Notes under the pieces: model-generated
Seen by the model: the letters and a program-made list of their open reading frames with translations, nothing else
The model's database searches: none
Told to the model about the DNA's origin: nothing
Origin: Candidatus Blautia faecipullorum
GTDB lineage: Bacteria; Bacillota; Clostridia; Lachnospirales; Lachnospiraceae
Assembly: GCA_019115125.1 (NCBI GenBank)
Contig: DXEG01000008.1
Span: 1-64,000, forward strand
Length of the DNA: 64,000 nucleotides
Direction: 5' to 3'
In this document: one piece after another, positions 1 through 64,000 of the stretch
How positions within the stretch are numbered: the first letter of the stretch is position 1
How the letters are laid out: each line of letters begins with the position of its first letter
Program-made: the position numbers and the translations under genes

Positions 1-1
1 A

Positions 2-433
<432 letters not shown>

Positions 434-442
434 GAGGAGAAT

Positions 443-1612
443 ATGCAGTCATTTGATTTTTGCAGGCCTACGAATATTGTTTTTGGGGCAGGGAGGGTAT
501 CAGAATTAAGCGAGATAGTGAAGAAATACGGGAGAAAAGTTATATTCGTTACATACGAAGAGAAGATGGCGGACATCCTGGGACTTAGAAAAAAAATTCT
601 GATTCCATTCTCAGAAAGCGGATTGGAGGTACAGGAACACTATGGTGTAAAGTCCAACCCAACGGTGGAACATACCAGAAAGATTTTAAGCTCAGCCAGA
701 TCATTTCAGCCGGATGTTATAGTCGCTGTGGGAGGAGGCAGTGTTATTGACGAGTGCAAGTTTATTTCAGCCGCACTTCATTATAATGGCGATCCCTGGG
801 ATATTGCCTGTGGAAAAGCCCGGATAGAAACGGTAACACCTGTCATTGCAGTAGTTACTATGCCCGCGACCAGTTCTGAGATGAATGATACAGCGGTTAT
901 TTCTAATGAAACCCTGAAGAGAAAAGAAGGATTTTCAGATGTGAAAATGGTTCCGGCAGAAGCGCTTCTCGATCCCGAATTTACTTATGATATTCCTCTG
1001 AAGCAAACAGGATATTCCGCGACAGATATAGTTTCTCACTTACTTGAAGCTTATATTGTGCATCAGGAAGCTTTTGTACCAATGCAGAATAGATTTTGTG
1101 AAGGAATGATAAAGACAGTTATAGACTGTATGGATCGAATCATAGAAAATCCGCGCGACAAAGAAGCAAGAGCAATGTTGATGTGGACGGCTACATATGC
1201 CTGGAATGGATTTTACGTTTGTGGACTTGGATCGGGGAATCCGGCAATTCATATTTTGGGTCATTCTCTGAGCGCATTTTACGATACACCTCATGGCGCT
1301 GCCATGGGAATCACGATTCCCGCTGTTATCCGATATACGATGAAGGAACGAACGGCAAGATATGCAAGAATGTCACGGAAAATTTTTGGAGTGGATGAAG
1401 ATGATGACTGCAGAGCCGCGCATAAAGGACTTGAAATGCTGATTCAATGGATTCGTAAAATGGGTTCGCCGACAACATTCAGAGAAGCCGGTATACCAGA
1501 GGATAATTTGGAGGCTTTGGCCGCAGATGCTCTTAAAACTGCAGAAATGTGGGGCGTAGGAGACAAATATACCCTCGAAATGTGTAAAGACATGTTTGCA
1601 TGTTGCCTATAA
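443..1612 (+). CDS. Iron-containing alcohol dehydrogenase
   Basis: 389-residue group III (Fe-dependent) alcohol dehydrogenase, a cytosolic NAD(P)-linked oxidoreductase interconverting an alcohol and an aldehyde or ketone. The N-terminal domain carries the nucleotide-binding GGGSVIDECK motif near residue 97. The C-terminal domain has the metal ligands in ATDIVSHLLE (D and H), HILGHSLSAF and TPHGAAMG. Length is normal for the family. The ATG at 443 follows AGGAGAAT at good spacing. It is tightly packed between the aldolase and the acid-sugar kinase, so it probably handles an aldehyde or hydroxy intermediate of that pathway. Many butanol-type ADHs share this fold, so substrate is open. Confidence 0.92.
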   Translation: MQSFDFCRPTNIVFGAGRVSELSEIVKKYGRKVIFVTYEEKMADILGLRKKILIPFSESGLEVQEHYGVKSNPTVEHTRKILSSARSFQPDVIVAVGGGSVIDECKFISAALHYNGDPWDIACGKARIETVTPVIAVVTMPATSSEMNDTAVISNETLKRKEGFSDVKMVPAEALLDPEFTYDIPLKQTGYSATDIVSHLLEAYIVHQEAFVPMQNRFCEGMIKTVIDCMDRIIENPRDKEARAMLMWTATYAWNGFYVCGLGSGNPAIHILGHSLSAFYDTPHGAAMGITIPAVIRYTMKERTARYARMSRKIFGVDEDDDCRAAHKGLEMLIQWIRKMGSPTTFREAGIPEDNLEALAADALKTAEMWGVGDKYTLEMCKDMFACCL

Positions 1613-1623
1613 AGAGGAGATTT

Positions 1624-2865
1624 ATGTATCAGACCGTGATTATTGCAGATGATTATTCCAGCGCCGCTGACTGTGGAGTGCAGTTCGCAAAATATGGAAT
1701 TTCTGCAGCAGCTATTCTAAATAAAGAAACAATGTACTTTCCAGATAAAAAGGTAATTGCGTTAGACTCAGACAGCAGAGCCCTGAATGGAGAGGAAGCC
1801 TGCGCAAGGGTTCGAAATTGTGTAAAAGAGTTAAAAAAAAGAGGTTATAGACGTATTTTTAAGTCTGTTGATTCAACGCTGAGAGGAAATCCTGGTTCGG
1901 AAATCAAAGGGATTCTGAAAGAAGTGGATTTGGAATATGCGCTGATTGCTCCGGCATTCCCATTTTATGGGAGAGTGATCAGTAATGGAATTCATTATTT
2001 AAATGGTATCCGTCTTGAGGACAGTTTTATGAGGAATGATCCGGTTTGTCCGATGCGGGAATCCTCTCTTATAAAAATATTGGAAAGCCAGACGGGAAGC
2101 CAGGTGGCGGGAATTAATATTGAAAATGTCAGAGCTGGGAAGGACGTATTTTTAGAGAAGATTCAGGAATATAGGAAGAAGGGAATACGCTTTATAGCGG
2201 TTGATGGAGTATTGGAAAGTGATGTAAGAAGAGTTGCTGAATACGCATATGAGCTGGAACACTGTCTGATTGCAGGGTCCACAGGACTTGCAAGATATCT
2301 GCCTGTGGCATGGAAACTGGGAAATACATTGGCAGAGAATATATATAAGAAATCAGAAAGACGGATTGTAATAGCGGCAGGAAGCCGGTCTCCTGTGACC
2401 AAAAAACAGATAGAGATTTTAAAGCGCGAAACACAATGTTCAATGCTTGAAATTCCTCCTGAGGTACTCATAGATCGAACATTTTCCCGTTTTTTGAGCC
2501 AGGCTTCTTTTGAAATAAAAAAGAATCGAAAACTGATCCTTTATGTGTCTGGAGAAAAGATGAATTTATGCAGAAAAAATATGGATACGATGTTTTCTCT
2601 AAAAATTGCGGAGGGACTGGGAAAATTCGTGGAATCTCTGGCGACTAATGAGAAAATAGATGGATTGGTGTTAACTGGAGGGGATACGGCAAGAGCGGTT
2701 TGTGATTCTCTTCAGGGAAAATATATTAATTTATTAGGAGAGATAGAACCGGGGATTCCGATGGGAATTTTAGAGGGAGATATCTCTATAGGGATGGTGA
2801 TTAAGGCAGGAGCCTTCGGTTCAGATTACGCTTTGGTAAATGCGGTAAAAAAACTAGGTGGTTAG
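1624..2865 (+). CDS. Four-carbon acid sugar kinase family protein (DUF1537; DtnK/OtnK-like)
   Basis: About 413 residues. DUF1537 proteins are ATP-dependent kinases that phosphorylate threonate, erythronate or related acid sugars at C4. The N-terminal domain shows IADDYSSAADCGVQFA (family ADDxTGAxD), KSVDSTLRGNPGSEI (family DSTLRGN) and APAFPFYGRVISNG with a following DPVCPMRES. The C-terminal domain has LTGGDTARAV and IKAGAFGSDYALVNAV, which form the nucleotide site. I chose the ATG at 1624 because it sits after AGAGGAGA; the frame is open upstream to 1600, overlapping the ADH stop. It directly precedes a PdxA2-like gene, as in known D-threonate/D-erythronate loci. Confidence 0.9.
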   Translation: MYQTVIIADDYSSAADCGVQFAKYGISAAAILNKETMYFPDKKVIALDSDSRALNGEEACARVRNCVKELKKRGYRRIFKSVDSTLRGNPGSEIKGILKEVDLEYALIAPAFPFYGRVISNGIHYLNGIRLEDSFMRNDPVCPMRESSLIKILESQTGSQVAGINIENVRAGKDVFLEKIQEYRKKGIRFIAVDGVLESDVRRVAEYAYELEHCLIAGSTGLARYLPVAWKLGNTLAENIYKKSERRIVIAAGSRSPVTKKQIEILKRETQCSMLEIPPEVLIDRTFSRFLSQASFEIKKNRKLILYVSGEKMNLCRKNMDTMFSLKIAEGLGKFVESLATNEKIDGLVLTGGDTARAVCDSLQGKYINLLGEIEPGIPMGILEGDISIGMVIKAGAFGSDYALVNAVKKLGG

Positions 2866-2879
2866 AAGGTGAAAATAAC

Positions 2880-3884
2880 ATGGTTCTGCAAAAAAGAAAA
2901 AAAATATTAATTACGATGGGGGACGGGGCCGGTATAGGACCGGAAATTATTGTGAAGGCATTAGAAAATCCAGACATTTATGAGAACTGCAAGCCATTAG
3001 TAATCGGCGATACGGGAATTATGAACAGGGCAATCCATATTACCGGCAGCAGACTGAAAATACACTCTTGCTCTGAACCGGAAGACGGACTCTACCAATA
3101 TGGTAGTATTGATCTTTTCCCAGTAGATTTACTTTCCCCCAATTTAGAGTTTGGAACCGTAAATGAGACGGCTGGGCACGCCGCATATTGTTTTATTGAG
3201 AAAGCTGTGGAGCTGATTACTAAAAAGAAAGCAGATGCCCTTTGCACGGCGCCGTTAAATAAGGAAGCATTGCATTTGGCCGGACATTTTTTCCCAGGAC
3301 ACACGGAAATATTAGCGTTTTTGACAAAAACACCCAAATATTCCATGATGTTTTCTTCTCCGGAGCTAAATGTTATTTTAGTAACAATTCATGATGGACT
3401 TCTGGATGCTATAAAACAAATTAATCCGGATAATGTATATGATACGATTGTCATGGCCCATGAGGTAATGAAAAAAAGATTAGGAAGAAATCCAAGGATA
3501 GCAGTATGCGGTATAAATCCCCATGCTGGAGAAAACGGACTATTTGGATACCGCGAGGAAGAAAAAAAGATTATTCCGGCCATAGAACATGCGTGTGCGG
3601 GAAATATACAGGCGGAGGGACCGCTGCCGGCAGATACTGCGTTTTACCTTGCCCGGAAGAAAAATTATGACATCGTGGTTTCTATGTATCATGACCAGGG
3701 TCTGGGACCGATAAAGGTACTTGGGATCGAAAGCAGCGTAAATATTACGGTGGGTCTGCCATTTATCAGAACCAGCGTAGATCACGGGACTGCGTTCAAT
3801 ATAGCGGGTAAAAATATTGCAGACGCAACGAATATGGAAGAAGCAATTAAACAGGCATGGCTATTAAGCGGAGAGACGGGTTAA
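2880..3884 (+). CDS. pdxA2: PdxA2-like 4-phospho-D-threonate/erythronate dehydrogenase (4-hydroxythreonine-4-phosphate dehydrogenase family)
   Basis: 334-residue NAD- and divalent-metal-dependent beta-hydroxyacid oxidative decarboxylase. In acid-sugar pathways this family converts 4-phospho-threonate or -erythronate to DHAP plus CO2. The start ITMGDGAGIGPEI matches the family TxGDPxGIGPE. Three conserved metal-ligand histidines are visible in FPGHTEIL, NPHAGENGLFG and MYHDQGLGPIKV. The gene starts 14 bases after the kinase stop. Pairing with a DUF1537 kinase argues for the catabolic PdxA2 role rather than pyridoxal phosphate synthesis, for which no partner gene is present. Confidence 0.9.
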   Translation: MVLQKRKKILITMGDGAGIGPEIIVKALENPDIYENCKPLVIGDTGIMNRAIHITGSRLKIHSCSEPEDGLYQYGSIDLFPVDLLSPNLEFGTVNETAGHAAYCFIEKAVELITKKKADALCTAPLNKEALHLAGHFFPGHTEILAFLTKTPKYSMMFSSPELNVILVTIHDGLLDAIKQINPDNVYDTIVMAHEVMKKRLGRNPRIAVCGINPHAGENGLFGYREEEKKIIPAIEHACAGNIQAEGPLPADTAFYLARKKNYDIVVSMYHDQGLGPIKVLGIESSVNITVGLPFIRTSVDHGTAFNIAGKNIADATNMEEAIKQAWLLSGETG

Positions 3885-3891
3885 TAAGTGA

Positions 3892-5079
3892 ATGAAAGTC
3901 GATGAAAACTATGTAAGGATGAAAATTGAGGAATTAAGCTGCATTGGAAGAGATGATAAGGGAGTCCTCAGCCGTCTTGCGTATTCTCCTTCTTTTTGGA
4001 AAAGTGTACATTGGCTTGAGAAATTAATGAAGGAAGCCGGGTTGACAGTTACCATTGATGGAGTTGGCAATGTAATTGGAAGTATGCCGGGAGAGGAAGG
4101 ATACGGAGACATTATTCTTGGATCCCACATAGATACAGTACTTAATGCCGGTTCTTTTGACGGAGCTGTAGGTGTGATTGCGGCAGTTGAAACAGCGAGA
4201 GCTCTGAGGCGTGAAAAGAAACGCCTGAGGCATCCGTTGAAAATAATTGCTTTTGCTGAAGAGGAAGGGTTAGTAATCAGTGGCTTATTTGGAAGCAGGG
4301 CATATATTGGAAAAATTGAGGCATATTCACAGGATTCTCAAATTGCATCAGAAATAGGGATTGATTTTAACCAGATACGTAATTCTGCAACAGATGTATC
4401 AAAGATCCAATGCTATTTAGAACTGCATATAGAACAGGGTGGCGTATTGGAAAAAAATGAAAAAGATATAGGAATTGTAACTGCGATAGTAGGTTATGAG
4501 AGGTATAAAATTACCATTCATGGGAAAGAAAATCATGCAGGAACAACGCCAATGGAATTTCGGGATGATGCGTTAGTGAAGGCAGCAAAAATGATTTTAG
4601 ATCTCCCCCAAAAGGCTGTTGAAATAGACAAGGAAATGGTATGTACAGTTGGTGTTATTAAAGCATACCCAGGTGCCTGTAATACAGTTCCGGGAAAAGT
4701 AATCATGGAGGTTGATATGCGGGCAGTGGAAGAAAGTTCCATAGAAAAACTGAGAAAATATATGTATTCTTATTATTGCGAAAAAGACATGGAAATACAG
4801 CAGGAACTTTCAGAACCCCCGGCAAGAATGAATAAAAAAATTCAGGAAAAGATAGAGGCCGCATGTAAAAAACAGGGATATTCATATCACTATATGCCAA
4901 GCGGAGCGGCACATGATACTACGGCGATGTCGCTGGTGACAAGCTGTGGCATGATTTTTATACCTAGTATCGGCGGAATAAGTCATAGTCCGAAAGAGTG
5001 TACAGCCTATGAGGACGTGAATAAAGGGACGCAGATATTAATGGATACATTATTACTGTTGGATAATTTTGGGCAGTAG
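3892..5079 (+). CDS. M20-family Zn hydrolase: allantoate amidohydrolase / N-carbamoyl-L-amino acid hydrolase / beta-ureidopropionase type
   Basis: 395 residues, typical of the amidase/hydantoinase-carbamoylase branch of peptidase family M20. These binuclear Zn enzymes remove a carbamoyl group from N-carbamoyl amino acids or ureides. Seen are GSHIDTVLNAGSFDGAVGV (metal H and bridging D), AEEEGLVISGLFGSRAYIG (catalytic E), ELHIEQGGVLE, NHAGTTPMEFRDDAL (dimerisation lid), AAHDTTAMS and GISHSPKE (terminal metal H). The start ATG at 3892 follows the PdxA2 stop by 7 bases. Placement directly before a hydantoinase gene strongly suggests consecutive steps: ring opening, then decarbamoylation. Confidence 0.92.
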   Translation: MKVDENYVRMKIEELSCIGRDDKGVLSRLAYSPSFWKSVHWLEKLMKEAGLTVTIDGVGNVIGSMPGEEGYGDIILGSHIDTVLNAGSFDGAVGVIAAVETARALRREKKRLRHPLKIIAFAEEEGLVISGLFGSRAYIGKIEAYSQDSQIASEIGIDFNQIRNSATDVSKIQCYLELHIEQGGVLEKNEKDIGIVTAIVGYERYKITIHGKENHAGTTPMEFRDDALVKAAKMILDLPQKAVEIDKEMVCTVGVIKAYPGACNTVPGKVIMEVDMRAVEESSIEKLRKYMYSYYCEKDMEIQQELSEPPARMNKKIQEKIEAACKKQGYSYHYMPSGAAHDTTAMSLVTSCGMIFIPSIGGISHSPKECTAYEDVNKGTQILMDTLLLLDNFGQ

Positions 5080-5136
5080 AAAAGGGGGTGTCGGTTAAAA
5101 GATCACTTATTTATAATGTAAAGGAGGGAAACGAAA

Positions 5137-6537
5137 ATGCAACTTTTAATTAAAAACGGCTGTATCCTTACATCCTCAGGCGAATTTACAGGTGATATTT
5201 TGGTGGAGGGTGAAAAGATTGCGGCAATAGGCTCAAATCTGCAGATAACAGCGGATAGAGTAATCGATGCGTCCGGAATGTATGTTCTGCCTGGAGGGGT
5301 GGATCAGCATACTCATTATGCAGGGCTTAATACAGATGGTGTAACTTTAAGCGCTGGATATGAGACATCCTATGGGGCGCTGATAGGAGGAACAACGACA
5401 TTGGTTGAATTTGCGGCCAATGAACCTGGAATGGGAATTATTGAGTCTTTAGATTATCGGAAAAATGTAAGAGCAAAAGGTAAAGTATCGCCGGACTTTG
5501 CAATGCATGCTTTGTGTACGAATATTCGTCCTGATTTATGTGATGAGATTGAAAAACTTCCAGAATATGGGGTCAGTACACTGAAATTATTTATGGCCTA
5601 TAAGCCTACTGCATTGTATACGGATGACGGAGTGCTTTTTAAAGCGATGAGAGCGGCTGCAAAAGTGGGAGTTACAATGTATGTGCATGCGGAAAATGCA
5701 GATCTCTTAAATTTGCTTCGTGACGAAGAATTCGAGCAGGGGCATACCGAACCTTGTTATCATTACCAGACCAGACCGCCGTTTGTAGAAGCGGAAGCTG
5801 TTCAGAGAGCAATTATACTTGCAAAGGCAGCTAAATGCCCATTATGTGTTGTTCATGTTACATGTAAAGAAGCGGCTGAGATTATCAGAGAAGAACGGCT
5901 TAGGGGCGCTCCGGTAGTCGGAGAGACCTGCACTCATTATCTGGTTTTGGATCAGAAGAGAATGGACGATCCTGATTTTATGGTTGCCAGCAGGTATGTT
6001 TGTTCTCCTGCTTTGCGGACTCAGGAACACAGAGATTATTTATGGAGAGCATTGGCAAAAGGAGATTTAGATATTGTTGCATCTGATCATTCCGGCATCC
6101 CTCTTACTCAGAAAATATGGGGAAAAGATGATTTTCGTAAAATACCCAATGGATGTCCGGGAACTGGAGACAGACTTCAGATGTTATGGACTTATGGCGT
6201 AGAAACAGGAAAAATTACACGTCAGAGGCTTGTAGAGATTTTTTCAGAAATTCCGGCAAAAATGAATGGGATATTTCCGCGGAAAGGGATACTGCAGGTC
6301 GGCAGTGATGCGGATATTGTACTTTATGATCCAAGGTACAGAGGAATATGTACTTTGGAAACAAATCCAAGTGGTGTGGAATATAATCTTTTTGAAGGTA
6401 TGGAACAAATCGGAAGAGTAGAGACAGTACTGCTCAGAGGTAATGTTGTTGTGGAGAACAACAAATATGTCGGTGTTCCGGGATATGGACAGTTTATTCC
6501 AGGAAAAGCATATGGAATGGCGTATGATTTACTTTAA
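5137..6537 (+). CDS. hydA: Hydantoinase / dihydropyrimidinase
   Basis: 466 residues, amidohydrolase superfamily. Such enzymes hydrolyse the ring of dihydropyrimidines or 5-substituted hydantoins to N-carbamoyl acids in the cytosol. The HxH metal motif is in GGVDQHTHYAG, the lysine that is normally carbamylated is in STLKLFMAYKPT, further metal histidines are in YVHAENADLL and CVVHVTCKEAAE, and the catalytic aspartate is in ASDHSGIPLT. The strong AAGGAGGG site precedes ATG 5137. It completes a hydantoinase plus carbamoylase pair with the upstream M20 enzyme. The true substrate is unknown. Confidence 0.92.
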   Translation: MQLLIKNGCILTSSGEFTGDILVEGEKIAAIGSNLQITADRVIDASGMYVLPGGVDQHTHYAGLNTDGVTLSAGYETSYGALIGGTTTLVEFAANEPGMGIIESLDYRKNVRAKGKVSPDFAMHALCTNIRPDLCDEIEKLPEYGVSTLKLFMAYKPTALYTDDGVLFKAMRAAAKVGVTMYVHAENADLLNLLRDEEFEQGHTEPCYHYQTRPPFVEAEAVQRAIILAKAAKCPLCVVHVTCKEAAEIIREERLRGAPVVGETCTHYLVLDQKRMDDPDFMVASRYVCSPALRTQEHRDYLWRALAKGDLDIVASDHSGIPLTQKIWGKDDFRKIPNGCPGTGDRLQMLWTYGVETGKITRQRLVEIFSEIPAKMNGIFPRKGILQVGSDADIVLYDPRYRGICTLETNPSGVEYNLFEGMEQIGRVETVLLRGNVVVENNKYVGVPGYGQFIPGKAYGMAYDLL

Positions 6538-6553
6538 CAGAAAGGGGTAAAAT

Positions 6554-7693
6554 ATGAAAAAACGAGGAAACATTTTATTGGCGGCAGCAATGGCGGTAAG
6601 TTTGCTGAGTAGCAGCATGACATTAGTTTCAGCATCAGAAGAAGCATTTGATGATTATAAAAGACCGAGAATTGTAACAGATAGGCCGCTAAAAGTCGCG
6701 CATATGGTAGAAGTTCTGGATACAGGGGCAGCGGAGCGTACAGCGAATCAGATGGAAATTGAGGCGGCCCACAGAGGATGGGACTTATATATTAATAACT
6801 ATGGCACGGCTACTCAGTTTGCCGATGCATTCAGAAAAATGGTGGCGGACGATTATGATGTTATTATTCTCCATTCAGTGAATTCAATTTCAGCAAATAA
6901 AGAGTTGGTTGAGGAAGCGCGAGAGGCAGGAATTGGCGTTTATTGTAATGATACACAGGTGGTACCGGGATGCATTGGAGCTTCTGCAATGCCTAACGGC
7001 GTGGCCTCTATGGAGATGTTTTATCAGGTGGCCCGCGACTATCAGTATGATTTGAACAATGCAATCATTTATCAGGCAGGTACACAATTAAATATGGAGC
7101 GTACATACCCGATCAAGTCATTGAGCGATGGTGTTGTATATCCCAATATTGAGAATATTATTTGGGAGGATGTTTCACCGTTCAGCGCCACTTATCAGCA
7201 GACGGTATATGAATGGACACAGACTTGGCTGGCTCAGTATGGAGATGAACTAGACTGGATTATGACTGGCTGGGACGCATGTGGGGAATCCTGTGCTGAG
7301 GCGATCATTCAGAGTGGTGATGCTACAGGTGAAAATACATTTGTAACGGGTATGGATGGTGATGCGCTGGCATATGAGTATATTCGGAACAATACTCCTT
7401 ATAAATATACATATTCTCAGCCTTTTGAACTCTATACACACAACATCTGCGAGCTGGTTGATCAGATTCAGATTCAGGGCCTGAATCCAGGCGATGACGG
7501 ATGTTCCATCAGTTATGTAGGAGAAACAATTTACGCAACAGGGACTGTTACAGGGCCTTCAAACTGTCCGGAAGTAGGTGCAAATATTCATTCGATTTTC
7601 GACTTTTATGGCGGGGATCCAGACGATGAAGAAGCATGGTACAACTGGTCAGACGGCCCGGGTGTTTACACGCTGGGAGAAGCAGAGTCTTAA
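6554..7693 (+). CDS. ABC transporter sugar-type substrate-binding protein (type I periplasmic-binding fold)
   Basis: 379 residues. A Sec signal peptide is evident (MKKR then a hydrophobic LLAAAMAVSLLSSSMTLVSA), probably cleaved before SEEAFDD. No lipobox cysteine is present, which is unusual for a Gram-positive binding protein. The mature part resembles RbsB/Peripla_BP_4 binding proteins, with repeated Rossmann-like segments (LKVAHMVEVLD, YDVIILHSV, AGIGVYCND, DWIMTGWDACGESCAEAI, FVTGMDGDALAYEYI). It starts 16 bases after the hydantoinase and precedes the cognate ATPase and permeases, so its ligand is probably the substrate of this operon. Confidence 0.88.
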   Translation: MKKRGNILLAAAMAVSLLSSSMTLVSASEEAFDDYKRPRIVTDRPLKVAHMVEVLDTGAAERTANQMEIEAAHRGWDLYINNYGTATQFADAFRKMVADDYDVIILHSVNSISANKELVEEAREAGIGVYCNDTQVVPGCIGASAMPNGVASMEMFYQVARDYQYDLNNAIIYQAGTQLNMERTYPIKSLSDGVVYPNIENIIWEDVSPFSATYQQTVYEWTQTWLAQYGDELDWIMTGWDACGESCAEAIIQSGDATGENTFVTGMDGDALAYEYIRNNTPYKYTYSQPFELYTHNICELVDQIQIQGLNPGDDGCSISYVGETIYATGTVTGPSNCPEVGANIHSIFDFYGGDPDDEEAWYNWSDGPGVYTLGEAES

Positions 7694-7705
7694 GCTGTGA
7701 ATTAC

Positions 7706-7734
7706 AAGGCGTGCTCTTTATTAGGGCGCGCCTT
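7706..7734 (+). terminator. Hairpin after the binding-protein gene (partial terminator or mRNA stabiliser)
   Basis: AAGGCGTGC at 7706-7714 pairs with GCGCGCCTT at 7726-7734 (one G-U pair), with an 11-nt loop and a short ATTT tail. It separates the binding-protein gene from the ATPase gene inside the operon. That is a common arrangement for keeping binding protein in excess over membrane components. It may be a leaky terminator or a 3' stabiliser. Confidence 0.6.
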
Positions 7735-7819
7735 ATTTCCAAAAGATTTTATGTGAAATGTTAAGCGATTTTACTACTCTGTTTAAATTATAAATTAGGG
7801 TTTCAGAAAGGAAGGAAAG

Positions 7820-9334
7820 TTGAAGGGACAGCCATATATAAAAATTACAGATCTGACAAAAATTTTTTCCGATGTACCCGCCAATAATAAAATCAGTCTG
7901 GAAATTGCTGAACGTGAAATACTAACGATTATTGGAGAGAATGGAGCCGGAAAAAGTACATTTTGTAAAATGTTGACGGGTATTTACCATCCAGATGGCG
8001 GGACTATTGAAATTGATGGAAAAAAGATGAGTTTCCGAAATGCCATGGATTCTTCCAAAGCCGGGATCAGCATGGTTTATCAGGAAAGAAACTTAATCGG
8101 ATATTTAACAGGCGCGCAGAATATATGTCTGGGGCTGGAGCCTAAGAAAGGAATTCTTATTTCCGAAAAGGAGGCAATGAAACGGGCTTTGGAAGTAAGA
8201 GACAAATTGGGCCTGACAGTTCCTTTAGATCAGCCGGTCGAGAATCTGGGAGCGGGAGAACAGCAACTTATTGAGATTATGCGCGCGTTTTATACAAATC
8301 CGAAATTGTTGATTCTGGATGAACCAACCTCTTCGCTGGGGGAAAATGAAATAGAACCGTTTTTAAATTTTATTAAAGAGATGAAAAAACGAATTAATAT
8401 TTCAGTGATTTTTATTTCTCATAAAATTGAAGAGGTATTTGAAATAGCAGATAAAATTGCTGTTTTTACTGATGGATGCTGCACACTTCTCCGTAGAGCA
8501 GAGGAAACTACTCAGGATGAATGTATAAAAGCAATGCTGAGAAGCGATAAGGTGAAGCCCATTTATGTACCGGAAAAAGAATTTGGTCAGGAAGATCTGA
8601 TGCTGAAAGTGGATGTATCTGATGCTGAATATGATAATAAAAAGCACAGGATTTATTTTGAGGCTCATACAGGGGAAATTGTAGGCGTATATGGACTGGT
8701 TGGTTCCGGACGGACAGAATTTGCGGAAGTAATATTCGGACTGCGCCAGGCAGAAAAATTTTCTTTTTCGTTTAATAAAAAAGAAATACAGGAAAAATAT
8801 TCTGCTGCTGAAATGCTGGAAAAAGGGATGATTCTAATTCCGGAAAAGAGGATTAACGGAATTTTTCCGTCTATGTCCATTACAGAAAATATATGTAATT
8901 TATTTTTGAAAAAAAATCTTTCTAATAAATTCGGAATTGTAAACTTCCGCAAATGTAGAGAATTCAGCAAAAAGATCTGTGAAAAGAACTTGGTGAAATA
9001 TCGCGATACAGAGCAGGCAATTTCGGAATTGAGTGGCGGGAATATTCAGAAAATCATAATAGGAAGATCCATAGAGCTTGAAAACATACGTCTCCTTATT
9101 TTGGATGAGCCGACAACCGGTATGGATATTGGAGCCAAAAATGAGGTGTATCAACATTTAAGACAGCTTGTGGTGGATACAGATATAGCAATAATTTTTA
9201 TTTCTTCAGAGCTTGATGAAATTATGGCGGTTTGTGATAAGATATATGTTTTTGCAGGAGGAAATACTACAGCTGAATTTCCAAGACATGAATTTCTCAA
9301 GGCAGATATTTTAGAAAGTGCGATTAGGGAGTGA
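7820..9334 (+). CDS. Sugar-type ABC importer ATPase, two fused nucleotide-binding domains (RbsA/MglA-like)
   Basis: 504 residues with two ABC domains. Domain 1 has Walker A GENGAGKST near residue 39, an LGAGEQQL signature region and Walker B LLILDEPTSSLG. Domain 2 has a degenerate Walker A GLVGSGRTE, signature LSGGNIQK and LLILDEPTTGMD. This degenerate second P-loop is normal for RbsA-type ATPases. The start is a TTG at 7820 after AAGGAAGG; no ATG lies between this site and the conserved N-terminus. It energises the two permeases encoded next. Confidence 0.92.
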   Translation: MKGQPYIKITDLTKIFSDVPANNKISLEIAEREILTIIGENGAGKSTFCKMLTGIYHPDGGTIEIDGKKMSFRNAMDSSKAGISMVYQERNLIGYLTGAQNICLGLEPKKGILISEKEAMKRALEVRDKLGLTVPLDQPVENLGAGEQQLIEIMRAFYTNPKLLILDEPTSSLGENEIEPFLNFIKEMKKRINISVIFISHKIEEVFEIADKIAVFTDGCCTLLRRAEETTQDECIKAMLRSDKVKPIYVPEKEFGQEDLMLKVDVSDAEYDNKKHRIYFEAHTGEIVGVYGLVGSGRTEFAEVIFGLRQAEKFSFSFNKKEIQEKYSAAEMLEKGMILIPEKRINGIFPSMSITENICNLFLKKNLSNKFGIVNFRKCREFSKKICEKNLVKYRDTEQAISELSGGNIQKIIIGRSIELENIRLLILDEPTTGMDIGAKNEVYQHLRQLVVDTDIAIIFISSELDEIMAVCDKIYVFAGGNTTAEFPRHEFLKADILESAIRE

Positions 9335-9339
9335 TGAGT

Positions 9340-10341
9340 ATGAAGAGTAAAAATAGTAGAACAGAAAGTAAGGGGATTCTTGATGATATTATAAAAGAAA
9401 TTCCAAGATTTTTCCTCCTGGTTGCGCTTCTTATATTGATTGTTTTTTTTACATGTTTAACACCTTCTTTTATTAGAATAAGCAACCTTATGAACATTTT
9501 AAGAACTGCCAGTGCATTTGGTATGCTGGGATTGGGATTTACAATGGTTCAGGCTACCGGTGATATGAATTTCACATTTTCCGCTCAGGCTGCCATGGGA
9601 GCGGTTCTTACAGGTATTTTTATGCTGCATATGCCATACTGGATAAGTGTTTTTCTTGCAGTGCTAATTTGTACGATAAGCGGATTAGCACCGGCATTTA
9701 TTGTTATTCGCTTAAAGGTTCCTGCATTTATTACAACGATGGGATTTATGACTATTTATACAGGGGTTTTGAAAGTTTTAACAAATAATACTATTCTCTA
9801 TAAGATTGAATGGGGAGACCGCTATACCGCACTTGCCAGAGGAGAGATTGCAGGTATCCCGTATCCGGTAATTATCTTTGTGATTGCGGCTGCTGCGGTG
9901 CATCTGTTTTTTGAGAGAAGCAAAACAGGACGTTATCTATTTGCTATTGGCGCAAGCAAAACCACATGTAAGCAGGTAGGTATTAATGAAGCAAAAATCC
10001 GATATATTGGATATTTACTATGTTCTGCCCTGGCGGCGCTGGGGGGGATTATGTACGCCTCTTCTCTGGGTCAGGCCAGTCCTCTTTTGGGAAATGATCT
10101 TACTCTGCCTACAATTGCAATTACTATGTTATGCGCTACTTTTTACCAGACGGGACGATATAATGTCCCGGGGATTATAGTTGCGTCAATCATCATGATT
10201 GTTGTGCAGAATGGAGTTATGGGATTAGGCATGGAAGCATGGGTAAAAGATATTGCAGTAGGATTAATGCTGATCATTGCAGTGAGCTTTATTGCAAAGA
10301 CACATAAAAAAGGTCTGCCAACGGTTACATTTGGAAGCTAG
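9340..10341 (+). CDS. ABC importer permease (RbsC-like), first of two
   Basis: About 333 residues and very hydrophobic, with around eight to ten predicted membrane segments (for example FFLLVALLILIVFFTCL, VFLAVLICTISGLAPAFIVI, VIIFVIAAAAVHLFF). The RbsC-family hallmark GRYLFAIGASKTTCKQVGI is present. GTG 9331, ATG 9334 and ATG 9340 are all in frame. I favour 9340 because AGGGAG at 9325-9330 is best spaced to it; 9334 would give a TGATG overlap with the ATPase stop. It probably forms a heterodimer with the next permease. Confidence 0.88.
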   Translation: MKSKNSRTESKGILDDIIKEIPRFFLLVALLILIVFFTCLTPSFIRISNLMNILRTASAFGMLGLGFTMVQATGDMNFTFSAQAAMGAVLTGIFMLHMPYWISVFLAVLICTISGLAPAFIVIRLKVPAFITTMGFMTIYTGVLKVLTNNTILYKIEWGDRYTALARGEIAGIPYPVIIFVIAAAAVHLFFERSKTGRYLFAIGASKTTCKQVGINEAKIRYIGYLLCSALAALGGIMYASSLGQASPLLGNDLTLPTIAITMLCATFYQTGRYNVPGIIVASIIMIVVQNGVMGLGMEAWVKDIAVGLMLIIAVSFIAKTHKKGLPTVTFGS

Positions 10342-10357
10342 AAAGGAGAGAGTGCTG

Positions 10358-11362
10358 ATGATGATAATAAACAAAATAAAACCAGAAAAAAGTAAAAGCA
10401 AAATCACTGCAAATCTCTCCAGATTTTGGCTTTTGTATTTTACAATTCTTTTGATTATTATATTTGGAATTCTCAAGCCGGCTTTTTTTGTTCCAAGGAA
10501 TCTGTTGAATATTTTAAGCTCGGCCTGTTTGACAGGACTTGCTGGAATGGGGATTACCTGCATAAGTGCAGCCGGAGAAATTGATTTTTCTATTGGCGCG
10601 CAGGTTACCTTTAGCGCGGCTATGATGGGAGTAGTGCTGAAGCTGCCATTGTTTCAGGGCAAATATATTTTAGTATTATTACTTACGCTTGCGGCGATGG
10701 TTGTGTTTGGCCTTATTAATTCATTTCTTCACAATAAGATTGGAATTCCCGCATTTATCGCAACGATGGGCTCTTCTTATGTATTGCAGGGAATTGCGAA
10801 AAATTTACTTGAAATGAAAACGTTAAGGGCTGATCCCGCGTGGCCGGACTGCTTTACTTTTCTTGGACAAACTTATGTCGGTGGAATTGTACCTATTTCA
10901 CTTATTATTCTGGTCGTTGTAGGAGCTGCGATGTATTTTTACACGGAATATACATGTTCCGGGCGATATATTTTTGCAGTAGGCGTAAATGCGAATGCAT
11001 GCAAATATCTTGGAATTGATTCCAAAATTCAAAAACGCAAAGGATTTATTTTATGCGCAGTATTGGGTGGCGTTACTGGCATTTTGATGGGATCCATGCA
11101 AAACGGAGCTACAATCACTCTGGGGGATGACATGCTGTTTCAGGCCTTAACTGCGCTAATGCTTGGCGCTACATTGAAAAAAGGTGTTTATAATGTGGCA
11201 GGTACTATTTTAGGTGCGGTACTGATTACAATAATTACATTTGGCGTTACGATGCTGGGGGCGCCGCCATATGTAAGAGACTTTACAAAGGGTGGGATTT
11301 TGGTGATTTCAGTGACTCTGGTAACTATCCTGCGAAGCCGGTCGGTAAAATCAGTAAACTAA
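10358..11362 (+). CDS. ABC importer permease (RbsC-like), second of two
   Basis: About 334 residues with the same fold as the preceding permease and the matching motif GRYIFAVGVNANACKYLGI. Multiple hydrophobic helices are visible (LLYFTILLIIIFGILK, LVLLLTLAAMVVFGLI, VPISLIILVVVGAAMYF). The frame is open back to 10292, but the start is set at ATG 10358 because GAAAGGAGAG at 10341-10350 is immediately upstream and the earlier region overlaps the first permease. Two different permease genes imply a heterodimeric channel. Confidence 0.88.
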   Translation: MMIINKIKPEKSKSKITANLSRFWLLYFTILLIIIFGILKPAFFVPRNLLNILSSACLTGLAGMGITCISAAGEIDFSIGAQVTFSAAMMGVVLKLPLFQGKYILVLLLTLAAMVVFGLINSFLHNKIGIPAFIATMGSSYVLQGIAKNLLEMKTLRADPAWPDCFTFLGQTYVGGIVPISLIILVVVGAAMYFYTEYTCSGRYIFAVGVNANACKYLGIDSKIQKRKGFILCAVLGGVTGILMGSMQNGATITLGDDMLFQALTALMLGATLKKGVYNVAGTILGAVLITIITFGVTMLGAPPYVRDFTKGGILVISVTLVTILRSRSVKSVN

Positions 11363-11383
11363 AAATGAAAAGGAGAAGATATA

Positions 11384-12049
11384 ATGGAATTGATTATTAT
11401 GCTTACGAATCACGACCAAACAGTAGAAAATGCAATTGAATTATTTGAAAAATGTAAAGGGCTTCCTATTCGGCATTGGGGATTTAAAAATATTGGACTT
11501 CCGGTTCCTGAGATGAAAATATTAGTTGATAATATGAAAAAAGCCGGAAAGACTACATATTTAGAAGTAGTAACTTATACGGAGGAAGAGTGTATGAATG
11601 CCGCGAAATTAGCGGTAGAATGCGGATTTGATTGCCTTATGGGAACTTTGTATTATCCGTCTGTTGGTGAAATGGTGAAAGGAAAAATACAATATTTTCC
11701 TTTTTGCGGAAAAGTGTGGGACAATCCTTCAAAATTGGGAGGTACGAATGAAGAGATTATTGCAGACGCGCATAAACTTCAGGTATTGGGATGTGAAGGA
11801 ACAGACCTTTTAGCATTTCGGCATGTGAACGATCCCATTTCGTTATTGGAAGACTTTATAGAAAGTGTTAATTTTCCAACAGTAGTTGCAGGAAGTATTG
11901 ACAGTTATGAGAGGATAAACTATATGAATCAATTAAAACCATACGGAATTACAATGGGAAGCGCATTGTTTGCTAAGAAATTCGTTCCGGAGGGAAGCTT
12001 TTATGATAATTTGAAGGCTGTAAGTGAATACATGGAGAACCTTTTATAA
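11384..12049 (+). CDS. TIM-barrel-like protein of unknown function, last gene of the acid-sugar/ureide operon
   Basis: 221 residues; I do not recognise a named family. The pattern of short beta strands followed by helices suggests a TIM barrel: LIIMLTNHD, IRHWGFKNIG, TTYLEVVTYTEEE, FDCLMGTLYYP, YFPFCGKVW, TDLLAFRHVND, FPTVVAGSID and GITMGSALFAKK. The last two strands look like a phosphate-binding end (AGSID…GSALF), as in KDPG-aldolase or ribulose-phosphate epimerase-like proteins. A lyase or epimerase acting on a phosphorylated acid or sugar is possible. It has a good AAAGGAGAAG site 22 bases after the permease stop and is followed by the operon terminator. Confidence 0.75.
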   Translation: MELIIMLTNHDQTVENAIELFEKCKGLPIRHWGFKNIGLPVPEMKILVDNMKKAGKTTYLEVVTYTEEECMNAAKLAVECGFDCLMGTLYYPSVGEMVKGKIQYFPFCGKVWDNPSKLGGTNEEIIADAHKLQVLGCEGTDLLAFRHVNDPISLLEDFIESVNFPTVVAGSIDSYERINYMNQLKPYGITMGSALFAKKFVPEGSFYDNLKAVSEYMENLL

Positions 12050-12063
12050 ATTGATCATTTATA

Positions 12064-12115
12064 ACATATAAAATCCCCAAAGCTCAGGCTCTAGAGTTTT
12101 GGGGATTTTATATGT
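12064..12115. terminator. Strong rho-independent terminator ending region A
   Basis: The long arms AACATATAAAATCCCCAA (12063-12080) and TTGGGGATTTTATATGTT (12098-12115) are perfectly complementary around a short loop. The A/T-rich outer part supplies a T-rich tail in both directions. It closes the operon that ends at 12049. Confidence 0.9.
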
Positions 12116-12199
12116 TAGGTTGTAAATTTTATATAGAGGAATATCGAGAAACAATGTAGTATCAAAAACCACTTGCAATAGAAATTAATTCAATATCTG

Positions 12200-12228
12200 T
12201 TGACATGGAAAACCAAAAGGTTTATACT
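12200..12228 (+). promoter_or_regulatory. Sigma-A promoter for the FabK-like gene
   Basis: TTGACA at 12200-12205, a 17-base spacer and TATACT at 12223-12228. Transcription would start near 12235, about 55 bases before the ATG at 12290, with nothing else between except the palindromic operator. Confidence 0.8.
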
Positions 12229-12234
12229 TTAAAT

Positions 12235-12262
12235 AGTTTGGTAATCAAAATATTTGATAACC
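12235..12262. promoter_or_regulatory. FabT/MarR-like operator at the transcription start
   Basis: AGTTTGGTAATCAAAAT at 12235-12251 closely resembles the FabT-type consensus ANTTTGATTATCAAATT. It overlaps a larger near-perfect palindrome at 12240-12262 with arms GGTAATCAAA and TTTGATAACC. The position, starting at about +1, is that of a repressor site. No MarR-family gene lies in the window, so the regulator would act in trans. Confidence 0.55.
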
Positions 12263-12289
12263 TAAAAATATAACAGCCTGGAGGGAAAC

Positions 12290-13375
12290 ATGGATATGGA
12301 GGAATATAAAAATAAGCTGAAAAGCCTGTGTATTGGGGAGAAAACTGCGGCTCTCCCGATCATTCAGGGCGGTATGGGCGTAGGTGTCAGCCGCAGCAGG
12401 CTGGCTGGAGCCGTTGCCAGAGAAGGCGGCGTGGGAGTTATCTCGACAGCTCAGATCGGTTATGATGAGGAGGGATTTGAGAAAGATCAGGCAGGATGCA
12501 ACCGGAAGGCGATCCGGAAGCATATACAGCGGGCGAAGGAGATCGCCTGCGGAAACGGGCTTGTAGGCGTGAATATTATGGTGGCTCTCAAGCACTATGA
12601 GGAACATGTGAGAGAGTCGGTCGCCGCGGGAGCGGACGTGATCATAAGCGGGGCGGGTCTCCCGGTAAATCTTCCTGCCCTTGTGAGTGAATTCTGCGGA
12701 ACCAAGATCGCGCCTATTGTATCTTCCGTGAGGGCCGCAAAGCTGATTTTGAAAATGTGGGCGCACAAATACGACAGAACGGCAGACTTTATTGTGATAG
12801 AAGGGCCGAAGGCCGGGGGACATCTTGGGTTTTCCAGAGAAGAGCTGGGGCATGTGGACGAGCTGGATTATGATGAGGAAATCCGGCAGATCATTGCATG
12901 TAAGCAGGAATATGAGGAAAGGTATTCCAGGAAGATTCCTGTTATTGTGGCCGGAGGAATCTTCGACAGAACAGATATCGCCCATGTGATGGAGCTTGGA
13001 GCGGACGGAGTTCAGATTGCCAGCCGCTTTGTGGCCACAGAGGAATGTGACGCGGCGGAGGCTTACAAAGAGGCCTACATCCGTGCGGAGGAAAGGGATG
13101 TACAGATTATCCAAAGCCCGGTTGGGATGCCGGGGCGGGCGCTGAGAAACCGTTTTATCCGGCAGGTGGAGCAGGAAAGACAGCCGGTGGCAAAGTGCTA
13201 CAACTGTCTGGAGAAGTGTAATCCCGCGAAGGTGCCCTACTGTATTACAAAGGCGCTGATCGACGCGGTAAAAGGGGATGTGGAAAACGGGCTGATCTTC
13301 TGCGGAAGCAATGTGGGAAGAATCCGGGAAATGACGACGGTACACCGGCTTATGGAGGAACTGGCCGGAGCATAA
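12290..13375 (+). CDS. FMN-dependent nitronate monooxygenase / enoyl-ACP reductase II (FabK)-like flavoprotein
   Basis: 361-residue TIM-barrel flavoprotein. The start PIIQGGMGVGVSRSRLAGAVAREGGVGVIS and the FMN phosphate region (VIEGPKAGGHLGFSREEL, VIVAGGIFDRTDI, GADGVQIASRFVATEEC) are diagnostic of the NMO/FabK family. The C-terminus has a cysteine-rich stretch (CYNCLEKCNPAKVPYC) not required for the NMO fold, which may bind metal. It is monocistronic with its own promoter and FabT-like operator, which favours a lipid-related enoyl reductase or a relative over nitronate oxidation. Start ATG 12290 follows TGGAGGGA; ATG 12296 is an alternative. Confidence 0.85.
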   Translation: MDMEEYKNKLKSLCIGEKTAALPIIQGGMGVGVSRSRLAGAVAREGGVGVISTAQIGYDEEGFEKDQAGCNRKAIRKHIQRAKEIACGNGLVGVNIMVALKHYEEHVRESVAAGADVIISGAGLPVNLPALVSEFCGTKIAPIVSSVRAAKLILKMWAHKYDRTADFIVIEGPKAGGHLGFSREELGHVDELDYDEEIRQIIACKQEYEERYSRKIPVIVAGGIFDRTDIAHVMELGADGVQIASRFVATEECDAAEAYKEAYIRAEERDVQIIQSPVGMPGRALRNRFIRQVEQERQPVAKCYNCLEKCNPAKVPYCITKALIDAVKGDVENGLIFCGSNVGRIREMTTVHRLMEELAGA

Positions 13376-13403
13376 GGAAGGCAGAATATCGGCGAGGAAA
13401 CAG

Positions 13404-13439
13404 GCAGTGCGTTTTGGCAAATGGCGCGGATTGAACTGA
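13404..13439 (+). repeat. Partial, diverged copy of the 54579-54657 repeat element
   Basis: The stretch GCAGTGCGTTTT…AATGGCGC…TGAACTG matches the right half of the element at 54620-54655, with a few substitutions and a one-base gap. The left terminal inverted repeat is missing here. It lies in the short gap between the FabK-like gene and the DUF1810-GNAT gene. Confidence 0.5.
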
Positions 13440-13575
13440 TATATTTTTTACGAAATAGTTCTGAAAAAGATGGGAAGATAGACGGATCCATGATATACTG
13501 CTGGCAGGGGCGGAAAGCTCTCGAAGAATACACATGATTTTGAAAAGAAACCGGATGAATGAAGGAGGAGATAGT

Positions 13576-14526
13576 GTGGAGGATAATCTTGAGCGTTTTG
13601 TGAAGGCACAGCAGAGCTATTATCAGACGGCTCTTCAGGAGATAAAAAAGGGGAGAAAGGAAAGTCATTGGATGTGGTTTATCTTTCCGCAGATCAAAGG
13701 ACTTGGATACAGTGAGACAGCAAAATTTTACGGGATCCGGGATATCAGGGAGGCGAAGCTGTACCTGGAGCAGCCGCAGCTCAGGAAAGATCTGCTGGAA
13801 ATATCCGGCGAACTGCTGAAGCTGGAATCTAATGATGCGGAGCAGGTGATGGGATGGCCGGATCATCTGAAGCTGAGATCGTCCATGACTCTATTTGCGG
13901 AAGCGGAGCCGGACTGTGAAGTATTCCAGAGGGTGCTCGATAAATTTTTTCATGGGGAAAAGGATCAGAAAACGATGGAAATACTGGAAAAACAAAAACA
14001 CAGCCTTCCAGATCAGAAGCTGCATGAAAAATTTGATTTCCGCTGCATACGCCCGGATGAGGCAGGGCAGGCGGCGGAAATCGAAAAAATATGTTTTCCG
14101 CCCAACGAGGCCTGCTCAGAAAGGATGATGCTGGAGAGGGTGAAGAAGGCTCCGGAATATTTTCTTGTGGCAGTTGACAAAGCAAATGGCATGGTGGCGG
14201 GCTTTCTCAACGGCCTTGCCACAGAAGAAACATCCTTCCGGGACGAGTTTTTCACAAATGCGGATCTCCATGATCCGGAGGGCAGGAATATAATGCTGCT
14301 GGGGCTGGATGTGCTGCCGGAATACCGGAGACAGGGGCTGGCCAGCGAGATTATGCGTCAGTATCTCCGCAGGCAGAAGGCAGATAATAAGCGCCTGCTC
14401 CTGCTGACCTGCCTGCAGTCCAAAGTGAAAATGTATGAAAAAATGGGTTTCCGGGATGAGGGGATCGCGGATTCCACCTGGGGCGGAGAAGAATGGCATG
14501 AAATGAGCTGTGCGCTTAATGAATAA
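13576..14526 (+). CDS. DUF1810 domain fused to a GNAT acetyltransferase
   Basis: About 316 residues with two distinct modules. Residues 1-140 match DUF1810: LERFVKAQQSYYQTALQEIKKGRKESHWMWFIFPQ, then GLGYSETAKFYGI and DHLKLRSSMTLF. Residues ~155-316 are a GNAT N-acetyltransferase with an acetyl-CoA loop LPEYRRQGLASEIMRQYL and a terminal KMYEKMGFRDEG, similar to arylalkylamine acetyltransferase-type GNATs. The GTG at 13576 is preceded by AAGGAGGAG at 5 bases, better supported than the upstream in-frame ATGs. DUF1810 has no established reaction known to me. The two domains are normally separate proteins. Confidence 0.85.
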   Translation: MEDNLERFVKAQQSYYQTALQEIKKGRKESHWMWFIFPQIKGLGYSETAKFYGIRDIREAKLYLEQPQLRKDLLEISGELLKLESNDAEQVMGWPDHLKLRSSMTLFAEAEPDCEVFQRVLDKFFHGEKDQKTMEILEKQKHSLPDQKLHEKFDFRCIRPDEAGQAAEIEKICFPPNEACSERMMLERVKKAPEYFLVAVDKANGMVAGFLNGLATEETSFRDEFFTNADLHDPEGRNIMLLGLDVLPEYRRQGLASEIMRQYLRRQKADNKRLLLLTCLQSKVKMYEKMGFRDEGIADSTWGGEEWHEMSCALNE

Positions 14527-14555
14527 AATCAGGAATATACAGAACAGGCTGAGTG

Positions 14556-14601
14556 AAAAGCTGCTGCTGCGTAGTGAAGTACTGCGGAGCAGCAGTTTTT
14601 T
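14556..14601. terminator. Bidirectional terminator between convergent genes
   Basis: CTGCTGCT (14561-14568) pairs with AGCAGCAG (14588-14595), flanked by AAAAG and a T6 run. It serves the DUF1810-GNAT gene on the plus strand and the glycosyltransferase on the minus strand. Confidence 0.8.
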
Positions 14602-14647
14602 ATTAAATTCAAAGAATATATAAGTTTTTAGAAATGTAAAAATGCAT

Positions 14648-15598
14648 TTATTCATCTTTCGGAGGGTCAGGGGAATTGCTTTTTTTCAGAAATGAAGCGA
14701 TGCGCACTGCCGACGCCATTCCGCCGTCCCCGTAAGAGGGATTTTGGATGAATTTGTTGGATTCCGGCCCCGGGCTCTGTCCGGCCTCCAGGGTGTGGAG
14801 CGTTTCATTTTCCCAGCCATAAAGCCTTGACATAGAGACTGCTTCGATCCCAAGAAGCGCGTCGGCTAAATGTGCATGATAGGATTGATTGTGCTTTTCG
14901 ATGATATATCGCATAAGGCTCAGTCTGCCTGTCATGCTTTTTATATTTGCGGAGGCCGGGGCGGTGCGGTAGTCAATCAAAGGCTCAGGTACGATTCCGA
15001 TCCATGCGTTGTTACTGGTCTCAAGTATATTCAAAAAGAAGTCCCAGTCCTCAAAGCCTGAACGCATAGATTCGTCATAGCCGCCGCACTGTTCCCACAG
15101 TTCATGTCGGTGGATGTGGGTGGCCGGGCAGCAGTTTCGGGCAAGGAAGGCGGATATTCCGCCGCCGGAAGGACAGACCTTTGCTTCGAGTATTCCGAAG
15201 GTCTGCATCCATGACGAGGCGGCGGCCATAGAGGGATTGTCCCGCAGCAGGCCGCTTACTTTTTCGATATAGGAAGGCTCCAGCTTATCGTCACCGTCCA
15301 GCACCAGGGCCAGCGGTGTCTCTACACGCCGGAGTCCGGTGTTTCTTGCGGCGGAGACTCCGCTGTTCGGCTGAGATATAACTGTCAGGGGGACCGGAGA
15401 CCGGAGCTCAGATTTTAGCTGATTCAGGATACAAACAGAATTTTTATCCGTGGAACCGTCGTCAATAATGATGATCCTGGCCGGAGGCGTGCTCTGGCGG
15501 TATAATGAACGGACCGCCTCAAGAATCATTTCTCCCTGATTATAGCTTGTCACAACTGCCGTTACATCTTGGGCAGTATTGCCTTTGTATTGTTCCAT
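14648..15598 (-). CDS. Family 2 glycosyltransferase
   Basis: 316-residue GT-A fold glycosyltransferase that transfers a sugar from a nucleotide-sugar donor, probably in surface polysaccharide or protein glycosylation. N-terminal AVVTSYNQGEMILEAVRSLYRQ, IIIIDDGSTD and ISQPNSGVSAARNTGL are classic GT2 motifs. The metal-binding DxD is in ALVLDGDDKLEPSY, and the FEDWDFFLN segment matches the catalytic-base ED region. There is no membrane segment. The ATG follows AGGAGGT on the minus strand. It is a lone gene convergent with its left neighbour, so the glycan target cannot be inferred. Confidence 0.9.
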   Translation of the reverse strand: MEQYKGNTAQDVTAVVTSYNQGEMILEAVRSLYRQSTPPARIIIIDDGSTDKNSVCILNQLKSELRSPVPLTVISQPNSGVSAARNTGLRRVETPLALVLDGDDKLEPSYIEKVSGLLRDNPSMAAASSWMQTFGILEAKVCPSGGGISAFLARNCCPATHIHRHELWEQCGGYDESMRSGFEDWDFFLNILETSNNAWIGIVPEPLIDYRTAPASANIKSMTGRLSLMRYIIEKHNQSYHAHLADALLGIEAVSMSRLYGWENETLHTLEAGQSPGPESNKFIQNPSYGDGGMASAVRIASFLKKSNSPDPPKDE

Positions 15599-15840
15599 TT
15601 CTATTTACCTCCTGCGGTATTTGCCGCGGCTGATTTTTTCTCGGTATACATTTATTTTTTTAGTATACTCTTTTTAAATCTGATTGGAAAGAGGCAGTAA
15701 AAAATTTTCTCCTAGGCAGTTCAGCCTGATTTTGTCCGGATTGACAGCGGCATTTTTCCGGTGCTATCATGAAAATATATGTGTACATATAGAAGAGAGG
15801 GCAAAGTCCGGTAAAGTTTACGGATGCAGGAGGCGAGAAT

Positions 15841-16824
15841 ATGAAACAGGATACATTGGAAAAAACTGGAATGGAATATAACCAATATACGGATCAAATG
15901 AAAAAGCTTTTGACTAGCTGCCGCCTTTGTTCGAGAAACTGCGGCGTAAACCGCCTGGCGGGACAGAAGGGATACTGCGGGGCCGACGCCGCCGTCAGGA
16001 TTGCCAGGGCAGCTCTTCATATGTGGGAGGAACCCTGTATTTCCGGCCGGGAGGGATCCGGCGCTGTGTTTTTTTCAGGATGCTCCCTGGGCTGCCGCTA
16101 CTGCCAGAATCAAAAAATATCCGCGGGCGAAAATGGCAGAGAGGTGTCTGTTGAGCGTCTGGCGGAGATTATGCTAAGCCTGCAGGAACAGAAAGCGAAT
16201 AATATCAATCTGGTCACTGCCGGACATTTTGCGCCTCAGACTGCCGCAGCCCTCAGTCTGGCAAAAAAACAGGGACTTGTGATTCCGGTGCTCTACAACA
16301 GCAGCGGATACGAAAAGCCAGAGACACTGAAGCTGCTGGCAGGGCTGGTGAATGTATATCTTCCAGATTTTAAGTATATCACACCGGAGCTGGCAAAAAA
16401 GTATTCCTATGCCGGGGACTATGTGGAGACGGCAAAAGCCGCGCTGGAGGAAATGGTACGCCAGACAGGAAATCCAAGGTTTGATTCCAGGGGGATGATC
16501 ACCGGCGGCGTGATCGTCCGTCATCTTCTTCTGCCGGGGCATGTGTCGGAGGCTAAGAAAGTGACCGAGTATCTTTACCGGACGTATGGAGACCAGATTT
16601 ATATCAGTCTTATGAATCAGTACACGCCCATGTCGGCTATGAGAGAAGATCCGCTGCTTTCCCGGCGGGTGACCAGGAGAGAATATGAGAGGCTGGTGGA
16701 TTACGCAGTTTCGCTGGGGGTATCCCAGGGCTTTATTCAGGAGGGCGAAACCGCGAAGGAGAGCTTTATCCCGGAATTTGACGGAGAAGGGGTGGAGACT
16801 GAAGAGAAGAAAAAACAGATATGA
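15841..16824 (+). CDS. PflX-type radical SAM protein (COG1313, pyruvate formate-lyase activating enzyme homologue)
   Basis: 327 residues. The radical SAM motif CSLGCRYC (C81, C85, C88) would coordinate the SAM-binding 4Fe-4S cluster. An N-terminal cysteine set (C27, C30, C34, C46: CRLCSRNCG…GYCG) suggests a second cluster or Zn site, as in COG1313 proteins. Residues VYLPDFKYI and IVRHLLLPGH are also typical of this family. It is not next to a glycyl radical enzyme, unlike the dedicated activase at 38150, and the physiological target of the family is unknown. ATG 15841 follows AGGAGGCGAG. Confidence 0.85.
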   Translation: MKQDTLEKTGMEYNQYTDQMKKLLTSCRLCSRNCGVNRLAGQKGYCGADAAVRIARAALHMWEEPCISGREGSGAVFFSGCSLGCRYCQNQKISAGENGREVSVERLAEIMLSLQEQKANNINLVTAGHFAPQTAAALSLAKKQGLVIPVLYNSSGYEKPETLKLLAGLVNVYLPDFKYITPELAKKYSYAGDYVETAKAALEEMVRQTGNPRFDSRGMITGGVIVRHLLLPGHVSEAKKVTEYLYRTYGDQIYISLMNQYTPMSAMREDPLLSRRVTRREYERLVDYAVSLGVSQGFIQEGETAKESFIPEFDGEGVETEEKKKQI

Positions 16825-16864
16825 GTTTTAGTACCGTATATCGTCATAAGTGTTTAAATGTGTG

Positions 16865-16889
16865 AAAGCGCTTGTAAAGCGCTTTTTTT
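16865..16889 (+). terminator. Terminator after the radical SAM gene
   Basis: AAAGCGC (16865-16871) and GCGCTTT (16879-16885) form a 7-bp stem with a TTGTAAA loop, followed by a run of T. It ends the PflX-type transcript. Confidence 0.8.
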
Positions 16890-17175
16890 CTTATGGCATA
16901 AAACTTGTCCGCCACAGCAAATGAAAAGTTTATATAAAGCAGAATCGTGATTGTGGGGAAGTAATCCGAAAATATGTATCTTTGGTTTGGTCTGTAAAAA
17001 GTTTGGTTATAGAATGGTTTCTAAAACTATTAATTTTTACATAACTATGAAAACGGTTTAGTTTATATATCGATATAAATATAAAATGAAAAAAGAAAAT
17101 ATATGATAAATACACAAAAATATAATGAAATAATTGTAAAAAACATAGAAAATATAGAATCATAAATAAAATAGA
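16890..17175. other. AT-rich intergenic region upstream of the transport operon
   Basis: The gap between 16824 and 17263 holds no credible gene. This part is markedly AT-rich and contains two CG-centred palindromes: TGAAAACGGTTTAG at 17048-17061, a cre/LacI-like site with 12 of 14 matches to the B. subtilis cre pattern, and TATATCGATATA at 17066-17077. Short AT-only coding frames here have no ribosome sites or family features. The sequence character changes here from GC-richer region B to island C. Confidence 0.55.
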
Positions 17176-17232
17176 TTGAAAAATAAAAAAGAAAATGATA
17201 TTATATGATTCAAGAATAACGCAATCGATTTC
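17176..17232 (+). promoter_or_regulatory. Promoter plus LacI-type operator of the ICL/dipeptide-ABC operon
   Basis: TTGAAA (17176-17181), a 17-base spacer and TATTAT (17199-17204) form a sigma-A promoter with a start near 17211. The 12-mer GCAATCGATTTC at 17221-17232 is a CG-centred near-palindrome typical of LacI-family sites. The identical 12-mer occurs just downstream of the UroD promoter at 26018-26029. Confidence 0.7.
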
Positions 17233-17262
17233 TTAAAATGAAACATATAAAAGGAGGAACGT

Positions 17263-18231
17263 ATGTCGAGTAAAAAAACGTTAAAACAAATTCTGGATGA
17301 AAGCAAAAGCTGTTTTCTGGTACCCTGCGTTTATGACTGTGCATCCAATCACGCGATGGAGATGTGCGGATTTCCGGTAACTCTATTAAGCGGCGGAGAA
17401 GTATCGATCAGCATGAATGGTGTGATTGATTATGGCTTTACCAATCTCACAGATTTGGAATGGGTAGTGAGCAGGGTGGCTACTACCAGCTCAGTTCCTT
17501 TGATTGCCGACATCGAGGACGGGTTTGGCGGGCCGCTGGCTGTATACAGAGCGGCGAAGAGGCTTTCAGCCGCCGGAGCAGCCGCTGTGCAGCTTGAAGA
17601 TTCAGCGGATATGGAAGAGTCCACAAACATTTTACCCCGTGAAAAGTATCTGGCAAAGGTCAGAGCAGCTTTAAAGGCGTTAAAGGGCACAGACTGTCTG
17701 CTTATTGCCAGAAGTAATGCGGATCCTTTTGACCCTGAGCAAATGCTGGAAGGCTGTGCAAGACTCCAGGAAGCGATAGATATGGGAAAGGCAGAAGGTA
17801 TGACAGTTCTTGCCATGATGGTGCTGATTGTGGATTATGAACATGCGAAGCAGATGTCCGAGCTTGTAAAAGGGCCAAAGATTTATGCGGATGTACGGGC
17901 TGACAATGGTATTCCTGCTGTGACTATGGAGCAGTTGACGGAACTGGGATTTGTAATGTGTTCTACGCATTTTACCCTTAAAGCTGCTATGGAAGCAATG
18001 CTGGAGCATGGAAAAGAAAATTTCAAAAAACAGTCAGTTGCCTATACTTTTACGCATGCTCCGGGAAGCGGGCAGGTGGATTTCAGTGCCACTCCTTTAT
18101 TTGTTCCACAGGATTATATGAAATTGGAAAAAACATTTACCGGTGATGATAAGGAGTATACGATCGTCGGCCATAAGGTTGACGACTATCCTGACGGATT
18201 TAAACGGATCGATATAGAAGACAGGCTGTAA
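17263..18231 (+). CDS. Isocitrate lyase/PEP mutase superfamily protein (paralogue 1)
   Basis: 322-residue (beta/alpha)8 protein of the ICL/PEPM superfamily, whose members cleave or form C-C or C-P bonds at alpha-keto or alpha-hydroxy acids using Mg2+. Visible are FLVPCVYDCASNHAMEM, ADIEDGFGGPLAVYRAAKRL (Mg-binding acidic motif), VQLEDSADMEES and LLIARSNADPFDPE. The catalytic KKCGH/KRCGH cysteine loop of true isocitrate and methylisocitrate lyases is absent, so an oxaloacetate decarboxylase-, PEP mutase- or other lyase-like reaction is more likely. Strong AAAGGAGGA site; first gene of the operon ending at 24928. Confidence 0.85.
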   Translation: MSSKKTLKQILDESKSCFLVPCVYDCASNHAMEMCGFPVTLLSGGEVSISMNGVIDYGFTNLTDLEWVVSRVATTSSVPLIADIEDGFGGPLAVYRAAKRLSAAGAAAVQLEDSADMEESTNILPREKYLAKVRAALKALKGTDCLLIARSNADPFDPEQMLEGCARLQEAIDMGKAEGMTVLAMMVLIVDYEHAKQMSELVKGPKIYADVRADNGIPAVTMEQLTELGFVMCSTHFTLKAAMEAMLEHGKENFKKQSVAYTFTHAPGSGQVDFSATPLFVPQDYMKLEKTFTGDDKEYTIVGHKVDDYPDGFKRIDIEDRL

Positions 18232-18376
18232 TGTTTCTGAATAAAAGACAAGATCGGAAACAAAATTCAAGTAAAATGACAGCGGGTCAGTTTCCATATA
18301 GTTCAGTGTTTCCTTGTTGATTACCGCAGAAAATGCGGAGGATAAATAAAAACCAAAAGAAAAGGAGGAACAAAAA

Positions 18377-19981
18377 ATGAAAAAATGGCAGAAACAATTG
18401 GTAAGTGTTCTGGCGGCTGCCGGCATGGTGTTTGCTATGGCGGGACAGGCAGCAGCTTCCAGCGAAACTTCGGAAAATGCTGTAGCAGAAACCACCACTG
18501 GAGGAGAATTGGTGCTGGGAACGCAGAGCGATGTTATTTTTACACCGTCCTGGATGATCAGAGGATACACAGACAGAGCTGTTTATTCTCTGGTATATGA
18601 ACCGTTGGTAAAATTGGATGAAAACGGCGACTGGTATCCTTATCTTCTTGAATCTCTTACACCGGATCCTGAGAATCTTACATGGACCTGTGTTGTGCGT
18701 GATGGAGTTACTTTCTCTGATGGAACACCGTTTGATGCGGATGCGCTGTTATGGAATTTTGAGAACTATTTGGAAAATTCCAATACGAGCTCGACACATT
18801 TCGGATCTGTGGAGAGCTTTGAAAAGACGGATGACAAAACAGTAGTTATTCATTTAACCACGTGGACAAGCCAGATTCCCTACTCGTTCCAGGATAACTG
18901 CGGATACATGTATTCACCTGCGGCATACGAAGAGAACGGCGCTGAATGGTGCGACTTACATGCCGTGGGGACCGGGCCTTATGTAGAAGAAGATATGCAG
19001 CCTGGCAGCTACAGAACTTTTGTAAAGAATGAAAATTACTGGAATAAAGATGAGGCTGAAGGTGCGTACGATACGATTACCTGGAAGGTATGCGGCGACG
19101 AGTCAACGGCACAGGCAGCCCTTCTTTCCGGCGAGCTGGATGGATACTTCAGTCCCTCCTTCGGCATGCTGGACACGATGCTCAGCCAGGATGGATATTA
19201 TCTTGCGCAAAATACTACTACATTCATGCTCCAGTTTTTGATCCCGCCGTCAAATATTGAAGGCTCGGGATGGGAGGATGAGAATGTCCGCAAAGCGGCT
19301 TATTATGCAATCGATTCCCAGGCGATCATTGATTCCGTAACATACGGGTACGGTACATACACAAACCAGTATGCAGGGCCGGAGACATCTTATTACAATG
19401 ACGAAATAGAAGGCTATGGTTATGATCTGGAAAAGGCGAAAGAGTTAATGGCTCAGTCTGAGTATCCGGACGGTTTTACCACAAAGCTTTATGCTTCCAA
19501 TGAAAATACAGCTCTTTATACTTCGATTGGTGTGGCTGTTCAAAGTCAGCTTGCAGAAATTGGTATAGAGGTAGAAATTGAACTTCTTGAGCCGGCTGTA
19601 TGGGTTGAGACATTTATGAACGCTCAGGATGGATTCATGGTAGGGGGACACGGCTTCGGAATGAATCTTGCGAATCAGATGCTGTCGAATTTTTCACAGG
19701 ATGCTGAGGACGGCGTTGGTATGATGTGTTACTCCAAAATCCATCCGGATGATCTGGATCAGACGATCCGTGCGGCTGTAGGCGCTACAGATACAGATAC
19801 GATGGTTGAGAATATTAAAGCGGCGAACAAACTGATCAGTGACGAGTATGCTGTCGCCTATCCGATTTATTTACAGCCGGCATATTACTGCCTGTATTCT
19901 GACAACGTGGTGGACAGCGGATGCTTTAACAATACCAGTCTTTCCTTTGATTTCACAAAGGTTGCGCCAGCTGCTGAATAA
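18377..19981 (+). CDS. ABC transporter substrate-binding protein, family 5 (dipeptide/nickel-type)
   Basis: 534 residues. A signal peptide (KKWQKQLVSVLAAAGMVFAMAGQAAA) is followed by a mature start near SSETSENA; again no lipobox cysteine. The mature protein has the SBP_bac_5 layout: YSLVYEPLVKLDENGDWYPYLLESLT, CVVRDGVTFSDGTPFDADALLWNFE and a GTGPYVEEDMQPGSYRTFVKNENYW region. The family binds peptides, but also nickel, opines, glycosides and other small molecules, so the ligand cannot be assumed to be a peptide. Placement between two ICL/PEPM genes suggests a carboxylate-containing substrate. Confidence 0.9.
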   Translation: MKKWQKQLVSVLAAAGMVFAMAGQAAASSETSENAVAETTTGGELVLGTQSDVIFTPSWMIRGYTDRAVYSLVYEPLVKLDENGDWYPYLLESLTPDPENLTWTCVVRDGVTFSDGTPFDADALLWNFENYLENSNTSSTHFGSVESFEKTDDKTVVIHLTTWTSQIPYSFQDNCGYMYSPAAYEENGAEWCDLHAVGTGPYVEEDMQPGSYRTFVKNENYWNKDEAEGAYDTITWKVCGDESTAQAALLSGELDGYFSPSFGMLDTMLSQDGYYLAQNTTTFMLQFLIPPSNIEGSGWEDENVRKAAYYAIDSQAIIDSVTYGYGTYTNQYAGPETSYYNDEIEGYGYDLEKAKELMAQSEYPDGFTTKLYASNENTALYTSIGVAVQSQLAEIGIEVEIELLEPAVWVETFMNAQDGFMVGGHGFGMNLANQMLSNFSQDAEDGVGMMCYSKIHPDDLDQTIRAAVGATDTDTMVENIKAANKLISDEYAVAYPIYLQPAYYCLYSDNVVDSGCFNNTSLSFDFTKVAPAAE

Positions 19982-20029
19982 CATAACAATCCTGTGGATT
20001 ATGTGACATGATAACTGATGACGATAAGG

Positions 20030-20074
20030 ATGCTGTTCTGCCCGTAATCTGGACAGAGCAGCATTTCTTAAAAG
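20030..20074 (+). terminator. Intra-operon hairpin after the binding-protein gene
   Basis: ATGCTG…TCTG pairs with CAGA…CAGCAT around a GTAATCT loop, followed by TTTCTTA. Together with a smaller hairpin at about 19981-20006, it lies between the binding protein and first permease genes, the usual site for partial termination or mRNA stabilisation. Confidence 0.5.
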
Positions 20075-20093
20075 ACTCCATTAGGGTGGTATT

Positions 20094-21071
20094 ATGAATA
20101 AGTCATACGGCAAATACATTTTAAAAAGAATTTTTATTTCAATCCTGGTAATATTTATTATTTCTGTTTTCGTTTTTTCTTTGATGCATTTGATTCCTGG
20201 CGATCCGGTAAAAATTATGCTTGGTGGAGAATCGGACGAAGCAGTGCTGCAGGCATACCGGGAGAAACTGCATTTGACGGAACCGCTTCCCGTCCAGTAC
20301 TGGCTGTGGCTTACAAGCGCTCTCAAAGGTGATTTTGGAACATCTTATGCGTTAAACGGGCAGGATATCGGAACGCTTCTGCTTCAACGTTTTCCTGTAA
20401 CTTTGTCTCTGGCAGTTCCCTGTATTCTGATATCCACTATTCTGGGAGTTCTGATCGGCGTTGTCTGCGCAGTCCATCGTGGTTCAGCGGCAGACCAGGT
20501 TTTGACAGTTCTGCTTACAGCAATGAATGGTGTCCCTATTTTCTGGATAGGAATTGTTTTTATATGGATATTCGGACTGCAGCTAAAATGGTTTCCGGTT
20601 ATGGGATATGTCAGTCCTTCAGACAATTTTCCAGAGTTTTTAAGATCGATCGCCATGCCAGTGACGATCATGTGCTTTGGGCCTTTGTCAGCCATTGCCA
20701 GACAGACCCGCACAAATATGCTTGAGGTGATAAATCAGGATTATATCAGAACAGCCAGAGCCAATGGTATTAAGGACAGCAGTATCAAATATCGTCATGC
20801 GCTGAAGAATGCTTTAATACCTATTGCTACGATAGTGGGTATACAGTTTCGCTGGGCGGTAGGAGGCTCGTTGTTTATTGAGCAGATATTTGCGATCAAT
20901 GGGATAGGAAGAACAGTAATGCTGGCTATCACGGGCAGGGATTATACAATGATCCAGGCGTGTACCTTTATTGTTTCTGTTTTTGTCGTCGCTGTCAATC
21001 TTTTGCTGGATATTCTCTACGGGTGGCTTGATCCAAGAATTCGTCTGGCTGGCAGAGAGGGGGAGAAATAG
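20094..21071 (+). CDS. dppB: Dipeptide-type ABC transporter permease DppB
   Basis: 325 residues. The N-terminal YILKRIFISILVIFIISVFVFSL helix and HLIPGDPVKIMLGG are hallmark DppB/OppB features. The cytoplasmic coupling loop is NMLEVINQDYIRTARANGIKDSSIKYRHALKNALIPI. About six membrane segments are present. The ATG at 20094 is preceded by the modest site TAGGGTGG. It should pair with the next permease to form the import channel fed by the family 5 binding protein. Confidence 0.92.
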   Translation: MNKSYGKYILKRIFISILVIFIISVFVFSLMHLIPGDPVKIMLGGESDEAVLQAYREKLHLTEPLPVQYWLWLTSALKGDFGTSYALNGQDIGTLLLQRFPVTLSLAVPCILISTILGVLIGVVCAVHRGSAADQVLTVLLTAMNGVPIFWIGIVFIWIFGLQLKWFPVMGYVSPSDNFPEFLRSIAMPVTIMCFGPLSAIARQTRTNMLEVINQDYIRTARANGIKDSSIKYRHALKNALIPIATIVGIQFRWAVGGSLFIEQIFAINGIGRTVMLAITGRDYTMIQACTFIVSVFVVAVNLLLDILYGWLDPRIRLAGREGEK

Positions 21072-21072
21072 T

Positions 21073-21972
21073 ATGAGCAAAAAAGAAATCTCCATGTCAA
21101 ACAGCAAAAATTCACAGATGCGTACTTTTTGGAGGACTTTTTTCAGCAGAGGAATTATTGTAAAGATTTCTCTGGTGATCGCAGTTGTTTTTGTACTGGT
21201 TTCTCTTTTAGCCAGCCCCATAAATACCTATTTGCTTCATCAGGATCCTCTGGAAGTTGACCTTATGAATCTTTTTGCAGATTCTTCACGGGAGCATTTG
21301 CTGGGAACGGATCTTTACGGCAGGGATATCCTGGCCCGTATTGTCTCGGGCGCGCAAATGTCACTGATCTGCTCGGTGTTTTCCTGCCTTCTGGGAGCTG
21401 TGATAGGTATTATTTTAGGATTGATCGCAGGGTATTTTGAGGGTGTTGTAGGTTCCGTGATCATGCGATATATCGATATTCAGATGTCAATACCGTCTCT
21501 GATATTTATTATTGTAATCAGTCTGATCACCGGGGAATCGCTATTTGGAGTGATTATGGCACTGGCTTTTGGACTGATCCCCAATTTTGTCAGAGTCATG
21601 TATGGACTTGTTCTCCAGCTCAAAGGAAGCGATTATGTTACGGCGTCAAAACTGATAGGAGTATCTGAGGCAAAGATTATGATGAAGCATATCCTGCCAA
21701 ATACGTTTCCGTCTATGATCGTCATGTTTACGATGAGTCTGGGCAGTAATATCATGCTGGAATCTACATTGAGCTTTTTGAGCATAGGGATCAAAGTGCC
21801 CACGCCATCCTGGGGAAATATGATTTCGGAGGGATACTCTTACATTATAAGAGGAGAATTGATGCTGTCTTTTGCGCCGGGCGTCTGCCTGATGCTGGTA
21901 GTGATCGCATTCAATATTTTAGGAGACGCGCTGCGTGATTCGCTGGATCCAAGATTAAGGGGGAAGCTATGA
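21073..21972 (+). CDS. dppC: Dipeptide-type ABC transporter permease DppC
   Basis: 299 residues. The DppC/OppC signature LLGTDLYGRDILARIVSGAQMSL follows the first membrane helix, and the coupling loop is YVTASKLIGVSEAKIMMKHILPNTFPSMIV. The C-terminal LGDALRDSLDPRLRG is also characteristic. The frame is open back to 20971 inside dppB, but ATG 21073 sits immediately after the dppB stop with GAGGGGGAG upstream, so that start is preferred. Confidence 0.92.
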   Translation: MSKKEISMSNSKNSQMRTFWRTFFSRGIIVKISLVIAVVFVLVSLLASPINTYLLHQDPLEVDLMNLFADSSREHLLGTDLYGRDILARIVSGAQMSLICSVFSCLLGAVIGIILGLIAGYFEGVVGSVIMRYIDIQMSIPSLIFIIVISLITGESLFGVIMALAFGLIPNFVRVMYGLVLQLKGSDYVTASKLIGVSEAKIMMKHILPNTFPSMIVMFTMSLGSNIMLESTLSFLSIGIKVPTPSWGNMISEGYSYIIRGELMLSFAPGVCLMLVVIAFNILGDALRDSLDPRLRGKL

Positions 21973-22973
21973 TGAGTGAAAGATTATTAGAGGTAAAAGA
22001 TCTGTGCACATCCTTCTTTACTTATAATGGAGAAGTGAAGGCGGTAAATCATGTAAGTTATTATCTGGATGAGCAGGAGATCATAGCGGTAGTTGGAGAA
22101 TCCGGGTGCGGCAAATCGGTTACACAGATGTCTGTCATGCAGATTATCCAGAGCCCTCCGGGAAGAATTATTGGAGGTGAAGTTCTATATAAAGGAAAAG
22201 ATTTGCTGAAACTGACGACGGAGGAGATGCGTTCTGTGCGCGGCGCAGAAATAGCAATGATTTTTCAGGAGCCTATGACAGCTCTGAATCCGGTAATCAC
22301 GGTAGGAAAACAATTGACGGAAGTAATTCGGGCACATTCGTCTATGAATAAAAAACAGGCATGGGCCAAAGCGATAGAATCTTTGGAAGCGGTGGGAATA
22401 CCGGATCCTGAAGCCCGAATGAAAAATTATCCCTTTGAGATGTCGGGAGGAATGAGGCAGAGAGTATGTATTGCCATTGCTGTGGCCTGTAATTCAAAAA
22501 TAATCATTGCAGATGAACCCACCACTGCTCTGGACGTGACGACACAGGCACAGGTTATGGAACTTCTGCAGGATGCAGTGGACAAATACAAAAAATCAGT
22601 ACTTGTAGTAACTCATAATCTGGGGCTGGTGACCAGGTATGCCGGCAGGATCTATGTTATGTATGCGGGTCAGGTTGTAGAATCGGGTACAACGGAGGCA
22701 TTGATGACCAATCCAAAACATCCGTACACCGTGGGACTTTTGAAATCAGTTCCCAGTCTGGAAGATGAGAGAGGTAAAGCATTGGTTCCTATTGACGGAG
22801 CGCCGCCGAATCTGGCTGCTCTGCCGGAGACCTGTCCTTTCCTTCCAAGATGCAAATATGCCGCAGAAAAGTGCCGGAGCCGGAAAAAACCGGAATTGAC
22901 TCTGATTGATGCGGAAACCCAGCATTATACTGCATGTTATGTTGAATTAAAGGAGGGTTTAAAAGATGAATAA
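21969..22973 (+). CDS. dppD: Dipeptide-type ABC transporter ATPase DppD
   Basis: 334 residues. Walker A is GESGCGKSV, the signature is MSGGMRQRVCIA and Walker B is IIIADEPTTALD. The C-terminal oligopeptide-transporter extension has cysteines in TCPFLPRCKYAAEKCRS, which in this family bind a 4Fe-4S cluster. ATG 21969 overlaps the dppC stop (ATGA), indicating translational coupling. Confidence 0.92.
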   Translation: MMSERLLEVKDLCTSFFTYNGEVKAVNHVSYYLDEQEIIAVVGESGCGKSVTQMSVMQIIQSPPGRIIGGEVLYKGKDLLKLTTEEMRSVRGAEIAMIFQEPMTALNPVITVGKQLTEVIRAHSSMNKKQAWAKAIESLEAVGIPDPEARMKNYPFEMSGGMRQRVCIAIAVACNSKIIIADEPTTALDVTTQAQVMELLQDAVDKYKKSVLVVTHNLGLVTRYAGRIYVMYAGQVVESGTTEALMTNPKHPYTVGLLKSVPSLEDERGKALVPIDGAPPNLAALPETCPFLPRCKYAAEKCRSRKKPELTLIDAETQHYTACYVELKEGLKDE

Positions 22974-23949
22974 TGAAATGAAAAATAATCCTCCTCTGCT
23001 GGAAGTTCGTGATTTAAAGATGTATTTTAGATCGGGAAAAGATTCGGTTGTAAAAGCTGTCGATGGTGTCAGCTTCAGAATTGACAAAGGAAAAGTGCTG
23101 GGATTGGTAGGAGAGTCGGGCTGCGGGAAAACCACCATAGGAAAGAGTGTTTTAAAAATCTATAATCCTACGGGTGGAGAAGTATTATACAAAGGTAAAG
23201 ACATTCTGAAAATGTCGAAAGGCGAATTTAAAAAATACCGAAGATCATTGCAGATGATATTTCAGGATCCGTACAGCTCAATCGATCCAAGGCAGTCGGT
23301 GTTCAGTATTTTGAAAGAGGCGGTTTTGGCCGGCGGAGCTAAAATGAGTACAGGAGAGTTGAAAGATAAAGTCAATGGATATCTTGAAACGGTAGGGCTT
23401 CCTGTTGAAATGGGAAACAGGTATCCCCATGAAATGTCCGGCGGTCAGAGACAGAGGCTGGGAATAGGAAGAGCTCTTGCCTGTGAACCGGAACTCATTG
23501 TCTGCGACGAACCGGTATCTGCTCTTGACGTATCGATTCAGGCGCAGATCATCAACCTTTTTCAGCGAATCCAAAAAGATATGGGATATTTATTTATTGC
23601 CCATGATCTGGCTGTGGTGAGACATATTGCAGACGTGGTAGGCGTTATGTATCTGGGACATCTGGTAGAGATGATGGATTCAGAAGGGCTGTATGCAAAT
23701 CCTATGCACCCATATACAATAGCCCTGCTTTCGGCAATACCGATCACAGATTACTATAAAGAAAAGCAAAGAAAGCGGATCATTCTCCAGGGAGAAGTTC
23801 CAAGCCCGCTGCATGCTCCGTCAGGCTGTCCGTTTCATCCGCGCTGCAGATATGCTACGGAAGAATGCCGACGGATATTGCCGGAATTAAAGGATATGGG
23901 GGCGGGACATATGGTAGCCTGTCATAATGTTGAAAAAATAGCAGATTAG
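22966..23949 (+). CDS. dppF: Dipeptide-type ABC transporter ATPase DppF
   Basis: 327 residues. Walker A is GESGCGKTT, the signature is MSGGQRQRLGIGRAL and Walker B is LIVCDEPVSALD. The C-terminal GCPFHPRCRYATEECRR cysteine cluster matches that of DppD. It overlaps the dppD 3' end by 8 bases and has its own AAAGGAGGG site. DppD and DppF normally form the ATPase heterodimer of the importer. Confidence 0.92.
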   Translation: MNNEMKNNPPLLEVRDLKMYFRSGKDSVVKAVDGVSFRIDKGKVLGLVGESGCGKTTIGKSVLKIYNPTGGEVLYKGKDILKMSKGEFKKYRRSLQMIFQDPYSSIDPRQSVFSILKEAVLAGGAKMSTGELKDKVNGYLETVGLPVEMGNRYPHEMSGGQRQRLGIGRALACEPELIVCDEPVSALDVSIQAQIINLFQRIQKDMGYLFIAHDLAVVRHIADVVGVMYLGHLVEMMDSEGLYANPMHPYTIALLSAIPITDYYKEKQRKRIILQGEVPSPLHAPSGCPFHPRCRYATEECRRILPELKDMGAGHMVACHNVEKIAD

Positions 23950-23965
23950 AGAAAAGAGGGATGAT

Positions 23966-24928
23966 ATGTCGGCAAAAAAAACAATAAGACAATTACTTGA
24001 GAGAGGGGAATTTATCTGGGCTCCCTGTGTTTATGACTGTGTAAGCGCCAAATGTGCGGAAATTGCAGGATATAATGCCTGCCTGATCAGCAGTTGTGAG
24101 CTGGAATTCAGTATGAACGGGACGGTAGCCGGAGTGTTTAACTGGGAAGAATTTATTGGCGCTGCCTACAGGATTGCTCATGCAGTAAATATTCCTGTGA
24201 TTATGGACGGGGAGAATGGCGGCGGTACGCCGTCCAGAGTTTATCGAAACGTGAAACGGCTTGCTGAGGCTGGAATTATGGCAATTTCCATTGAAGACAG
24301 TAATACGGGAGGTATCTCCGGGGGATACCACTATGGTTCAAGCAGGGGATTTATGAGCCGTGAGCTTTTTGCGGCAAACATTAAGGCTGCATGTGAGGCG
24401 GTAAAGGGTACGGACTGCATGATCATTGCCAGAACAGACTGCAAAGGAGGGGGAGCTCCCCAGATCGGCGCGATTGGTCAGGTAGGCGGTATGGGCCTGG
24501 ATGAGGCCATTGCCCGGGTGAAGCTTGGGATAGAAGCCGGAGCGGAGATCACCATGATCCAAAATATCTGCCATGCAGACTGTGAGGAGGAATGTTTGAA
24601 AATAAAGGAGGAGGTGCCGGGATACAGATTCTATCCTGATGTCCATGCGACAGATGAAAAACCGGATTGTACCTTCGAGCAAATGCAGGAATGGGGCTTC
24701 CACCTTGTATCAAATCATGTGTCCATGAAATCAGCCTGCAATGGGATGCTGGATGCCATGAGAAAAAATTATGAGGCTAAAAATAGCGTATACAGCGAAA
24801 TTAATGATGTGCCGGGGATCATTCCACATGAATTTCAGCCCTTTGCATTTGAGGAAGAGATTGCCCGGGACAAAATGTTTATACAGTATGAAAAAGATAT
24901 GGCGGCAAAAGTACATGGATGCCGATAG
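23966..24928 (+). CDS. Isocitrate lyase/PEP mutase superfamily protein (paralogue 2)
   Basis: 320 residues, homologous in layout to the gene at 17263: FIWAPCVYDCVSAKCAEIAGY, VIMDGENGGGTPSRVYRNVKRLAEAGI, ISIEDSN and CMIIARTDCKG. The Mg-binding motif differs (DGENGGG against DIEDGFGG in paralogue 1), and the lyase cysteine loop KxCGH is again absent. An insertion around residue 160 (GGGAPQIGAIGQVGGMGLDEA) also sets it apart. Starting 17 bases after dppF, it closes the operon. The two paralogues probably act on related but different acids delivered by the transporter. Confidence 0.85.
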   Translation: MSAKKTIRQLLERGEFIWAPCVYDCVSAKCAEIAGYNACLISSCELEFSMNGTVAGVFNWEEFIGAAYRIAHAVNIPVIMDGENGGGTPSRVYRNVKRLAEAGIMAISIEDSNTGGISGGYHYGSSRGFMSRELFAANIKAACEAVKGTDCMIIARTDCKGGGAPQIGAIGQVGGMGLDEAIARVKLGIEAGAEITMIQNICHADCEEECLKIKEEVPGYRFYPDVHATDEKPDCTFEQMQEWGFHLVSNHVSMKSACNGMLDAMRKNYEAKNSVYSEINDVPGIIPHEFQPFAFEEEIARDKMFIQYEKDMAAKVHGCR

Positions 24929-24942
24929 GATGGCTTACCCAG

Positions 24943-24977
24943 GAAAACCTGACGGGATGATTTCCTGTCAGGTTTTC
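24943..24977 (+). terminator. Terminator of the ICL/dipeptide-ABC operon
   Basis: GAAAACCTGAC (24943-24953) pairs with GTCAGGTTTTC (24967-24977) around a 13-nt loop. The next gene on the right is convergent, so this site may serve both strands. Confidence 0.75.
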
Positions 24978-25011
24978 GATTATGTGTTTTCATAAGTTGT
25001 TTTCTAGGAAC

Positions 25012-25980
25012 TTACCGAGTGCCGGGTGAGGAAATGCCGGAAATTTTTCTCCAGTATTCGCACAGTGCGGATATACGCGGATCATTTGGATCAGGAGTTA
25101 CAATAATAGGAAAAAGTATATAATTATATTCTTTTCCGTATTCGGACAGACACCGGTCGGCTTCTTTGAGAATCTGCTCCGTTGTCGCGTCAGGATATCC
25201 TGCGGGTCCGAAAGAATCCCAGCCGCCTTCGATGATCAGACGTCCTTTGTATTTCTTTTCCAGGAACGGTATATCGTTCATAACCTGGGCGGAGCTCCAG
25301 ATCTGAACGCCCATTTCAACAAAGTCATCCAGCACCTCCTCGCATTTGCCGCAGAGATGTTCGGCAACAATCACTCCTTTTGCCGAAATGGAGTGCAGAA
25401 TGCGGGCCTGGTGAGGTTTGATGAGTTTTCGGTAAACCTGGGGGGACATGAACAGGCTTTGGGAGGTGGCAAAGTCGTCAAAATAAGTGACAACGTCCGG
25501 TTTATAAGCGTCGATCATTTTTTCAATACATCGAATATTAAAATCAGCCATTTCACCGAAAAATTCATCGCAGGCTTCAGGGTCTTCAATAAGAGAGCAT
25601 AAAGTGTTTTCAAAACCCATAAATGCAACCATCCGCTGATAAAGTCCAACGGCAAAGTTTACATTAATTACTTTATCGCTGCGGTCGGTTCCCGCAAGAT
25701 CTGTTTCGGCGGCTGCTTTAAAATCATACATTGAGAGATCTGGAAAATGAACATACTGTTTCCAGTCAGCAATATCGTCAAACAGGATACACCCGGGCTT
25801 TGTGATTGCTCCTTCGGGAGTGATCACCCATTCTACCCCAAAAGCATCAGGTCCGTTTTTTTTCGGATGATTTACGAGACTGTCAGCAAGACCGCAGGTC
25901 TTATACAACTCATAATAAATAGGACGGAATTCGGGAATTTTGCCATCGAGTAACAACTGAAAATTTTTTCTTTGGGTCAT
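25012..25980 (-). CDS. UroD-family methyltransferase (MtaA/O-demethylase MTI-like), copy 1
   Basis: 322-residue uroporphyrinogen decarboxylase-fold protein. In anaerobes without haem synthesis genes nearby, this family supplies Zn-dependent methyltransferases that move methyl groups between substrates and corrinoid proteins. The Zn motif H-x-C is present as H208-L-C210 (AEHLCGKCEEVL). Other family features are VTYFDDFATSQSLFMSPQVY and IEGGWDSFGP. It is transcribed divergently from the SDR/GRE genes and has a promoter carrying the same LacI-type operator as the transport operon. The corrinoid protein and methyl-THF methyltransferase at 29837-31373 are its likely partners. Confidence 0.8.
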   Translation of the reverse strand: MTQRKNFQLLLDGKIPEFRPIYYELYKTCGLADSLVNHPKKNGPDAFGVEWVITPEGAITKPGCILFDDIADWKQYVHFPDLSMYDFKAAAETDLAGTDRSDKVINVNFAVGLYQRMVAFMGFENTLCSLIEDPEACDEFFGEMADFNIRCIEKMIDAYKPDVVTYFDDFATSQSLFMSPQVYRKLIKPHQARILHSISAKGVIVAEHLCGKCEEVLDDFVEMGVQIWSSAQVMNDIPFLEKKYKGRLIIEGGWDSFGPAGYPDATTEQILKEADRCLSEYGKEYNYILFPIIVTPDPNDPRISALCEYWRKISGISSPGTR

Positions 25981-26017
25981 GGTGATATCTCCTTTTCTAA
26001 ATTTTTGTACAATTTAA

Positions 26018-26067
26018 GCAATCGATTTCGTGAATTTATTATAGCAGCATTTTAATTATACTGTCAA
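26018..26067 (-). promoter_or_regulatory. Promoter and LacI-type operator of UroD copy 1
   Basis: On the minus strand, TTGACA (26067-26062), an 18-base spacer and TATAAT (26043-26038). The operator GCAATCGATTTC (plus strand, 26018-26029) begins about 2 bases downstream of the predicted start and is identical to that at 17221-17232. Confidence 0.75.
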
Positions 26068-26139
26068 GAATCTGCGGATGATAATAACTGTGAAAAAGAT
26101 AGTAGTCTGATATTTCAGAAAAACAAAGGAGAAGTTTAT

Positions 26140-27141
26140 ATGGCAGATAAAGAATTATTAAAAGGAAAAGTAGCGATAGTAACGGGTTCCGGGCAGGGAG
26201 TGGGACGAGCTTTGGCAATCGCTTTAGCTGATCATGGAGCCATGGTGGTGACGAATAACCGCAGACCAGGGTCTACCGGAAATGCTATGCTCACAGAAGA
26301 CCAGTATGACAGACTGTCCGATGAAAAAAAGGAATGGTATGACCGGGTACAGAAAGAGCTAAATGGAGATGCCGAGACTACAGCCCAGACTATCCGCCGT
26401 CGAGGCGGTGAGGCAACCGCATGTTTTGCGGATATTTCAAAATTTGACGAGGCCGACAGACTGATACAGACAGCGGTAAATACATACGGAGGGGTAGATA
26501 TTCTATGTAATGTGGCGGGGGCATTTGGGATCTGCGACATTGACCAGATTAGCGAGGAACTATGGAATAAGGTTACAGATATCAAACCAAAAGGATACTT
26601 CCATACAATGCGTTTTGCTATTCCCCATATGAAAAAGAAGCATTTTGGGCGGATTATTAATTGTACCAGCCGAGCGTTTATGGGAGATGTAATTAAACAC
26701 GCAGAATATTGCGCCGCGAATGCAGGAGTAGTGGGGCTGACCAGAGGAGCGGCTGTGGAGCTTAGGGAGTATGGGATCACATGCAATGCTTTTGGACCAT
26801 TTGCCAAGACACGGGCAGCTTATGAGCTGGAAGCTCTGTCGCTTGCGTCAGAAAAGACGGTTCATTCCGAAGGAATGGGCAAGATTCCCACTTTTGAGCA
26901 GACTCCGGATCCATGCATGATTGTTCCTTTCCTTCTTTATCTGGCCTCGGACTACGGGGAGAAGATCAGTGGAAGTGTATTTACTCTTTCAGGAAATACG
27001 ATACAGCTTCACCAGGAGCCTGTTGTGTGCCGGATGCTTGAAAAATTCGGAACAGAGCCCTGGACTGTGGAAGAAATAGTCAGGAGCGCGCCGCGGTCAC
27101 TTTTGAAAAATTATCAGAGTATCGCCGATGGAATCCTATAA
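26140..27141 (+). CDS. Short-chain dehydrogenase/reductase with atypical YxxxN active site
   Basis: 333 residues, longer than classical 250-residue SDRs because of an insertion near residue 55-85. NAD(P) binding is through VAIVTGSGQGVGRAL, and the NxxG region is LCNVAGAFG. The catalytic serine is probably in INCTSRAF. The usual YxxxK reads Y-C-A-A-N (AEYCAANAGVVGLTR), so the catalytic lysine is replaced by asparagine; the codon is AAT. It is otherwise intact and well placed (AAAGGAGAAG site) ahead of GRE1. It may have altered catalysis or a binding role. Confidence 0.85.
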   Translation: MADKELLKGKVAIVTGSGQGVGRALAIALADHGAMVVTNNRRPGSTGNAMLTEDQYDRLSDEKKEWYDRVQKELNGDAETTAQTIRRRGGEATACFADISKFDEADRLIQTAVNTYGGVDILCNVAGAFGICDIDQISEELWNKVTDIKPKGYFHTMRFAIPHMKKKHFGRIINCTSRAFMGDVIKHAEYCAANAGVVGLTRGAAVELREYGITCNAFGPFAKTRAAYELEALSLASEKTVHSEGMGKIPTFEQTPDPCMIVPFLLYLASDYGEKISGSVFTLSGNTIQLHQEPVVCRMLEKFGTEPWTVEEIVRSAPRSLLKNYQSIADGIL

Positions 27142-27249
27142 TCACAAAATTGTATTAACAAATTAAAATTGTTTATATTGAAAATATTGGCCAATACACA
27201 ACCTCTTTTTTCTTTTTTGTCAGAAAAAAGTATGGCATAATATAAGTGA

Positions 27250-27261
27250 TAAAACGATTTA
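27250..27261. promoter_or_regulatory. Candidate LacI-type operator upstream of GRE1
   Basis: TAAAACGATTTA is a CG-centred palindrome with one mismatch pair, 40 bases before the GRE1 ATG and just after a TATAAT-like element around 27236-27243. It resembles, but is not identical to, the GCAATCGATTTC sites. Confidence 0.35.
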
Positions 27262-27300
27262 CGGAGACTGCAAAAATAAAAAGGAAAAGGAGGAAATGAA

Positions 27301-29748
27301 ATGTATGCTTTTAAACCAGTAACAGCACGGATTAACAAGATGCACATGTTAATTCGAGACAGAGTGATTCAGACAGATGCAGAACGGGCCATGATCACAA
27401 CGGAGTTTGTGAAGGAAAATGAATATATGGTTCCTTTTCTCCGCCGTCCCATGATCTTAAAATCCATATGTGAAAAAATGACGATTCGTGTGGAAGATTT
27501 TGAGCTTATTGTGGGGAATACTTCTAAGAATTTTTGCGGAGCAGGGATTCAGCCGGATTGGACGGGAAGTGGATGGATCCCGGAAGCGATAGAAGAGGGC
27601 AGATGGACGCTTAAAGAAGATGGACTGTACCATAATCCGGAATCGGATGGACTGCCTATGTCCATGGCGCTGGAGGATTATAAAGCGCTGATATCTATCC
27701 GGGATTACTGGAAAGGACGCACATACAGTGACGTGGCGGCATCCTGGCAGCCCCAGGGATATGAGGAGCTATGTCGTGTCAACGTATCGGCTACCCGGAC
27801 GGGGATGCCTTTGTTGAATATTCCTTCCGGACACCTGACCGCAGGTTTCAAAAAAATAATAAACAAAGGTTACCGTTCGATCAGAAGTGAAGCTCAGGAC
27901 TGGCTGGACAGTCATGTAAATGATTTAATGGGGGCAGATGCGGAAAAAGCAATGTTTTATACGGCGGCGGTGATCGTATGCGATGCGGCATCTGTTTATG
28001 TACGGCGTTATGGGGAAAAATGTCTGGAAAAATCAGAAAAATGTCAAAACGAAAACCGTAAAGAAGAATTGAAGACTATGGGAGAAAGTCTTTTGTGGAT
28101 TTCAGAAAATCCGTGCAGAACCTTCTGGGAAGCCTGCCAGCAGGCAATTCTTTATCAGCATTTACTGAAAATGTCAAATCTGGGTGACGCAGGATCCTTT
28201 GGCAGGTTTGACCAATACACCTGGCCTTATCTGAAAAAGGAGCTGGAGGAAGGCACATTGACAATGGAACAGGCTCAGGAGATCACAGACGCGTTTTTTT
28301 TGAAGATTAACTCCATGTATACAGGAGGAGATCCGAAGATCGTGCAGATTACTGGAATTGGAAATACATATCTCCATACCACGCTTGGAGGAACGGATCC
28401 GGAAACCGGGGAGGATGCGTCGAATCCCGTGACTTATATGGCCCTGGAAAGTGTCGGCCGTCTTGGGCTACATGATCCTACCATTTCTCTCAGGATCAAC
28501 AAAGATACTCCGGATAGTCTTTGGAAACTTGCCATTGAGACATCACGGCGTGTAGGCGGACTTCCATTGTTCCAGAATGATGATGTGATTGTGCCTGGGA
28601 TAGTAAGAGAGATGGGATTTTCATTGAAGGATGCCAGAGACTATGCGATTATAGGATGCCAGGAAATCACTGGTTCTGGTAATGATTATTCTGCGGCGAA
28701 TGGAGTAGTTCCTCCGCATGCCACTATTCATTATAGTATTGTCCTGGATATGGCGATCAATAATGGGATAAATCCAATGAATGGAGAACAGTGCTCCATT
28801 CATACAGGATATTTGTATGAAATGACTTCTTTTGAGGAAGTAAAAGCAGCATGGGCAAAACTGGCAGAGTATTTTCTCAGGGCGCAGGTTTCTTTAAATA
28901 ACTGTATGGAATATTTTGTACAGTATCTGACTCCCCATGCAATTCTTTCCATTTCACTGGAAGGATGTATGGAGTCTGGAAAGGACTGCACTGCCGGAGG
29001 GGCAAAATATAATTCTTACGGCGGTACAGCTACCGGACTGGCTACCGTAGCGGATTCTCTGACTGCGATCAGATATATGTGTTTTGACAAAAAGCTTTGT
29101 ACCACAAAGGAACTTTATGATGCAGTAATGGCAAACTGGGAAGGGTATGAACCACTGCGCCAGCAGATTATCAATGAAGTGCCTCATTTCGGCAATAATG
29201 ATCCCTATGCAGATGAGCAGATGCAGTGGGTTGTAACTGTTTATGCGGATATGTGCTGCAGGTGTTCTTCAAGCCGGACCCCAATTTTTAAAGCCGGATT
29301 GTACGGTGCGGCGGATCATGTGCATCAGGGGTACACGACATGGGCGACACCGGACGGGCGATTCGCGGGACAGCCTATTGCGGATGCGGCCAGTCCGGTA
29401 CAGGGGCGTGATACTCATGGGCCAACGGCGGTTTTTTCATCTTCGCTGTGTTATGATCATTCGCGGTTTATGGATGGCGTGTGTCTGAATATCCGTATGC
29501 ATCCCTCTGCCCTCAGTAATGAAGAAGGAATTTGCAAACTTCGGGATATGATCAAGACATATATGCAGGACGGCGGAGCGGAGGTACAGTTTAACGTAGT
29601 ATCTACAGAGACAATGAAAAAAGCTCAGGAAAAACCTGAGGAATACCGCAATCTGGTCGTCCGGATAGCCGGGTACTCTGCTTATTTTGTGGAGCTGTCC
29701 AAAGATTGTCAGGATGACCTGATCGCGAGAAATGAGAATATGATCTGA
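27301..29748 (+). CDS. Glycyl radical enzyme 1 (PFL/eliminase superfamily, unassigned clade)
   Basis: 815 residues, full length for GRE dehydratases and lyases. Catalysis uses a backbone glycyl radical at Gly791 (VVRIAGYSAYFVELSKDCQDDLI), which generates a thiyl radical at Cys453. Around the cysteine the sequence is IIGCQEITGSG, so the C-x-E pair typical of eliminases (C453/E455) is kept, but the usual GCVEP reads GCQEI. The GGAKYNSYGG segment is also conserved. It is oxygen-sensitive, cytosolic and needs a radical SAM activase, probably the one at 38150. It is closely paralogous to the gene at 31397. The substrate is unknown; choline lyase, hydroxyproline dehydratase or propanediol dehydratase context genes are not present. 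Confidence 0.9.
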   Translation: MYAFKPVTARINKMHMLIRDRVIQTDAERAMITTEFVKENEYMVPFLRRPMILKSICEKMTIRVEDFELIVGNTSKNFCGAGIQPDWTGSGWIPEAIEEGRWTLKEDGLYHNPESDGLPMSMALEDYKALISIRDYWKGRTYSDVAASWQPQGYEELCRVNVSATRTGMPLLNIPSGHLTAGFKKIINKGYRSIRSEAQDWLDSHVNDLMGADAEKAMFYTAAVIVCDAASVYVRRYGEKCLEKSEKCQNENRKEELKTMGESLLWISENPCRTFWEACQQAILYQHLLKMSNLGDAGSFGRFDQYTWPYLKKELEEGTLTMEQAQEITDAFFLKINSMYTGGDPKIVQITGIGNTYLHTTLGGTDPETGEDASNPVTYMALESVGRLGLHDPTISLRINKDTPDSLWKLAIETSRRVGGLPLFQNDDVIVPGIVREMGFSLKDARDYAIIGCQEITGSGNDYSAANGVVPPHATIHYSIVLDMAINNGINPMNGEQCSIHTGYLYEMTSFEEVKAAWAKLAEYFLRAQVSLNNCMEYFVQYLTPHAILSISLEGCMESGKDCTAGGAKYNSYGGTATGLATVADSLTAIRYMCFDKKLCTTKELYDAVMANWEGYEPLRQQIINEVPHFGNNDPYADEQMQWVVTVYADMCCRCSSSRTPIFKAGLYGAADHVHQGYTTWATPDGRFAGQPIADAASPVQGRDTHGPTAVFSSSLCYDHSRFMDGVCLNIRMHPSALSNEEGICKLRDMIKTYMQDGGAEVQFNVVSTETMKKAQEKPEEYRNLVVRIAGYSAYFVELSKDCQDDLIARNENMI

Positions 29749-29836
29749 CAGGCAAGATCAAAAATATGAACAGCAGGAGGAAACCCTCAGAAGGGTACCT
29801 GTATGCAAAAAAACATGGCAGTAAGGAGGTAACAAG

Positions 29837-30640
29837 ATGATTATTATCGGTGAAAAAATAAACGGCTCCATCCCGGTGGTGGCGGATGCTATCGCTGCCA
29901 GGGACGCGGAATTTATCAAAAACCGGGCCAGAATGCAGGCGGAGGCAGGGGCAACATATATTGACTGCTGTGCCTCTGTACCGGAGGAGACGGAAGCGGA
30001 GACCCTCAAGTGGATGATCGACTGCATCCAGGAGGCGACGGATCTCCCTATCTCCGTGGACAGCCCCAGCGCCAAGGTTCTGGCTGAGGTGATTCCTTAT
30101 TGTAAGAGACCAGGGCTTGTAAATTCTGTATCCGGCGAGGGAGACAAGATGGACGTGATCTTCCCATTGATCGCGGATACCAAATGGGAAGTGATCTGTC
30201 TTCTGTCCGACGACACGGGGATCCCCAAGAGTGCCGAGGACAGGCTGAAGGTTTTCGACAAAGTGATGGAAAAGGCGAAGGACTACGGGATCAGCCCCTC
30301 CAGGATGCATATCGATCCCCTGGTGGAAATGCTCTGTACATCCGAGGACGGGATCGCCATGAATGTGGAGGTGATCAGCACCGTTCGAGAACGCTATCCA
30401 AGCATCCATATCACGGCGGCGGTCAGCAATATTTCCTTTAATCTTCCAGTGCGGAAAATGATTAATCTGGGATTTACCGTTCTGGCTATGAACGCGGGGC
30501 TGGACAGCGCGATCCTGGATCCGACCAACAGAGACATGATGGGAGTGATCTACGCCACGGAGGCACTGTTGGGAGAGGACGAGTACTGCATGGAGTATAT
30601 CAGCGCGTATCGAGAAGGGATCTTCGGCCCGAGAAAGTAA
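29837..30640 (+). CDS. Methyltetrahydrofolate:corrinoid methyltransferase (DHPS-like, AcsE/MTII type)
   Basis: 267-residue TIM barrel of the pterin-binding family. It starts with IIIGEKINGSIPVVADAI and carries the ATYIDCCASV, LPISVDSP and HIDPLVEML elements seen in AcsE and in methyltransferase II of O-demethylase systems. These enzymes carry methyl groups between a corrinoid protein and tetrahydrofolate. It is separated by 97 bases from the corrinoid protein gene and lies between two GRE genes. Codon choice is more GC-rich than in the flanking GREs, suggesting high expression or separate ancestry. Site TAAGGAGGT. Confidence 0.88.
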   Translation: MIIIGEKINGSIPVVADAIAARDAEFIKNRARMQAEAGATYIDCCASVPEETEAETLKWMIDCIQEATDLPISVDSPSAKVLAEVIPYCKRPGLVNSVSGEGDKMDVIFPLIADTKWEVICLLSDDTGIPKSAEDRLKVFDKVMEKAKDYGISPSRMHIDPLVEMLCTSEDGIAMNVEVISTVRERYPSIHITAAVSNISFNLPVRKMINLGFTVLAMNAGLDSAILDPTNRDMMGVIYATEALLGEDEYCMEYISAYREGIFGPRK

Positions 30641-30737
30641 TGAAAACATCAAACAGTATAAAAATATCTGGGATGAAATTGCGGAAGCTATCCCACAGTT
30701 AGAAAAAGACGAATCAAAAAATAGGAGGTAGACAAAA

Positions 30738-31373
30738 ATGGCAGGAATTCAGGAAGTTTATGATCTGGTGGCAAAAGGAAGGGCAAAAAAGGTGGCTGCG
30801 GCAGTAAACGAAGCGCTGGACGCAGGCTGCGATCCCACTGAGATCTTGAATCAGGGCATGATCGCGGCTATGGACGAGGTAGGCGCCAAGTTTAAAAACG
30901 GGGAAATTTTTGTTCCCGAAATGCTGGTAGCCGCGAAAGCCATGAAAAACGGAGTGGAGGTTCTGAAGCCCCACCTTGCGTCCGGCGTGGCGGGAGCGGC
31001 CGGAAAGGTGATCATTGGAACTGTATCCGGCGACCTTCATGACATCGGAAAGAACCTGGTAGCTATGATGCTGGAATCCTCAGGCTTTGAGGTGATCGAT
31101 CTGGGCGTGGATGTGCCCAAGGAAAAATTTGTGGAGGCATATGAGGCCAATCCTGACACGAAGCTAATCTGTTGCTCCGCTCTTCTGACGACGACCATGA
31201 ACGCCATGAAAGAGACGGTGGCGCTTCTGAACAGCGCGCCTTTCCGGGGCTGTATTAAGGTCATGGTAGGCGGCGCGCCTATCAGCCAGGAATTCGCGGA
31301 TGAGATCGGAGCGGACGCTTACACAGAGGACGCGGCGTCCTGCGCCCAGAGAGCAAAGGAACTGGTTTCATAG
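30738..31373 (+). CDS. Corrinoid (cobalamin-binding) methyl-carrier protein, MtaC/MtbC/OdmA-like
   Basis: 211 residues. The N-terminal four-helix cap (VYDLVAKGRAKKVAAAVNEAL…EIFVPEMLVAAKAMKNGVEVL) is followed by a B12-binding Rossmann domain. The cobalt-ligand motif is D99-x-H101-x-x-G104 (GDLHDIGKNLV), with VMVGGAPIS near the C-terminus. It would carry the methyl group from the UroD-type methyltransferase to the MTII encoded upstream. No corrinoid-reductive activator (RamA-like) is in the window, so it must be supplied elsewhere. Confidence 0.93.
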   Translation: MAGIQEVYDLVAKGRAKKVAAAVNEALDAGCDPTEILNQGMIAAMDEVGAKFKNGEIFVPEMLVAAKAMKNGVEVLKPHLASGVAGAAGKVIIGTVSGDLHDIGKNLVAMMLESSGFEVIDLGVDVPKEKFVEAYEANPDTKLICCSALLTTTMNAMKETVALLNSAPFRGCIKVMVGGAPISQEFADEIGADAYTEDAASCAQRAKELVS

Positions 31374-31396
31374 CAAAATGAAAGGAGGCCGCAGGA

Positions 31397-33844
31397 ATGT
31401 TTGAATTGAAACCTGTATCGGAACGAATGAAGCTTATGCACCGCACGATTCGGAACCGGGTAATCCAGAATGACGCAGAACGTGCCCTGATCATCACGGA
31501 TGTATTTCAGAAAAATGAGAATCTGGTTCCCATGCTGCGGCAGCCCCTTGTACTAAAAACCATTTGCCAGCGAATGACCGTACGGGTGGAGGACTTCGAG
31601 ATGCTGGTGGGGAACAGTGCGAAGAATTTCTGTGGGAACGGCATAGAACCGGACTGGATCGGAATAGGCTGGATTCCTGAGGCCATAAGTTCAGGAAAGT
31701 GGACTATGCATAAAGACGGCCTTTACCACAATCCACCGGGAGAGGAACTGAGGCTTTCCATGGCGCCGGAGGATTATGAAGCGCTGCTGTCGATTAAGGA
31801 CTATTGGGAAAATCATACTTATGACGATCTGATTAAACCCTGGACTCCTCCGGGATATGAGGAGCTGGCAAGAATAGAATGTTCTCCTGCGGGAAAGGGG
31901 AAACCATTCTTTCGGACAGCATCCGGACATTTGACGCCAGGATTTTCAAAAATCATTCACAGAGGGTATGCGAGCATACGGAAAGAAGCACAGGATTGGC
32001 TGGACGCTCATGTGAATAATCTGATGGGGGAGGATGCAGAGAAGGTTTTGTTTTATACAGCAGTTGTAATGAGCTGTGACGCAGCTTCCATATACGCGCG
32101 AAGATATAGCGCCAAATGTCTCGAAAAAGCTGCTGAATGTAACGACCCTCATCGAAAGGCAGAGCTGGAGAGTATGGCGGAAAGTCTGGAGTGGATTTCA
32201 GAAAAACCGTGCCGTACTTTCAGGGAGGCATGCCAGCAGACTCTTTTGTATCAGTATCTGCTTAAAATGTCCCATCTCAGCGACAGCGGGTCATATGGAA
32301 GATTTGATCAGTATACATGGCCGTTCCTGAAAAAAGATCTTGAAGAGGGACGCCTGACAATGGAAGAAGCACAGGAAATCGTAGATTGCTTCTTCCTGAA
32401 GGTAAATGCCAGCTATTCCGGCAGTGATCCTTATTTTGCTCAAATTATCGGAATTGGGAATACATATCTGCATACTACCATTGGAGGCGTGGATCCGAAA
32501 ACAGGAAAAGATGCAACGAATCCTGTCACTTATATGGTGCTGGAAAGCCTGGGCAGGATGAAACTGCATGATCCGACGATTTCTCTCAGGGTGCACAAAG
32601 ATACGCCGGATGATCTGTGGGTAACTGCCATTGAGACGTCCAAGCTGGTGGGCGGCCTTCCTTTGTTCCAAAATGACGAGGTGATCATACCGGGAATGAT
32701 GAGAGAAATGGGCTTTACGTTGGAGGACGCCAGGGATTATGCCATTATAGGATGTCAGGAGATTACTGGTTCCGGAAATAATTATTCCTGTGCAAACGGC
32801 ACCTGCCCGCCGCATTCTTATATGCATTACAGTACACTTTTGGATATAGCTGTCAATGATGGACGAAATCCCAGAAATGGTGAACAGGGTTCTCTGCACA
32901 CAGGATTTTTGTATGATATGAAGTCCATTGATGAAGTGAAGGAGGCATGGAAACAAACCGCACGCTATTACTTAAAAGCCCAGGTCTCTATGAATAATTA
33001 TGTAGAGTATTTTATTAAATATCATACCCCCTATCCGATTCTTTCTTTATCCCTGGACGGCTGTATGGAATCGGGAAAGGATTGCACTTCAGGCGGGGCA
33101 AAATATAATTCCTATGGTGGGACGGCCACGGGTCTTGCTACAGTTGCGGATTCTCTTACCACGATCAAATATATGTGCTTCGATAAAAAGCTTTGTACAA
33201 CAAGAGAGCTGTATGACGCAGTGATGGCAAACTGGGAAGGCTATGAGCCGCTGCGCCAGCAGATTATTAACCAGGTTCCCCATTTTGGGAATAATGATCC
33301 TTATGCGGACGAGCAAATGCGTTGGGTAACACACACATATCACGAGCTCTGCAGGGAATGTTATTCTGCCCGTACCCATATTTATAAGGCGGGGCTGTAC
33401 GGAGCGGCGGATCATGTTGGACAGGGATATACCACCTGGGCTACCCCGGACGGGCGTTTTGCCGGAAAACCTATTGCAGACGCGGCCAGTCCGGTACAGG
33501 GGCGTGATACCCATGGACCTACAGCGGTGTTTGCTTCGTCCCTTTGCTATGATCATTCCCGTTTTATGGATGGCGTATGTCTGAATCTCCGCATACATCC
33601 GTCAGCGGTCAGCAATTCAGAGGGGATGATCAAACTCGCCAGTATGGTAAAAACATATATGGCTAATGGAGGAGCGGAAGTACAGTTTAATATTGTGTCC
33701 ACGGAAACAATGAGAGCGGCCCAGGAAAATCCCGAGGAATACCGGGATCTGGTAGTTCGTATTGCAGGATACTCCGTATATTTTGTGGAGCTTTCCAGAG
33801 ACTGTCAGGATGATCTGATCAGCCGTACGGAAAATATGATTTAG
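31397..33844 (+). CDS. Glycyl radical enzyme 2 (close paralogue of GRE1)
   Basis: 815 residues, colinear with GRE1 throughout and most similar in the C-terminal half. Active cysteine C453 lies in IIGCQEITGSGNNYS, with E455 two residues on, and glycyl radical G791 is in VVRIAGYSVYFVELSRDCQDDLI. The GCQEI variation is shared with GRE1, so the pair form one clade. Differences are concentrated in the N-terminal half (for example SAPAGKGKPFFRT-type loop against SATRTGMPLLNI in GRE1), as expected for divergent substrates. It follows the corrinoid gene by 23 bases and has AAAGGAGG upstream. Confidence 0.9.
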   Translation: MFELKPVSERMKLMHRTIRNRVIQNDAERALIITDVFQKNENLVPMLRQPLVLKTICQRMTVRVEDFEMLVGNSAKNFCGNGIEPDWIGIGWIPEAISSGKWTMHKDGLYHNPPGEELRLSMAPEDYEALLSIKDYWENHTYDDLIKPWTPPGYEELARIECSPAGKGKPFFRTASGHLTPGFSKIIHRGYASIRKEAQDWLDAHVNNLMGEDAEKVLFYTAVVMSCDAASIYARRYSAKCLEKAAECNDPHRKAELESMAESLEWISEKPCRTFREACQQTLLYQYLLKMSHLSDSGSYGRFDQYTWPFLKKDLEEGRLTMEEAQEIVDCFFLKVNASYSGSDPYFAQIIGIGNTYLHTTIGGVDPKTGKDATNPVTYMVLESLGRMKLHDPTISLRVHKDTPDDLWVTAIETSKLVGGLPLFQNDEVIIPGMMREMGFTLEDARDYAIIGCQEITGSGNNYSCANGTCPPHSYMHYSTLLDIAVNDGRNPRNGEQGSLHTGFLYDMKSIDEVKEAWKQTARYYLKAQVSMNNYVEYFIKYHTPYPILSLSLDGCMESGKDCTSGGAKYNSYGGTATGLATVADSLTTIKYMCFDKKLCTTRELYDAVMANWEGYEPLRQQIINQVPHFGNNDPYADEQMRWVTHTYHELCRECYSARTHIYKAGLYGAADHVGQGYTTWATPDGRFAGKPIADAASPVQGRDTHGPTAVFASSLCYDHSRFMDGVCLNLRIHPSAVSNSEGMIKLASMVKTYMANGGAEVQFNIVSTETMRAAQENPEEYRDLVVRIAGYSVYFVELSRDCQDDLISRTENMI

Positions 33845-33860
33845 AGGACAGGAGGACAGA

Positions 33861-35837
33861 ATGTATAACCGATTGTTTTCAAAATTGAATATAGGAAAAA
33901 TGACCGTTCCCAACCGTATTGTGATGACTGCAATGGGAAACCACCTGGCAAATCCGGACGGAACAGTATCCGAAGCGGATTTGGCATTTTATGGAGCAAG
34001 AGCCAGGGGCGGAGTGGGACTGGTTATTACAGAATGTGCATGTGTTGATTTTGATACAGGAAAGGGAAATCTAAGACAGCTCGCGGCAGATGATGATAAA
34101 CATGTGGAAGGACTTGCCAGGCTGGCACGGGAAATACATAAATATGGTTCCAGGATCGCCGTTCAGCTTTATCATCCTGGGAGACAGGGAATAGCGGCCC
34201 TGAATCAGGTTGACAGCATGAAATCCTCCAGTAAAACAGAGTGTCAGTGTGTGCATCAGCCAACCCATGAAATGAGCAAAGCAGAAATCCGTGAGATGGT
34301 AGAAAAGTTTGCAGAAGGGGCGGAAAGACTGAAAAAAGCGGGTATAGATGCGGTAGAGCTTCATGGTGCCCATGGATATCTGATCGGCCAATTCCTAAGT
34401 CCTTACACAAATAAGCGGACAGATGAATATGGCGGCTCTTTTGAGAACCGTATGCGTTTTCTGGATGAGATCATAGACGCAGTCCGCAGGGCGTGCGGGC
34501 CGGACTATCCGATTATTGTGAGATATTCGGTTGACGAGCATATGGACTATGCCGGACTGCCGGAGGAAGGCCTGCATTTACAGGATGGGATTGAGATAGC
34601 GGTTCATCTGGAAGATAAAGGAATCGATGCATTGGATATAAGCGCAGGTATTTATGAGACGATGAATACAGCCTGGGAGCCGGTGGGATTTGAGCAGGGA
34701 TGGAAAGCGGAAGGTCCGGCAGAGGTAAAAAAAGCTGTGCATATTCCTGTGATCGGGGCGGCTGTAATACGGGAGCCGGATTTTGCGGAAAAACTTCTCG
34801 AAGAGAAAAAAATGGATTTTATTGGATCCGCCAGAACATTTTTCGCGGACCCGGAATGGTCCAGAAAAACCCGCGAGGGAAAGGAGAAGGAAATACGAAA
34901 GTGCATCTCCTGTCTGTATTGTATGGAAACACTGATGCAGGCAGACACAAGTTCTGTCGCCATGGGATGCGCTGTGAATTTTGAGGGCTGCAGAGAGACA
35001 CAATACTCGTCAGAAAAGTTGAAAAAAGATGGAAACGGGCGCAGGGTCGCAGTAATAGGGGCAGGGCCTTCGGGCATGGAGGCGGCGAGGATATTGGCAA
35101 AACGCGGATTCTGTCCTGTCGTTTTTGAGAAACAGGAGGAACCCGGCGGTCAGATTATACTTGCAGAAAAACCACCTGGAAAGAAGAAAACAGGATGGTT
35201 GTCACAATATCTTTATGGGGAACTGAAAAGACATAAAGTGGAGATGCATTTTGGACAGCCTGCCGATTTGGAGAAATTAAAGATGATAAATCCGTACGCA
35301 GTTTTTATAGCGCAGGGTTCGCTTCCGGCTTTGCCCAAGTCTATTCCCGGACTCGACGGGGAGCATGTGTATACGCCGGACAAAATACTGTCTGGAGAGG
35401 TACAGCTCAGAGGAATAAGGATTGCGGTAATAGGATCAGGTATGACAGGGATTGAGACAGCAGAATTTCTTGAGGCGCAGGGGAACAACGTATCTGTATT
35501 TGAAATGGAAAAAGAGATCGGACCGGGAATATTTTTTCAGAATCTGGTTGATGTAATGAAACGGATTCAGGAGTCGGGAACGGCTCTCTACCCTCAGCAC
35601 CGTCTGATAAGAATTGAAGAAAGAACTGCCATATTTGAACATACATGTACAGGTGAGAAACTCTGTTACGATTTTGATGCTTTTGTCGTATCGCTGGGAA
35701 CAAGGCCAAATGAAGAACATGTGCGGGAAATAGAACAAAGTTTTGACAGAGTGGTTCTCCTGGGAGACGCTGGAAAACCAGGGAGGATCGAGCAGGCTAT
35801 TCGGACAGGATATCTTGCTGCCGCAGAGCTGAGATAG
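33861..35837 (+). CDS. Old-yellow-enzyme/FAD NADH-dependent reductase (2,4-dienoyl-CoA reductase / BaiCD-like)
   Basis: 658 residues with three parts. An N-terminal FMN TIM barrel runs to residue ~340 (NRIVMTAMGNHLA, YHPGRQG, HGAHGYLIGQFLSPYTNKRTDEYGG split across the barrel). A 4Fe-4S site follows (CISCLYCMETLMQ…GCAVN). Then come FAD and NAD(P)H domains (VAVIGAGPSGMEAA and IAVIGSGMTGIETA). Such enzymes reduce activated C=C bonds or carry out reductive deoxygenation or demethylation. It begins 16 bases after GRE2, consistent with reduction of an unsaturated product of the pathway. Confidence 0.92.
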   Translation: MYNRLFSKLNIGKMTVPNRIVMTAMGNHLANPDGTVSEADLAFYGARARGGVGLVITECACVDFDTGKGNLRQLAADDDKHVEGLARLAREIHKYGSRIAVQLYHPGRQGIAALNQVDSMKSSSKTECQCVHQPTHEMSKAEIREMVEKFAEGAERLKKAGIDAVELHGAHGYLIGQFLSPYTNKRTDEYGGSFENRMRFLDEIIDAVRRACGPDYPIIVRYSVDEHMDYAGLPEEGLHLQDGIEIAVHLEDKGIDALDISAGIYETMNTAWEPVGFEQGWKAEGPAEVKKAVHIPVIGAAVIREPDFAEKLLEEKKMDFIGSARTFFADPEWSRKTREGKEKEIRKCISCLYCMETLMQADTSSVAMGCAVNFEGCRETQYSSEKLKKDGNGRRVAVIGAGPSGMEAARILAKRGFCPVVFEKQEEPGGQIILAEKPPGKKKTGWLSQYLYGELKRHKVEMHFGQPADLEKLKMINPYAVFIAQGSLPALPKSIPGLDGEHVYTPDKILSGEVQLRGIRIAVIGSGMTGIETAEFLEAQGNNVSVFEMEKEIGPGIFFQNLVDVMKRIQESGTALYPQHRLIRIEERTAIFEHTCTGEKLCYDFDAFVVSLGTRPNEEHVREIEQSFDRVVLLGDAGKPGRIEQAIRTGYLAAAELR

Positions 35838-35864
35838 GATCAGGAAGCAGAGGAGGAAAAGGGC

Positions 35865-37034
35865 ATGTTGAAAGCAGGAGTATATTTACAGTTGGCGCCA
35901 GTTCTCTTTGGGAAAGGCACATCTGAGCAGGCCGGTGCAAAGGCCAGGGAATTAGGGATAAGTAAGGCGATGCTGATCAGCGATAAGGGGGTCCTGGAGG
36001 CGGGAATAACGAAGCGGATAGCTTCAATTGTAGAAAATGCTGGTATAGAAACAGTCGTCTGGACAGAGGCTGAGACGGACTGTCCGGATGATACAGTATC
36101 CACGGCCGCGAAGCTGGCAAAAGATGAACATACGGACGGAGTGATCGGTATCGGAGGCGGCAGTGTATTGGATACAGCTAAAGCGGTTGCGGCTGTAGCG
36201 GCCAACGACGATACAGTACTTGAGGAGATCCCGCTTTATCTGACCGGACAGAAGCAGTATGGAAAGCATCCTCTTCCAATATTGGAGATTCCTACCACGG
36301 CGGGAACAGGATCGGAGAGCACTTTTGTTTCGGTAGTCACATCTTCAAAATTAGACTGCAAGATTGGCCTTCCTGTCGCACCGGATTATGGGATTGTGGA
36401 CCCGGAGTTGACTAAAACAGTGCCAGCGGATATCACGGCCTACACCGGCATGGACGCGCTGGCTCACGCAGTAGAAGCGCTTGTAGAGAAAAAAGCCACG
36501 CCGCACTCAGATCTGCTTGCGTATGAAGCCATCCGGCTGATCTGTAAGTATCTGCCCAGGGCGGTGGAGAATGGTGCGGATGAAGAGGCCAGAGAGCATT
36601 TGGCATTTGCCAGTAATCTGGCGGGGATTTCTTTTAATGAATCGGGAACGAACATCGGACATTCGGCCGCGCATGCGGTAGGCCATGTGCAACATATACC
36701 ACATGGCATATGCTGCTCCAATATGACTCCGCCGGTGATTCGTTTCGCATCGAAAACATATCCTGATAAAATGAAAAAAATTGCCCTGCTTTTCGGCATG
36801 AATATTTCTTCGGAAAAGATCTCCGAAATAGGAAATATGACGGCAGAAGCTGTTAGAAAGTTTGCTGCTGACCTTGGAATAAAGACATTCAGAGAGCTAG
36901 GTGTGTCCAGAGAGGAGCTCGTCTCCTTGAAAAATATAATCTACAAGGATGCGCTCTGCCATGCCTATGGAGGAGCAGTGACAGAGCAGGATATCGAAGA
37001 ACTGCTGATAAGTGCATACATGGACGGAGAATAA
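35865..37034 (+). CDS. Iron-containing alcohol dehydrogenase (second in window)
   Basis: 389 residues. The nucleotide site is IGGGSVLDTAKAVAAVAAN, and the metal ligands lie in GMDALAHAVEALV, NIGHSAAHAVGH and HIPHGICC. In GRE dehydratase loci, Fe-ADHs commonly reduce or oxidise the aldehyde produced by the GRE, and that role fits here. It is only loosely similar to the 443-1612 enzyme. Start ATG 35865 follows AGGAGGAAAAG, 27 bases after the flavoprotein. Confidence 0.92.
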   Translation: MLKAGVYLQLAPVLFGKGTSEQAGAKARELGISKAMLISDKGVLEAGITKRIASIVENAGIETVVWTEAETDCPDDTVSTAAKLAKDEHTDGVIGIGGGSVLDTAKAVAAVAANDDTVLEEIPLYLTGQKQYGKHPLPILEIPTTAGTGSESTFVSVVTSSKLDCKIGLPVAPDYGIVDPELTKTVPADITAYTGMDALAHAVEALVEKKATPHSDLLAYEAIRLICKYLPRAVENGADEEAREHLAFASNLAGISFNESGTNIGHSAAHAVGHVQHIPHGICCSNMTPPVIRFASKTYPDKMKKIALLFGMNISSEKISEIGNMTAEAVRKFAADLGIKTFRELGVSREELVSLKNIIYKDALCHAYGGAVTEQDIEELLISAYMDGE

Positions 37035-37062
37035 ATGAAGTCGTCGCATATGTGGACAAGGG

Positions 37063-37956
37063 TTATTTAAAAATTCCCTGTACAGCTTTTGCCATACGGC
37101 GGAGCAGGGCGTTGTTTTCTCCGTCTGCATAGCAGCAGATTGTATCCGAGCACGCGTCGGCGAAGGGAAGATCATAAAAACAAAACTGAGAGGTATCTGA
37201 AAGCCCTTCCAGTTCTTCTGTCAGGTAGGCGAAGCCCCGGTGCATTTTCAGATAAACAAGCAGGGTGGTCATATCAGGAAGATGCAGATAGTCCTTTCGG
37301 GGAAGCTGCTGCCTCCATAAAGGCATATTCTTGATGGAAATCTCAGAGTTATACTGGCTGGGCTGTTCGTTAGTCAGAAGAGTCAGATCCGCCAGACCGC
37401 TCAGTACAAATTCAGTACTTACCAGCGGATGATCCGACGCAAGGACAGCTTTAAAAGGATAGCGCCGGAGGACAATGGAATGGACCATTCCCCAGGAGCG
37501 CCAGGTGTATGAAGTTGTGATAATGAGATCTAATTTATTGTCAAGAAGCCGATTCCTGAGTTCCCCCAGTCCCAGGAGCTGGAAGTCAAAATATATATCC
37601 GGCCATGTCTGTGTAAGAATCTGCATGACAGGAAGGATAATGGTTTTATGTGAAAAAGATTCATAAATTCCTACTTTAATGGTAGAACGGTTTGTTTTGC
37701 CGATACTTTGAGCCTGATTGATGCAAAGAGAAATATCGTCATTGATGCGGCTGAACTGGTCACGGAGATAGATGCCTGTCTCGGTAAGCTGGACAGAACG
37801 CGTAGTGCGTATAAACAATTTAACGCCCAGTTCCTCTTCAAGACTGGATATATGCCACGTCATGGCCTGTTGGGAAATGAAGCATCGTTTTGCGGCCTCA
37901 GTAAAATTCAGGCATCTTGCAGCTTCAAGAAAGTATCCGATACGCTTATATAACAT
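37063..37956 (-). CDS. LysR-family transcriptional regulator
   Basis: 297 residues. The N-terminal winged HTH reads YFLEAARCLNFTEAAKRCFISQQAMTWHISSLEEELGVKLFIRTTRSVQLTETG, the classic LysR pattern, followed by a periplasmic-binding-like effector domain. It is oriented against the upstream catabolic genes and divergently from the GRE activase gene at 38150. LysR proteins commonly control the divergent neighbour, so the activase, 2-hydroxyacid dehydrogenase and GRE3 genes are its probable target. The 193-base divergent gap would hold its binding sites. Confidence 0.92.
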   Translation of the reverse strand: MLYKRIGYFLEAARCLNFTEAAKRCFISQQAMTWHISSLEEELGVKLFIRTTRSVQLTETGIYLRDQFSRINDDISLCINQAQSIGKTNRSTIKVGIYESFSHKTIILPVMQILTQTWPDIYFDFQLLGLGELRNRLLDNKLDLIITTSYTWRSWGMVHSIVLRRYPFKAVLASDHPLVSTEFVLSGLADLTLLTNEQPSQYNSEISIKNMPLWRQQLPRKDYLHLPDMTTLLVYLKMHRGFAYLTEELEGLSDTSQFCFYDLPFADACSDTICCYADGENNALLRRMAKAVQGIFK

Positions 37957-38149
37957 GCTGTCGCCCTCCTTTAAATCTTTTTATGATGAAAGTATAAAAA
38001 AAGTCGAGAGAAATTACAAGCTTATTTAGTTGATATTATTAAAATATGTCTGTTAATAAAAGGGCGAAAGGATATGAGAAATACCAGAAGATGCCACGGG
38101 ATAAAAAATGCAGTATAGATACAGCGATGCAAAAAACGGAGGAAAAGAT

Positions 38150-39109
38150 ATGCCAGAAAAACCGATTATAGGACATATTTATGATATTCAGGGCTATTCT
38201 GTACATGATGGTCCTGGTATAAGAACAACTGTCTACACGAAGGGATGTCCGCTGCGCTGCCTGTGGTGCCATAGTCCGGAATCACAGACATTTAAAGACG
38301 AACTGTCCTGTATGCTGATGAGATGTGTCGGTACTGAAAAATGCGGCCTTTGCCTGAAGGCGTGCCCGCGAAATGCAGTTCTGCCGTCAAAGCCAGAAAA
38401 GTCCCTTTTAGACGAAGGAGAACTGATCACAAAAGTACATATTGACAGAGAAAAGTGCGACAACTGCCTTGCATGTACGAAGGCATGTCCCGCTCAGGCG
38501 CTTATGTCAAGCGGATATGACATTTCAGTAGAGGACGCACTGCAGAGAGTACTCCAGGATAAAGCCTTTTTTGGTGAGGATGGCGGAATTACAATTTCCG
38601 GTGGGGAGCCAATGGCACAGTTTGAATTTACCTATGAACTTGCCAGAAAAAGTAAGCTGGCGGGAATTTCTGTATGTATTGATACGACAGGATGCTGTGA
38701 GGGAACACTTTTTGATCAAATGATCCCTGTTACAGATTTGTTTTTGTATGATCTGAAACATATGGATTCACAGAAAAGCAGGCGGCTGACCGGAGTTGGA
38801 AATGAAAAAATTCTTGATAATGCCCGAAGAATTGCTGCGGGAGGGGGAAAACTTCAGATTCGTGTTCCTACAATACCGAAGCTGAACGCGGATATGGAGA
38901 ATATGAGGCGTACCGCGGAGTTTTGTAAAGAATTGGGAGACGCGGTGACCCTTGTGCAGATTCTTCCGTATCATAGGATGGGAATTCCTAAATATGAGAG
39001 ACTGGACCGCAAATACCCGGTTCCGAATATTGACGCGCCGTCAGACAATTTTATGGAAGAAAGACTTGCGGTATTCCGGGAGCTGGGTCTACCGGTTCAA
39101 TTACATTAA
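38150..39109 (+). CDS. Glycyl radical enzyme activating enzyme (radical SAM)
   Basis: About 319 residues. The radical SAM motif is CPLRCLWC in YTKGCPLRCLWCHSPES, preceded by VHDGPGIRTTV. A ferredoxin-like insert with two 4Fe-4S sets follows (CGLCLKACPRNAV and CDNCLACTKACPAQAL), typical of eliminase-class GRE activases. ISGGEPMAQ binds the SAM amino group. It abstracts hydrogen from the GRE glycine using SAM and reduced flavodoxin or ferredoxin. The frame opens at 38108, but ATG 38150 has ACGGAGGAAA ahead of it. This is the only dedicated activase in the window for three GREs. Confidence 0.93.
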   Translation: MPEKPIIGHIYDIQGYSVHDGPGIRTTVYTKGCPLRCLWCHSPESQTFKDELSCMLMRCVGTEKCGLCLKACPRNAVLPSKPEKSLLDEGELITKVHIDREKCDNCLACTKACPAQALMSSGYDISVEDALQRVLQDKAFFGEDGGITISGGEPMAQFEFTYELARKSKLAGISVCIDTTGCCEGTLFDQMIPVTDLFLYDLKHMDSQKSRRLTGVGNEKILDNARRIAAGGGKLQIRVPTIPKLNADMENMRRTAEFCKELGDAVTLVQILPYHRMGIPKYERLDRKYPVPNIDAPSDNFMEERLAVFRELGLPVQLH

Positions 39110-39135
39110 ATATAGCGGAGAAAAGGAGTCAGAAT

Positions 39136-40113
39136 ATGAAAAAAATGGTGTCTTTATTTGCAAAAAGAAATGAGCTCTACACAATGCTGAATGAGAAAGC
39201 GCGGATTTATGCGGCGGAAAAGGGAATTGATTTTGAATGGAAGCCAATGGAACCCTACACAGTTGAGGCTTGTATTGATGCCCTAAAGGATGCGGACTGC
39301 GGCCTGATCGATGTAGAGCCTTATGATGCGAAGATTTTTTCCCGAATATGTGAAAGGAACAAGCTGCTGATCCGTTTTGGCGTGGGATTCGACGCGGTGA
39401 ATCTTGAGGATGCCGCAAAATATGGGATCCGGATCGCCCGGACTCAGGGGGCAAATGCTTCGGCGGTTGCGGAGTACGCGTTGTTAATGATTCTCACTCT
39501 CCGGCGGAAGCTTATGGCTGGTATCCAAAGCGTAAGATGCGGAAGCTGGGAAAAGGAAGTGGGAAATGAAACAATTGGCGCAACGGTGGGAATTCTTGGA
39601 TTTGGCGCGGTGGGAAAGGCATTCGCGAGACTTTTGGGAGGATTTGGCTGCCGTATTTTGGCTTATGATACTTACCAGGATCAAATTGCTGCTAAAGAGC
39701 TTGGAGTGGAATTTACAGATGCAGAAACCATATTTCGTGAATGTGATTCCATCACTGTTCATTTGGCGTTAAATGAAAATACAAGGGGATTTGTAAATGA
39801 GGAAAGACTGGCGCTGATGAAAAAAGACGCGGTGATCGTGAATACGTCCCGCGGTCCGGTGATCGATGATGCGGCATTATTGGCTGTCTTGAAGAACCAT
39901 CAGATTGGCGGCGCGGGACTGGATGTCTTTGCCCAGGAACCGCTTCCGCTGGATTCAGAATATCTGACACTGGACAATATGATCTATTCTCCCCATGCGG
40001 CAAGCCAGTCCGTTCAGTCCCTATGGAATATATATAAAACGGCGATAGATATTGCGGATGGATTTTTCACAGGTAATGAATCAGAGTTTGTAAAGAGATG
40101 CTGGCTGAACTGA
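39136..40113 (+). CDS. D-isomer specific 2-hydroxyacid dehydrogenase
   Basis: 325 residues, related to D-3-phosphoglycerate and glyoxylate/hydroxypyruvate reductases. NAD(H) binding is through GATVGILGFGAVGKAFA followed by an acidic residue in ILAYD. The catalytic arginine, glutamate and histidine are in NTSRGPVIDD, VFAQEPLP and YSPHAASQS. It is sandwiched between the activase and GRE3, so it probably reduces or oxidises a 2-keto or 2-hydroxy acid intermediate. Site AAAAGGAG, 26 bases after the activase stop. Confidence 0.9.
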   Translation: MKKMVSLFAKRNELYTMLNEKARIYAAEKGIDFEWKPMEPYTVEACIDALKDADCGLIDVEPYDAKIFSRICERNKLLIRFGVGFDAVNLEDAAKYGIRIARTQGANASAVAEYALLMILTLRRKLMAGIQSVRCGSWEKEVGNETIGATVGILGFGAVGKAFARLLGGFGCRILAYDTYQDQIAAKELGVEFTDAETIFRECDSITVHLALNENTRGFVNEERLALMKKDAVIVNTSRGPVIDDAALLAVLKNHQIGGAGLDVFAQEPLPLDSEYLTLDNMIYSPHAASQSVQSLWNIYKTAIDIADGFFTGNESEFVKRCWLN

Positions 40114-40140
40114 TACCTTAGCTGAAGAAAGGAGTTTATT

Positions 40141-42540
40141 ATGTATGAATTTAAACCATTGACAGACCGCATAAAAAAACTCAGAGAACGCTACAGGACG
40201 ACGCCCGTAGTGCTGGACTCAGAGCATGCCCGTCTGGTAACAGAGGCATATAAGAAATATTCACATGAATGTGCAATTTTGAAGCGCGCCAAAATGATGT
40301 ACTATATCTGCGAAAACCGGACGCTGAGGGTGGAAGAAGACGAACTGATCGTTGGAAACATGGGACTCCATTACCGTGGAACCAGTATCAACCCGGATTA
40401 TGGAATGGAGTGGCTGATTGATGAATTGGATACCGGAGAATTTGATAAACGCGGCGTGCAGTTGGAGCACATGGAGCTGTCCCGGGAGGACCGGGAAGTT
40501 TTTCGGGAGATAGCTCCATTCTGGAAAGAAAACAGCGCTTCCGCTTTTATTGATAAGGCTTTTCCGCCGGGGTTTGAAACAGTTTTAGATGCCGGTGTTT
40601 TATCTCACAGAGTTAAAGGCAATGCAGATATGCCCACAGGACATTTTTCTGCGAATTATGAAAAGCTTTTGTCCAAAGGCCTGTCCGCAATCCGCCAGGA
40701 AGCCACGGATAAACTGGACGCCATGTTTGGAAATATTCAGGCCGAAGATCCGGAGAAATATCTGTTCTACGAGGCTATGGTAATCATCTGCGACGCAATG
40801 ATTCTGCTTGCAAAGCGTTATGCATCACTTTGTTTAAGAAAAGCGGAGCAGGCGGAGGGAAAAAGGAAGAAGGAACTGCTGATCATGGCGGACTCTCTTA
40901 ACCGTATTATGGCAAATCCCTGCGTCACATTTCAGGATGCAGTGCAGGCAACCTTTTTATACCAGCTTGTTCTGGCGCTGGATGGAAATCTTCATGGTCT
41001 TACATTCGGACGCTTTGACCAATATGCATATCCATATCTTGAAAAAGATCTTCGCGAGAAACGCATTTCAGAAGAGTATGCCCAGGAACTCGTAGACTGC
41101 TTTTTTATTAAAATATGCGACATGTTCAAAGGCCGCTCGCATTTTGTTTCCCAGGGAGCGGGCGGATACACCTCGGGACAGCAGATGAGTCTGGGCGGAG
41201 TGGATAAGGAGGGAAAGGATGCTACCAATAAACTTTCGTATATGCTTTTAGAAGCAAGCGCCCGTCTGGTACTGCATTCTCCGCCCCTTTCGCTGCGTAT
41301 TCATAAAAATACGCCAAAAAAATTATGGGAATGTGCTACAGAATGTACCAAACGTGTCGGGGGGATCCCTACATTTCAAAATGACGATATCATTATTCCA
41401 ATGATGGTTAGAGAAGGGTATACTCTTGAGGACGCCAGAGATTACTGTATCGTAGGCTGTGTAGAACCCTCGGGATCGGGAAATGATTTTCCTGCCTGCG
41501 GCGGGCCTCATGCAAAGTGCTACTTGAATATGACAAATTGTTTGATCGTTGCCCTGAACGACGGAATAAATCCATTGAATGGAAAACAGAGTGGCCTTCA
41601 TACAGGCAAGCTGTTAGAAATGACCAGCTTTGAGCAGGTGCTTGAGGCATATAAACGTCAGAATGATTATTTTGTTCAGTGGCATATCTCGCTTAATAAT
41701 ATGGCTGAGTATTTTACGCAAAAGCTTTTGCCATTGCCAGCGCTGTCTGTAACCCTGGATCATTGTATGGAATCCGGAAAGGACGCGACGGCAGGCGGGG
41801 CAAAATATAATGGCTGCGGAAGCGCGGTTATAGGCTGCGGAACAGTTGCAAACAGTCTTGCGGCGATAAAATGGGCAGTTTTTGATAAGAAAATCTGTAC
41901 AGCACAGGAATTCTATCATGCGTGGATGGCGAATTGGAAAGGCCATGAGGAACTGCGGCAGAGAATCATTACTCAGGCACCCCACTATGGAAACGGATCC
42001 GAGGAGGCAGATCGTCTGGCTGCCTGGGCGATGGATATTTACGCACAGAAGTATAACAGCGGATCATTTATCAGAGGAAATCTCAAAGCAGGGCTTTTCT
42101 CGGTTTCCGGGCATATCCCGATGGGGAAAAGCACTTTTGCGTCCCCGGATGGCCGCCTGTCCGGAGAACCAGTATCTGACGGTATTTCACCCTCCCAGGC
42201 TACGGATAAAAAAGGTCCGACGGCAGTTCTTACAGGAGTTGCAAAGCTTAAACAAAGCCATTGTCCGAATGGAACGTTGCTGAATATGAAATTTCATCCG
42301 AAATCTGTAGAAGGCCAGGAGGGAATGGAAAAACTGATCCGTTTAGTGCAGACCTATTTTGCAGAGGGCGGTATGCATATCCAATATAATGTTATTGGAT
42401 CGGATACTTTGAGAGCCGCCCAGAAAGAGCCTGACAGGTACAGGGATCTGGTGATCAGAGTGGCTGGATTTTCCGCCTATTTTGTTGAACTTTACAAGGA
42501 TCTCCAGGATGATTTGATCAGTCGTACGGATCAGATATAA
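40141..42540 (+). CDS. Glycyl radical enzyme 3 (eliminase-type, distinct from GRE1/2)
   Basis: 799 residues. Glycyl radical residue G776 is in VIRVAGFSAYFVELYKDLQDDLI. The active cysteine C440 lies in CIVGCVEPSGSGNDFPACGGP, giving the canonical GCVEP with E442 as the probable base. GGAKYNGCGSAV is also conserved. The canonical motif resembles glycerol, propanediol, choline and related C-O or C-N lyases, but specificity residues cannot be assigned by eye. It is clearly less similar to GRE1 or GRE2 than they are to each other. It follows the 2-hydroxyacid dehydrogenase by 27 bases. Confidence 0.9.
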   Translation: MYEFKPLTDRIKKLRERYRTTPVVLDSEHARLVTEAYKKYSHECAILKRAKMMYYICENRTLRVEEDELIVGNMGLHYRGTSINPDYGMEWLIDELDTGEFDKRGVQLEHMELSREDREVFREIAPFWKENSASAFIDKAFPPGFETVLDAGVLSHRVKGNADMPTGHFSANYEKLLSKGLSAIRQEATDKLDAMFGNIQAEDPEKYLFYEAMVIICDAMILLAKRYASLCLRKAEQAEGKRKKELLIMADSLNRIMANPCVTFQDAVQATFLYQLVLALDGNLHGLTFGRFDQYAYPYLEKDLREKRISEEYAQELVDCFFIKICDMFKGRSHFVSQGAGGYTSGQQMSLGGVDKEGKDATNKLSYMLLEASARLVLHSPPLSLRIHKNTPKKLWECATECTKRVGGIPTFQNDDIIIPMMVREGYTLEDARDYCIVGCVEPSGSGNDFPACGGPHAKCYLNMTNCLIVALNDGINPLNGKQSGLHTGKLLEMTSFEQVLEAYKRQNDYFVQWHISLNNMAEYFTQKLLPLPALSVTLDHCMESGKDATAGGAKYNGCGSAVIGCGTVANSLAAIKWAVFDKKICTAQEFYHAWMANWKGHEELRQRIITQAPHYGNGSEEADRLAAWAMDIYAQKYNSGSFIRGNLKAGLFSVSGHIPMGKSTFASPDGRLSGEPVSDGISPSQATDKKGPTAVLTGVAKLKQSHCPNGTLLNMKFHPKSVEGQEGMEKLIRLVQTYFAEGGMHIQYNVIGSDTLRAAQKEPDRYRDLVIRVAGFSAYFVELYKDLQDDLISRTDQI

Positions 42541-42574
42541 AGAGAGGTGACCTGCTATAACTGAAAAAGGGCCG

Positions 42575-43924
42575 TTGCAGCATGAAGAAAATAAAATGGG
42601 AGTAAGGCCCGTTCCAAGACTGCTGATCACTATGGCCGTGCCCATTATGATTTCCATGTTGGTACAGGCTTTATATAATATTGTGGACAGTATTTTTGTC
42701 GGGCATCTTTCGTCAGAGGCTTTGACAGCAGTTTCTATGTCCTATCCCTTTCAGACGCTTATTGTAGCAGTCGGCAGCGGCCTCTCCATCGGTATCAATG
42801 CATATTTATCCAGAAGCCTCGGAGAAGGAGAGCTAAAAAAAGCCAATGCGGCAGCAGTAAATGGAATATTTCTCAGCTTTGTGGTTTATGTGCTGTTTGC
42901 AATATTTGGAATATTTGGAAGCCATTTTTATTTTGCCGCCCAGACTGGTCAGAAAGAAATCATAAAATATGGAACAGACTATCTTTCGGTTTGCCTTACC
43001 TTTTCGTTAGGAGCTTTTATGCAGATGACAATGGAAAGATTGCTGCAGTCTACCGGAAATACAGTGCACTGTATGGTCTGTCAGGGTGTCGGGGCGGTTA
43101 TGAATATTGTTTTAGATCCGCTGCTGATTTATGGATTGCTGGGATTTCCAAGACTGGAGGTTATGGGAGCTGCCGCCGCTACTGTGATCAGCCAATTTGT
43201 AGGCGCGTGTACGGGCTTGTACCTGAATATACGTAAAAACAGAGAAATCAGGTTTTACTTTAGGGGATTCAGGCCGGATTTTCCTATTATCTGGGAAATC
43301 TGTAAAGTAGGAATACCGACAATGATTACACAGTCTTTGGCATCTGTCATGACTTTTTCGCTGAATCAGATCATGCTCATGTTTTCGTCGGTGGCAGTTT
43401 CAGTGCTTGGTGTGTATTTCAAACTTCAGAGTTTTGTATTTCTGCCGGTTTCCGGTATTACAGACAGCATGGTTCCTATCGTTGCCTATAACTATGGAGC
43501 AAAAAGAAAAAAGAGGATCACGGATGCCCTGTTTTTTGCCACGCTTGTTTCAACAATCATTCTATGTTTGGGTTCTGTGATGTTCCATATTGTACCGGAA
43601 ACATTGATTGGGCTGTTCAGCACGGATATACGGATGCTGAAGCTGGGAGTTCCTGCTGTGAAAGCAATTAGCCTGAGTTATGTATTTGCCGGGGTAACGG
43701 CGATTTTTCCGGCGTTCTTCCAGGCGCTTGGATATGCGGTATACAGTACATTGTTATCGGCAATACGCAGAATCGGCATTATCGTTCCGGTCTCCTGGAT
43801 TCTGGCGTCGCAGTTTGGGCTTGGAGCTGTGTGGTACGCTTTTCCTATTGCCGAGTTTGTTACCATGACATTATGTTTCCTTTTGTACAGAAGGATTTAC
43901 CGTTCAGTAATTAAAAAGATATAA
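42575..43924 (+). CDS. MATE-family efflux transporter
   Basis: About 449 residues with twelve predicted membrane helices. PRLLITMAVPIMISMLVQALYNIVDSIFVGHLSSEALTAVSMSYP is the standard MATE N-terminus, and an equivalent repeat occurs in the second half (GIPTMITQSLASVMTFSLNQIM). MATE proteins export organic cations or drugs using Na+ or H+ gradients. TTG 42575 follows AAAAAGGG; ATG 42596 is the alternative start, with a weaker site. Location inside the catabolic island suggests export of a product or toxic intermediate, but this is inference. Confidence 0.9.
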   Translation: MQHEENKMGVRPVPRLLITMAVPIMISMLVQALYNIVDSIFVGHLSSEALTAVSMSYPFQTLIVAVGSGLSIGINAYLSRSLGEGELKKANAAAVNGIFLSFVVYVLFAIFGIFGSHFYFAAQTGQKEIIKYGTDYLSVCLTFSLGAFMQMTMERLLQSTGNTVHCMVCQGVGAVMNIVLDPLLIYGLLGFPRLEVMGAAAATVISQFVGACTGLYLNIRKNREIRFYFRGFRPDFPIIWEICKVGIPTMITQSLASVMTFSLNQIMLMFSSVAVSVLGVYFKLQSFVFLPVSGITDSMVPIVAYNYGAKRKKRITDALFFATLVSTIILCLGSVMFHIVPETLIGLFSTDIRMLKLGVPAVKAISLSYVFAGVTAIFPAFFQALGYAVYSTLLSAIRRIGIIVPVSWILASQFGLGAVWYAFPIAEFVTMTLCFLLYRRIYRSVIKKI

Positions 43925-44011
43925 AGCGCGGAAGAAAATACAGCCGATATATATCATAATTTTTAGTATTACCTATAAATGAAAAGGGGAAATTTTAAGG
44001 AGGAAAAAGCT

Positions 44012-45001
44012 ATGCTGACAAAAAGAGAAAATCTTATGGAAACCATTCAGGGAGGTCATCCAGACAGATATGTGAATCAGTACGAGGCGTTTCATATAGT
44101 TTCTAAGAATCCATATTCCGCTAATAATCCGAACCCTGAATATGGCGGTAAGCCAGTTGTGAATGCATGGGGAATTATGAGAGCCTGGCCGGAAGGCACA
44201 CCGGGAGTATTTCCGGTTCATGATGAGGAGCATACTGTCTGCAAAGATATTACAGAGTGGAAAAAATATGTAAAAGCGCCTTCCGTTCAATATACAGCCG
44301 AAGAATGGGAGCCTTACATCAAGATGGCAGAGGAAGTGGACCGCCGTGAATATTTTGTTACACATTTCTGCGCGCCGGGAATATTCGAACAGCTTCACAA
44401 TCTTCAGGGGATGCAGGACTGTCTGATCAATTTTTATGAAGAACCGGAGGCGACGCAGGAATTAATTGATTATCTTGTTCAATGGGAACTGGAGTATGCA
44501 GAGGTGATCTGCAGATATCTGAAGCCGGATGCTGTACTGCACCATGACGATTGGGGGAGCCAGATATCTACGTTTATGTCACCGGAAATGTTTAAGGAAT
44601 TTTTATATCCCGGGTATAAGAAAATATATAGTTATTATAAGAGCCATGGCGTACAGGTAATCGTTCATCATTCGGACTCTTATGGCGAAACCTTGGTTCC
44701 TTACATGATCGACATGGGGATCGATATATGGCAGGGAGTTATGACCAGCAATGATATTCCCGGGATTATCGAGAAATATGGCGGAAAAATTACATTGATG
44801 GGCGGAATCGACAGTGCTTCCGTAGACCGGGAGGATTGGAACCAGGAACTGATTGCCCGGGAAGTGCGTAAATCCTGTCTGTCTTACGGTACAAGATATT
44901 ATATCCCGTGCTGTACACAGGGACTTCCAATGAGTATTTATCCGGGAGTACATGAGGCGGTTACAGCGGAAATTGATAAAATGAGTAAGGAAGTTTTCTG
45001 A
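44012..45001 (+). CDS. UroD-family methyltransferase-like protein, copy 2
   Basis: About 329 residues with the UroD fold: LTKRENLMETIQGGHPDRY, VLHHDDWGSQISTFMSPEMF, IDIWQGVMTSNDIPGIIEKYGGKITLMGGID split across the C-terminal half, and YYIPCCTQG. At the position of the H-x-C Zn motif of copy 1 this protein has H220-S-D222 (VIVHHSDSYG), so its metal site differs or it uses other ligands. ATG 44012 is chosen because AAGGAGGAAA precedes it; the frame opens at 43979. It may be a second substrate-specific demethylase for the same corrinoid protein. Confidence 0.82.
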   Translation: MLTKRENLMETIQGGHPDRYVNQYEAFHIVSKNPYSANNPNPEYGGKPVVNAWGIMRAWPEGTPGVFPVHDEEHTVCKDITEWKKYVKAPSVQYTAEEWEPYIKMAEEVDRREYFVTHFCAPGIFEQLHNLQGMQDCLINFYEEPEATQELIDYLVQWELEYAEVICRYLKPDAVLHHDDWGSQISTFMSPEMFKEFLYPGYKKIYSYYKSHGVQVIVHHSDSYGETLVPYMIDMGIDIWQGVMTSNDIPGIIEKYGGKITLMGGIDSASVDREDWNQELIAREVRKSCLSYGTRYYIPCCTQGLPMSIYPGVHEAVTAEIDKMSKEVF

Positions 45002-45115
45002 TTGTTTTTGATTTATTTCCGCGTAATATGACTAAATGAATGAGAGGAAGTTTGTCATATGTGAGCAGGCGGCAGTTTTTTTGGCATAAAATGACAGAAA
45101 TTTTTGGAAAACAAG

Positions 45116-45144
45116 TTGCATTTCAATTTGTAATTGGCTAAGAT
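45116..45144 (+). promoter_or_regulatory. Promoter of the LacI-family gene with an overlapping inverted repeat
   Basis: TTGCAT (45116-45121), a 17-base spacer and TAAGAT (45139-45144). An inverted repeat with arms ACAA.TTG and CAA.TTGT spans 45111-45131, over the -35 region, and could be an autoregulatory site. It lacks the CG centre of the other island operators. Confidence 0.55.
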
Positions 45145-45182
45145 AAAGTATAAGCATTTTTTGGAAATAATTGGAGATCAGC

Positions 45183-46178
45183 ATGACTATATATGATATT
45201 GCCAAACTAGCTGGAGTATCCGCCAGTACAGTGTCCAGAGTGATCAATAATAAGAAGGGCGTAGGAGAAAAAAAGCGCAGGGAAATAGAAGAGCTGCTCG
45301 AAAAACTTCATTACATACCGGACGAAAACGCCCGTAACCTTGTGACACAGAAAACACATATGATCGGAATACTCATGGATGACCTTCAGTCGCGCCATAT
45401 GAATACAGGTACCGTTGATATTCAGAATGTAATTCTGCGGGCCGGCTATTATTGCTTCATCAAATATATTGGTCAGGGGGAGAACGCCCTGGAGGAATCA
45501 ATTAAAGATATGGCAATGAAAAGAGTGGAGGGTGTTTTGTTGATGGGAGTTACTTTCCATAATCACCAACTTCTGGAAAAGGCTCTGAGGAAATATCTGA
45601 GAGATATCCCGGTTATTCTTGTACACCAGACGAAACGCCCGCAGATGGACAATGTCTATGCGGTAGGCGCGGATGAGAGCGAAGGTATCAGAAGATGTGT
45701 GAGGAAACTTGCTGACCGTGGAAGAAGAAATCTGGTACTTGTGATCGATAAAGGCAGAACCAGTAAGAAATTGATCAGAGATTCATTTATGGAAGCAGTC
45801 AGGAATATACCGGGTATAGAGGGACATGTTTATATGGAGGTGGACGCCACAAGATCCGGAGGGGAAGGTATTGTAGAAACAATTTTAGAAGATACCCCCG
45901 GCGTTGACGGAATGCTTTGTGTAAACGACAGTATTGCGATTGGGACAATTTATGGTATGCAGAGCAAAGGTAAAAGAGTACCGGAAGACATTTCTGTAAT
46001 AGGCGAGGATAATTCGGAATTGTGTGAAGCTTGTAAACCGCGGCTGACATCTATGGATACTATGCTGAGATTATCCACCGTTTTGTCCGCCCATCTTCTT
46101 ACAGATATTCTTGATGGAAGAACCCGTAACCATCAGACCACAATGGAAATGGAAATTATAGACCGGGAAACGGTATGA
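45183..46178 (+). CDS. LacI-family transcriptional regulator
   Basis: 331 residues. The N-terminal HTH and hinge MTIYDIAKLAGVSASTVSRV…GVGEKKRREIEELLEKLHYIPDENARNL is canonical. A periplasmic-binding-type effector domain follows (HMIGILMDDL, VEGVLLMGVT, DGMLCVNDSIAIGTIYGM, ISVIGEDNSE). An in-frame TTG at 45171 is possible, but ATG 45183 has GGAG at 6 bases. As the only LacI-type gene in the window, at the end of the island, it is the obvious candidate to bind the GCAATCGATTTC sites at 17221 and 26018. Confidence 0.92.
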   Translation: MTIYDIAKLAGVSASTVSRVINNKKGVGEKKRREIEELLEKLHYIPDENARNLVTQKTHMIGILMDDLQSRHMNTGTVDIQNVILRAGYYCFIKYIGQGENALEESIKDMAMKRVEGVLLMGVTFHNHQLLEKALRKYLRDIPVILVHQTKRPQMDNVYAVGADESEGIRRCVRKLADRGRRNLVLVIDKGRTSKKLIRDSFMEAVRNIPGIEGHVYMEVDATRSGGEGIVETILEDTPGVDGMLCVNDSIAIGTIYGMQSKGKRVPEDISVIGEDNSELCEACKPRLTSMDTMLRLSTVLSAHLLTDILDGRTRNHQTTMEMEIIDRETV

Positions 46179-46248
46179 GTCAGATGTGACAGCGGAGAGC
46201 AAAACGGAATCCCATACATTCTATATAAGGATCATGAAACATTTTTCA

Positions 46249-46293
46249 GCTAAGGCCGGCAAACTGCCTATTCTGCAGTCTGCCGGCCTTAGC
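46249..46293. terminator. Long GC-rich stem-loop after the LacI-type gene
   Basis: GCTAAGGCCGGCA (46249-46261) pairs perfectly with TGCCGGCCTTAGC (46281-46293) around a 19-nt loop. There is no clear T-run on either side, so it is only a probable terminator; it marks the right end of the AT-richer island. Confidence 0.5.
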
Positions 46294-46391
46294 TTGTAAT
46301 TATAAATTTGATAAATGATAATATTTCTATATTGTAAGAAAATTGAATTGGTTAATATATTGTCTAGTTCTTGATAAAATCTTAAGAATAA

Positions 46392-46405
46392 GATAATATA
46401 TTATC
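46392..46405. promoter_or_regulatory. Palindrome abutting the hipB-like start codon
   Basis: GATAATATATTATC is a perfect 14-bp palindrome ending one base before the ATG at 46407. HipB-type antitoxins autorepress from palindromic sites in this position, so it is a plausible operator that also overlaps the -10 region. Confidence 0.4.
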
Positions 46406-46406
46406 T

Positions 46407-46691
46407 ATGAATAGTTATATTTTAAATAAGAAAACACCAAAAGAAATAGATATGCAGATTGCAGAACGAATTCGTAATATTCGCAGGCGAAGAAAAATTT
46501 CCCAGCAAAGGCTGAGTGAAAAATCGGGTGTCAGTCTGGGATCTTTAAAACGATTTGAGAGTACGGGGGAGATTTCGTTAATTTCGCTGACAAAAATAGC
46601 AGTGGCGTTGGAATTGGAGAATGAGCTGGAAGATCTGTTTGAAAATGTTCCGTTTTTTTCTATCGAGGAGATATTAAATGAAGGAAAGTAA
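46407..46691 (+). CDS. HipB-like XRE-family DNA-binding protein (antitoxin of a broken HipBA pair)
   Basis: 94 residues. The XRE helix-turn-helix is IAERIRNIRRRRKISQQRLSEKSGVSLGSLKRFESTGEISLISLTKIAVALELENELEDLF, similar to HipB antitoxins. Its last 14 bases overlap the ATG of the hipA remnant at 46678, the usual hipBA arrangement. It has no Shine-Dalgarno site of normal strength; the palindrome occupies that position. With the kinase gene destroyed it would be an orphan repressor. Confidence 0.75.
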   Translation: MNSYILNKKTPKEIDMQIAERIRNIRRRRKISQQRLSEKSGVSLGSLKRFESTGEISLISLTKIAVALELENELEDLFENVPFFSIEEILNEGK

Positions 46692-47021
46692 AAAATTAAA
46701 TGTAACTTACCGTGAGAGAAACTTCTCATAGGATTCCAAATTTGGATTATGATATATTGATGAAGCTGACTCTGGAGCTGACAAAAGACTTTTCTGAAGC
46801 GCTGGGTATTATCGCCTGCGTATGACCTCACTTACAGTTATTCTTTGGGTGGAGAGCATGCAGCTACAATACATGGAAATGGAAAGAATCCAGGCATAGA
46901 AGATCTTTTGAATACGGCGGAAGCTATAGGTATGGACAGAAAGAAGGCCAGGATCCTTGCCGTCAGGATCAGAGATTGCGTGGAGGAAAGACTTGGCAGG
47001 TATTTGCGAAGCGGCGAATGA
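46678..47021 (+). pseudogene. hipA kinase remnant with internal deletions and frame changes
   Basis: Three HipA-like pieces are in different frames. The first is MKESKKLNVTYRER from ATG 46678, the normal HipA N-terminus, ending at a TAG at 46729-46731. The second is IPNLDYDILMKLTLELTKDF from about 46730, a helix that precedes the kinase loop. The third is WVLSPAYDLTYSYSLGGEHA…ARYL-type C-terminus from about 46803 to a stop at 47021. The central N-terminal domain and the catalytic NxxDxH…KNF segment between pieces two and three are missing. The toxin therefore cannot be a functional kinase. Confidence 0.75.
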
Positions 47022-47091
47022 GCAGTGTTTCTGTTTATGGATCTCTGAAAATTGTACAGACAGGGAATGTTCCAATGATTAAAATTTTGTG

Positions 47092-47122
47092 TTGACCTAA
47101 ACCTGACTTCAGGTTATATAAT
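47092..47122 (+). promoter_or_regulatory. MerR-type promoter with 19-bp spacer and central palindrome
   Basis: TTGACC (47092-47097) and TATAAT (47117-47122) are 19 bases apart rather than 17. The palindrome AACCTGACTTCAGGTT (47100-47115) is centred in the spacer. This is the arrangement used by MerR-family activators such as SoxR and AdhR, which untwist the overlong spacer. No MerR gene is in the window. Confidence 0.75.
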
Positions 47123-47189
47123 AGATTTAACCGCCGGGCACGGCCGCAGAAGTCCGGGCGGGTAAATAGAAGAAATGGAGGTAAGCACA

Positions 47190-48320
47190 ATGATTTACAG
47201 AGATTTTCAGGATATAAAGCTTTCTGCATTGGGAATGGGAGCTATGCGTCTTCCGGTAATAGATGGAGACGATTCCAGGATTGATGAAAAAAGAACGGAA
47301 GAGATGGTTGCTTACGCAATGGAACAGGGCGTGAATTATTATGATACCGCCTGGGGATACCACGGCGGGAATTCAGAGCTCGCCATGGGAAAAGCTCTGA
47401 AGAATTATCCCAGGGAGAGCTTTTATCTGGCGTCAAAATTCCCGGGTTACGACCTTTCCAATATGGATAAGGTAGAGGAGATTTTTGAGAAGCAGCTTGA
47501 AAAATGTCAGGTGGAATATTTTGATTTCTATCTTTTCCATAATGTGTGTGAAATGAATATCGACGCATATCTGGATCCGAAGTTTGGTATCTTTGAGTAT
47601 CTGATGAAGCAGAAGGAGAACGGACGTATCCGCCATCTGGGATTTTCCGCCCATGGGGGAGAGGATGTCCTGAAGCGTTTTCTGGATGCCTACGGAGAGC
47701 ATATGGAATTCTGTCAGCTTCAGTTGAATTATCTGGACTGGACCTTCCAGAACGGTAAGGAAAAAGTAGAGCTGATGAAAGAACATCAGATTCCTGTGTG
47801 GGTGATGGAACCGGTGCGCGGCGGCAAGCTGGCGTCGCTTCCCGAAAAATATGCGGAGCAGTTAAAGGCGCTTAGGCCGGAGGAGAGCACGGTTGCCTGG
47901 GCTTTCCGCTTCCTGCAGTCTGTGCCGGAGGTGAAGGTGGTTCTTTCCGGAATGTCCGATATGGAACAGATGAAGGAGAACATTCGTACATATGAAGAGG
48001 ACAGGCCGCTGAATCAGGAAGAGATGGACACGCTGATGGGAATCGCGCAGGATATGGTGAAAAAGGCCTCCGTTCCCTGCACCGCCTGTCACTACTGTGT
48101 GGATCACTGCCCGCAGGAACTGGATATTCCAAGACTTCTGGAGCTTTATAACGAGCATGTTCTTACAGAAGGCGGTTTTATCGCGCCAATGGCATTATCC
48201 GCGATCCCTGCGGAAAAGCATCCTGACGCATGTATCGGATGCAGAAGCTGCGAGGCGGTCTGCCCGCAGCAGATTAAGATTTCTGAGGCAATGGCGGATT
48301 TCGCTGAGAAACTAAAATAA
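47190..48320 (+). CDS. Aldo/keto reductase with C-terminal 4Fe-4S ferredoxin domain
   Basis: 376 residues. The N-terminal AKR barrel shows KLSALGMGAMRLPV, NYYDTAWGYHGGNSE (catalytic Tyr), and IRHLGFSAHG, with FYLASKFPGY holding the catalytic lysine. The C-terminal part carries two cysteine sets, CTACHYCVDHCPQELDIP and CIGCRSCEAVCPQQIKI, for 4Fe-4S clusters. This fused class is widespread in Clostridia, with unknown natural substrate. ATG 47190 follows GGAGGT. The MerR-type promoter upstream suggests induction by reactive aldehydes or electrophiles. Confidence 0.92.
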   Translation: MIYRDFQDIKLSALGMGAMRLPVIDGDDSRIDEKRTEEMVAYAMEQGVNYYDTAWGYHGGNSELAMGKALKNYPRESFYLASKFPGYDLSNMDKVEEIFEKQLEKCQVEYFDFYLFHNVCEMNIDAYLDPKFGIFEYLMKQKENGRIRHLGFSAHGGEDVLKRFLDAYGEHMEFCQLQLNYLDWTFQNGKEKVELMKEHQIPVWVMEPVRGGKLASLPEKYAEQLKALRPEESTVAWAFRFLQSVPEVKVVLSGMSDMEQMKENIRTYEEDRPLNQEEMDTLMGIAQDMVKKASVPCTACHYCVDHCPQELDIPRLLELYNEHVLTEGGFIAPMALSAIPAEKHPDACIGCRSCEAVCPQQIKISEAMADFAEKLK

Positions 48321-48332
48321 ACGACTTTCTTA

Positions 48333-48387
48333 ACCCTCTCTGTACAAAGACCGTACGTGGTTTTGTACAGAGAGGGTATTCTTTTTA
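48333..48387. terminator. Strong terminator after the aldo/keto reductase
   Basis: ACCCTCTCTGTACAAA (48333-48348) pairs perfectly with TTTGTACAGAGAGGGT (48362-48377), followed by ATTCTTTTTA. The convergent five-gene operon ends at 48438, so it may stop both transcripts. Confidence 0.88.
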
Positions 48388-48437
48388 TAGAAGGGCCCCG
48401 GCATAGAGCATATAAAACAGCCTCCGGCTGTATGAGC

Positions 48438-48929
48438 TTACTCCTTTACACCGGAATGCAGAGTCCCGCTGAGAAACAGGCAGAAGTAGACTGCGGCGCC
48501 CATGAGAAGGAAGAGGATTCCCTCTGTAAGGTCCGGCATGGACGAAAGCTTTTTGGTGAAAAGAACGGGAAGTCCGAAATAAAGGACAAGGCAGCCTGCG
48601 GTGAGGATGAGCTGGTATCTGGCCATGATCCACCCGCAGGAACGCAGGCAGCTTCCCAGCGAAAGAGGAACGGCGGCATACTTTTTCAGTCTGCTGCTGC
48701 GTGCTCCCAGCTCCCGGACAAAAAATAGCTGCTCATACAGAGCCTGCATGAGACTGAGAGAGCCAAAGAAATAAAAAAACCCATACATGGCACTGTCCGG
48801 CGAAGAACTTTGGCGCTGTATGCAGCCGTTAATGAGAAACAGTCCCCACACAACGCCGATGTGGATAAAATAGCGGTAGTTCTTTTCTTTGATACGGGAA
48901 TTTTCTCTGATATAAAACAATGATCTCAT
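48438..48929 (-). CDS. Small membrane protein, last gene of GntR/ABC operon
   Basis: 163 residues with about four hydrophobic segments (IHIGVVWGLFLING, YGFFYFFGSLSLMQALYEQLFF, YQLILTAGCLVLYFGLPVLF, ILFLLMGAAVYFCLFLSG). No named family is recognised. From position, it is the membrane partner of the ATPase encoded immediately before it, analogous to the first ATPase/permease pair of this operon. I set the start at ATG 48929 with AGGAGGCGA upstream; the frame is open to 49088 inside the ATPase gene. Confidence 0.78.
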   Translation of the reverse strand: MRSLFYIRENSRIKEKNYRYFIHIGVVWGLFLINGCIQRQSSSPDSAMYGFFYFFGSLSLMQALYEQLFFVRELGARSSRLKKYAAVPLSLGSCLRSCGWIMARYQLILTAGCLVLYFGLPVLFTKKLSSMPDLTEGILFLLMGAAVYFCLFLSGTLHSGVKE

Positions 48930-48948
48930 AGCTTGTCGCCTCCTTGGT

Positions 48949-49668
48949 TCAGAGCAGATCGTGGATATGGACAGAGCCGGGGAAAAGCTCAGCGAGCTTT
49001 TTTCCGGGAAAACGGTCATGGAAATCTTCAATGCTTTCATATTGAACCAGGCGGCCGTTTTCCAGGCGCAGAAGATAATCGGCCGCATGATCCAGATCCT
49101 CTGTGATATGAGAGGTCATAAGGACGGAAACACCCTGATCAGTGAGCTCACGGAGCAGGCTGAGAAATTCCCTGCGGAAAACAGGATCAAATCCGGCCGC
49201 CGGCTCGTCCAGCAGAAGCAGCTTTGGTTTGTGAGAGAGAGCCATGCAGCAGTAAAATTTCATGGTATCGCCCTTGGAGAGCCCGTGCACCGGGAGATTC
49301 CCGGGAACTCCCAGACGATCCAGCCATTGCTTCAGACATGACTTTTCATAGTTTTCAAAATAGGAGCCAATGAGATCTCCATTTTCCAGCGCTGTTTTTT
49401 CCCAGAACGGCTGAAGATTCTCAGACACATATCCGGTCAGCTCCCGTGCTTTCAGGGGAGCTTCCCTGACAGAGATTCCTCCAATAAAAACCTCTCCCCG
49501 GAATCTTAAGTCCAGTCCCGCCAATATGCGCAGCAGGGTGGTTTTTCCGGCGCCGTTTCCGCCGATCAGCCCGGTGAGATAACCTTCTTCCAGAGAAACA
49601 TCAATGTCCTTCAGGGAGAAATGATCAAAATTTCTTGTGAGATTCCGGCAGGTCAGTATTTTCGCCAC
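48949..49668 (-). CDS. ABC transporter ATP-binding protein (second of GntR operon)
   Basis: 239 residues. Walker A is IGGNGAGKTTLLRIL, the signature region LSKGDTMKFYCCMALSH is degenerate (LSKGD in place of LSGGQ), and Walker B is LLLLDEPAAGFDP. The D-loop and switch histidine (VLMTSHITEDLD) are intact. The start codon is GTG at 49668 with GGAGGAAAG ahead, overlapping the GntR gene by 44 bases. This style of ATPase (YtrB/BcrA-like) serves multidrug, bacitracin or cell-envelope stress transporters. Confidence 0.88.
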   Translation of the reverse strand: MAKILTCRNLTRNFDHFSLKDIDVSLEEGYLTGLIGGNGAGKTTLLRILAGLDLRFRGEVFIGGISVREAPLKARELTGYVSENLQPFWEKTALENGDLIGSYFENYEKSCLKQWLDRLGVPGNLPVHGLSKGDTMKFYCCMALSHKPKLLLLDEPAAGFDPVFRREFLSLLRELTDQGVSVLMTSHITEDLDHAADYLLRLENGRLVQYESIEDFHDRFPGKKLAELFPGSVHIHDLL

Positions 49669-50047
49669 AGCCTTTCCTCCCTTCTGTAAAAAAATCCACC
49701 ATTGCCAGGATGTCTTCCCGGGTCAGTCCGATCCCCCGGGCGTCGTCCAGCCACTGGGACAGACGCTGTTCCAGATTTTTAAGCTGCTGTTCCCGCAAAA
49801 AATCCTGATTTGTTTCTTTTACATAAAATCCCTTTCCCGGCACGGAGTAAATCAGCCCCTCCTTTTCCAGCTCCTCATATGCCCGCTTGGTGGTGATGAC
49901 GCTGATCTCAAGTTCTCTGGCAAGGGAGCGTATAGAGGGGAGCATTTCTCCGGGCTGGATGGTCTTGTTCACCAGCCCCTCTTTTACAGCCTTTATGATC
50001 TGCTCGTAGATGGGAAGACTGCTTTCTTCTTTTAAAATGATATACAC
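49625..50047 (-). CDS. GntR-family regulator, YtrA subfamily
   Basis: About 140 residues. The winged HTH is LPIYEQIIKAVKEGLVNKTIQPGEMLPSIRSLARELEISVITTKRAYEELEKEGLIYSVPGKGFYV, with a short C-terminal helix tail (EQRLSQWLDDARGIGLTREDILAMVDFF). This short tail marks the YtrA subgroup, usually autoregulated repressors of adjacent ABC genes. Start is GTG 50047, preceded by AGAGGGTG and lying 4 bases after the permease stop. The operator is proposed at 51682-51727. Confidence 0.9.
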   Translation of the reverse strand: MYIILKEESSLPIYEQIIKAVKEGLVNKTIQPGEMLPSIRSLARELEISVITTKRAYEELEKEGLIYSVPGKGFYVKETNQDFLREQQLKNLEQRLSQWLDDARGIGLTREDILAMVDFFTEGRKGCGENTDLPESHKKF

Positions 50048-50051
50048 AAAT

Positions 50052-50816
50052 TCACCCTCTTTGTTTCTGGCAATAGATCTGTTCAAAATCAGAGGCCTTC
50101 TCCAGACATTCCTTTGTGGCGGCCGCCGCGGCACAGCCCTGCAGTACCAGCAGGATGATCCATGGAGCGTAGAGAAGGGGAAAACGGCTGTAAAGCTGCT
50201 GTCCGTGGCCGATACCCAGAGCGAGCTGCTGTGCCAGCAAAAACAGGATCCAGTAAAAGTTTACGAATTTTTCCAGCGGCGACGTACTCTCCTCCAGAGA
50301 TTTTCCGTTGACGCCGCGGAAGCCTGTTTTCAGAAGCAGGCTCCATACAGTAAGCAGATACAGGCCCGTCTGTGTCAGAACACCCGGCAGTGATTTTTCA
50401 TAAAAAAATCCTCCCAGGGTGATATGGTGGAACAGGACGATGGCCATGAAAAGCCACATAAGCCGCAGGAGAAAAAGCTTCAAAAGACTGTCTTTCCGCT
50501 GCTTGGCTGTTACGGGAAGGAGGAAGGCCATCCGGGGAAGCGCCAAAGGCTTTTCCCGGGCAAAAAGCGCCGTCATACCCGTGCTCAGCAGAAGAACTGC
50601 CATGGATGCATAGGAGGCGGCCGGCCATTTAGAAACGTAGGAGGCCAGCTCCAGGGAATTGAGACCGCCGTAAATGCTTCTCGCGGCCAGAGAGACGCCG
50701 ACAGTGGAAACTAGAAGCAGGATCTCCGCAAAAAGCCAGAAAATAAGATACAGCAGATTTTTCAGACTGCTTTTAAGCGAAAAACAGGCGCTGGTTTTAA
50801 GCAGAAGCTTCAGCAT
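50052..50816 (-). CDS. ABC transporter membrane protein (first of GntR operon)
   Basis: 254 residues with about six hydrophobic segments (LLYLIFWLFAEILLLVSTVGVSL, YASMAVLLLSTGMTALF, LLKLFLLRLMWLFMAIVLF, LTQTGLYLLTVWSLLL, FVNFYWILFLLAQQLAL, LLYAPWIILLVLQGCAAA). It has no recognised named domain but fits an ABC-2-like permease. It overlaps the upstream ATPase gene by 7 bases, showing translational coupling. Confidence 0.8.
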   Translation of the reverse strand: MLKLLLKTSACFSLKSSLKNLLYLIFWLFAEILLLVSTVGVSLAARSIYGGLNSLELASYVSKWPAASYASMAVLLLSTGMTALFAREKPLALPRMAFLLPVTAKQRKDSLLKLFLLRLMWLFMAIVLFHHITLGGFFYEKSLPGVLTQTGLYLLTVWSLLLKTGFRGVNGKSLEESTSPLEKFVNFYWILFLLAQQLALGIGHGQQLYSRFPLLYAPWIILLVLQGCAAAAATKECLEKASDFEQIYCQKQRG

Positions 50817-51667
50817 GATACAGTCCCCCTTTCCAGATAATAAAAGACAGTGGAAAGATCCGGATGAGGAACCCTTTGAAAATGGCGGCGGTTTTCTTCG
50901 GTGATCAGGATCAGGGCTTCGCTGTGGTATTCTCCGTGCTTTTGCCCCATGATCCAGGCCTCTGGAAGGGCGTTCAGTTCCTCTCTTGTGCCTCTGAGGA
51001 GACAGAAACGGCTGCAGAGAGATTCCTTGTCCAAAAAGAACTGCATCCTCCCATCCTTCAGCATCAGGATATAATCAGCGATCCTGTCCAGGTCACTGAT
51101 GAGGTGCGTAGAAAAGACAACACTTCGCTGACCGGATTCCACAATCTCCTGCATACAGCTTAGAAGGCTGCGCCGAAAACCGGGATCCAGACCGTCCGCA
51201 GGCTCGTCCATAAGATAAAGACTGGGACGGCAGGCCAGGGCGAAGGCGAACTGCAGCTTCCGCCGGGCTCCCCTGGACAGATTTTTTACCTTCTGGTCAG
51301 GAGAAATTTCAAAGCGTCTGCAGGACTCCTGAAAAACGGAAAAACGAAAGTCAGGATAAAATTTCCCGAAGCAGGCGGCGTTTTTGGCGGCTGACCAGCG
51401 GTCTTCAAAAAAGTCCTGTTCCAATACAGCGCCGATTCTTTGCCGGACGAAAGGTTCATTGTCGGCTGCGGAGCTGCCGTCTACAGTTACTGTTCCGGCG
51501 TCCGGCCGGTACAGATGAAGAAGAGTGCGGAGCAGGGTGGTTTTGCCTGAGCCGTTTTCGCCGATAATCCCCAGAATAAAGCCGGGCTCCAGAGAAAAGC
51601 TTATATTTTGCAGAGAAAATCCGCCGAAGGATTTGCAAATCCCCTTTACTTCCAGTAATGGCGTCAT
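50810..51667 (-). CDS. ABC transporter ATP-binding protein (first gene of GntR operon)
   Basis: 285 residues. Walker A is IIGENGSGKTTLLRTLLHLY, the signature is LSRGARRKLQFAFAL (LSRGA in place of LSGGQ) and Walker B is LYLMDEPADGLDP, with the switch histidine in VVFSTHLISDLD. A C-terminal extension of about 70 residues follows. ATG 51667 is preceded by AAAGGAGGT. It is the promoter-proximal gene downstream of the GntR operator region and probably works with the permease at 50052. Confidence 0.9.
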   Translation of the reverse strand: MTPLLEVKGICKSFGGFSLQNISFSLEPGFILGIIGENGSGKTTLLRTLLHLYRPDAGTVTVDGSSAADNEPFVRQRIGAVLEQDFFEDRWSAAKNAACFGKFYPDFRFSVFQESCRRFEISPDQKVKNLSRGARRKLQFAFALACRPSLYLMDEPADGLDPGFRRSLLSCMQEIVESGQRSVVFSTHLISDLDRIADYILMLKDGRMQFFLDKESLCSRFCLLRGTREELNALPEAWIMGQKHGEYHSEALILITEENRRHFQRVPHPDLSTVFYYLERGTVSC

Positions 51668-51681
51668 AGGATACCTCCTTT

Positions 51682-51727
51682 CCTATACTGTGTATTAACT
51701 GTTTATGCCTATATATACAGTATAGGC
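51682..51727 (-). promoter_or_regulatory. GntR (YtrA-type) operator region of the double-ABC operon
   Basis: CCTATACTGTGTA at 51682-51694 and TATACAGTATAGG at 51714-51726 form an inverted repeat with one mismatch. Nested in it, GCCTATA (51707-51713) and TATAGGC (51721-51727) form a second dyad. TATACT- and TATAGG-type elements here would also serve as -10 region for the minus-strand operon starting at 51667. YtrA-type repressors bind such long dyads next to their own operon. Confidence 0.6.
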
Positions 51728-51807
51728 AAAAACCATTACGGTGTCAATAGAAAATGAAACTTTCCTATATAAGACATTCTGTCTTGAGAGAGGGCGTATT
51801 TATTTCG

Positions 51808-52173
51808 TTATCTCCTTTTTGGACAGATGATTTTTACAATCTGTTCGATGGCGTGATGAAGCAGCTCCGCGGTTTCGGTGTCCGCCGCTTTATAGTAAAC
51901 TTCCTTTCCGTCCCGGCGGCTGACGATCAGGCCGCTGGCCTTTAGCTGACGCAGATGATGGGAGACCGCCGGGCTGCTCATTTCCATCAGCGAGGAAATA
52001 TTTATGACACATTCCTCGCAGTGGCAGAGAAGCCAGAAAATCCGGAGGCGGTTTCCGTCGCCAAGCTGCTTGAAAATTTCCGCGGCGCACTGGAAATCCT
52101 CCTGCGCGGGCATCTGGTTCAGGGAATGTTCGATTTCCTGACCGTGGTCATGTGGTAAAACTGTTTTTGGCAT
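51808..52173 (-). CDS. ArsR/SmtB-family metal-responsive repressor
   Basis: About 121 residues. The winged HTH spans EIFKQLGDGNRLRIFWLL…SSLMEMSSPAVSHHLRQLKASGLIVSRRDGKEVYY. A cysteine cluster C50, C52, C55 (LLCHCEECV) falls in the helix alpha-3 metal-sensing position, as in CadC/ArsR sensors. A histidine-rich N-terminus (PHDHGQEIEH) and terminal ELLHHAIEQ could form a second site. ATG 52173 has AGGAGGG upstream. It is divergent from the HMA/P1B-ATPase genes that it probably represses through the palindrome at 52347. Confidence 0.9.
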   Translation of the reverse strand: MPKTVLPHDHGQEIEHSLNQMPAQEDFQCAAEIFKQLGDGNRLRIFWLLCHCEECVINISSLMEMSSPAVSHHLRQLKASGLIVSRRDGKEVYYKAADTETAELLHHAIEQIVKIICPKRR

Positions 52174-52308
52174 ATGGCTCCCTCCTGCTGTGCAATAATT
52201 AATTCGATGATACCATTCCCGAAAAAGCATGTCAAATTCAAATGAAAAACTTCTGTTCAAATGAGAACTTCTTCCCAGAGCAATTTCTACAAAAACAAAA
52301 TATTTCTC

Positions 52309-52366
52309 TTGACACCGCCTTTAGAAAGGTGTATATTACAAACAAGAATTAAACATATGTTTAATT
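52309..52366 (+). promoter_or_regulatory. Promoter and ArsR-type operator of the metal-export genes
   Basis: TTGACA (52309-52314), a 17-base spacer and TATATT (52332-52337). A perfect 20-bp palindrome at 52347-52366, centre AAACATATGTTT, lies at about +4 to +23. ArsR/SmtB repressors bind similar AT-rich dyads with ACATATGT-like centres. Confidence 0.78.
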
Positions 52367-52407
52367 GATTGCGATAAAATAAGTACAAAGAGAAAGGAAA
52401 CCGAAAA

Positions 52408-52626
52408 ATGAAAAAGACGTATAAAATCGAAGTAGACTGTGCAAACTGTGCCAACAAAATGGAGGAGGCAGCGAAGCGTACCGACGGTGTAAAGGATGCC
52501 AGCGTGAATTTCATGATGCTGAAGATGCATGTGGAGTTTGAAGAAGGCAGGAACCCCAGGGAAGTGATGCAGGAGGTTCTCAAAAACTGCAGGAAGGTAG
52601 AAGACGACTGTGAAATTTATATCTGA
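52408..52626 (+). CDS. Heavy-metal-associated (HMA) domain protein
   Basis: 72 residues, a stand-alone ferredoxin-like HMA domain: KTYKIEVDCANCANKMEEAAKRTDGVKDASVNFMMLKMHVEF shows the full beta-alpha-beta-beta pattern. The metal-binding motif is C11-A-N-C14, lacking the methionine of copper-type MxCxxC. That agrees with a Zn/Cd-type partner. It lies 48-66 bases before the P1B-ATPase gene, whose product lacks its own N-terminal HMA, so this small protein probably supplies that function in trans. Site AGAAAGGA. Confidence 0.9.
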   Translation: MKKTYKIEVDCANCANKMEEAAKRTDGVKDASVNFMMLKMHVEFEEGRNPREVMQEVLKNCRKVEDDCEIYI

Positions 52627-52691
52627 CGCGTTCCGCGCCGGCGCGAGGAGGGTTCCGGCGGCAGAGCGATCATATGGTGAGGAGAATTGCT

Positions 52692-54578
52692 ATGAATAAG
52701 AAACAGAAAAAAATGCTGGCGCGTATTCTGATCGCCGCGGCCTTACTGGTGTTCCTGAATTTTATTCCGGCAAAGGGCTGGCTCAGATTTCTTCTGTATC
52801 TGGCGCCGTACCTGGTCATCGGCTATGATATTCTTCTGAAAGCCGCCAGGGGAGTCAAAAACCGTCAGGTGTTTGACGAGTGCTTTTTGATGGCGGTGGC
52901 TACGGTAGGCGCCATTGCTCTGGCTCTCTATGAAAAAAGCGGCGATTATACAGAGGCCATCGCCGTTATGCTGTTTTACCAGATCGGAGAATGGTTCCAG
53001 AGTTACGCGGTAGGCAAAAGCCGCCGTAATATCAGCGAGCTTATGGATATCCGCCCGGACTATGCCAATGTGGAGACTGACGGACGTCTGGAAAAAACAG
53101 ATCCGGACGAGATAGAGATCGGCACTGTGATCGTAGTGCAGCCCGGAGAAAAGGTTCCCATCGACGGTATCGTGCTGGAAGGCGCCTCATCGCTGAACAC
53201 AAGCGCCCTTACCGGGGAAAGTCTTCCCAGAGATGTGAAGGCCGGAGACGAGATCATCAGCGGCTGCATCAATATGACAGGCGTGCTGAAGATACGCACA
53301 ACGAAAGAATTTGGGGAATCTACAGTGTCGAAGATTCTGGATCTGGTAGAGAACGCGACCTCGCGCAAATCCAGATCGGAGGACTTTATTTCTAAATTTG
53401 CCCGGGTGTATACCCCGGCGGTCTGCTGCGCGGCGCTGGCCTTGGCTTTTCTTCCGCCTCTTGTCAGAATGACTGCTCTGGGGATGAATCCTGCATGGGG
53501 AAGCTGGATTTACCGGGCTCTTACCTTCCTGGTGATCAGTTGTCCCTGCGCGCTGGTGATCAGTATCCCGCTGAGCTTTTTCGCCGGGATCGGAGGAGCC
53601 AGCAACGCGGGAGTACTGGTGAAGGGCTCCAATTATCTGGAAACACTTTCTCAGACAAGGATCGTTGTTTTTGACAAGACAGGAACCCTTACTCAGGGAG
53701 TATTTGAGGTAAACGGTATCCATCATAATGAAATGGAAAATGAGAAGCTGATTGAATACGCGGCATTGGCGGAGAGCGCTTCCTCCCATCCTATCAGCAA
53801 AAGCCTGCAGCGCGCTTACGGGAAGGAAATCGACCGCAGCCGCGTGGAGGATATCCGCGAGATCAGCGGAAACGGAGTGATCGCCAGAGTAGACGGAAGG
53901 GAAGTGGCCGCAGGAAACGACAAGCTGATGGCCAGTTTGGGAATCCCCTATAAAAACTGCCGCAGCGTAGGAACCATCATTCACATGGCGGTTGACGGAA
54001 GCTACGCGGGACATATCGTGATCTCCGACGTGGTGAAGCCGCGGGCAGGAGAGGCTGTAAAGGCTCTGAAAAAGGCGGGTGTCCAAAAGGTTGTTATGCT
54101 CACCGGAGATGCGAAAAGGGTAGCGGATCAGGTATCGGCTTCCCTGGGGATAGACGAGGTGTACAGCGAGCTGCTTCCGGGAGATAAAGTTCAGAAGGTA
54201 GAAGAACTTCTTAAGGATAAGACGGATAACGCCAGGCTTGCTTTCGTAGGAGACGGGATCAACGACGCTCCGGTTCTGGGCCGGGCGGATATCGGCATCG
54301 CCATGGGAGCTATGGGATCCGACGCCGCGATCGAGGCTGCGGACGTGGTATTGATGGACGACGATCCGGTGAAGATTGCCAAGGCGATCAAAATTTCCCG
54401 GAAATGTCTCGGGATCGTATACCAGAATATTGTGTTCGCCATCGGCATCAAGCTGATCTGTCTGGCTCTGGGAGCGCTGGGGCTTGCCAATATGTGGCTG
54501 GCGATCTTCGCCGACGTAGGCGTTATGGTCATCGCCGTGCTGAATGCCATCCGCGCCCTTTTCGTAAAAAAACTATAG
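52692..54578 (+). CDS. P1B-type heavy-metal ATPase (CadA/ZntA-like), without N-terminal HMA domain
   Basis: About 628 residues. It pumps soft divalent metals out of the cell with ATP. The transmembrane metal site is C284-P-C286 (VISCPCALVISIP), phosphorylation is at D328 (FDKTGTLTQG), the SSHPISKSL histidine-proline pair marks the P1B nucleotide domain, and GDGINDAPVLGRADIGIAMG (D521) is the hinge. The protein starts almost directly with membrane helix 1 (RILIAAALLVFLNFI). ATG 52692 follows GAGGAGAA; ATG 52674 is in frame but has no site. The ArsR and HMA neighbours support Zn/Cd/Pb efflux. Confidence 0.93.
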   Translation: MNKKQKKMLARILIAAALLVFLNFIPAKGWLRFLLYLAPYLVIGYDILLKAARGVKNRQVFDECFLMAVATVGAIALALYEKSGDYTEAIAVMLFYQIGEWFQSYAVGKSRRNISELMDIRPDYANVETDGRLEKTDPDEIEIGTVIVVQPGEKVPIDGIVLEGASSLNTSALTGESLPRDVKAGDEIISGCINMTGVLKIRTTKEFGESTVSKILDLVENATSRKSRSEDFISKFARVYTPAVCCAALALAFLPPLVRMTALGMNPAWGSWIYRALTFLVISCPCALVISIPLSFFAGIGGASNAGVLVKGSNYLETLSQTRIVVFDKTGTLTQGVFEVNGIHHNEMENEKLIEYAALAESASSHPISKSLQRAYGKEIDRSRVEDIREISGNGVIARVDGREVAAGNDKLMASLGIPYKNCRSVGTIIHMAVDGSYAGHIVISDVVKPRAGEAVKALKKAGVQKVVMLTGDAKRVADQVSASLGIDEVYSELLPGDKVQKVEELLKDKTDNARLAFVGDGINDAPVLGRADIGIAMGAMGSDAAIEAADVVLMDDDPVKIAKAIKISRKCLGIVYQNIVFAIGIKLICLALGALGLANMWLAIFADVGVMVIAVLNAIRALFVKKL

Positions 54579-54657
54579 TAACAGTTCAACCATACAGTGG
54601 CGTCAGCCACAGTAAGCACGCAGTGCGGTTTTACGAATGGCGCAAACTGAACTGTTA
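54579..54657. repeat. 79-bp repeat element with 10-bp terminal inverted repeats
   Basis: Perfect termini TAACAGTTCA (54579-54588) and TGAACTGTTA (54648-54657) flank a core that itself folds (GTGGCGTCAGCCAC). It begins at the base after the ATPase stop codon. Part of the right half recurs at 13404-13439, so it is a dispersed element (MITE- or REP-like). It has no T-run and is not an ordinary terminator. Confidence 0.65.
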
Positions 54658-54686
54658 AGTGTTTAGATTTGTATCCCCGGAGTCTT

Positions 54687-54715
54687 TTGACATCTGGATT
54701 AAAAGGTGTTATAAT
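54687..54715 (+). promoter_or_regulatory. Consensus sigma-A promoter of the dehydratase-like operon
   Basis: TTGACA (54687-54692), exactly 17 bases and TATAAT (54710-54715): a perfect match to the consensus in both hexamers. It predicts a start near 54722 and an 80-nt leader before ATG 54801. Confidence 0.88.
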
Positions 54716-54745
54716 TCCCACGAAATCAACGGATAAGTACCGAAT

Positions 54746-54775
54746 AGCAGTCTGGCTTTGCCGGACTGCTGTTTC
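54746..54775 (+). terminator. Leader hairpin with T-rich tail (possible attenuator)
   Basis: AGCAGTCTGG pairs with CCGGACTGCT around a CTTTG loop (one G-U pair), followed by GTTTCCTTTA. It lies inside the 5' leader between the consensus promoter and the first gene, as a transcription attenuator would. No known riboswitch fold is recognised in the 25 nt before it. Confidence 0.5.
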
Positions 54776-54800
54776 CTTTATAAGATATCTGGAGGTATGT

Positions 54801-56105
54801 ATGTGGATCGCAGATAAGTATATTGATTATGTAAAAGAAAAAACCGTGGAAAATCCCGGAGAGAGCTGGGACAAAATGCTCCTTGGCTTCAAGGCCAATA
54901 AGCTCCGGGCAAAGCTTCTTCCCAAAAAAGGAATCTCAAAGGGCTACCAGAGGCTGGAAGCGATGATGATGTCCTTTGTGGCGGATTCCCTGGGCCGTTC
55001 CGACAGCTATGTGTGGGGAAATATATTTTCGCCCTGCGAGATCATTGGCTGCTTCGGGCTCAGCACTCTTTCCATCGAGTGTCTCTCCTGCTATTTCAGC
55101 GGGTATCATCTGGAGGATTTTTTTATTGATTACGCCCAGAATACAGGGATTGCGCCCACCCTCTGCTCCTACCACAAAACCTTTGTAGGGGCCATTGACA
55201 GCGGTTCGGTTCCGGTTCCCAGGTACGCGGTTACGACATCTCTTTCCTGCGACGGAAATCTGAACACCTTCCGTTACCTGGAGAAAAAGAAGGGAGTGCC
55301 GTTTACCTTCCTGGACGTTCCTTACCGGGATGACGAGGCTTCGGTGGATTATCTGGCAGAGCAGCTAAAGAATTTCGCGGGGGAGCTGGAAGGACAGTTC
55401 GGCCGTTCCTTTGATGAGGCGAAGCTGCGGAAGGCCATCCGTATTGAGAATGAGACCAGAAGAGCGCTGATGGAATTTTTCCGGCTTCAGAGCGAACGGT
55501 ATTATCCCGGGGAGCTGATCAGTCATCTGTACATGATGATGGGAATGCATCTTCTGATCGGAACGCAGGAATTTCTGGATCTGATCCGGTTTATGATCGA
55601 GGATATCAGGACCTATCCGAAATTTGAGGGCAAAAAGATCCTGTGGATCCATCTGCTTCCCTTCTATCAGGAAACTCTGCAGAACTATTTTAACAGCAGC
55701 CGGGAGTATCAGATCATCGCAAGCGATATTATTATGGACTCCATGGAAGAAATGGACGAGACCAGGCCCTTCCACGCCCTGTCCAAAAAGATCATCCGTA
55801 ATCTGTACAACGGCTCCTATTCTCACAAGGCGGAGATGGTGGGCTGTCTGGCGGAGACTCTCCGGCCGGACGCTGTGATCCAGTTCTGTCACTGGGGCTG
55901 TAAGCAGTCCTCAGGGGGAAGTATCCTTCTGAAGGAGGAGCTGAAAAAAATGGACATACCCATGCTGATCCTGGACGGAGACGGGATCGACCGGAGGAAC
56001 AGCCATGACGGACAGATCAAGACGCGGCTGGAAGCGTTTCTGGAGATGCTGGAATCAGAAGAAAAGAAGGACGTGTCAGAGAGGGAAGAAAGAATCATAT
56101 GTTAG
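54801..56105 (+). CDS. 2-hydroxyacyl-CoA dehydratase D-component-like protein (HgdB/YjiM/DCCP family)
   Basis: 434 residues of the FldB/FldC-type dehydratase family, [4Fe-4S] or double-cubane proteins that act with an ATP-driven activator. Conserved cysteines are in IFSPCEIIGCFG, ECLSCYF, TLCSYHK and FCHWGCKQSSGG, and the C-terminal MLILDGDGIDRRNSHDGQIKTRLEAFLEML resembles the family end (DxxxRxxxxxGQxxTRxxAFxE). ATG 54801 has TGGAGGT ahead; earlier in-frame codons precede the promoter. The missing CoA-transferase and acyl-CoA dehydrogenase argue against an ordinary amino-acid fermentation operon. Confidence 0.82.
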   Translation: MWIADKYIDYVKEKTVENPGESWDKMLLGFKANKLRAKLLPKKGISKGYQRLEAMMMSFVADSLGRSDSYVWGNIFSPCEIIGCFGLSTLSIECLSCYFSGYHLEDFFIDYAQNTGIAPTLCSYHKTFVGAIDSGSVPVPRYAVTTSLSCDGNLNTFRYLEKKKGVPFTFLDVPYRDDEASVDYLAEQLKNFAGELEGQFGRSFDEAKLRKAIRIENETRRALMEFFRLQSERYYPGELISHLYMMMGMHLLIGTQEFLDLIRFMIEDIRTYPKFEGKKILWIHLLPFYQETLQNYFNSSREYQIIASDIIMDSMEEMDETRPFHALSKKIIRNLYNGSYSHKAEMVGCLAETLRPDAVIQFCHWGCKQSSGGSILLKEELKKMDIPMLILDGDGIDRRNSHDGQIKTRLEAFLEMLESEEKKDVSEREERIIC

Positions 56106-57766
56106 GATATATCTGTAAGTACGCTCCAGTGGAAGTGTTTGAATCCATGGGGACAGAAATGAAAAGAATTGAGCCGGATGTGACGAATTTTAACCAGGCG
56201 GAGATCCGGATGCACCCGAACATCTGCAGCTTCGCCAAGGGCGTGCTGGAGGAGATGATGAGCGCGGATTATGAGGGCGTGATCCTGACGACCTGCTGCG
56301 ACAGCATCCGCCGTCTTTATGACGTCTTAAAGGAAGAATTTCCGGACAAATTTATTTATATGCTGGATACGCCCAGGATTACCAGGGAGGCGGGAATCCG
56401 GCTTTATGAGCAGAGGATCCGCCTGATGCTCCAGGATTACGAGAAGTTTTCCGGGCAGAAATTCAGCGAAAGCCGTTTCCTCGCGTATCTCAGGGAAAAG
56501 CAGGAGGAACAGCAGCTTTCTGTGAAAGAGGGCGCTCTGAATATCGGCGTCATCGGCGCAAGGGCAAACGACAGCATAAAGAAGATCCTGAAGGAGCGGG
56601 ACGCCAACGTGGCCTTTGATCTGACCTGCACCGGCCTCGGCAGGAAGCTCCTTGTGGAAGAGGAAAATGTAATGGAAGGCTACGCCCGGGGACTTTTGAG
56701 CCAGTTTCCATGTATGAGGATGGAGCAGGCATCCAACCGGGACGAGCTGATCCGGCGCTTCGCGGGAAGCGCGGACGGCGTGATCTACCATACGGTACAG
56801 TTCTGTGATAATTATGCCTACGAATACGCGTGGCTGAAAAACTGGCTGGACCGCCCCATGCTTTTGCTTGAAACAGATTATACCCGGCAGAGTGAAGGAC
56901 AGGTGAGGACCAGGATCGAGGCTTTTCTGGAGTCTCTGTCTGTCTCCAGGCCCAGGCCGGAAAAGAAAAGGAGAGAAGACGGAAAAATGTATGTAATGGG
57001 AATAGACAGCGGCTCTACATCCACCAACGCGGTGATCATGGATCAGGACAAAAAGATAACGGCCTTTTCCGTGGTGCGCACAGGAGCGAAATCCGGCGTC
57101 AGCGCGGACAGAGCGCTGAAAGAGGTTCTTGAAAAAGCCGGACTTTCCAGGGAGGATATTTCCTGGATCGTTTCTACCGGATACGGCCGCGTGAGCATCG
57201 CTTTTGCGGACGAGAATGTAACGGAGATAAGCTGCCACGGAAAAGGAGCCCATTATTTTAACCCGGAGATCCGTACGATCCTGGATATCGGAGGCCAGGA
57301 CAGCAAGGCCATTCATCTTAATGAAAACGGAGAGGTTAAGGATTTTGTCATGAATGATAAATGCGCGGCGGGAACAGGACGTTTCCTGGAAATGATCGCC
57401 CGCACCCTGGAGGTCAGCCTGGACGAGCTGGGAGCCATTGCCCTCACCTCAAAGGAAAAGATCGAGATTACCAGTATGTGCTCTGTCTTTGCGGAATCCG
57501 AGGTGATCTCCCTTATTGCCAATAATAAGGAAAAGGCGGACATTGCCGACGGCGTCTGCCATGCCATTTCCAATAAGGCCTTCGGCCTTCTCAGAAGAGT
57601 AGGACTGGAGCCGGGCTTTATGATGACAGGAGGCGTGGCGAAAAATCCCGGCGTGGTAAGAGCTGTGGAAGAAAAGCTGGGCGAAAGCCTTTACATCTGC
57701 CAGGAGCCGGAAATTGTAGGCGCCACGGGAGCGGCGCTGTACGCCCTGGAAAAATACGGGATCTGA
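56099..57766 (+). CDS. Fusion: HgdB-like dehydratase half plus BadF/BcrA-type ATPase activator
   Basis: 555 residues. Residues 1-290 resemble a second dehydratase subunit (LGYICKYAPVEVFESMG, GVILTTCCDSIRRLYDVL, LLLETDYTRQSEGQVRTRIEAFLESL). From residue 297 a complete activator domain begins (MYVMGIDSGSTSTNAVIMD, ILDIGGQDSKAI, NDKCAAGTGRFLEMIA, ITSMCSVFAESEVISL, MMTGGVAKNPGVV), an ASKHA ATPase whose two cysteines hold a dimer-bridging 4Fe-4S cluster. The two are normally separate genes. An internal AAGGAGAG upstream of ATG 56987 could also give a free 259-residue activator. It overlaps the previous gene by 7 bases. Confidence 0.85.
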   Translation: MLGYICKYAPVEVFESMGTEMKRIEPDVTNFNQAEIRMHPNICSFAKGVLEEMMSADYEGVILTTCCDSIRRLYDVLKEEFPDKFIYMLDTPRITREAGIRLYEQRIRLMLQDYEKFSGQKFSESRFLAYLREKQEEQQLSVKEGALNIGVIGARANDSIKKILKERDANVAFDLTCTGLGRKLLVEEENVMEGYARGLLSQFPCMRMEQASNRDELIRRFAGSADGVIYHTVQFCDNYAYEYAWLKNWLDRPMLLLETDYTRQSEGQVRTRIEAFLESLSVSRPRPEKKRREDGKMYVMGIDSGSTSTNAVIMDQDKKITAFSVVRTGAKSGVSADRALKEVLEKAGLSREDISWIVSTGYGRVSIAFADENVTEISCHGKGAHYFNPEIRTILDIGGQDSKAIHLNENGEVKDFVMNDKCAAGTGRFLEMIARTLEVSLDELGAIALTSKEKIEITSMCSVFAESEVISLIANNKEKADIADGVCHAISNKAFGLLRRVGLEPGFMMTGGVAKNPGVVRAVEEKLGESLYICQEPEIVGATGAALYALEKYGI

Positions 57767-57777
57767 CAAAAGCGCTC

Positions 57778-58680
57778 TTATCCGCTGGCGTCCCGGTACT
57801 GGCCGGGCGTCATTCCCATGGTTTTTTTGAATACCTTAACGTAGTAGCTGAGGCTTTCAAAGCCGGATTGAAGAGCCGCGTCAGAGATACTGTATTTCCG
57901 GTCCTCCAAAAGGGAAAGGGACTGTTCTACCCGGTAGGCGCTGACATATTCCGTGAAGGAGCGGCCGAACTGCTTCTTGAAATATCTGCTGAAATATTTC
58001 GGAGACAGATGCATGGCGGCGGCGATCTCATCCAAAAGGATTTTTTCCTGATAATGTTCCTGGATGTAGGAAACAATTTCCTTGATCTGGGCCGCCTGTC
58101 CTCTGGATATCTGCCGGGACCGCTGAGATTCCGGCAGAAAAAGCTCTCTCCGGTACATATCCATCAGCATGGAAAGAAGAGAAATCTTTGTTTCCAACTG
58201 ATAGCAGGCAGGCTGCCGGTCATTGGCGGATAGAATATCCAGCAGAGTTTTCTGGAGTCCGGCGGCTGCCGGATGTTTTTTTTCCAGCTTTTCAGGAAAT
58301 TTTAGCTTTCCTGAAAGCAAAGGAGCCAGATAGTGGCTCTGTGCGTAGTCGTACACCTGGAAGGCCAGGAAGGTCAGGTCAAAGACAACGGCGCTGTAGA
58401 CGGTATTTTTTCCCGGCTGGGCGTACATCGTATGCAGAAAGCCGGAATTGACGAAAAAGAGATCGCCGGGCCGTCCGGTGTATTCTCTCCCCTCGATGGT
58501 AAGCGCCAGTTCTCCGCCTTCAATGATCAGAATTTCCAGCTCCGGATGCCAGTGGTAGGATACGCAGAGCTGTGGCTGATTTTTTTCCTCCAGGTTAAAA
58601 TGAAAACGGTAGGTTTTTAAGGGATACAGATAACCGCCGTGCTCCGTCTGTTCCCTGTATTTTATTCTTAGATCATTCAT
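57778..58680 (-). CDS. AraC-family transcriptional regulator with cupin sensor domain
   Basis: About 300 residues. The N-terminal cupin (SYHWHPELEILIIEGGELALTIEGREYTGRPGDLFFVNSGFLHTM) is followed by a double HTH (AQIKEIVSYIQEHYQEKILLDEIAAAMHLSPKYFSRYFKKQFGRSFTEYV…ISDAALQSGFESLSYYVKVFKKTMGMTPGQYR). This type usually activates sugar-use genes. It is divergent from the GH13 glucosidase gene, which is its likely target. I set the start at ATG 58680 behind AAAGGAT because the upstream extension to 58836 lies in the intergenic promoter zone. Confidence 0.92.
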   Translation of the reverse strand: MNDLRIKYREQTEHGGYLYPLKTYRFHFNLEEKNQPQLCVSYHWHPELEILIIEGGELALTIEGREYTGRPGDLFFVNSGFLHTMYAQPGKNTVYSAVVFDLTFLAFQVYDYAQSHYLAPLLSGKLKFPEKLEKKHPAAAGLQKTLLDILSANDRQPACYQLETKISLLSMLMDMYRRELFLPESQRSRQISRGQAAQIKEIVSYIQEHYQEKILLDEIAAAMHLSPKYFSRYFKKQFGRSFTEYVSAYRVEQSLSLLEDRKYSISDAALQSGFESLSYYVKVFKKTMGMTPGQYRDASG

Positions 58681-58899
58681 AAATATCCTTTCCCGGCAAT
58701 GCTGTTTTCCGGAGAACGGCCATATCTGAGGTCCCCCTGGCGTGCATGGAGACAATGATTCCCTAAAAAGTAGAAATTTTACAAAAATATATAGATATAA
58801 TAAAAGACAAATGGTTTCTATGACACTATAATACAACTATGCTTCAAAGAACTCAAGCGAAAGATATGGGGCAAAAAAATTGGACTGGAGTGTATTGAG

Positions 58900-60576
58900 A
58901 TGAAAAAACAGTGGTGGCATGATAAAGTAGCGTATCAGATCTATCCAAAAAGCTTTTACGATTCCAACGGGGACGGCATCGGAGACCTTCCGGGAATTAT
59001 TTCAAAGCTGGATTACCTGAAAGAGCTGGGAGTGGATATTGTCTGGCTGTCTCCTATTTATAAATCTCCTCTGGCGGACGAGGGATACGATATCGCGGAT
59101 TACTACAGCATCGATCCCCGGTTCGGGACTATGGAGGATATGGAACGGCTGATCGCGGAGGCGAAAAAGCGTGATATGTACATTCTTATGGATCTTGTAG
59201 TCAATCACTGCTCGGACGAGCACGAGTGGTTTCAGAAGGCGGTTCAGGATCCTGAGGGAGAATACGGGAATTTCTTTTATATCGAGGACAAAAAAGAGGG
59301 AGAGCTTCCCTGCAACTGGCGAAGCTATTTCGGCGGCCCGGTGTGGGAAACCCTTCCGGGACGTCCTGATAAGCAGTACCTTCATGTATTCCACAAAAAG
59401 CAGCCGGATCTGAACTGGGAAAATCCGAAGGTCCGTCAGGAGGTATATAAAAATATCAACTGGTGGCTGGAGAAGGGGCTGGGCGGATTCCGCATCGACG
59501 CGATCATCAACATTAAGAAAAAGCTTCCGTTCTCTGATTATCCCGTGGACAGAGAAGACGGTCTTTCTTCTATAGACAACATGCTTGCGGAGGCAAAGGG
59601 CGTGGGAGAGTTCCTGGGAGAAATGGCGGAGCAAACCTTCCATCCCCACAACGCCTTTACCGTAGGCGAGGTGTTCAATGAGAAAAAAGAAGAGATCGCG
59701 GACTTTATCGGGGAAAACGGCTACTTTTCCACCATGTTCGACTTTGCGGAGACTGTTTACGGCAAAAGCGGCAAGGGCTGGTACGACAGCAAGGCGTACC
59801 TGACACCTGAGGAATATAAGGCCTGTATTTTTGGCACCCAGGAAAAGATCGGAGATATCGGAATGATCTCCAATATCATAGAAAACCACGACGAGCCCAG
59901 GGGCGTCAGCCATTATATCCTGCCGGAGGATCTCTGCGAAGAGTCCAAGAAGCTTCTTGGCGGCGTCTGCTTTATGCTCCGGGGCCTGCCCTTTATCTAT
60001 CAGGGACAGGAAATCGGCATGGAGAATACCGTATTCCAAAGCATCCGTGACGTGGACGACGTAAGCACTCTGGACGAGTACCAGGTGGCTCTTGACGCCG
60101 GCCTCAGCGAGGAGGAGGCTCTGAAACGGGTGGCTGTTTTTTCCCGGGATAACGCCCGTACTCCAATGCAGTGGAACAGCACGGAAAACGGTGGATTCAC
60201 GAAAGGCACGCCCTGGCTGCGGGTCAATCCCAATTACCGACGCATCAATGTAGAAGCCCAGGAGAAGGATGAAAATTCTGTTCTCGCCTTTTACAAGAAG
60301 CTGACCGCTCTGAGAAAGTCAGAGGAGTATAAAGAGACGGTGGTTTACGGGAAGCTGACTCCTTTTATGGAGGAGGAAAAAAATCTCATCGGATTTTTCA
60401 GGGAAGGAGAGAAACGTCTCCTGGTTCTGGCAAACTTCCAGAAAGAACCGAGAAATATCGCGGTTCCGGGCAGGATGGAGAAGGTGCTGCTGAACAATCT
60501 GGACGCCTTTGAAATGAACGGGGAAAGTCTCCTTTTGGAAGCATACCAGTTTGTGGTGGTCGAAATGAAACCGTGA
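58900..60576 (+). CDS. GH13 alpha-glucosidase / oligo-1,6-glucosidase
   Basis: 558 residues, GH13 subfamily 31-like. It hydrolyses alpha-1,6 or short alpha-glucosides in the cytosol. The N-terminus WWHDKVAYQIYPKSFYDSNGDGIGDLPGI is diagnostic. The catalytic nucleophile is D200 (GGFRIDAI), the acid E257 (TVGEVFNE) and the transition-state stabiliser D331 (NHDEPRG). ARTPMQWN is also present. There is no signal peptide. Residue positions match those of oligo-1,6-glucosidases. A TATAAT element lies about 70 bases upstream, in the gap shared with the AraC gene. Confidence 0.93.
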   Translation: MKKQWWHDKVAYQIYPKSFYDSNGDGIGDLPGIISKLDYLKELGVDIVWLSPIYKSPLADEGYDIADYYSIDPRFGTMEDMERLIAEAKKRDMYILMDLVVNHCSDEHEWFQKAVQDPEGEYGNFFYIEDKKEGELPCNWRSYFGGPVWETLPGRPDKQYLHVFHKKQPDLNWENPKVRQEVYKNINWWLEKGLGGFRIDAIINIKKKLPFSDYPVDREDGLSSIDNMLAEAKGVGEFLGEMAEQTFHPHNAFTVGEVFNEKKEEIADFIGENGYFSTMFDFAETVYGKSGKGWYDSKAYLTPEEYKACIFGTQEKIGDIGMISNIIENHDEPRGVSHYILPEDLCEESKKLLGGVCFMLRGLPFIYQGQEIGMENTVFQSIRDVDDVSTLDEYQVALDAGLSEEEALKRVAVFSRDNARTPMQWNSTENGGFTKGTPWLRVNPNYRRINVEAQEKDENSVLAFYKKLTALRKSEEYKETVVYGKLTPFMEEEKNLIGFFREGEKRLLVLANFQKEPRNIAVPGRMEKVLLNNLDAFEMNGESLLLEAYQFVVVEMKP

Positions 60577-60788
60577 CACCCGCATTCTGTTGACAGGAAA
60601 AGTGAAACCGAAGAGGCATGTTTGCTGCTACCCGCAAAACCTTTTCTATAATTGTGAAGAAAATATGAATGAGCCGCCGGAATTGTTTACTTGTTTTTTC
60701 ACCAAAGGAGAACTATAATGAAATTATAAAGCGGATGAGTATGTGTCTGTACAAATGAACGGAGAAGCCGTCTTTTGGAGGAAAAAAC

Positions 60789-61250
60789 ATGTATAGGATT
60801 TTCGGACGAAGGGAGAAAGGGAAGTACTATAACAGAGAAGGGGCATATTTGATCGCGTTTTCAGGGAACCGGACCGCTGTGGTCCGCACCCCCAGGGGAT
60901 ATTTTCTTCTGGGAGGCGGGATCCAGGGAAATGAAAGCGATGTGGAATGTATAAAAAGAGAGTGTCTGGAGGAGTGCGGATATACCTGTACGCCCTGCGC
61001 GATGATCGCAGGGGCGGAGACTTATTGTATCCATGAGACTAAGGGATTGTATCATCCCATTCAGCGGTATTATTACGGGACGCTGGACAGCAAGGTACAG
61101 TGCCCGGTGGAGAAGGATCACGAATTTCTCTGGGTGGAGTACGAGGATATCCGGGGAAAAATGTTCTCAGAAATGCAGAACTGGGCGCTGGATCAGTGCC
61201 GTGCCATGGAGCGGGAGGGCAGATTCGGACTTCAGGATGAACGGAAATAA
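60789..61250 (+). CDS. Nudix hydrolase
   Basis: 153 residues. The Nudix box GGGIQGNESDVECIKRECLEEC begins near residue 42 and keeps the G-x5-E-x7-REcxEE pattern, so hydrolysis of a nucleoside diphosphate-linked compound is expected. Specificity cannot be read. The strong TTTTGGAGGA site supports ATG 60789. It has its own 212-base upstream gap with a TATAAT at about 60651 and is ended by a strong terminator. Confidence 0.9.
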   Translation: MYRIFGRREKGKYYNREGAYLIAFSGNRTAVVRTPRGYFLLGGGIQGNESDVECIKRECLEECGYTCTPCAMIAGAETYCIHETKGLYHPIQRYYYGTLDSKVQCPVEKDHEFLWVEYEDIRGKMFSEMQNWALDQCRAMEREGRFGLQDERK

Positions 61251-61267
61251 GGACAGTTCCTCAGAAC

Positions 61268-61312
61268 AAAAAAGGAAAGACGCATTGATAACCGAATGCG
61301 TCTTTCCTTTTT
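61268..61312. terminator. Bidirectional terminator between the Nudix gene and the ABC exporter
   Basis: AAAAAAGGAAAGACGCATT pairs perfectly with AATGCGTCTTTCCTTTTTT around a 7-nt loop. The A- and T-runs at both ends let it act for the convergent transcripts on both strands. Confidence 0.92.
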
Positions 61313-61321
61313 TATAGGATA

Positions 61322-63079
61322 TCACTCGCTGACCTTTACAAACTGGCTGTTATAAAGATTCTCATAGAATCCGCCCTTTTTCATCAGCTCGTCATGTGTC
61401 CCCTGTTCAATGATGCTGCCGTCCTTCATGACCAGAATCTCATCGGCGTTGCGGATCGTGGAGAGCCGGTGGGCGACGATGAAGCTTGTGCGTCCCCGCA
61501 TCATCTGGTCGAAGGCCTCCTGGATCATCATTTCCGTTCGGGTATCAATGCTGGAGGTAGCCTCGTCCAGTATCAGCATAGGGGGCAGACAGAGCATGAC
61601 CCGGGTAATACAGAGAAGCTGTTTCTGTCCCTGGCTGAGGCTGTCCTCTTTGAGAGGCGTATCCAGTCCTTTGGGAAGACGGCGGATGAATTCCCAGCTA
61701 TGGGATTTTTTCGCGGCCTCAATGATCTCCTCCTCGGAAGCTTCCGGCTTGCCGATACAGATGTTTTCACGGACAGTTCCGTTTTTGATCCAGGTATCCT
61801 GAAGTACCATTCCGAAGCTCCTGCGGAGAGCATGACGGGACAGATTTTTAACAGGCTGTCCATCTACGGAAATCGTACCGCTGTTTACGTCGTAGAACCG
61901 CATCAGCAGATTGATGAAGGTGGTTTTTCCGCAGCCGGTAGGCCCTACAATGGCGATCCGTTTTCCGGGAGCGGCCTGGAGATTGAAATGCTCGATCAGC
62001 TTTTTGCCGGGCGTATAGCTGAAGCTTACGTCTGAGATGTCTACCTTTCCCTTTACATCCGCGAGCGTGCCCGGGGCGTCGGGGCTTTCCGGGGCTTCCT
62101 CCAGAAGGTCGAAAATTCTTGCCGCGCAGGCGAGGGCGTTCTGGAGCTCTGTGATCACAGAGCTGATATCGTTAAAGGGCTTCATGTACTGGTTGGCGTA
62201 GGAGAGGAGAACAGAAAGGCCTCCTACGGTCAGATACCCTCCGGGGATCAGGAAAGCGCCTGCCAGAGCCACCGCCGCATAGATCACGTTGTTTACAAAC
62301 CGTGTGGACGGGTTAGTGAGACTGCTGAAAAAGACTGCCTTCTGACTGTACTCCTTCAGTTCCTCATTGACCTGGGCAAAACGCCGGGAGGATTTCTCCT
62401 GGTAGCCGAAGGCCTGTACGATCTTCTGGTTTCCGATCATCTCCTCGATCAGAGCGGTCTGACGTCCCCGGGCCTCGCTCTGCTTCCGGAACATCTGGAA
62501 GGAGCGGGAAGAGATAAATTTTGCCACAAAGAAGCTTAAAGGCGTCAGCACGATCACCAGAAGCGTGATCCACAGGTTTTTGGACAGCATGAAAACAAGG
62601 GTGCCGATAATAGTCACAATGCCGGAAAAAAGCTGTGTGAAGCCAAGAAGGAGCCCGTCCGACAGAATATCGGTATCCGCGATCACCCGGCTGATGATAT
62701 CTCCGGTGCTGTGCCGGTCCAGGTAGGAAAGGGGAAGCGCCTGGATATGGCGGATGGCTTTTGCCCGGATATCCTGTACGGTACGGTAGGTCATGCGGTT
62801 GTTGATGATATTCATGATCCAGGTAGCCGCGCCGGAGAGAAAAACCATCACCAGGATCCTGGAGAGATAATACCACATCTGCTGAAAATCCACATGGCCC
62901 GCGTCAATGATCTGGTCGATGGCGTTTCCGAAAAGAATCGGCACATAGAGCTGCAGGATTACGGAAAAGGAGGCCAGCACAATGCTGAGGATCAGAAGAA
63001 AACGGTATCTTCCGATGAAGCGGAGAACCTTCCATAATATTTCCATATTATTGCCTGTTGTTTTTTTGTCGGAACTCAT
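61322..63079 (-). CDS. ABC exporter half-transporter (multidrug type), second subunit
   Basis: 585 residues. A six-helix exporter domain (residues ~15-310) precedes one ATPase domain with Walker A VGPTGCGKTTFINLL, signature LSQGQKQLLCITR (LSQGQ) and Walker B MLILDEATSSIDTRTE. The histidine switch is IVAHRLSTI. It overlaps the upstream exporter gene by 4 bases (ATGA). The pair resembles heterodimeric exporters such as BmrCD or LmrCD, which expel drugs or lipids. Confidence 0.92.
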   Translation of the reverse strand: MSSDKKTTGNNMEILWKVLRFIGRYRFLLILSIVLASFSVILQLYVPILFGNAIDQIIDAGHVDFQQMWYYLSRILVMVFLSGAATWIMNIINNRMTYRTVQDIRAKAIRHIQALPLSYLDRHSTGDIISRVIADTDILSDGLLLGFTQLFSGIVTIIGTLVFMLSKNLWITLLVIVLTPLSFFVAKFISSRSFQMFRKQSEARGRQTALIEEMIGNQKIVQAFGYQEKSSRRFAQVNEELKEYSQKAVFFSSLTNPSTRFVNNVIYAAVALAGAFLIPGGYLTVGGLSVLLSYANQYMKPFNDISSVITELQNALACAARIFDLLEEAPESPDAPGTLADVKGKVDISDVSFSYTPGKKLIEHFNLQAAPGKRIAIVGPTGCGKTTFINLLMRFYDVNSGTISVDGQPVKNLSRHALRRSFGMVLQDTWIKNGTVRENICIGKPEASEEEIIEAAKKSHSWEFIRRLPKGLDTPLKEDSLSQGQKQLLCITRVMLCLPPMLILDEATSSIDTRTEMMIQEAFDQMMRGRTSFIVAHRLSTIRNADEILVMKDGSIIEQGTHDELMKKGGFYENLYNSQFVKVSE

Positions 63080-64000
63080 GAGAACGCCTCCTTTCCGGCT
63101 TCCGCTGTATTTCTGTCCGCGGCGGAATTTTTATCTCCGCGAGCTGAGAGCCGGGCAGACAGGCCCCCATGTTCCTTTGACAACTGCCGTGAGGATGTTT
63201 GATCTTTTGATTCAAATTTTATCCGTTCCTCCGGAAACTGAGAGAAATAGATCTCCCGGTAGGTTTCGCAGGACGCCAGAAGGGAGTCGTGGGTTCCGAT
63301 CCCGGAAAGGCATCCGTCGTCCAGAACCAGGATCTGATCCGCCTGCCGTATGCTGGCCGCCCGCTGAGAGACAAGGAAGGTGGTGGTTTGTCCCTTTAAT
63401 CCGGCAAGGGCCTTTCTGAGGGCGGCATCCGTAGCGAAATCCAGAGCGCTGGCGCTGTCGTCGAGAATGAGGATTTCCGGTTTTTTTACCAGAGCCCGGG
63501 CAATTGTAAGACGCTGCCGCTGGCCCCCGGAGAGATTTTTTCCGTTCTGTTCCAGGGCGAAATCAAGCTGTCCGGGTTTTCCCTCAACGATTTCCTTTGC
63601 CTGGGCGGTGGAGAGGGCATCCCAGATTTCTTCATCCGAGGCGTCCTCCCGGCCCCATTTCATATTGTCCCGGATACTTCCCTTAAACAGAGCGGCTTTT
63701 TGCGGAACTACGCCGATCCTGTCACGAAGATCCTGGAGAGAATAGTCTGTCACGTCTCTTCCGTCCAGAAGCACCTTTCCGGAGGTGGCGTCATAAAAAC
63801 GGGCGATAAGATTTACCAGGGTGGTTTTTCCGCTTCCGGTACCGCCGATGATTCCTATGGTCTGTCCTTTTTCCGCTGTAAAGCTGATATTGCTCAGACT
63901 GGGAGCGCCTGTTCCCGGATAGGAAAAGGTAACGTTTTCAAAGGCCACGGCGCTGTCTCCCTCTGGCCCGCCTGTGGTAACGGCGGCAAATTTCATGCTT
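63076..64000 (-). CDS. ABC exporter half-transporter, first subunit (5' end beyond window)
   Basis: Only the ATPase domain and C-terminal tail are in the window. Walker A is IGGTGSGKTTLVNL, the signature is LSGGQRQRLTIARAL and Walker B is LILDDSASALDFATD. The usual DEAT reads DDSA, so the catalytic glutamate after Walker B is an aspartate-to-serine type change (LDDSASAL). That is typical of the degenerate site of heterodimeric exporters. The frame continues past 64000 and the Met at 63996 is internal, so the membrane domain lies outside. The last 40 residues are polar. Confidence 0.88.
   Translation of the reverse strand, partial: SMKFAAVTTGGPEGDSAVAFENVTFSYPGTGAPSLSNISFTAEKGQTIGIIGGTGSGKTTLVNLIARFYDATSGKVLLDGRDVTDYSLQDLRDRIGVVPQKAALFKGSIRDNMKWGREDASDEEIWDALSTAQAKEIVEGKPGQLDFALEQNGKNLSGGQRQRLTIARALVKKPEILILDDSASALDFATDAALRKALAGLKGQTTTFLVSQRAASIRQADQILVLDDGCLSGIGTHDSLLASCETYREIYFSQFPEERIKFESKDQTSSRQLSKEHGGLSARLSARGDKNSAADRNTAEAGKEAFS

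Follow-up and report, generated by a model that had tools for sequence, protein, structure and literature searches.

Glycyl radical enzymes beside O-demethylase-type genes in a putative catabolic island of Candidatus Blautia faecipullorum

The window analysed here, namely the first 64 kb of a contig of 85,028 bases from Candidatus Blautia faecipullorum, contains an island in which genes for glycyl radical enzymes (GREs) lie among genes for corrinoid-dependent methyl transfer (Table 1). An earlier note on this DNA had listed 15 genes in the order from UroD1 to the LacI regulator, and ORF reading together with profile searches bore this out, as all 15 are intact ORFs whose coordinates and families agree with the note. 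The island already starts upstream of the limit set there, with a family-5 ABC transporter flanked by the PEP-mutase-like genes PEPM1 and PEPM2 (positions 17263-24928). An isocitrate-lyase-type reaction was rejected for PEPM1 and PEPM2, since both lack the KRCGH loop motif of isocitrate lyases.

Table 1. Genes of the island, with positions in the window and supporting profile matches.
Feature	Position	Strand	Family evidence
PEPM1, PEP-mutase/isocitrate-lyase-superfamily protein	17263..18231	+	PF13714
Family-5 solute-binding-protein ABC transporter (SBP, two permeases, two ATPases)	18377..23949	+	PF00496, PF00528, PF00005/PF08352
Putative second permease ORF of the family-5 ABC transporter	20971-21972		
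PEPM2, second PEP-mutase-superfamily protein	23966..24928	+	PF13714
UroD1, UroD-superfamily methyltransferase-like	25012..25980	-	PF01208, 54.5 bits
SDR, 333 aa	26140..27141	+	PF00106
GRE1, glycyl radical enzyme, CQEI clade	27301..29748	+	PF02901 + PF01228
MeTr, methyl-THF:corrinoid methyltransferase (MTII)	29837..30640	+	NF005719, 348 bits (cut-off 259)
Corrinoid protein	30738..31373	+	PF02607 + PF02310
GRE2, GRE1 paralogue	31397..33844	+	GRE family profiles, 72% identity to GRE1
OYE/FAD reductase, BaiCD / bilirubin-reductase-like	33861..35837	+	PF00724; NF041087, 455 bits (under its cut-off of 825)
Fe-ADH, iron-dependent alcohol dehydrogenase	35865..37034	+	PF00465/PF25137
LysR regulator	37063..37956	-	PF00126/PF03466
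Act, radical-SAM GRE activase	38108..39109	+	TIGR02494, 302.5 bits (cut-off 174)
D-2-hydroxyacid dehydrogenase	39136..40113	+	PF02826/PF00389
GRE3, CVEP-type glycyl radical enzyme	40141..42540	+	PF02901/PF01228
MATE transporter	42575..43924	+	PF01554
UroD2, candidate MTI of an O-demethylase	43979..45001	+	PF01208, 48.3 bits
LacI regulator	45171..46178	+	PF00356

Three of the four PFL-type GREs of the whole genome sit in the island, and so do two of its four tallied UroD matches, the others lying on contigs C5 and C47; finding two of four UroD genes within 20 kb of 3.5 Mb corresponds to a binomial P of 2e-4. Same-strand gaps are short, with 88 bases between GRE1 and MeTr, 97 between MeTr and the corrinoid gene, 23 from there to GRE2, 16 between GRE2 and OYE, 27 between OYE and Fe-ADH, and 26-54 along the run from Act to UroD2. 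The presence of a LysR and a LacI regulator implies two or more regulatory units. The window gave no matches in Rfam and tRNA scans, and a promoter consensus scan found no excess over shuffled sequence (35 vs 31.6); terminator-like sites were in some excess (24 vs 15.8).

All three GREs carry PFL-like and glycine-radical domains above the curated cut-offs, and the TIGR02494 protein of the island represents the dedicated activase expected of such enzymes. GRE3 shares 44% identity with GRE1, and GRE2 is placed in the tree as sister to GRE1 together with its relative from locus L011 (support 0.853). Judged by sequence, GRE1 and GRE2 are members of an undescribed GRE clade with a Cys-Gln-Glu motif, which is common to all 91 aligned members; the thiyl Cys is likewise found in 91/91 and the radical Gly in 89/91, the remaining two rows being gapped there. 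In GRE1, the corresponding residues are C453-Q454-E455, accompanied by H178 and the radical loop RIAGYS.

The structure model of GRE1 (pLDDT 91) has the B12-independent glycerol dehydratase as its closest solved structure, and its nearest structures comprise dehydratases acting on glycerol or 1,2-propanediol, together with choline lyase. Both the Cys-x-Glu and the overall fold of vicinal-diol dehydratase GREs are present, the fold as judged from the GRE1 model. The CQEI enzymes are about 32% identical to the glycerol/1,2-propanediol dehydratases and have CQEI in place of the CVEP found in the five solved GREs whose alignments were read. They also differ at the position of H281, the active-site His of glycerol dehydratase, which is Pro in 57 and Asp in 21 of the 91 clade members (78/91), with His outside the six commonest residues; in GRE3-type sequences, the His is kept in 21/23. 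The loop of D447, the active-site Asp of glycerol dehydratase, falls into an alignment gap in this comparison.

None of GRE1-3 reached the NCBIfam equivalog cut-offs for choline TMA-lyase, HypD, HpsG/HpfG or the GRE decarboxylases, the top score being 586 bits (HpfG, cut-off 1000) and the others lying further under theirs. With 493-636 bits, the three also miss the cut-off of 678 set for the broad subfamily TIGR01774. By these cut-offs, identities as choline lyase, HypD, sulfopropanediol enzyme or indoleacetate/hydroxyphenylacetate decarboxylase were ruled out, and X-succinate synthase was set aside because the clade keeps Glu455 and such enzymes are among the lowest profile ranks. One could also imagine that the CQEI enzymes are not eliminases but decarboxylases of demethylated aromatic acids, comparable to the 4-hydroxyphenylacetate and indoleacetate decarboxylases, which we consider quite improbable.

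Members of the clade occur in Sporobacter, Papillibacter, Acetobacterium and Sporomusa as well as in MAGs from the rumen, among them organisms that use methoxyarenes. Copy numbers, checked on 25 ORFs from three genomes, reach at least eight distinct copies per MAG in two MAGs of about 2 Mb, and by tally up to 20 related GREs occur in one MAG.

With regard to the methyl-transfer genes, the corrinoid protein has the B12 motif DxHxxG...SxL...GG and lies 3.5 bits short of the TIGR02370 cut-off (211.8 vs 215.3). A second MeTr-corrinoid pair lies on contig C5, with 97% (MeTr) and 96% (corrinoid) protein identity and 90% DNA identity, and forms an ordinary trio there with a UroD methyltransferase. 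The duplicated stretch comprises the two genes alone, the sequence outside them being different. The earlier note had pointed to the corrinoid module lying between two paralogous GREs. This arrangement is not conserved, as just 1/80 relative loci has the pair in the neighbourhood of a GRE1-type gene, which is about chance level, as none of 20 corrinoid-centred stretches contains a GRE, and as a MeTr orthologue in the nearest relative, MAG RUG12824, adjoins ORFs that match no window protein and stands apart from GREs. A conserved corrinoid-GRE operon was rejected on these grounds, and the pair between GRE1 and GRE2 is a derived insertion in this lineage.

It could then be argued that the inserted pair provides extra methyl-entry capacity only and owes its position to an accident of duplication. 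That the copy covers just two genes and differs outside them would fit such an origin. However, the pair retains ribosome-binding-like sites and short gaps inside the GRE run, and both copies are under purifying selection, with dN/dS values of 0.032 (MeTr) and 0.055 (corrinoid protein) at a dS of about 0.4. The pair has therefore been maintained, either in place or by gene conversion, and we regard the accident as a rather unlikely account.

The corrinoid genes of the island are of the O-demethylase type, and this assignment, which the earlier note had proposed, is supported by a gene set of UroD, corrinoid protein, MeTr, the RACo activator and AcsB in the genome. The published zinc motif of MTI, E-x14-E-x20-H, has one match in UroD2 and none in UroD1 or the UroD of C5. 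Relatives of UroD1 (25-33% identical) were found in 14/80 loci and may not all be methyltransferases. UroD2 homologues form trios with MeTr and a corrinoid protein in L023, in L109 and on contig C5; in the window, this trio is divided between two gene runs. Compared with the UroD-type aryl O-demethylases of acetogens, which consist of MTI, corrinoid protein, MTII and an activating enzyme, the island has a candidate MTI (UroD2), a corrinoid protein and an MTII, and the genome has RACo and AcsB, but unlike in those systems, the candidate MTI is separated from MTII and the corrinoid protein, in two runs that both contain GREs.

A GRE and corrinoid methyl transfer also meet in one methyl economy where the choline TMA-lyase CutC is combined with corrinoid demethylation. 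GRE1-3 score far under the CutC cut-off, and the methyltransferase of the island is of the UroD type whereas that of the CutC system is of the MttB type. The mlp gene clusters contain UroD-superfamily methyltransferases and corrinoid proteins, as does the island, and the term 'glycyl radical' does not occur in the main text of the article describing them (PMC10418091). No pathway combining a GRE with UroD or corrinoid proteins was found among the titles and abstract openings listed by searches of the openly accessible literature.

Conservation among relatives concerns parts of the island. RUG12824 keeps the PEP-mutase-like/SDR/GRE1 and GRE3/UroD2/LacI blocks at 58-90% identity. A copy of PEPM2 (90% identical) lies directly upstream of SDR-GRE1 in L011, PEPM1 copies (76%) stand beside GRE2-type genes and a 45-47% identical 2-hydroxyacid dehydrogenase in L032 and L066, and transporter parts occur near GRE1-clade genes in L011, L046, L050 and L078. 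SDR relatives (63-77%) accompany GRE1/2-type genes in L011, L065 and L074, and in Acetobacterium paludosum (L019) a 42% identical Fe-ADH relative lies between GRE1- and GRE3-type genes. GRE3-type genes are present in 21/80 GRE1-clade loci; in L114, the GRE3 orthologue (87%) is directly upstream of that of UroD2 (76%), with a LacI orthologue (58%) downstream of both.

Co-occurrence in gene neighbourhoods, which the earlier note had proposed as a check, could be confirmed in part. UroD2 stands beside GRE3 in the closest relative, and GRE1, Act and UroD2 are consecutive in L047 and its sister L133, which are from two related MAGs. UroD genes lie near a GRE in 16/66 loci against 5.9 expected, and in 13/61 against 5.3 (P 0.0016) after removal of L055, whose UroD call has no Pfam match, and of four loci from a related MAG pair. 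Among 15 stretches centred on UroD2-type genes and not selected by a nearby GRE, however, 14 have no GRE and one has a GRE3-type gene.

These data could also be explained by neighbours that are merely co-inducible, in that the GRE dehydratases ferment a polyol or hydroxy-acid and the demethylase serves other methoxylated compounds of the same plant food, with a shared neighbourhood and perhaps shared regulation but no common intermediate. This would agree with UroD2-type genes standing mostly apart from GREs, with the unconserved adjacency of MeTr-corrinoid pairs to GREs, with the highly diverse neighbourhoods of the GRE clade, some members of which adjoin housekeeping genes, and with the many UroD genes in genomes that hold one or two corrinoid genes. 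We nevertheless consider it the less probable account, though one of some weight, as UroD2 is linked to GRE3 and to Act-GRE1 in separate lineages and as UroD genes are near GREs more commonly than genome counts predict.

At the level of genomes, demethylase genes of this type are strongly enriched where the clade is present. UroD2-type genes (E 1e-60) occur in 42/48 genomes with the GRE1 clade, whereas only 7/285 clade-negative genomes of the class have one (Fisher test), and they are found in 5/5 clade-positive genomes of the same class draw, own genome left out. A corrinoid protein of at least 57% identity was present, among the matches listed, in 27/48 clade genomes vs 8/285 clade-negative ones, and again in 5/5 clade-positive genomes of the draw. 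Six of the 48 clade genomes, including Sporomusa acidovorans, have no UroD2-type gene, six have no corrinoid protein, and 15 have no MeTr at E 1e-60, which was counted in clade genomes alone. The genomes are mostly MAGs, and all these counts are uncorrected for shared ancestry.

Overall, a coupling of the GREs with demethylation is supported, and with a probability of a little under one half (about 0.48) we regard the locus as an island with which an acetogen catabolises a plant compound that is both methoxylated and polyhydroxylated and that would be O-demethylated towards the Wood-Ljungdahl pathway while its skeleton would undergo GRE radical elimination. The compound would be imported by the ABC transporter, and UroD2, possibly along with UroD1, would pass its O-methyl group to the corrinoid protein, from which MeTr would transfer it to THF and thereby into the Wood-Ljungdahl pathway. 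Once the activase has installed the glycyl radical, GRE1 and GRE2 (CQEI) and GRE3 (CVEP) could use the Cys thiyl and the Glu base for a radical elimination in which the skeleton loses water or some other leaving group, and the SDR, Fe-ADH, 2-hydroxyacid dehydrogenase and OYE might then act on the carbonyl or unsaturated compounds so formed, either reducing or oxidising them. Here, we infer the substrate, the order of steps, the elimination chemistry and the meeting of both systems on one molecule. The substrate is most likely of an aromatic or phenylpropanoid type; pinitol, quinate, trigonelline, arylglycerol and beta-O-4 dimers are all equally tentative candidates.

A bolder and, from our point of view, unlikely reading is that the CQEI enzymes form a large GRE family whose role is to take apart the skeletons of lignin-, lignan- or polyphenol-type compounds after demethylation, be it through radical cleavage of aryl ethers or through loss of benzylic or side-chain hydroxyls, and that this family has multiplied alongside UroD demethylases in anaerobic users of methoxylated plant compounds. 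If true, this would represent an oxygen-free radical route for the breakdown of plant phenolics in herbivore guts. The catabolic reading proposed above would, if true, join corrinoid methyl transfer and glycyl-radical chemistry, two of the main types of anaerobic reaction, in one plant-compound pathway. It would further provide a candidate substrate class for a GRE clade that has expanded in MAGs from rumen and hindgut and whose window members have no NCBIfam equivalog. Sporobacter termitidis, Acetobacterium paludosum, Sporomusa acidovorans, Alkalibaculum sporogenes and Alkalibacter mobilis are cultured strains suited for direct testing, and the clade is paired with methyl-removal machinery in the genomes of many other anaerobes as well.

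All 15 genes listed in the earlier note were found in the island, where the plus-strand genes form runs delimited by intergenic gaps, UroD1 and the LysR gene lie on the minus strand, and 169 bases separate the UroD2 and LacI genes. The host genome (3.5 Mb, 67 contigs) encodes four PFL-type glycyl radical enzymes (GREs), three of them in the island, and holds the parts for methyl transfer from a substrate to THF, most of which are also in the island, together with activase-dependent radical enzymes, reductases and dehydrogenases. We put the probability at slightly below one half (about 0.48) that the island combines O-demethylation and radical elimination on one plant-derived compound. O-demethylation would remove a methyl group and pass it to THF, radical elimination would act on the same compound, and the reductases and dehydrogenases would handle carbonyl or unsaturated products; the step order, the substrate and the bond broken are inferred parts of this proposal. 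Judged by gene content, the host looks like an acetogen, because it has three AcsB-type matches (PF03598) and a RACo corrinoid activator. Each kind of enzyme is already known, but the pairing of GREs with a UroD/corrinoid demethylase appears to be new, as the literature searches listed no paper that describes it.

Coordinates of the features discussed, as window positions unless a fetched stretch is named
Feature	Position	Strand	Remark
Island, 15 genes	25012-46178		
Run 1, ABC transporter-PEPM2		+	
Run 2, SDR-GRE1-MeTr-corrinoid-GRE2-OYE-FeADH		+	SDR-GRE1 gap 159 bases
Run 3, Act-2HADH-GRE3-MATE-UroD2		+	short gaps
Fe-ADH, SBD_N/NBD_C kinase, PdxA-family genes	443-3884		
PEP-mutase/isocitrate-lyase-superfamily protein	17263-18231		
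PEP-mutase/isocitrate-lyase-superfamily protein	23966-24928		
Segment aligning with contig C5	29823-31366		
2-Hydroxyglutaryl-CoA dehydratase D-component-like protein	54669-56105		
RACo, contig C5	L111 4884-6395		
Fused MeTr-corrinoid protein, contig C12	L112 8297-11191		

The coupling of demethylation and GREs is supported at the genome level. Besides the window's own genome, five of the 291 in a class draw carried the GRE1/GRE2 clade at E 1e-150 (six in total); each of the five had a corrinoid protein of at least 57% identity among the rows listed (vs 8/285 remaining genomes) and, at E 1e-60, a UroD2-type gene (vs 7/285), counts that ignore shared ancestry, the five positives representing two families. 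The 48 clade genomes reached via loci are a non-random sample, of which Alkalibacter and Alkalibaculum are apparently also in the class draw (identical coordinates); 27 had a corrinoid protein of at least 57% identity, 42 had UroD2-type genes and 33 had the methyl-THF:corrinoid methyltransferase (MeTr) at E 1e-60, the last counted from clade genomes alone with the own genome excluded. At the looser E 1e-30, the corrinoid protein was present in 42/48 clade genomes, but also in 233/291 class genomes.

At the locus level the coupling is supported less strongly. In a scan of genome contigs, a GRE1/GRE2 alignment found 212 relatives, and the analysis kept the 80 best loci among them (54-81% identical). 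Within the fetched stretches, 17 of these 80 had a UroD (one, L055, without Pfam support), 21 a GRE3-type gene, nine both, 14 an activase, nine an OYE and seven an SDR. UroD was near a GRE in 16 of the 66 loci having genome counts (5.9 expected, P 1.3e-4), and still in 13/61 (5.3 expected, P 0.0016) after exclusion of L055 and of four loci belonging to two related MAGs. The closest examples are consecutive GRE1-Act-UroD2 genes in L047 and its sister L133, UroD2, OYE, Act and a GRE2-type gene within ~9 kb in L132, a GRE flanked on each side by UroD2 in L062, and an MeTr-UroD2-corrinoid trio convergent with a GRE in L023. The earlier note had read a corrinoid module between two paralogous GREs as a probable methyl-removal and radical elimination pathway; in the neighbourhoods the UroD part of this association was partly borne out, but the corrinoid part was not, as corrinoid protein and MeTr were near a clade GRE in 1/80 loci and none of 20 stretches built around corrinoid genes from clade genomes contained a GRE, so that the arrangement is not a kept one. 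Of 17 stretches centred on UroD2-type genes and taken outside RUG12824, just L132 and L133, both chosen for it, had GRE1/2-type genes, and one (L128) had a GRE3-type gene.

GRE copy number was tallied as matches to GRE2 at E 1e-170, a level that includes GRE3-type proteins (own genome, three). The tally ranged from 1 to 20 (20 being the number scored) with a median of 5, reached at least 10 in 9/48 genomes, and was higher where UroD genes were denser (Spearman 0.49, P 4e-4, n = 48). Genes listed for three MAGs were read: GCQE was present in 9/10 genes (two of the 10 identical) of G105 (Lachnospiraceae MAG RGIG5636, sheep duodenum; L018, L033, L136-L143), in 8/8 of G112 (RGIG6921; L144-L151) and in 5/7 ORFs of G144. 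At least eight distinct CQE-type copies are thus confirmed in each of G105 and G112 (~2 Mb), some in tandem; their values of 20 and 18 at E 1e-170 are tallies only. Two further MAGs (G111, G130) had 19-21 UroD matches and a related-GRE tally of 13, with corrinoid protein and MeTr not detected, which could reflect either assembly gaps or UroDs with another function.

Cultured carriers among the best 80 loci include Sporobacter termitidis, Papillibacter, Acetobacterium paludosum, Sporomusa acidovorans, Alkalibaculum sporogenes and Alkalibacter mobilis, several of which use methoxylated aromatics; other carriers are many MAGs from rumen, hindgut and digester. In 97 other genomes of the relatives search (59 of the window's genus), none of the listed matches longer than ~500 residues exceeded 34% identity. 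Cys453-Gln454-Glu455, H178, H673 and Q676 were present in all 91 aligned members, GRE1 and GRE2 included, and I456 in 88; the GRE3-type proteins had Cys-Val and Pro in 23/23 and Glu in 18/23. The 91 members were monophyletic with weak support (0.53) and formed a clade of 109 with 18 GRE3-type proteins (1.0) and one of 115 with the remaining GRE3-type proteins and an unlabelled reference, L010 (1.0), separate from HypD and PFL2/3-type references. No NCBIfam equivalog fits GRE1-3. The solved structures nearest to the AlphaFold2 model of GRE1 (pLDDT 91) are glycerol dehydratase, 1,2-propanediol dehydratase and choline lyase; compared with the diol dehydratases, the clade has Gln beside the Cys, a lost His and a reshaped loop, departures that argue for a new substrate class.

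The MeTr-corrinoid pair between GRE1 and GRE2 has a 1555-base match of 90% DNA identity on the genome's own contig C5 (MeTr 97%, corrinoid protein 96%), and the similarity ends where the two genes end. On C5 the pair is directly upstream of a UroD protein (Pfam URO-D, 49% identical to UroD2), making up the usual O-demethylase trio. Low dN/dS (0.032 for MeTr at dS 0.46; 0.055 for the corrinoid protein at dS 0.37) indicates that both copies were kept functional. The pair is therefore best read as a duplicate set into the GRE run, a direction of copying that we infer since C5 holds the intact trio. A third set, on C12, is one fused 964-aa protein with an unassigned C-terminal part.

In the closest relative, MAG RUG12824, the ABC ATPase (84%), PEPM2 (90%), SDR (77%) and GRE1 (81%, truncated at the contig end) share one contig and are ordered as in the window, except that no UroD1 separates PEPM2 from SDR. 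In the tree the window's GRE1 pairs with the L011 protein (1.0), with GRE2 as sister to both (0.85). A second contig carries GRE3 (87%, cut), UroD2 (76%) 67 bases downstream without a MATE between them, LacI (58%) and a Fe-ADH-like gene (37%). MeTr (73-76%) is on a third, just before an apparent corrinoid gene start at the contig end, and its neighbouring ORFs match no window protein. Since RUG12824 keeps GRE3-UroD2 but has MeTr elsewhere, the UroD2-GRE3 linkage seems to predate the placing of the corrinoid pair inside the GRE run.

The KRCGH loop, the motif expected for an isocitrate-lyase-type reaction, is absent from both window members of the PEP-mutase/isocitrate-lyase superfamily; both are conserved near clade GREs in other genomes. 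In L032 and L066, GRE2-type genes have PEPM1 (76%) and 2HADH (45-47%) nearby, which links the upstream genes to the same pathway. Elsewhere in the window, the 2-hydroxyglutaryl-CoA dehydratase D-component-like protein adjoins a P-type ATPase gene, and the Fe-ADH, kinase and PdxA-family genes adjoin one another in a set that resembles a four-carbon acid-sugar pathway.
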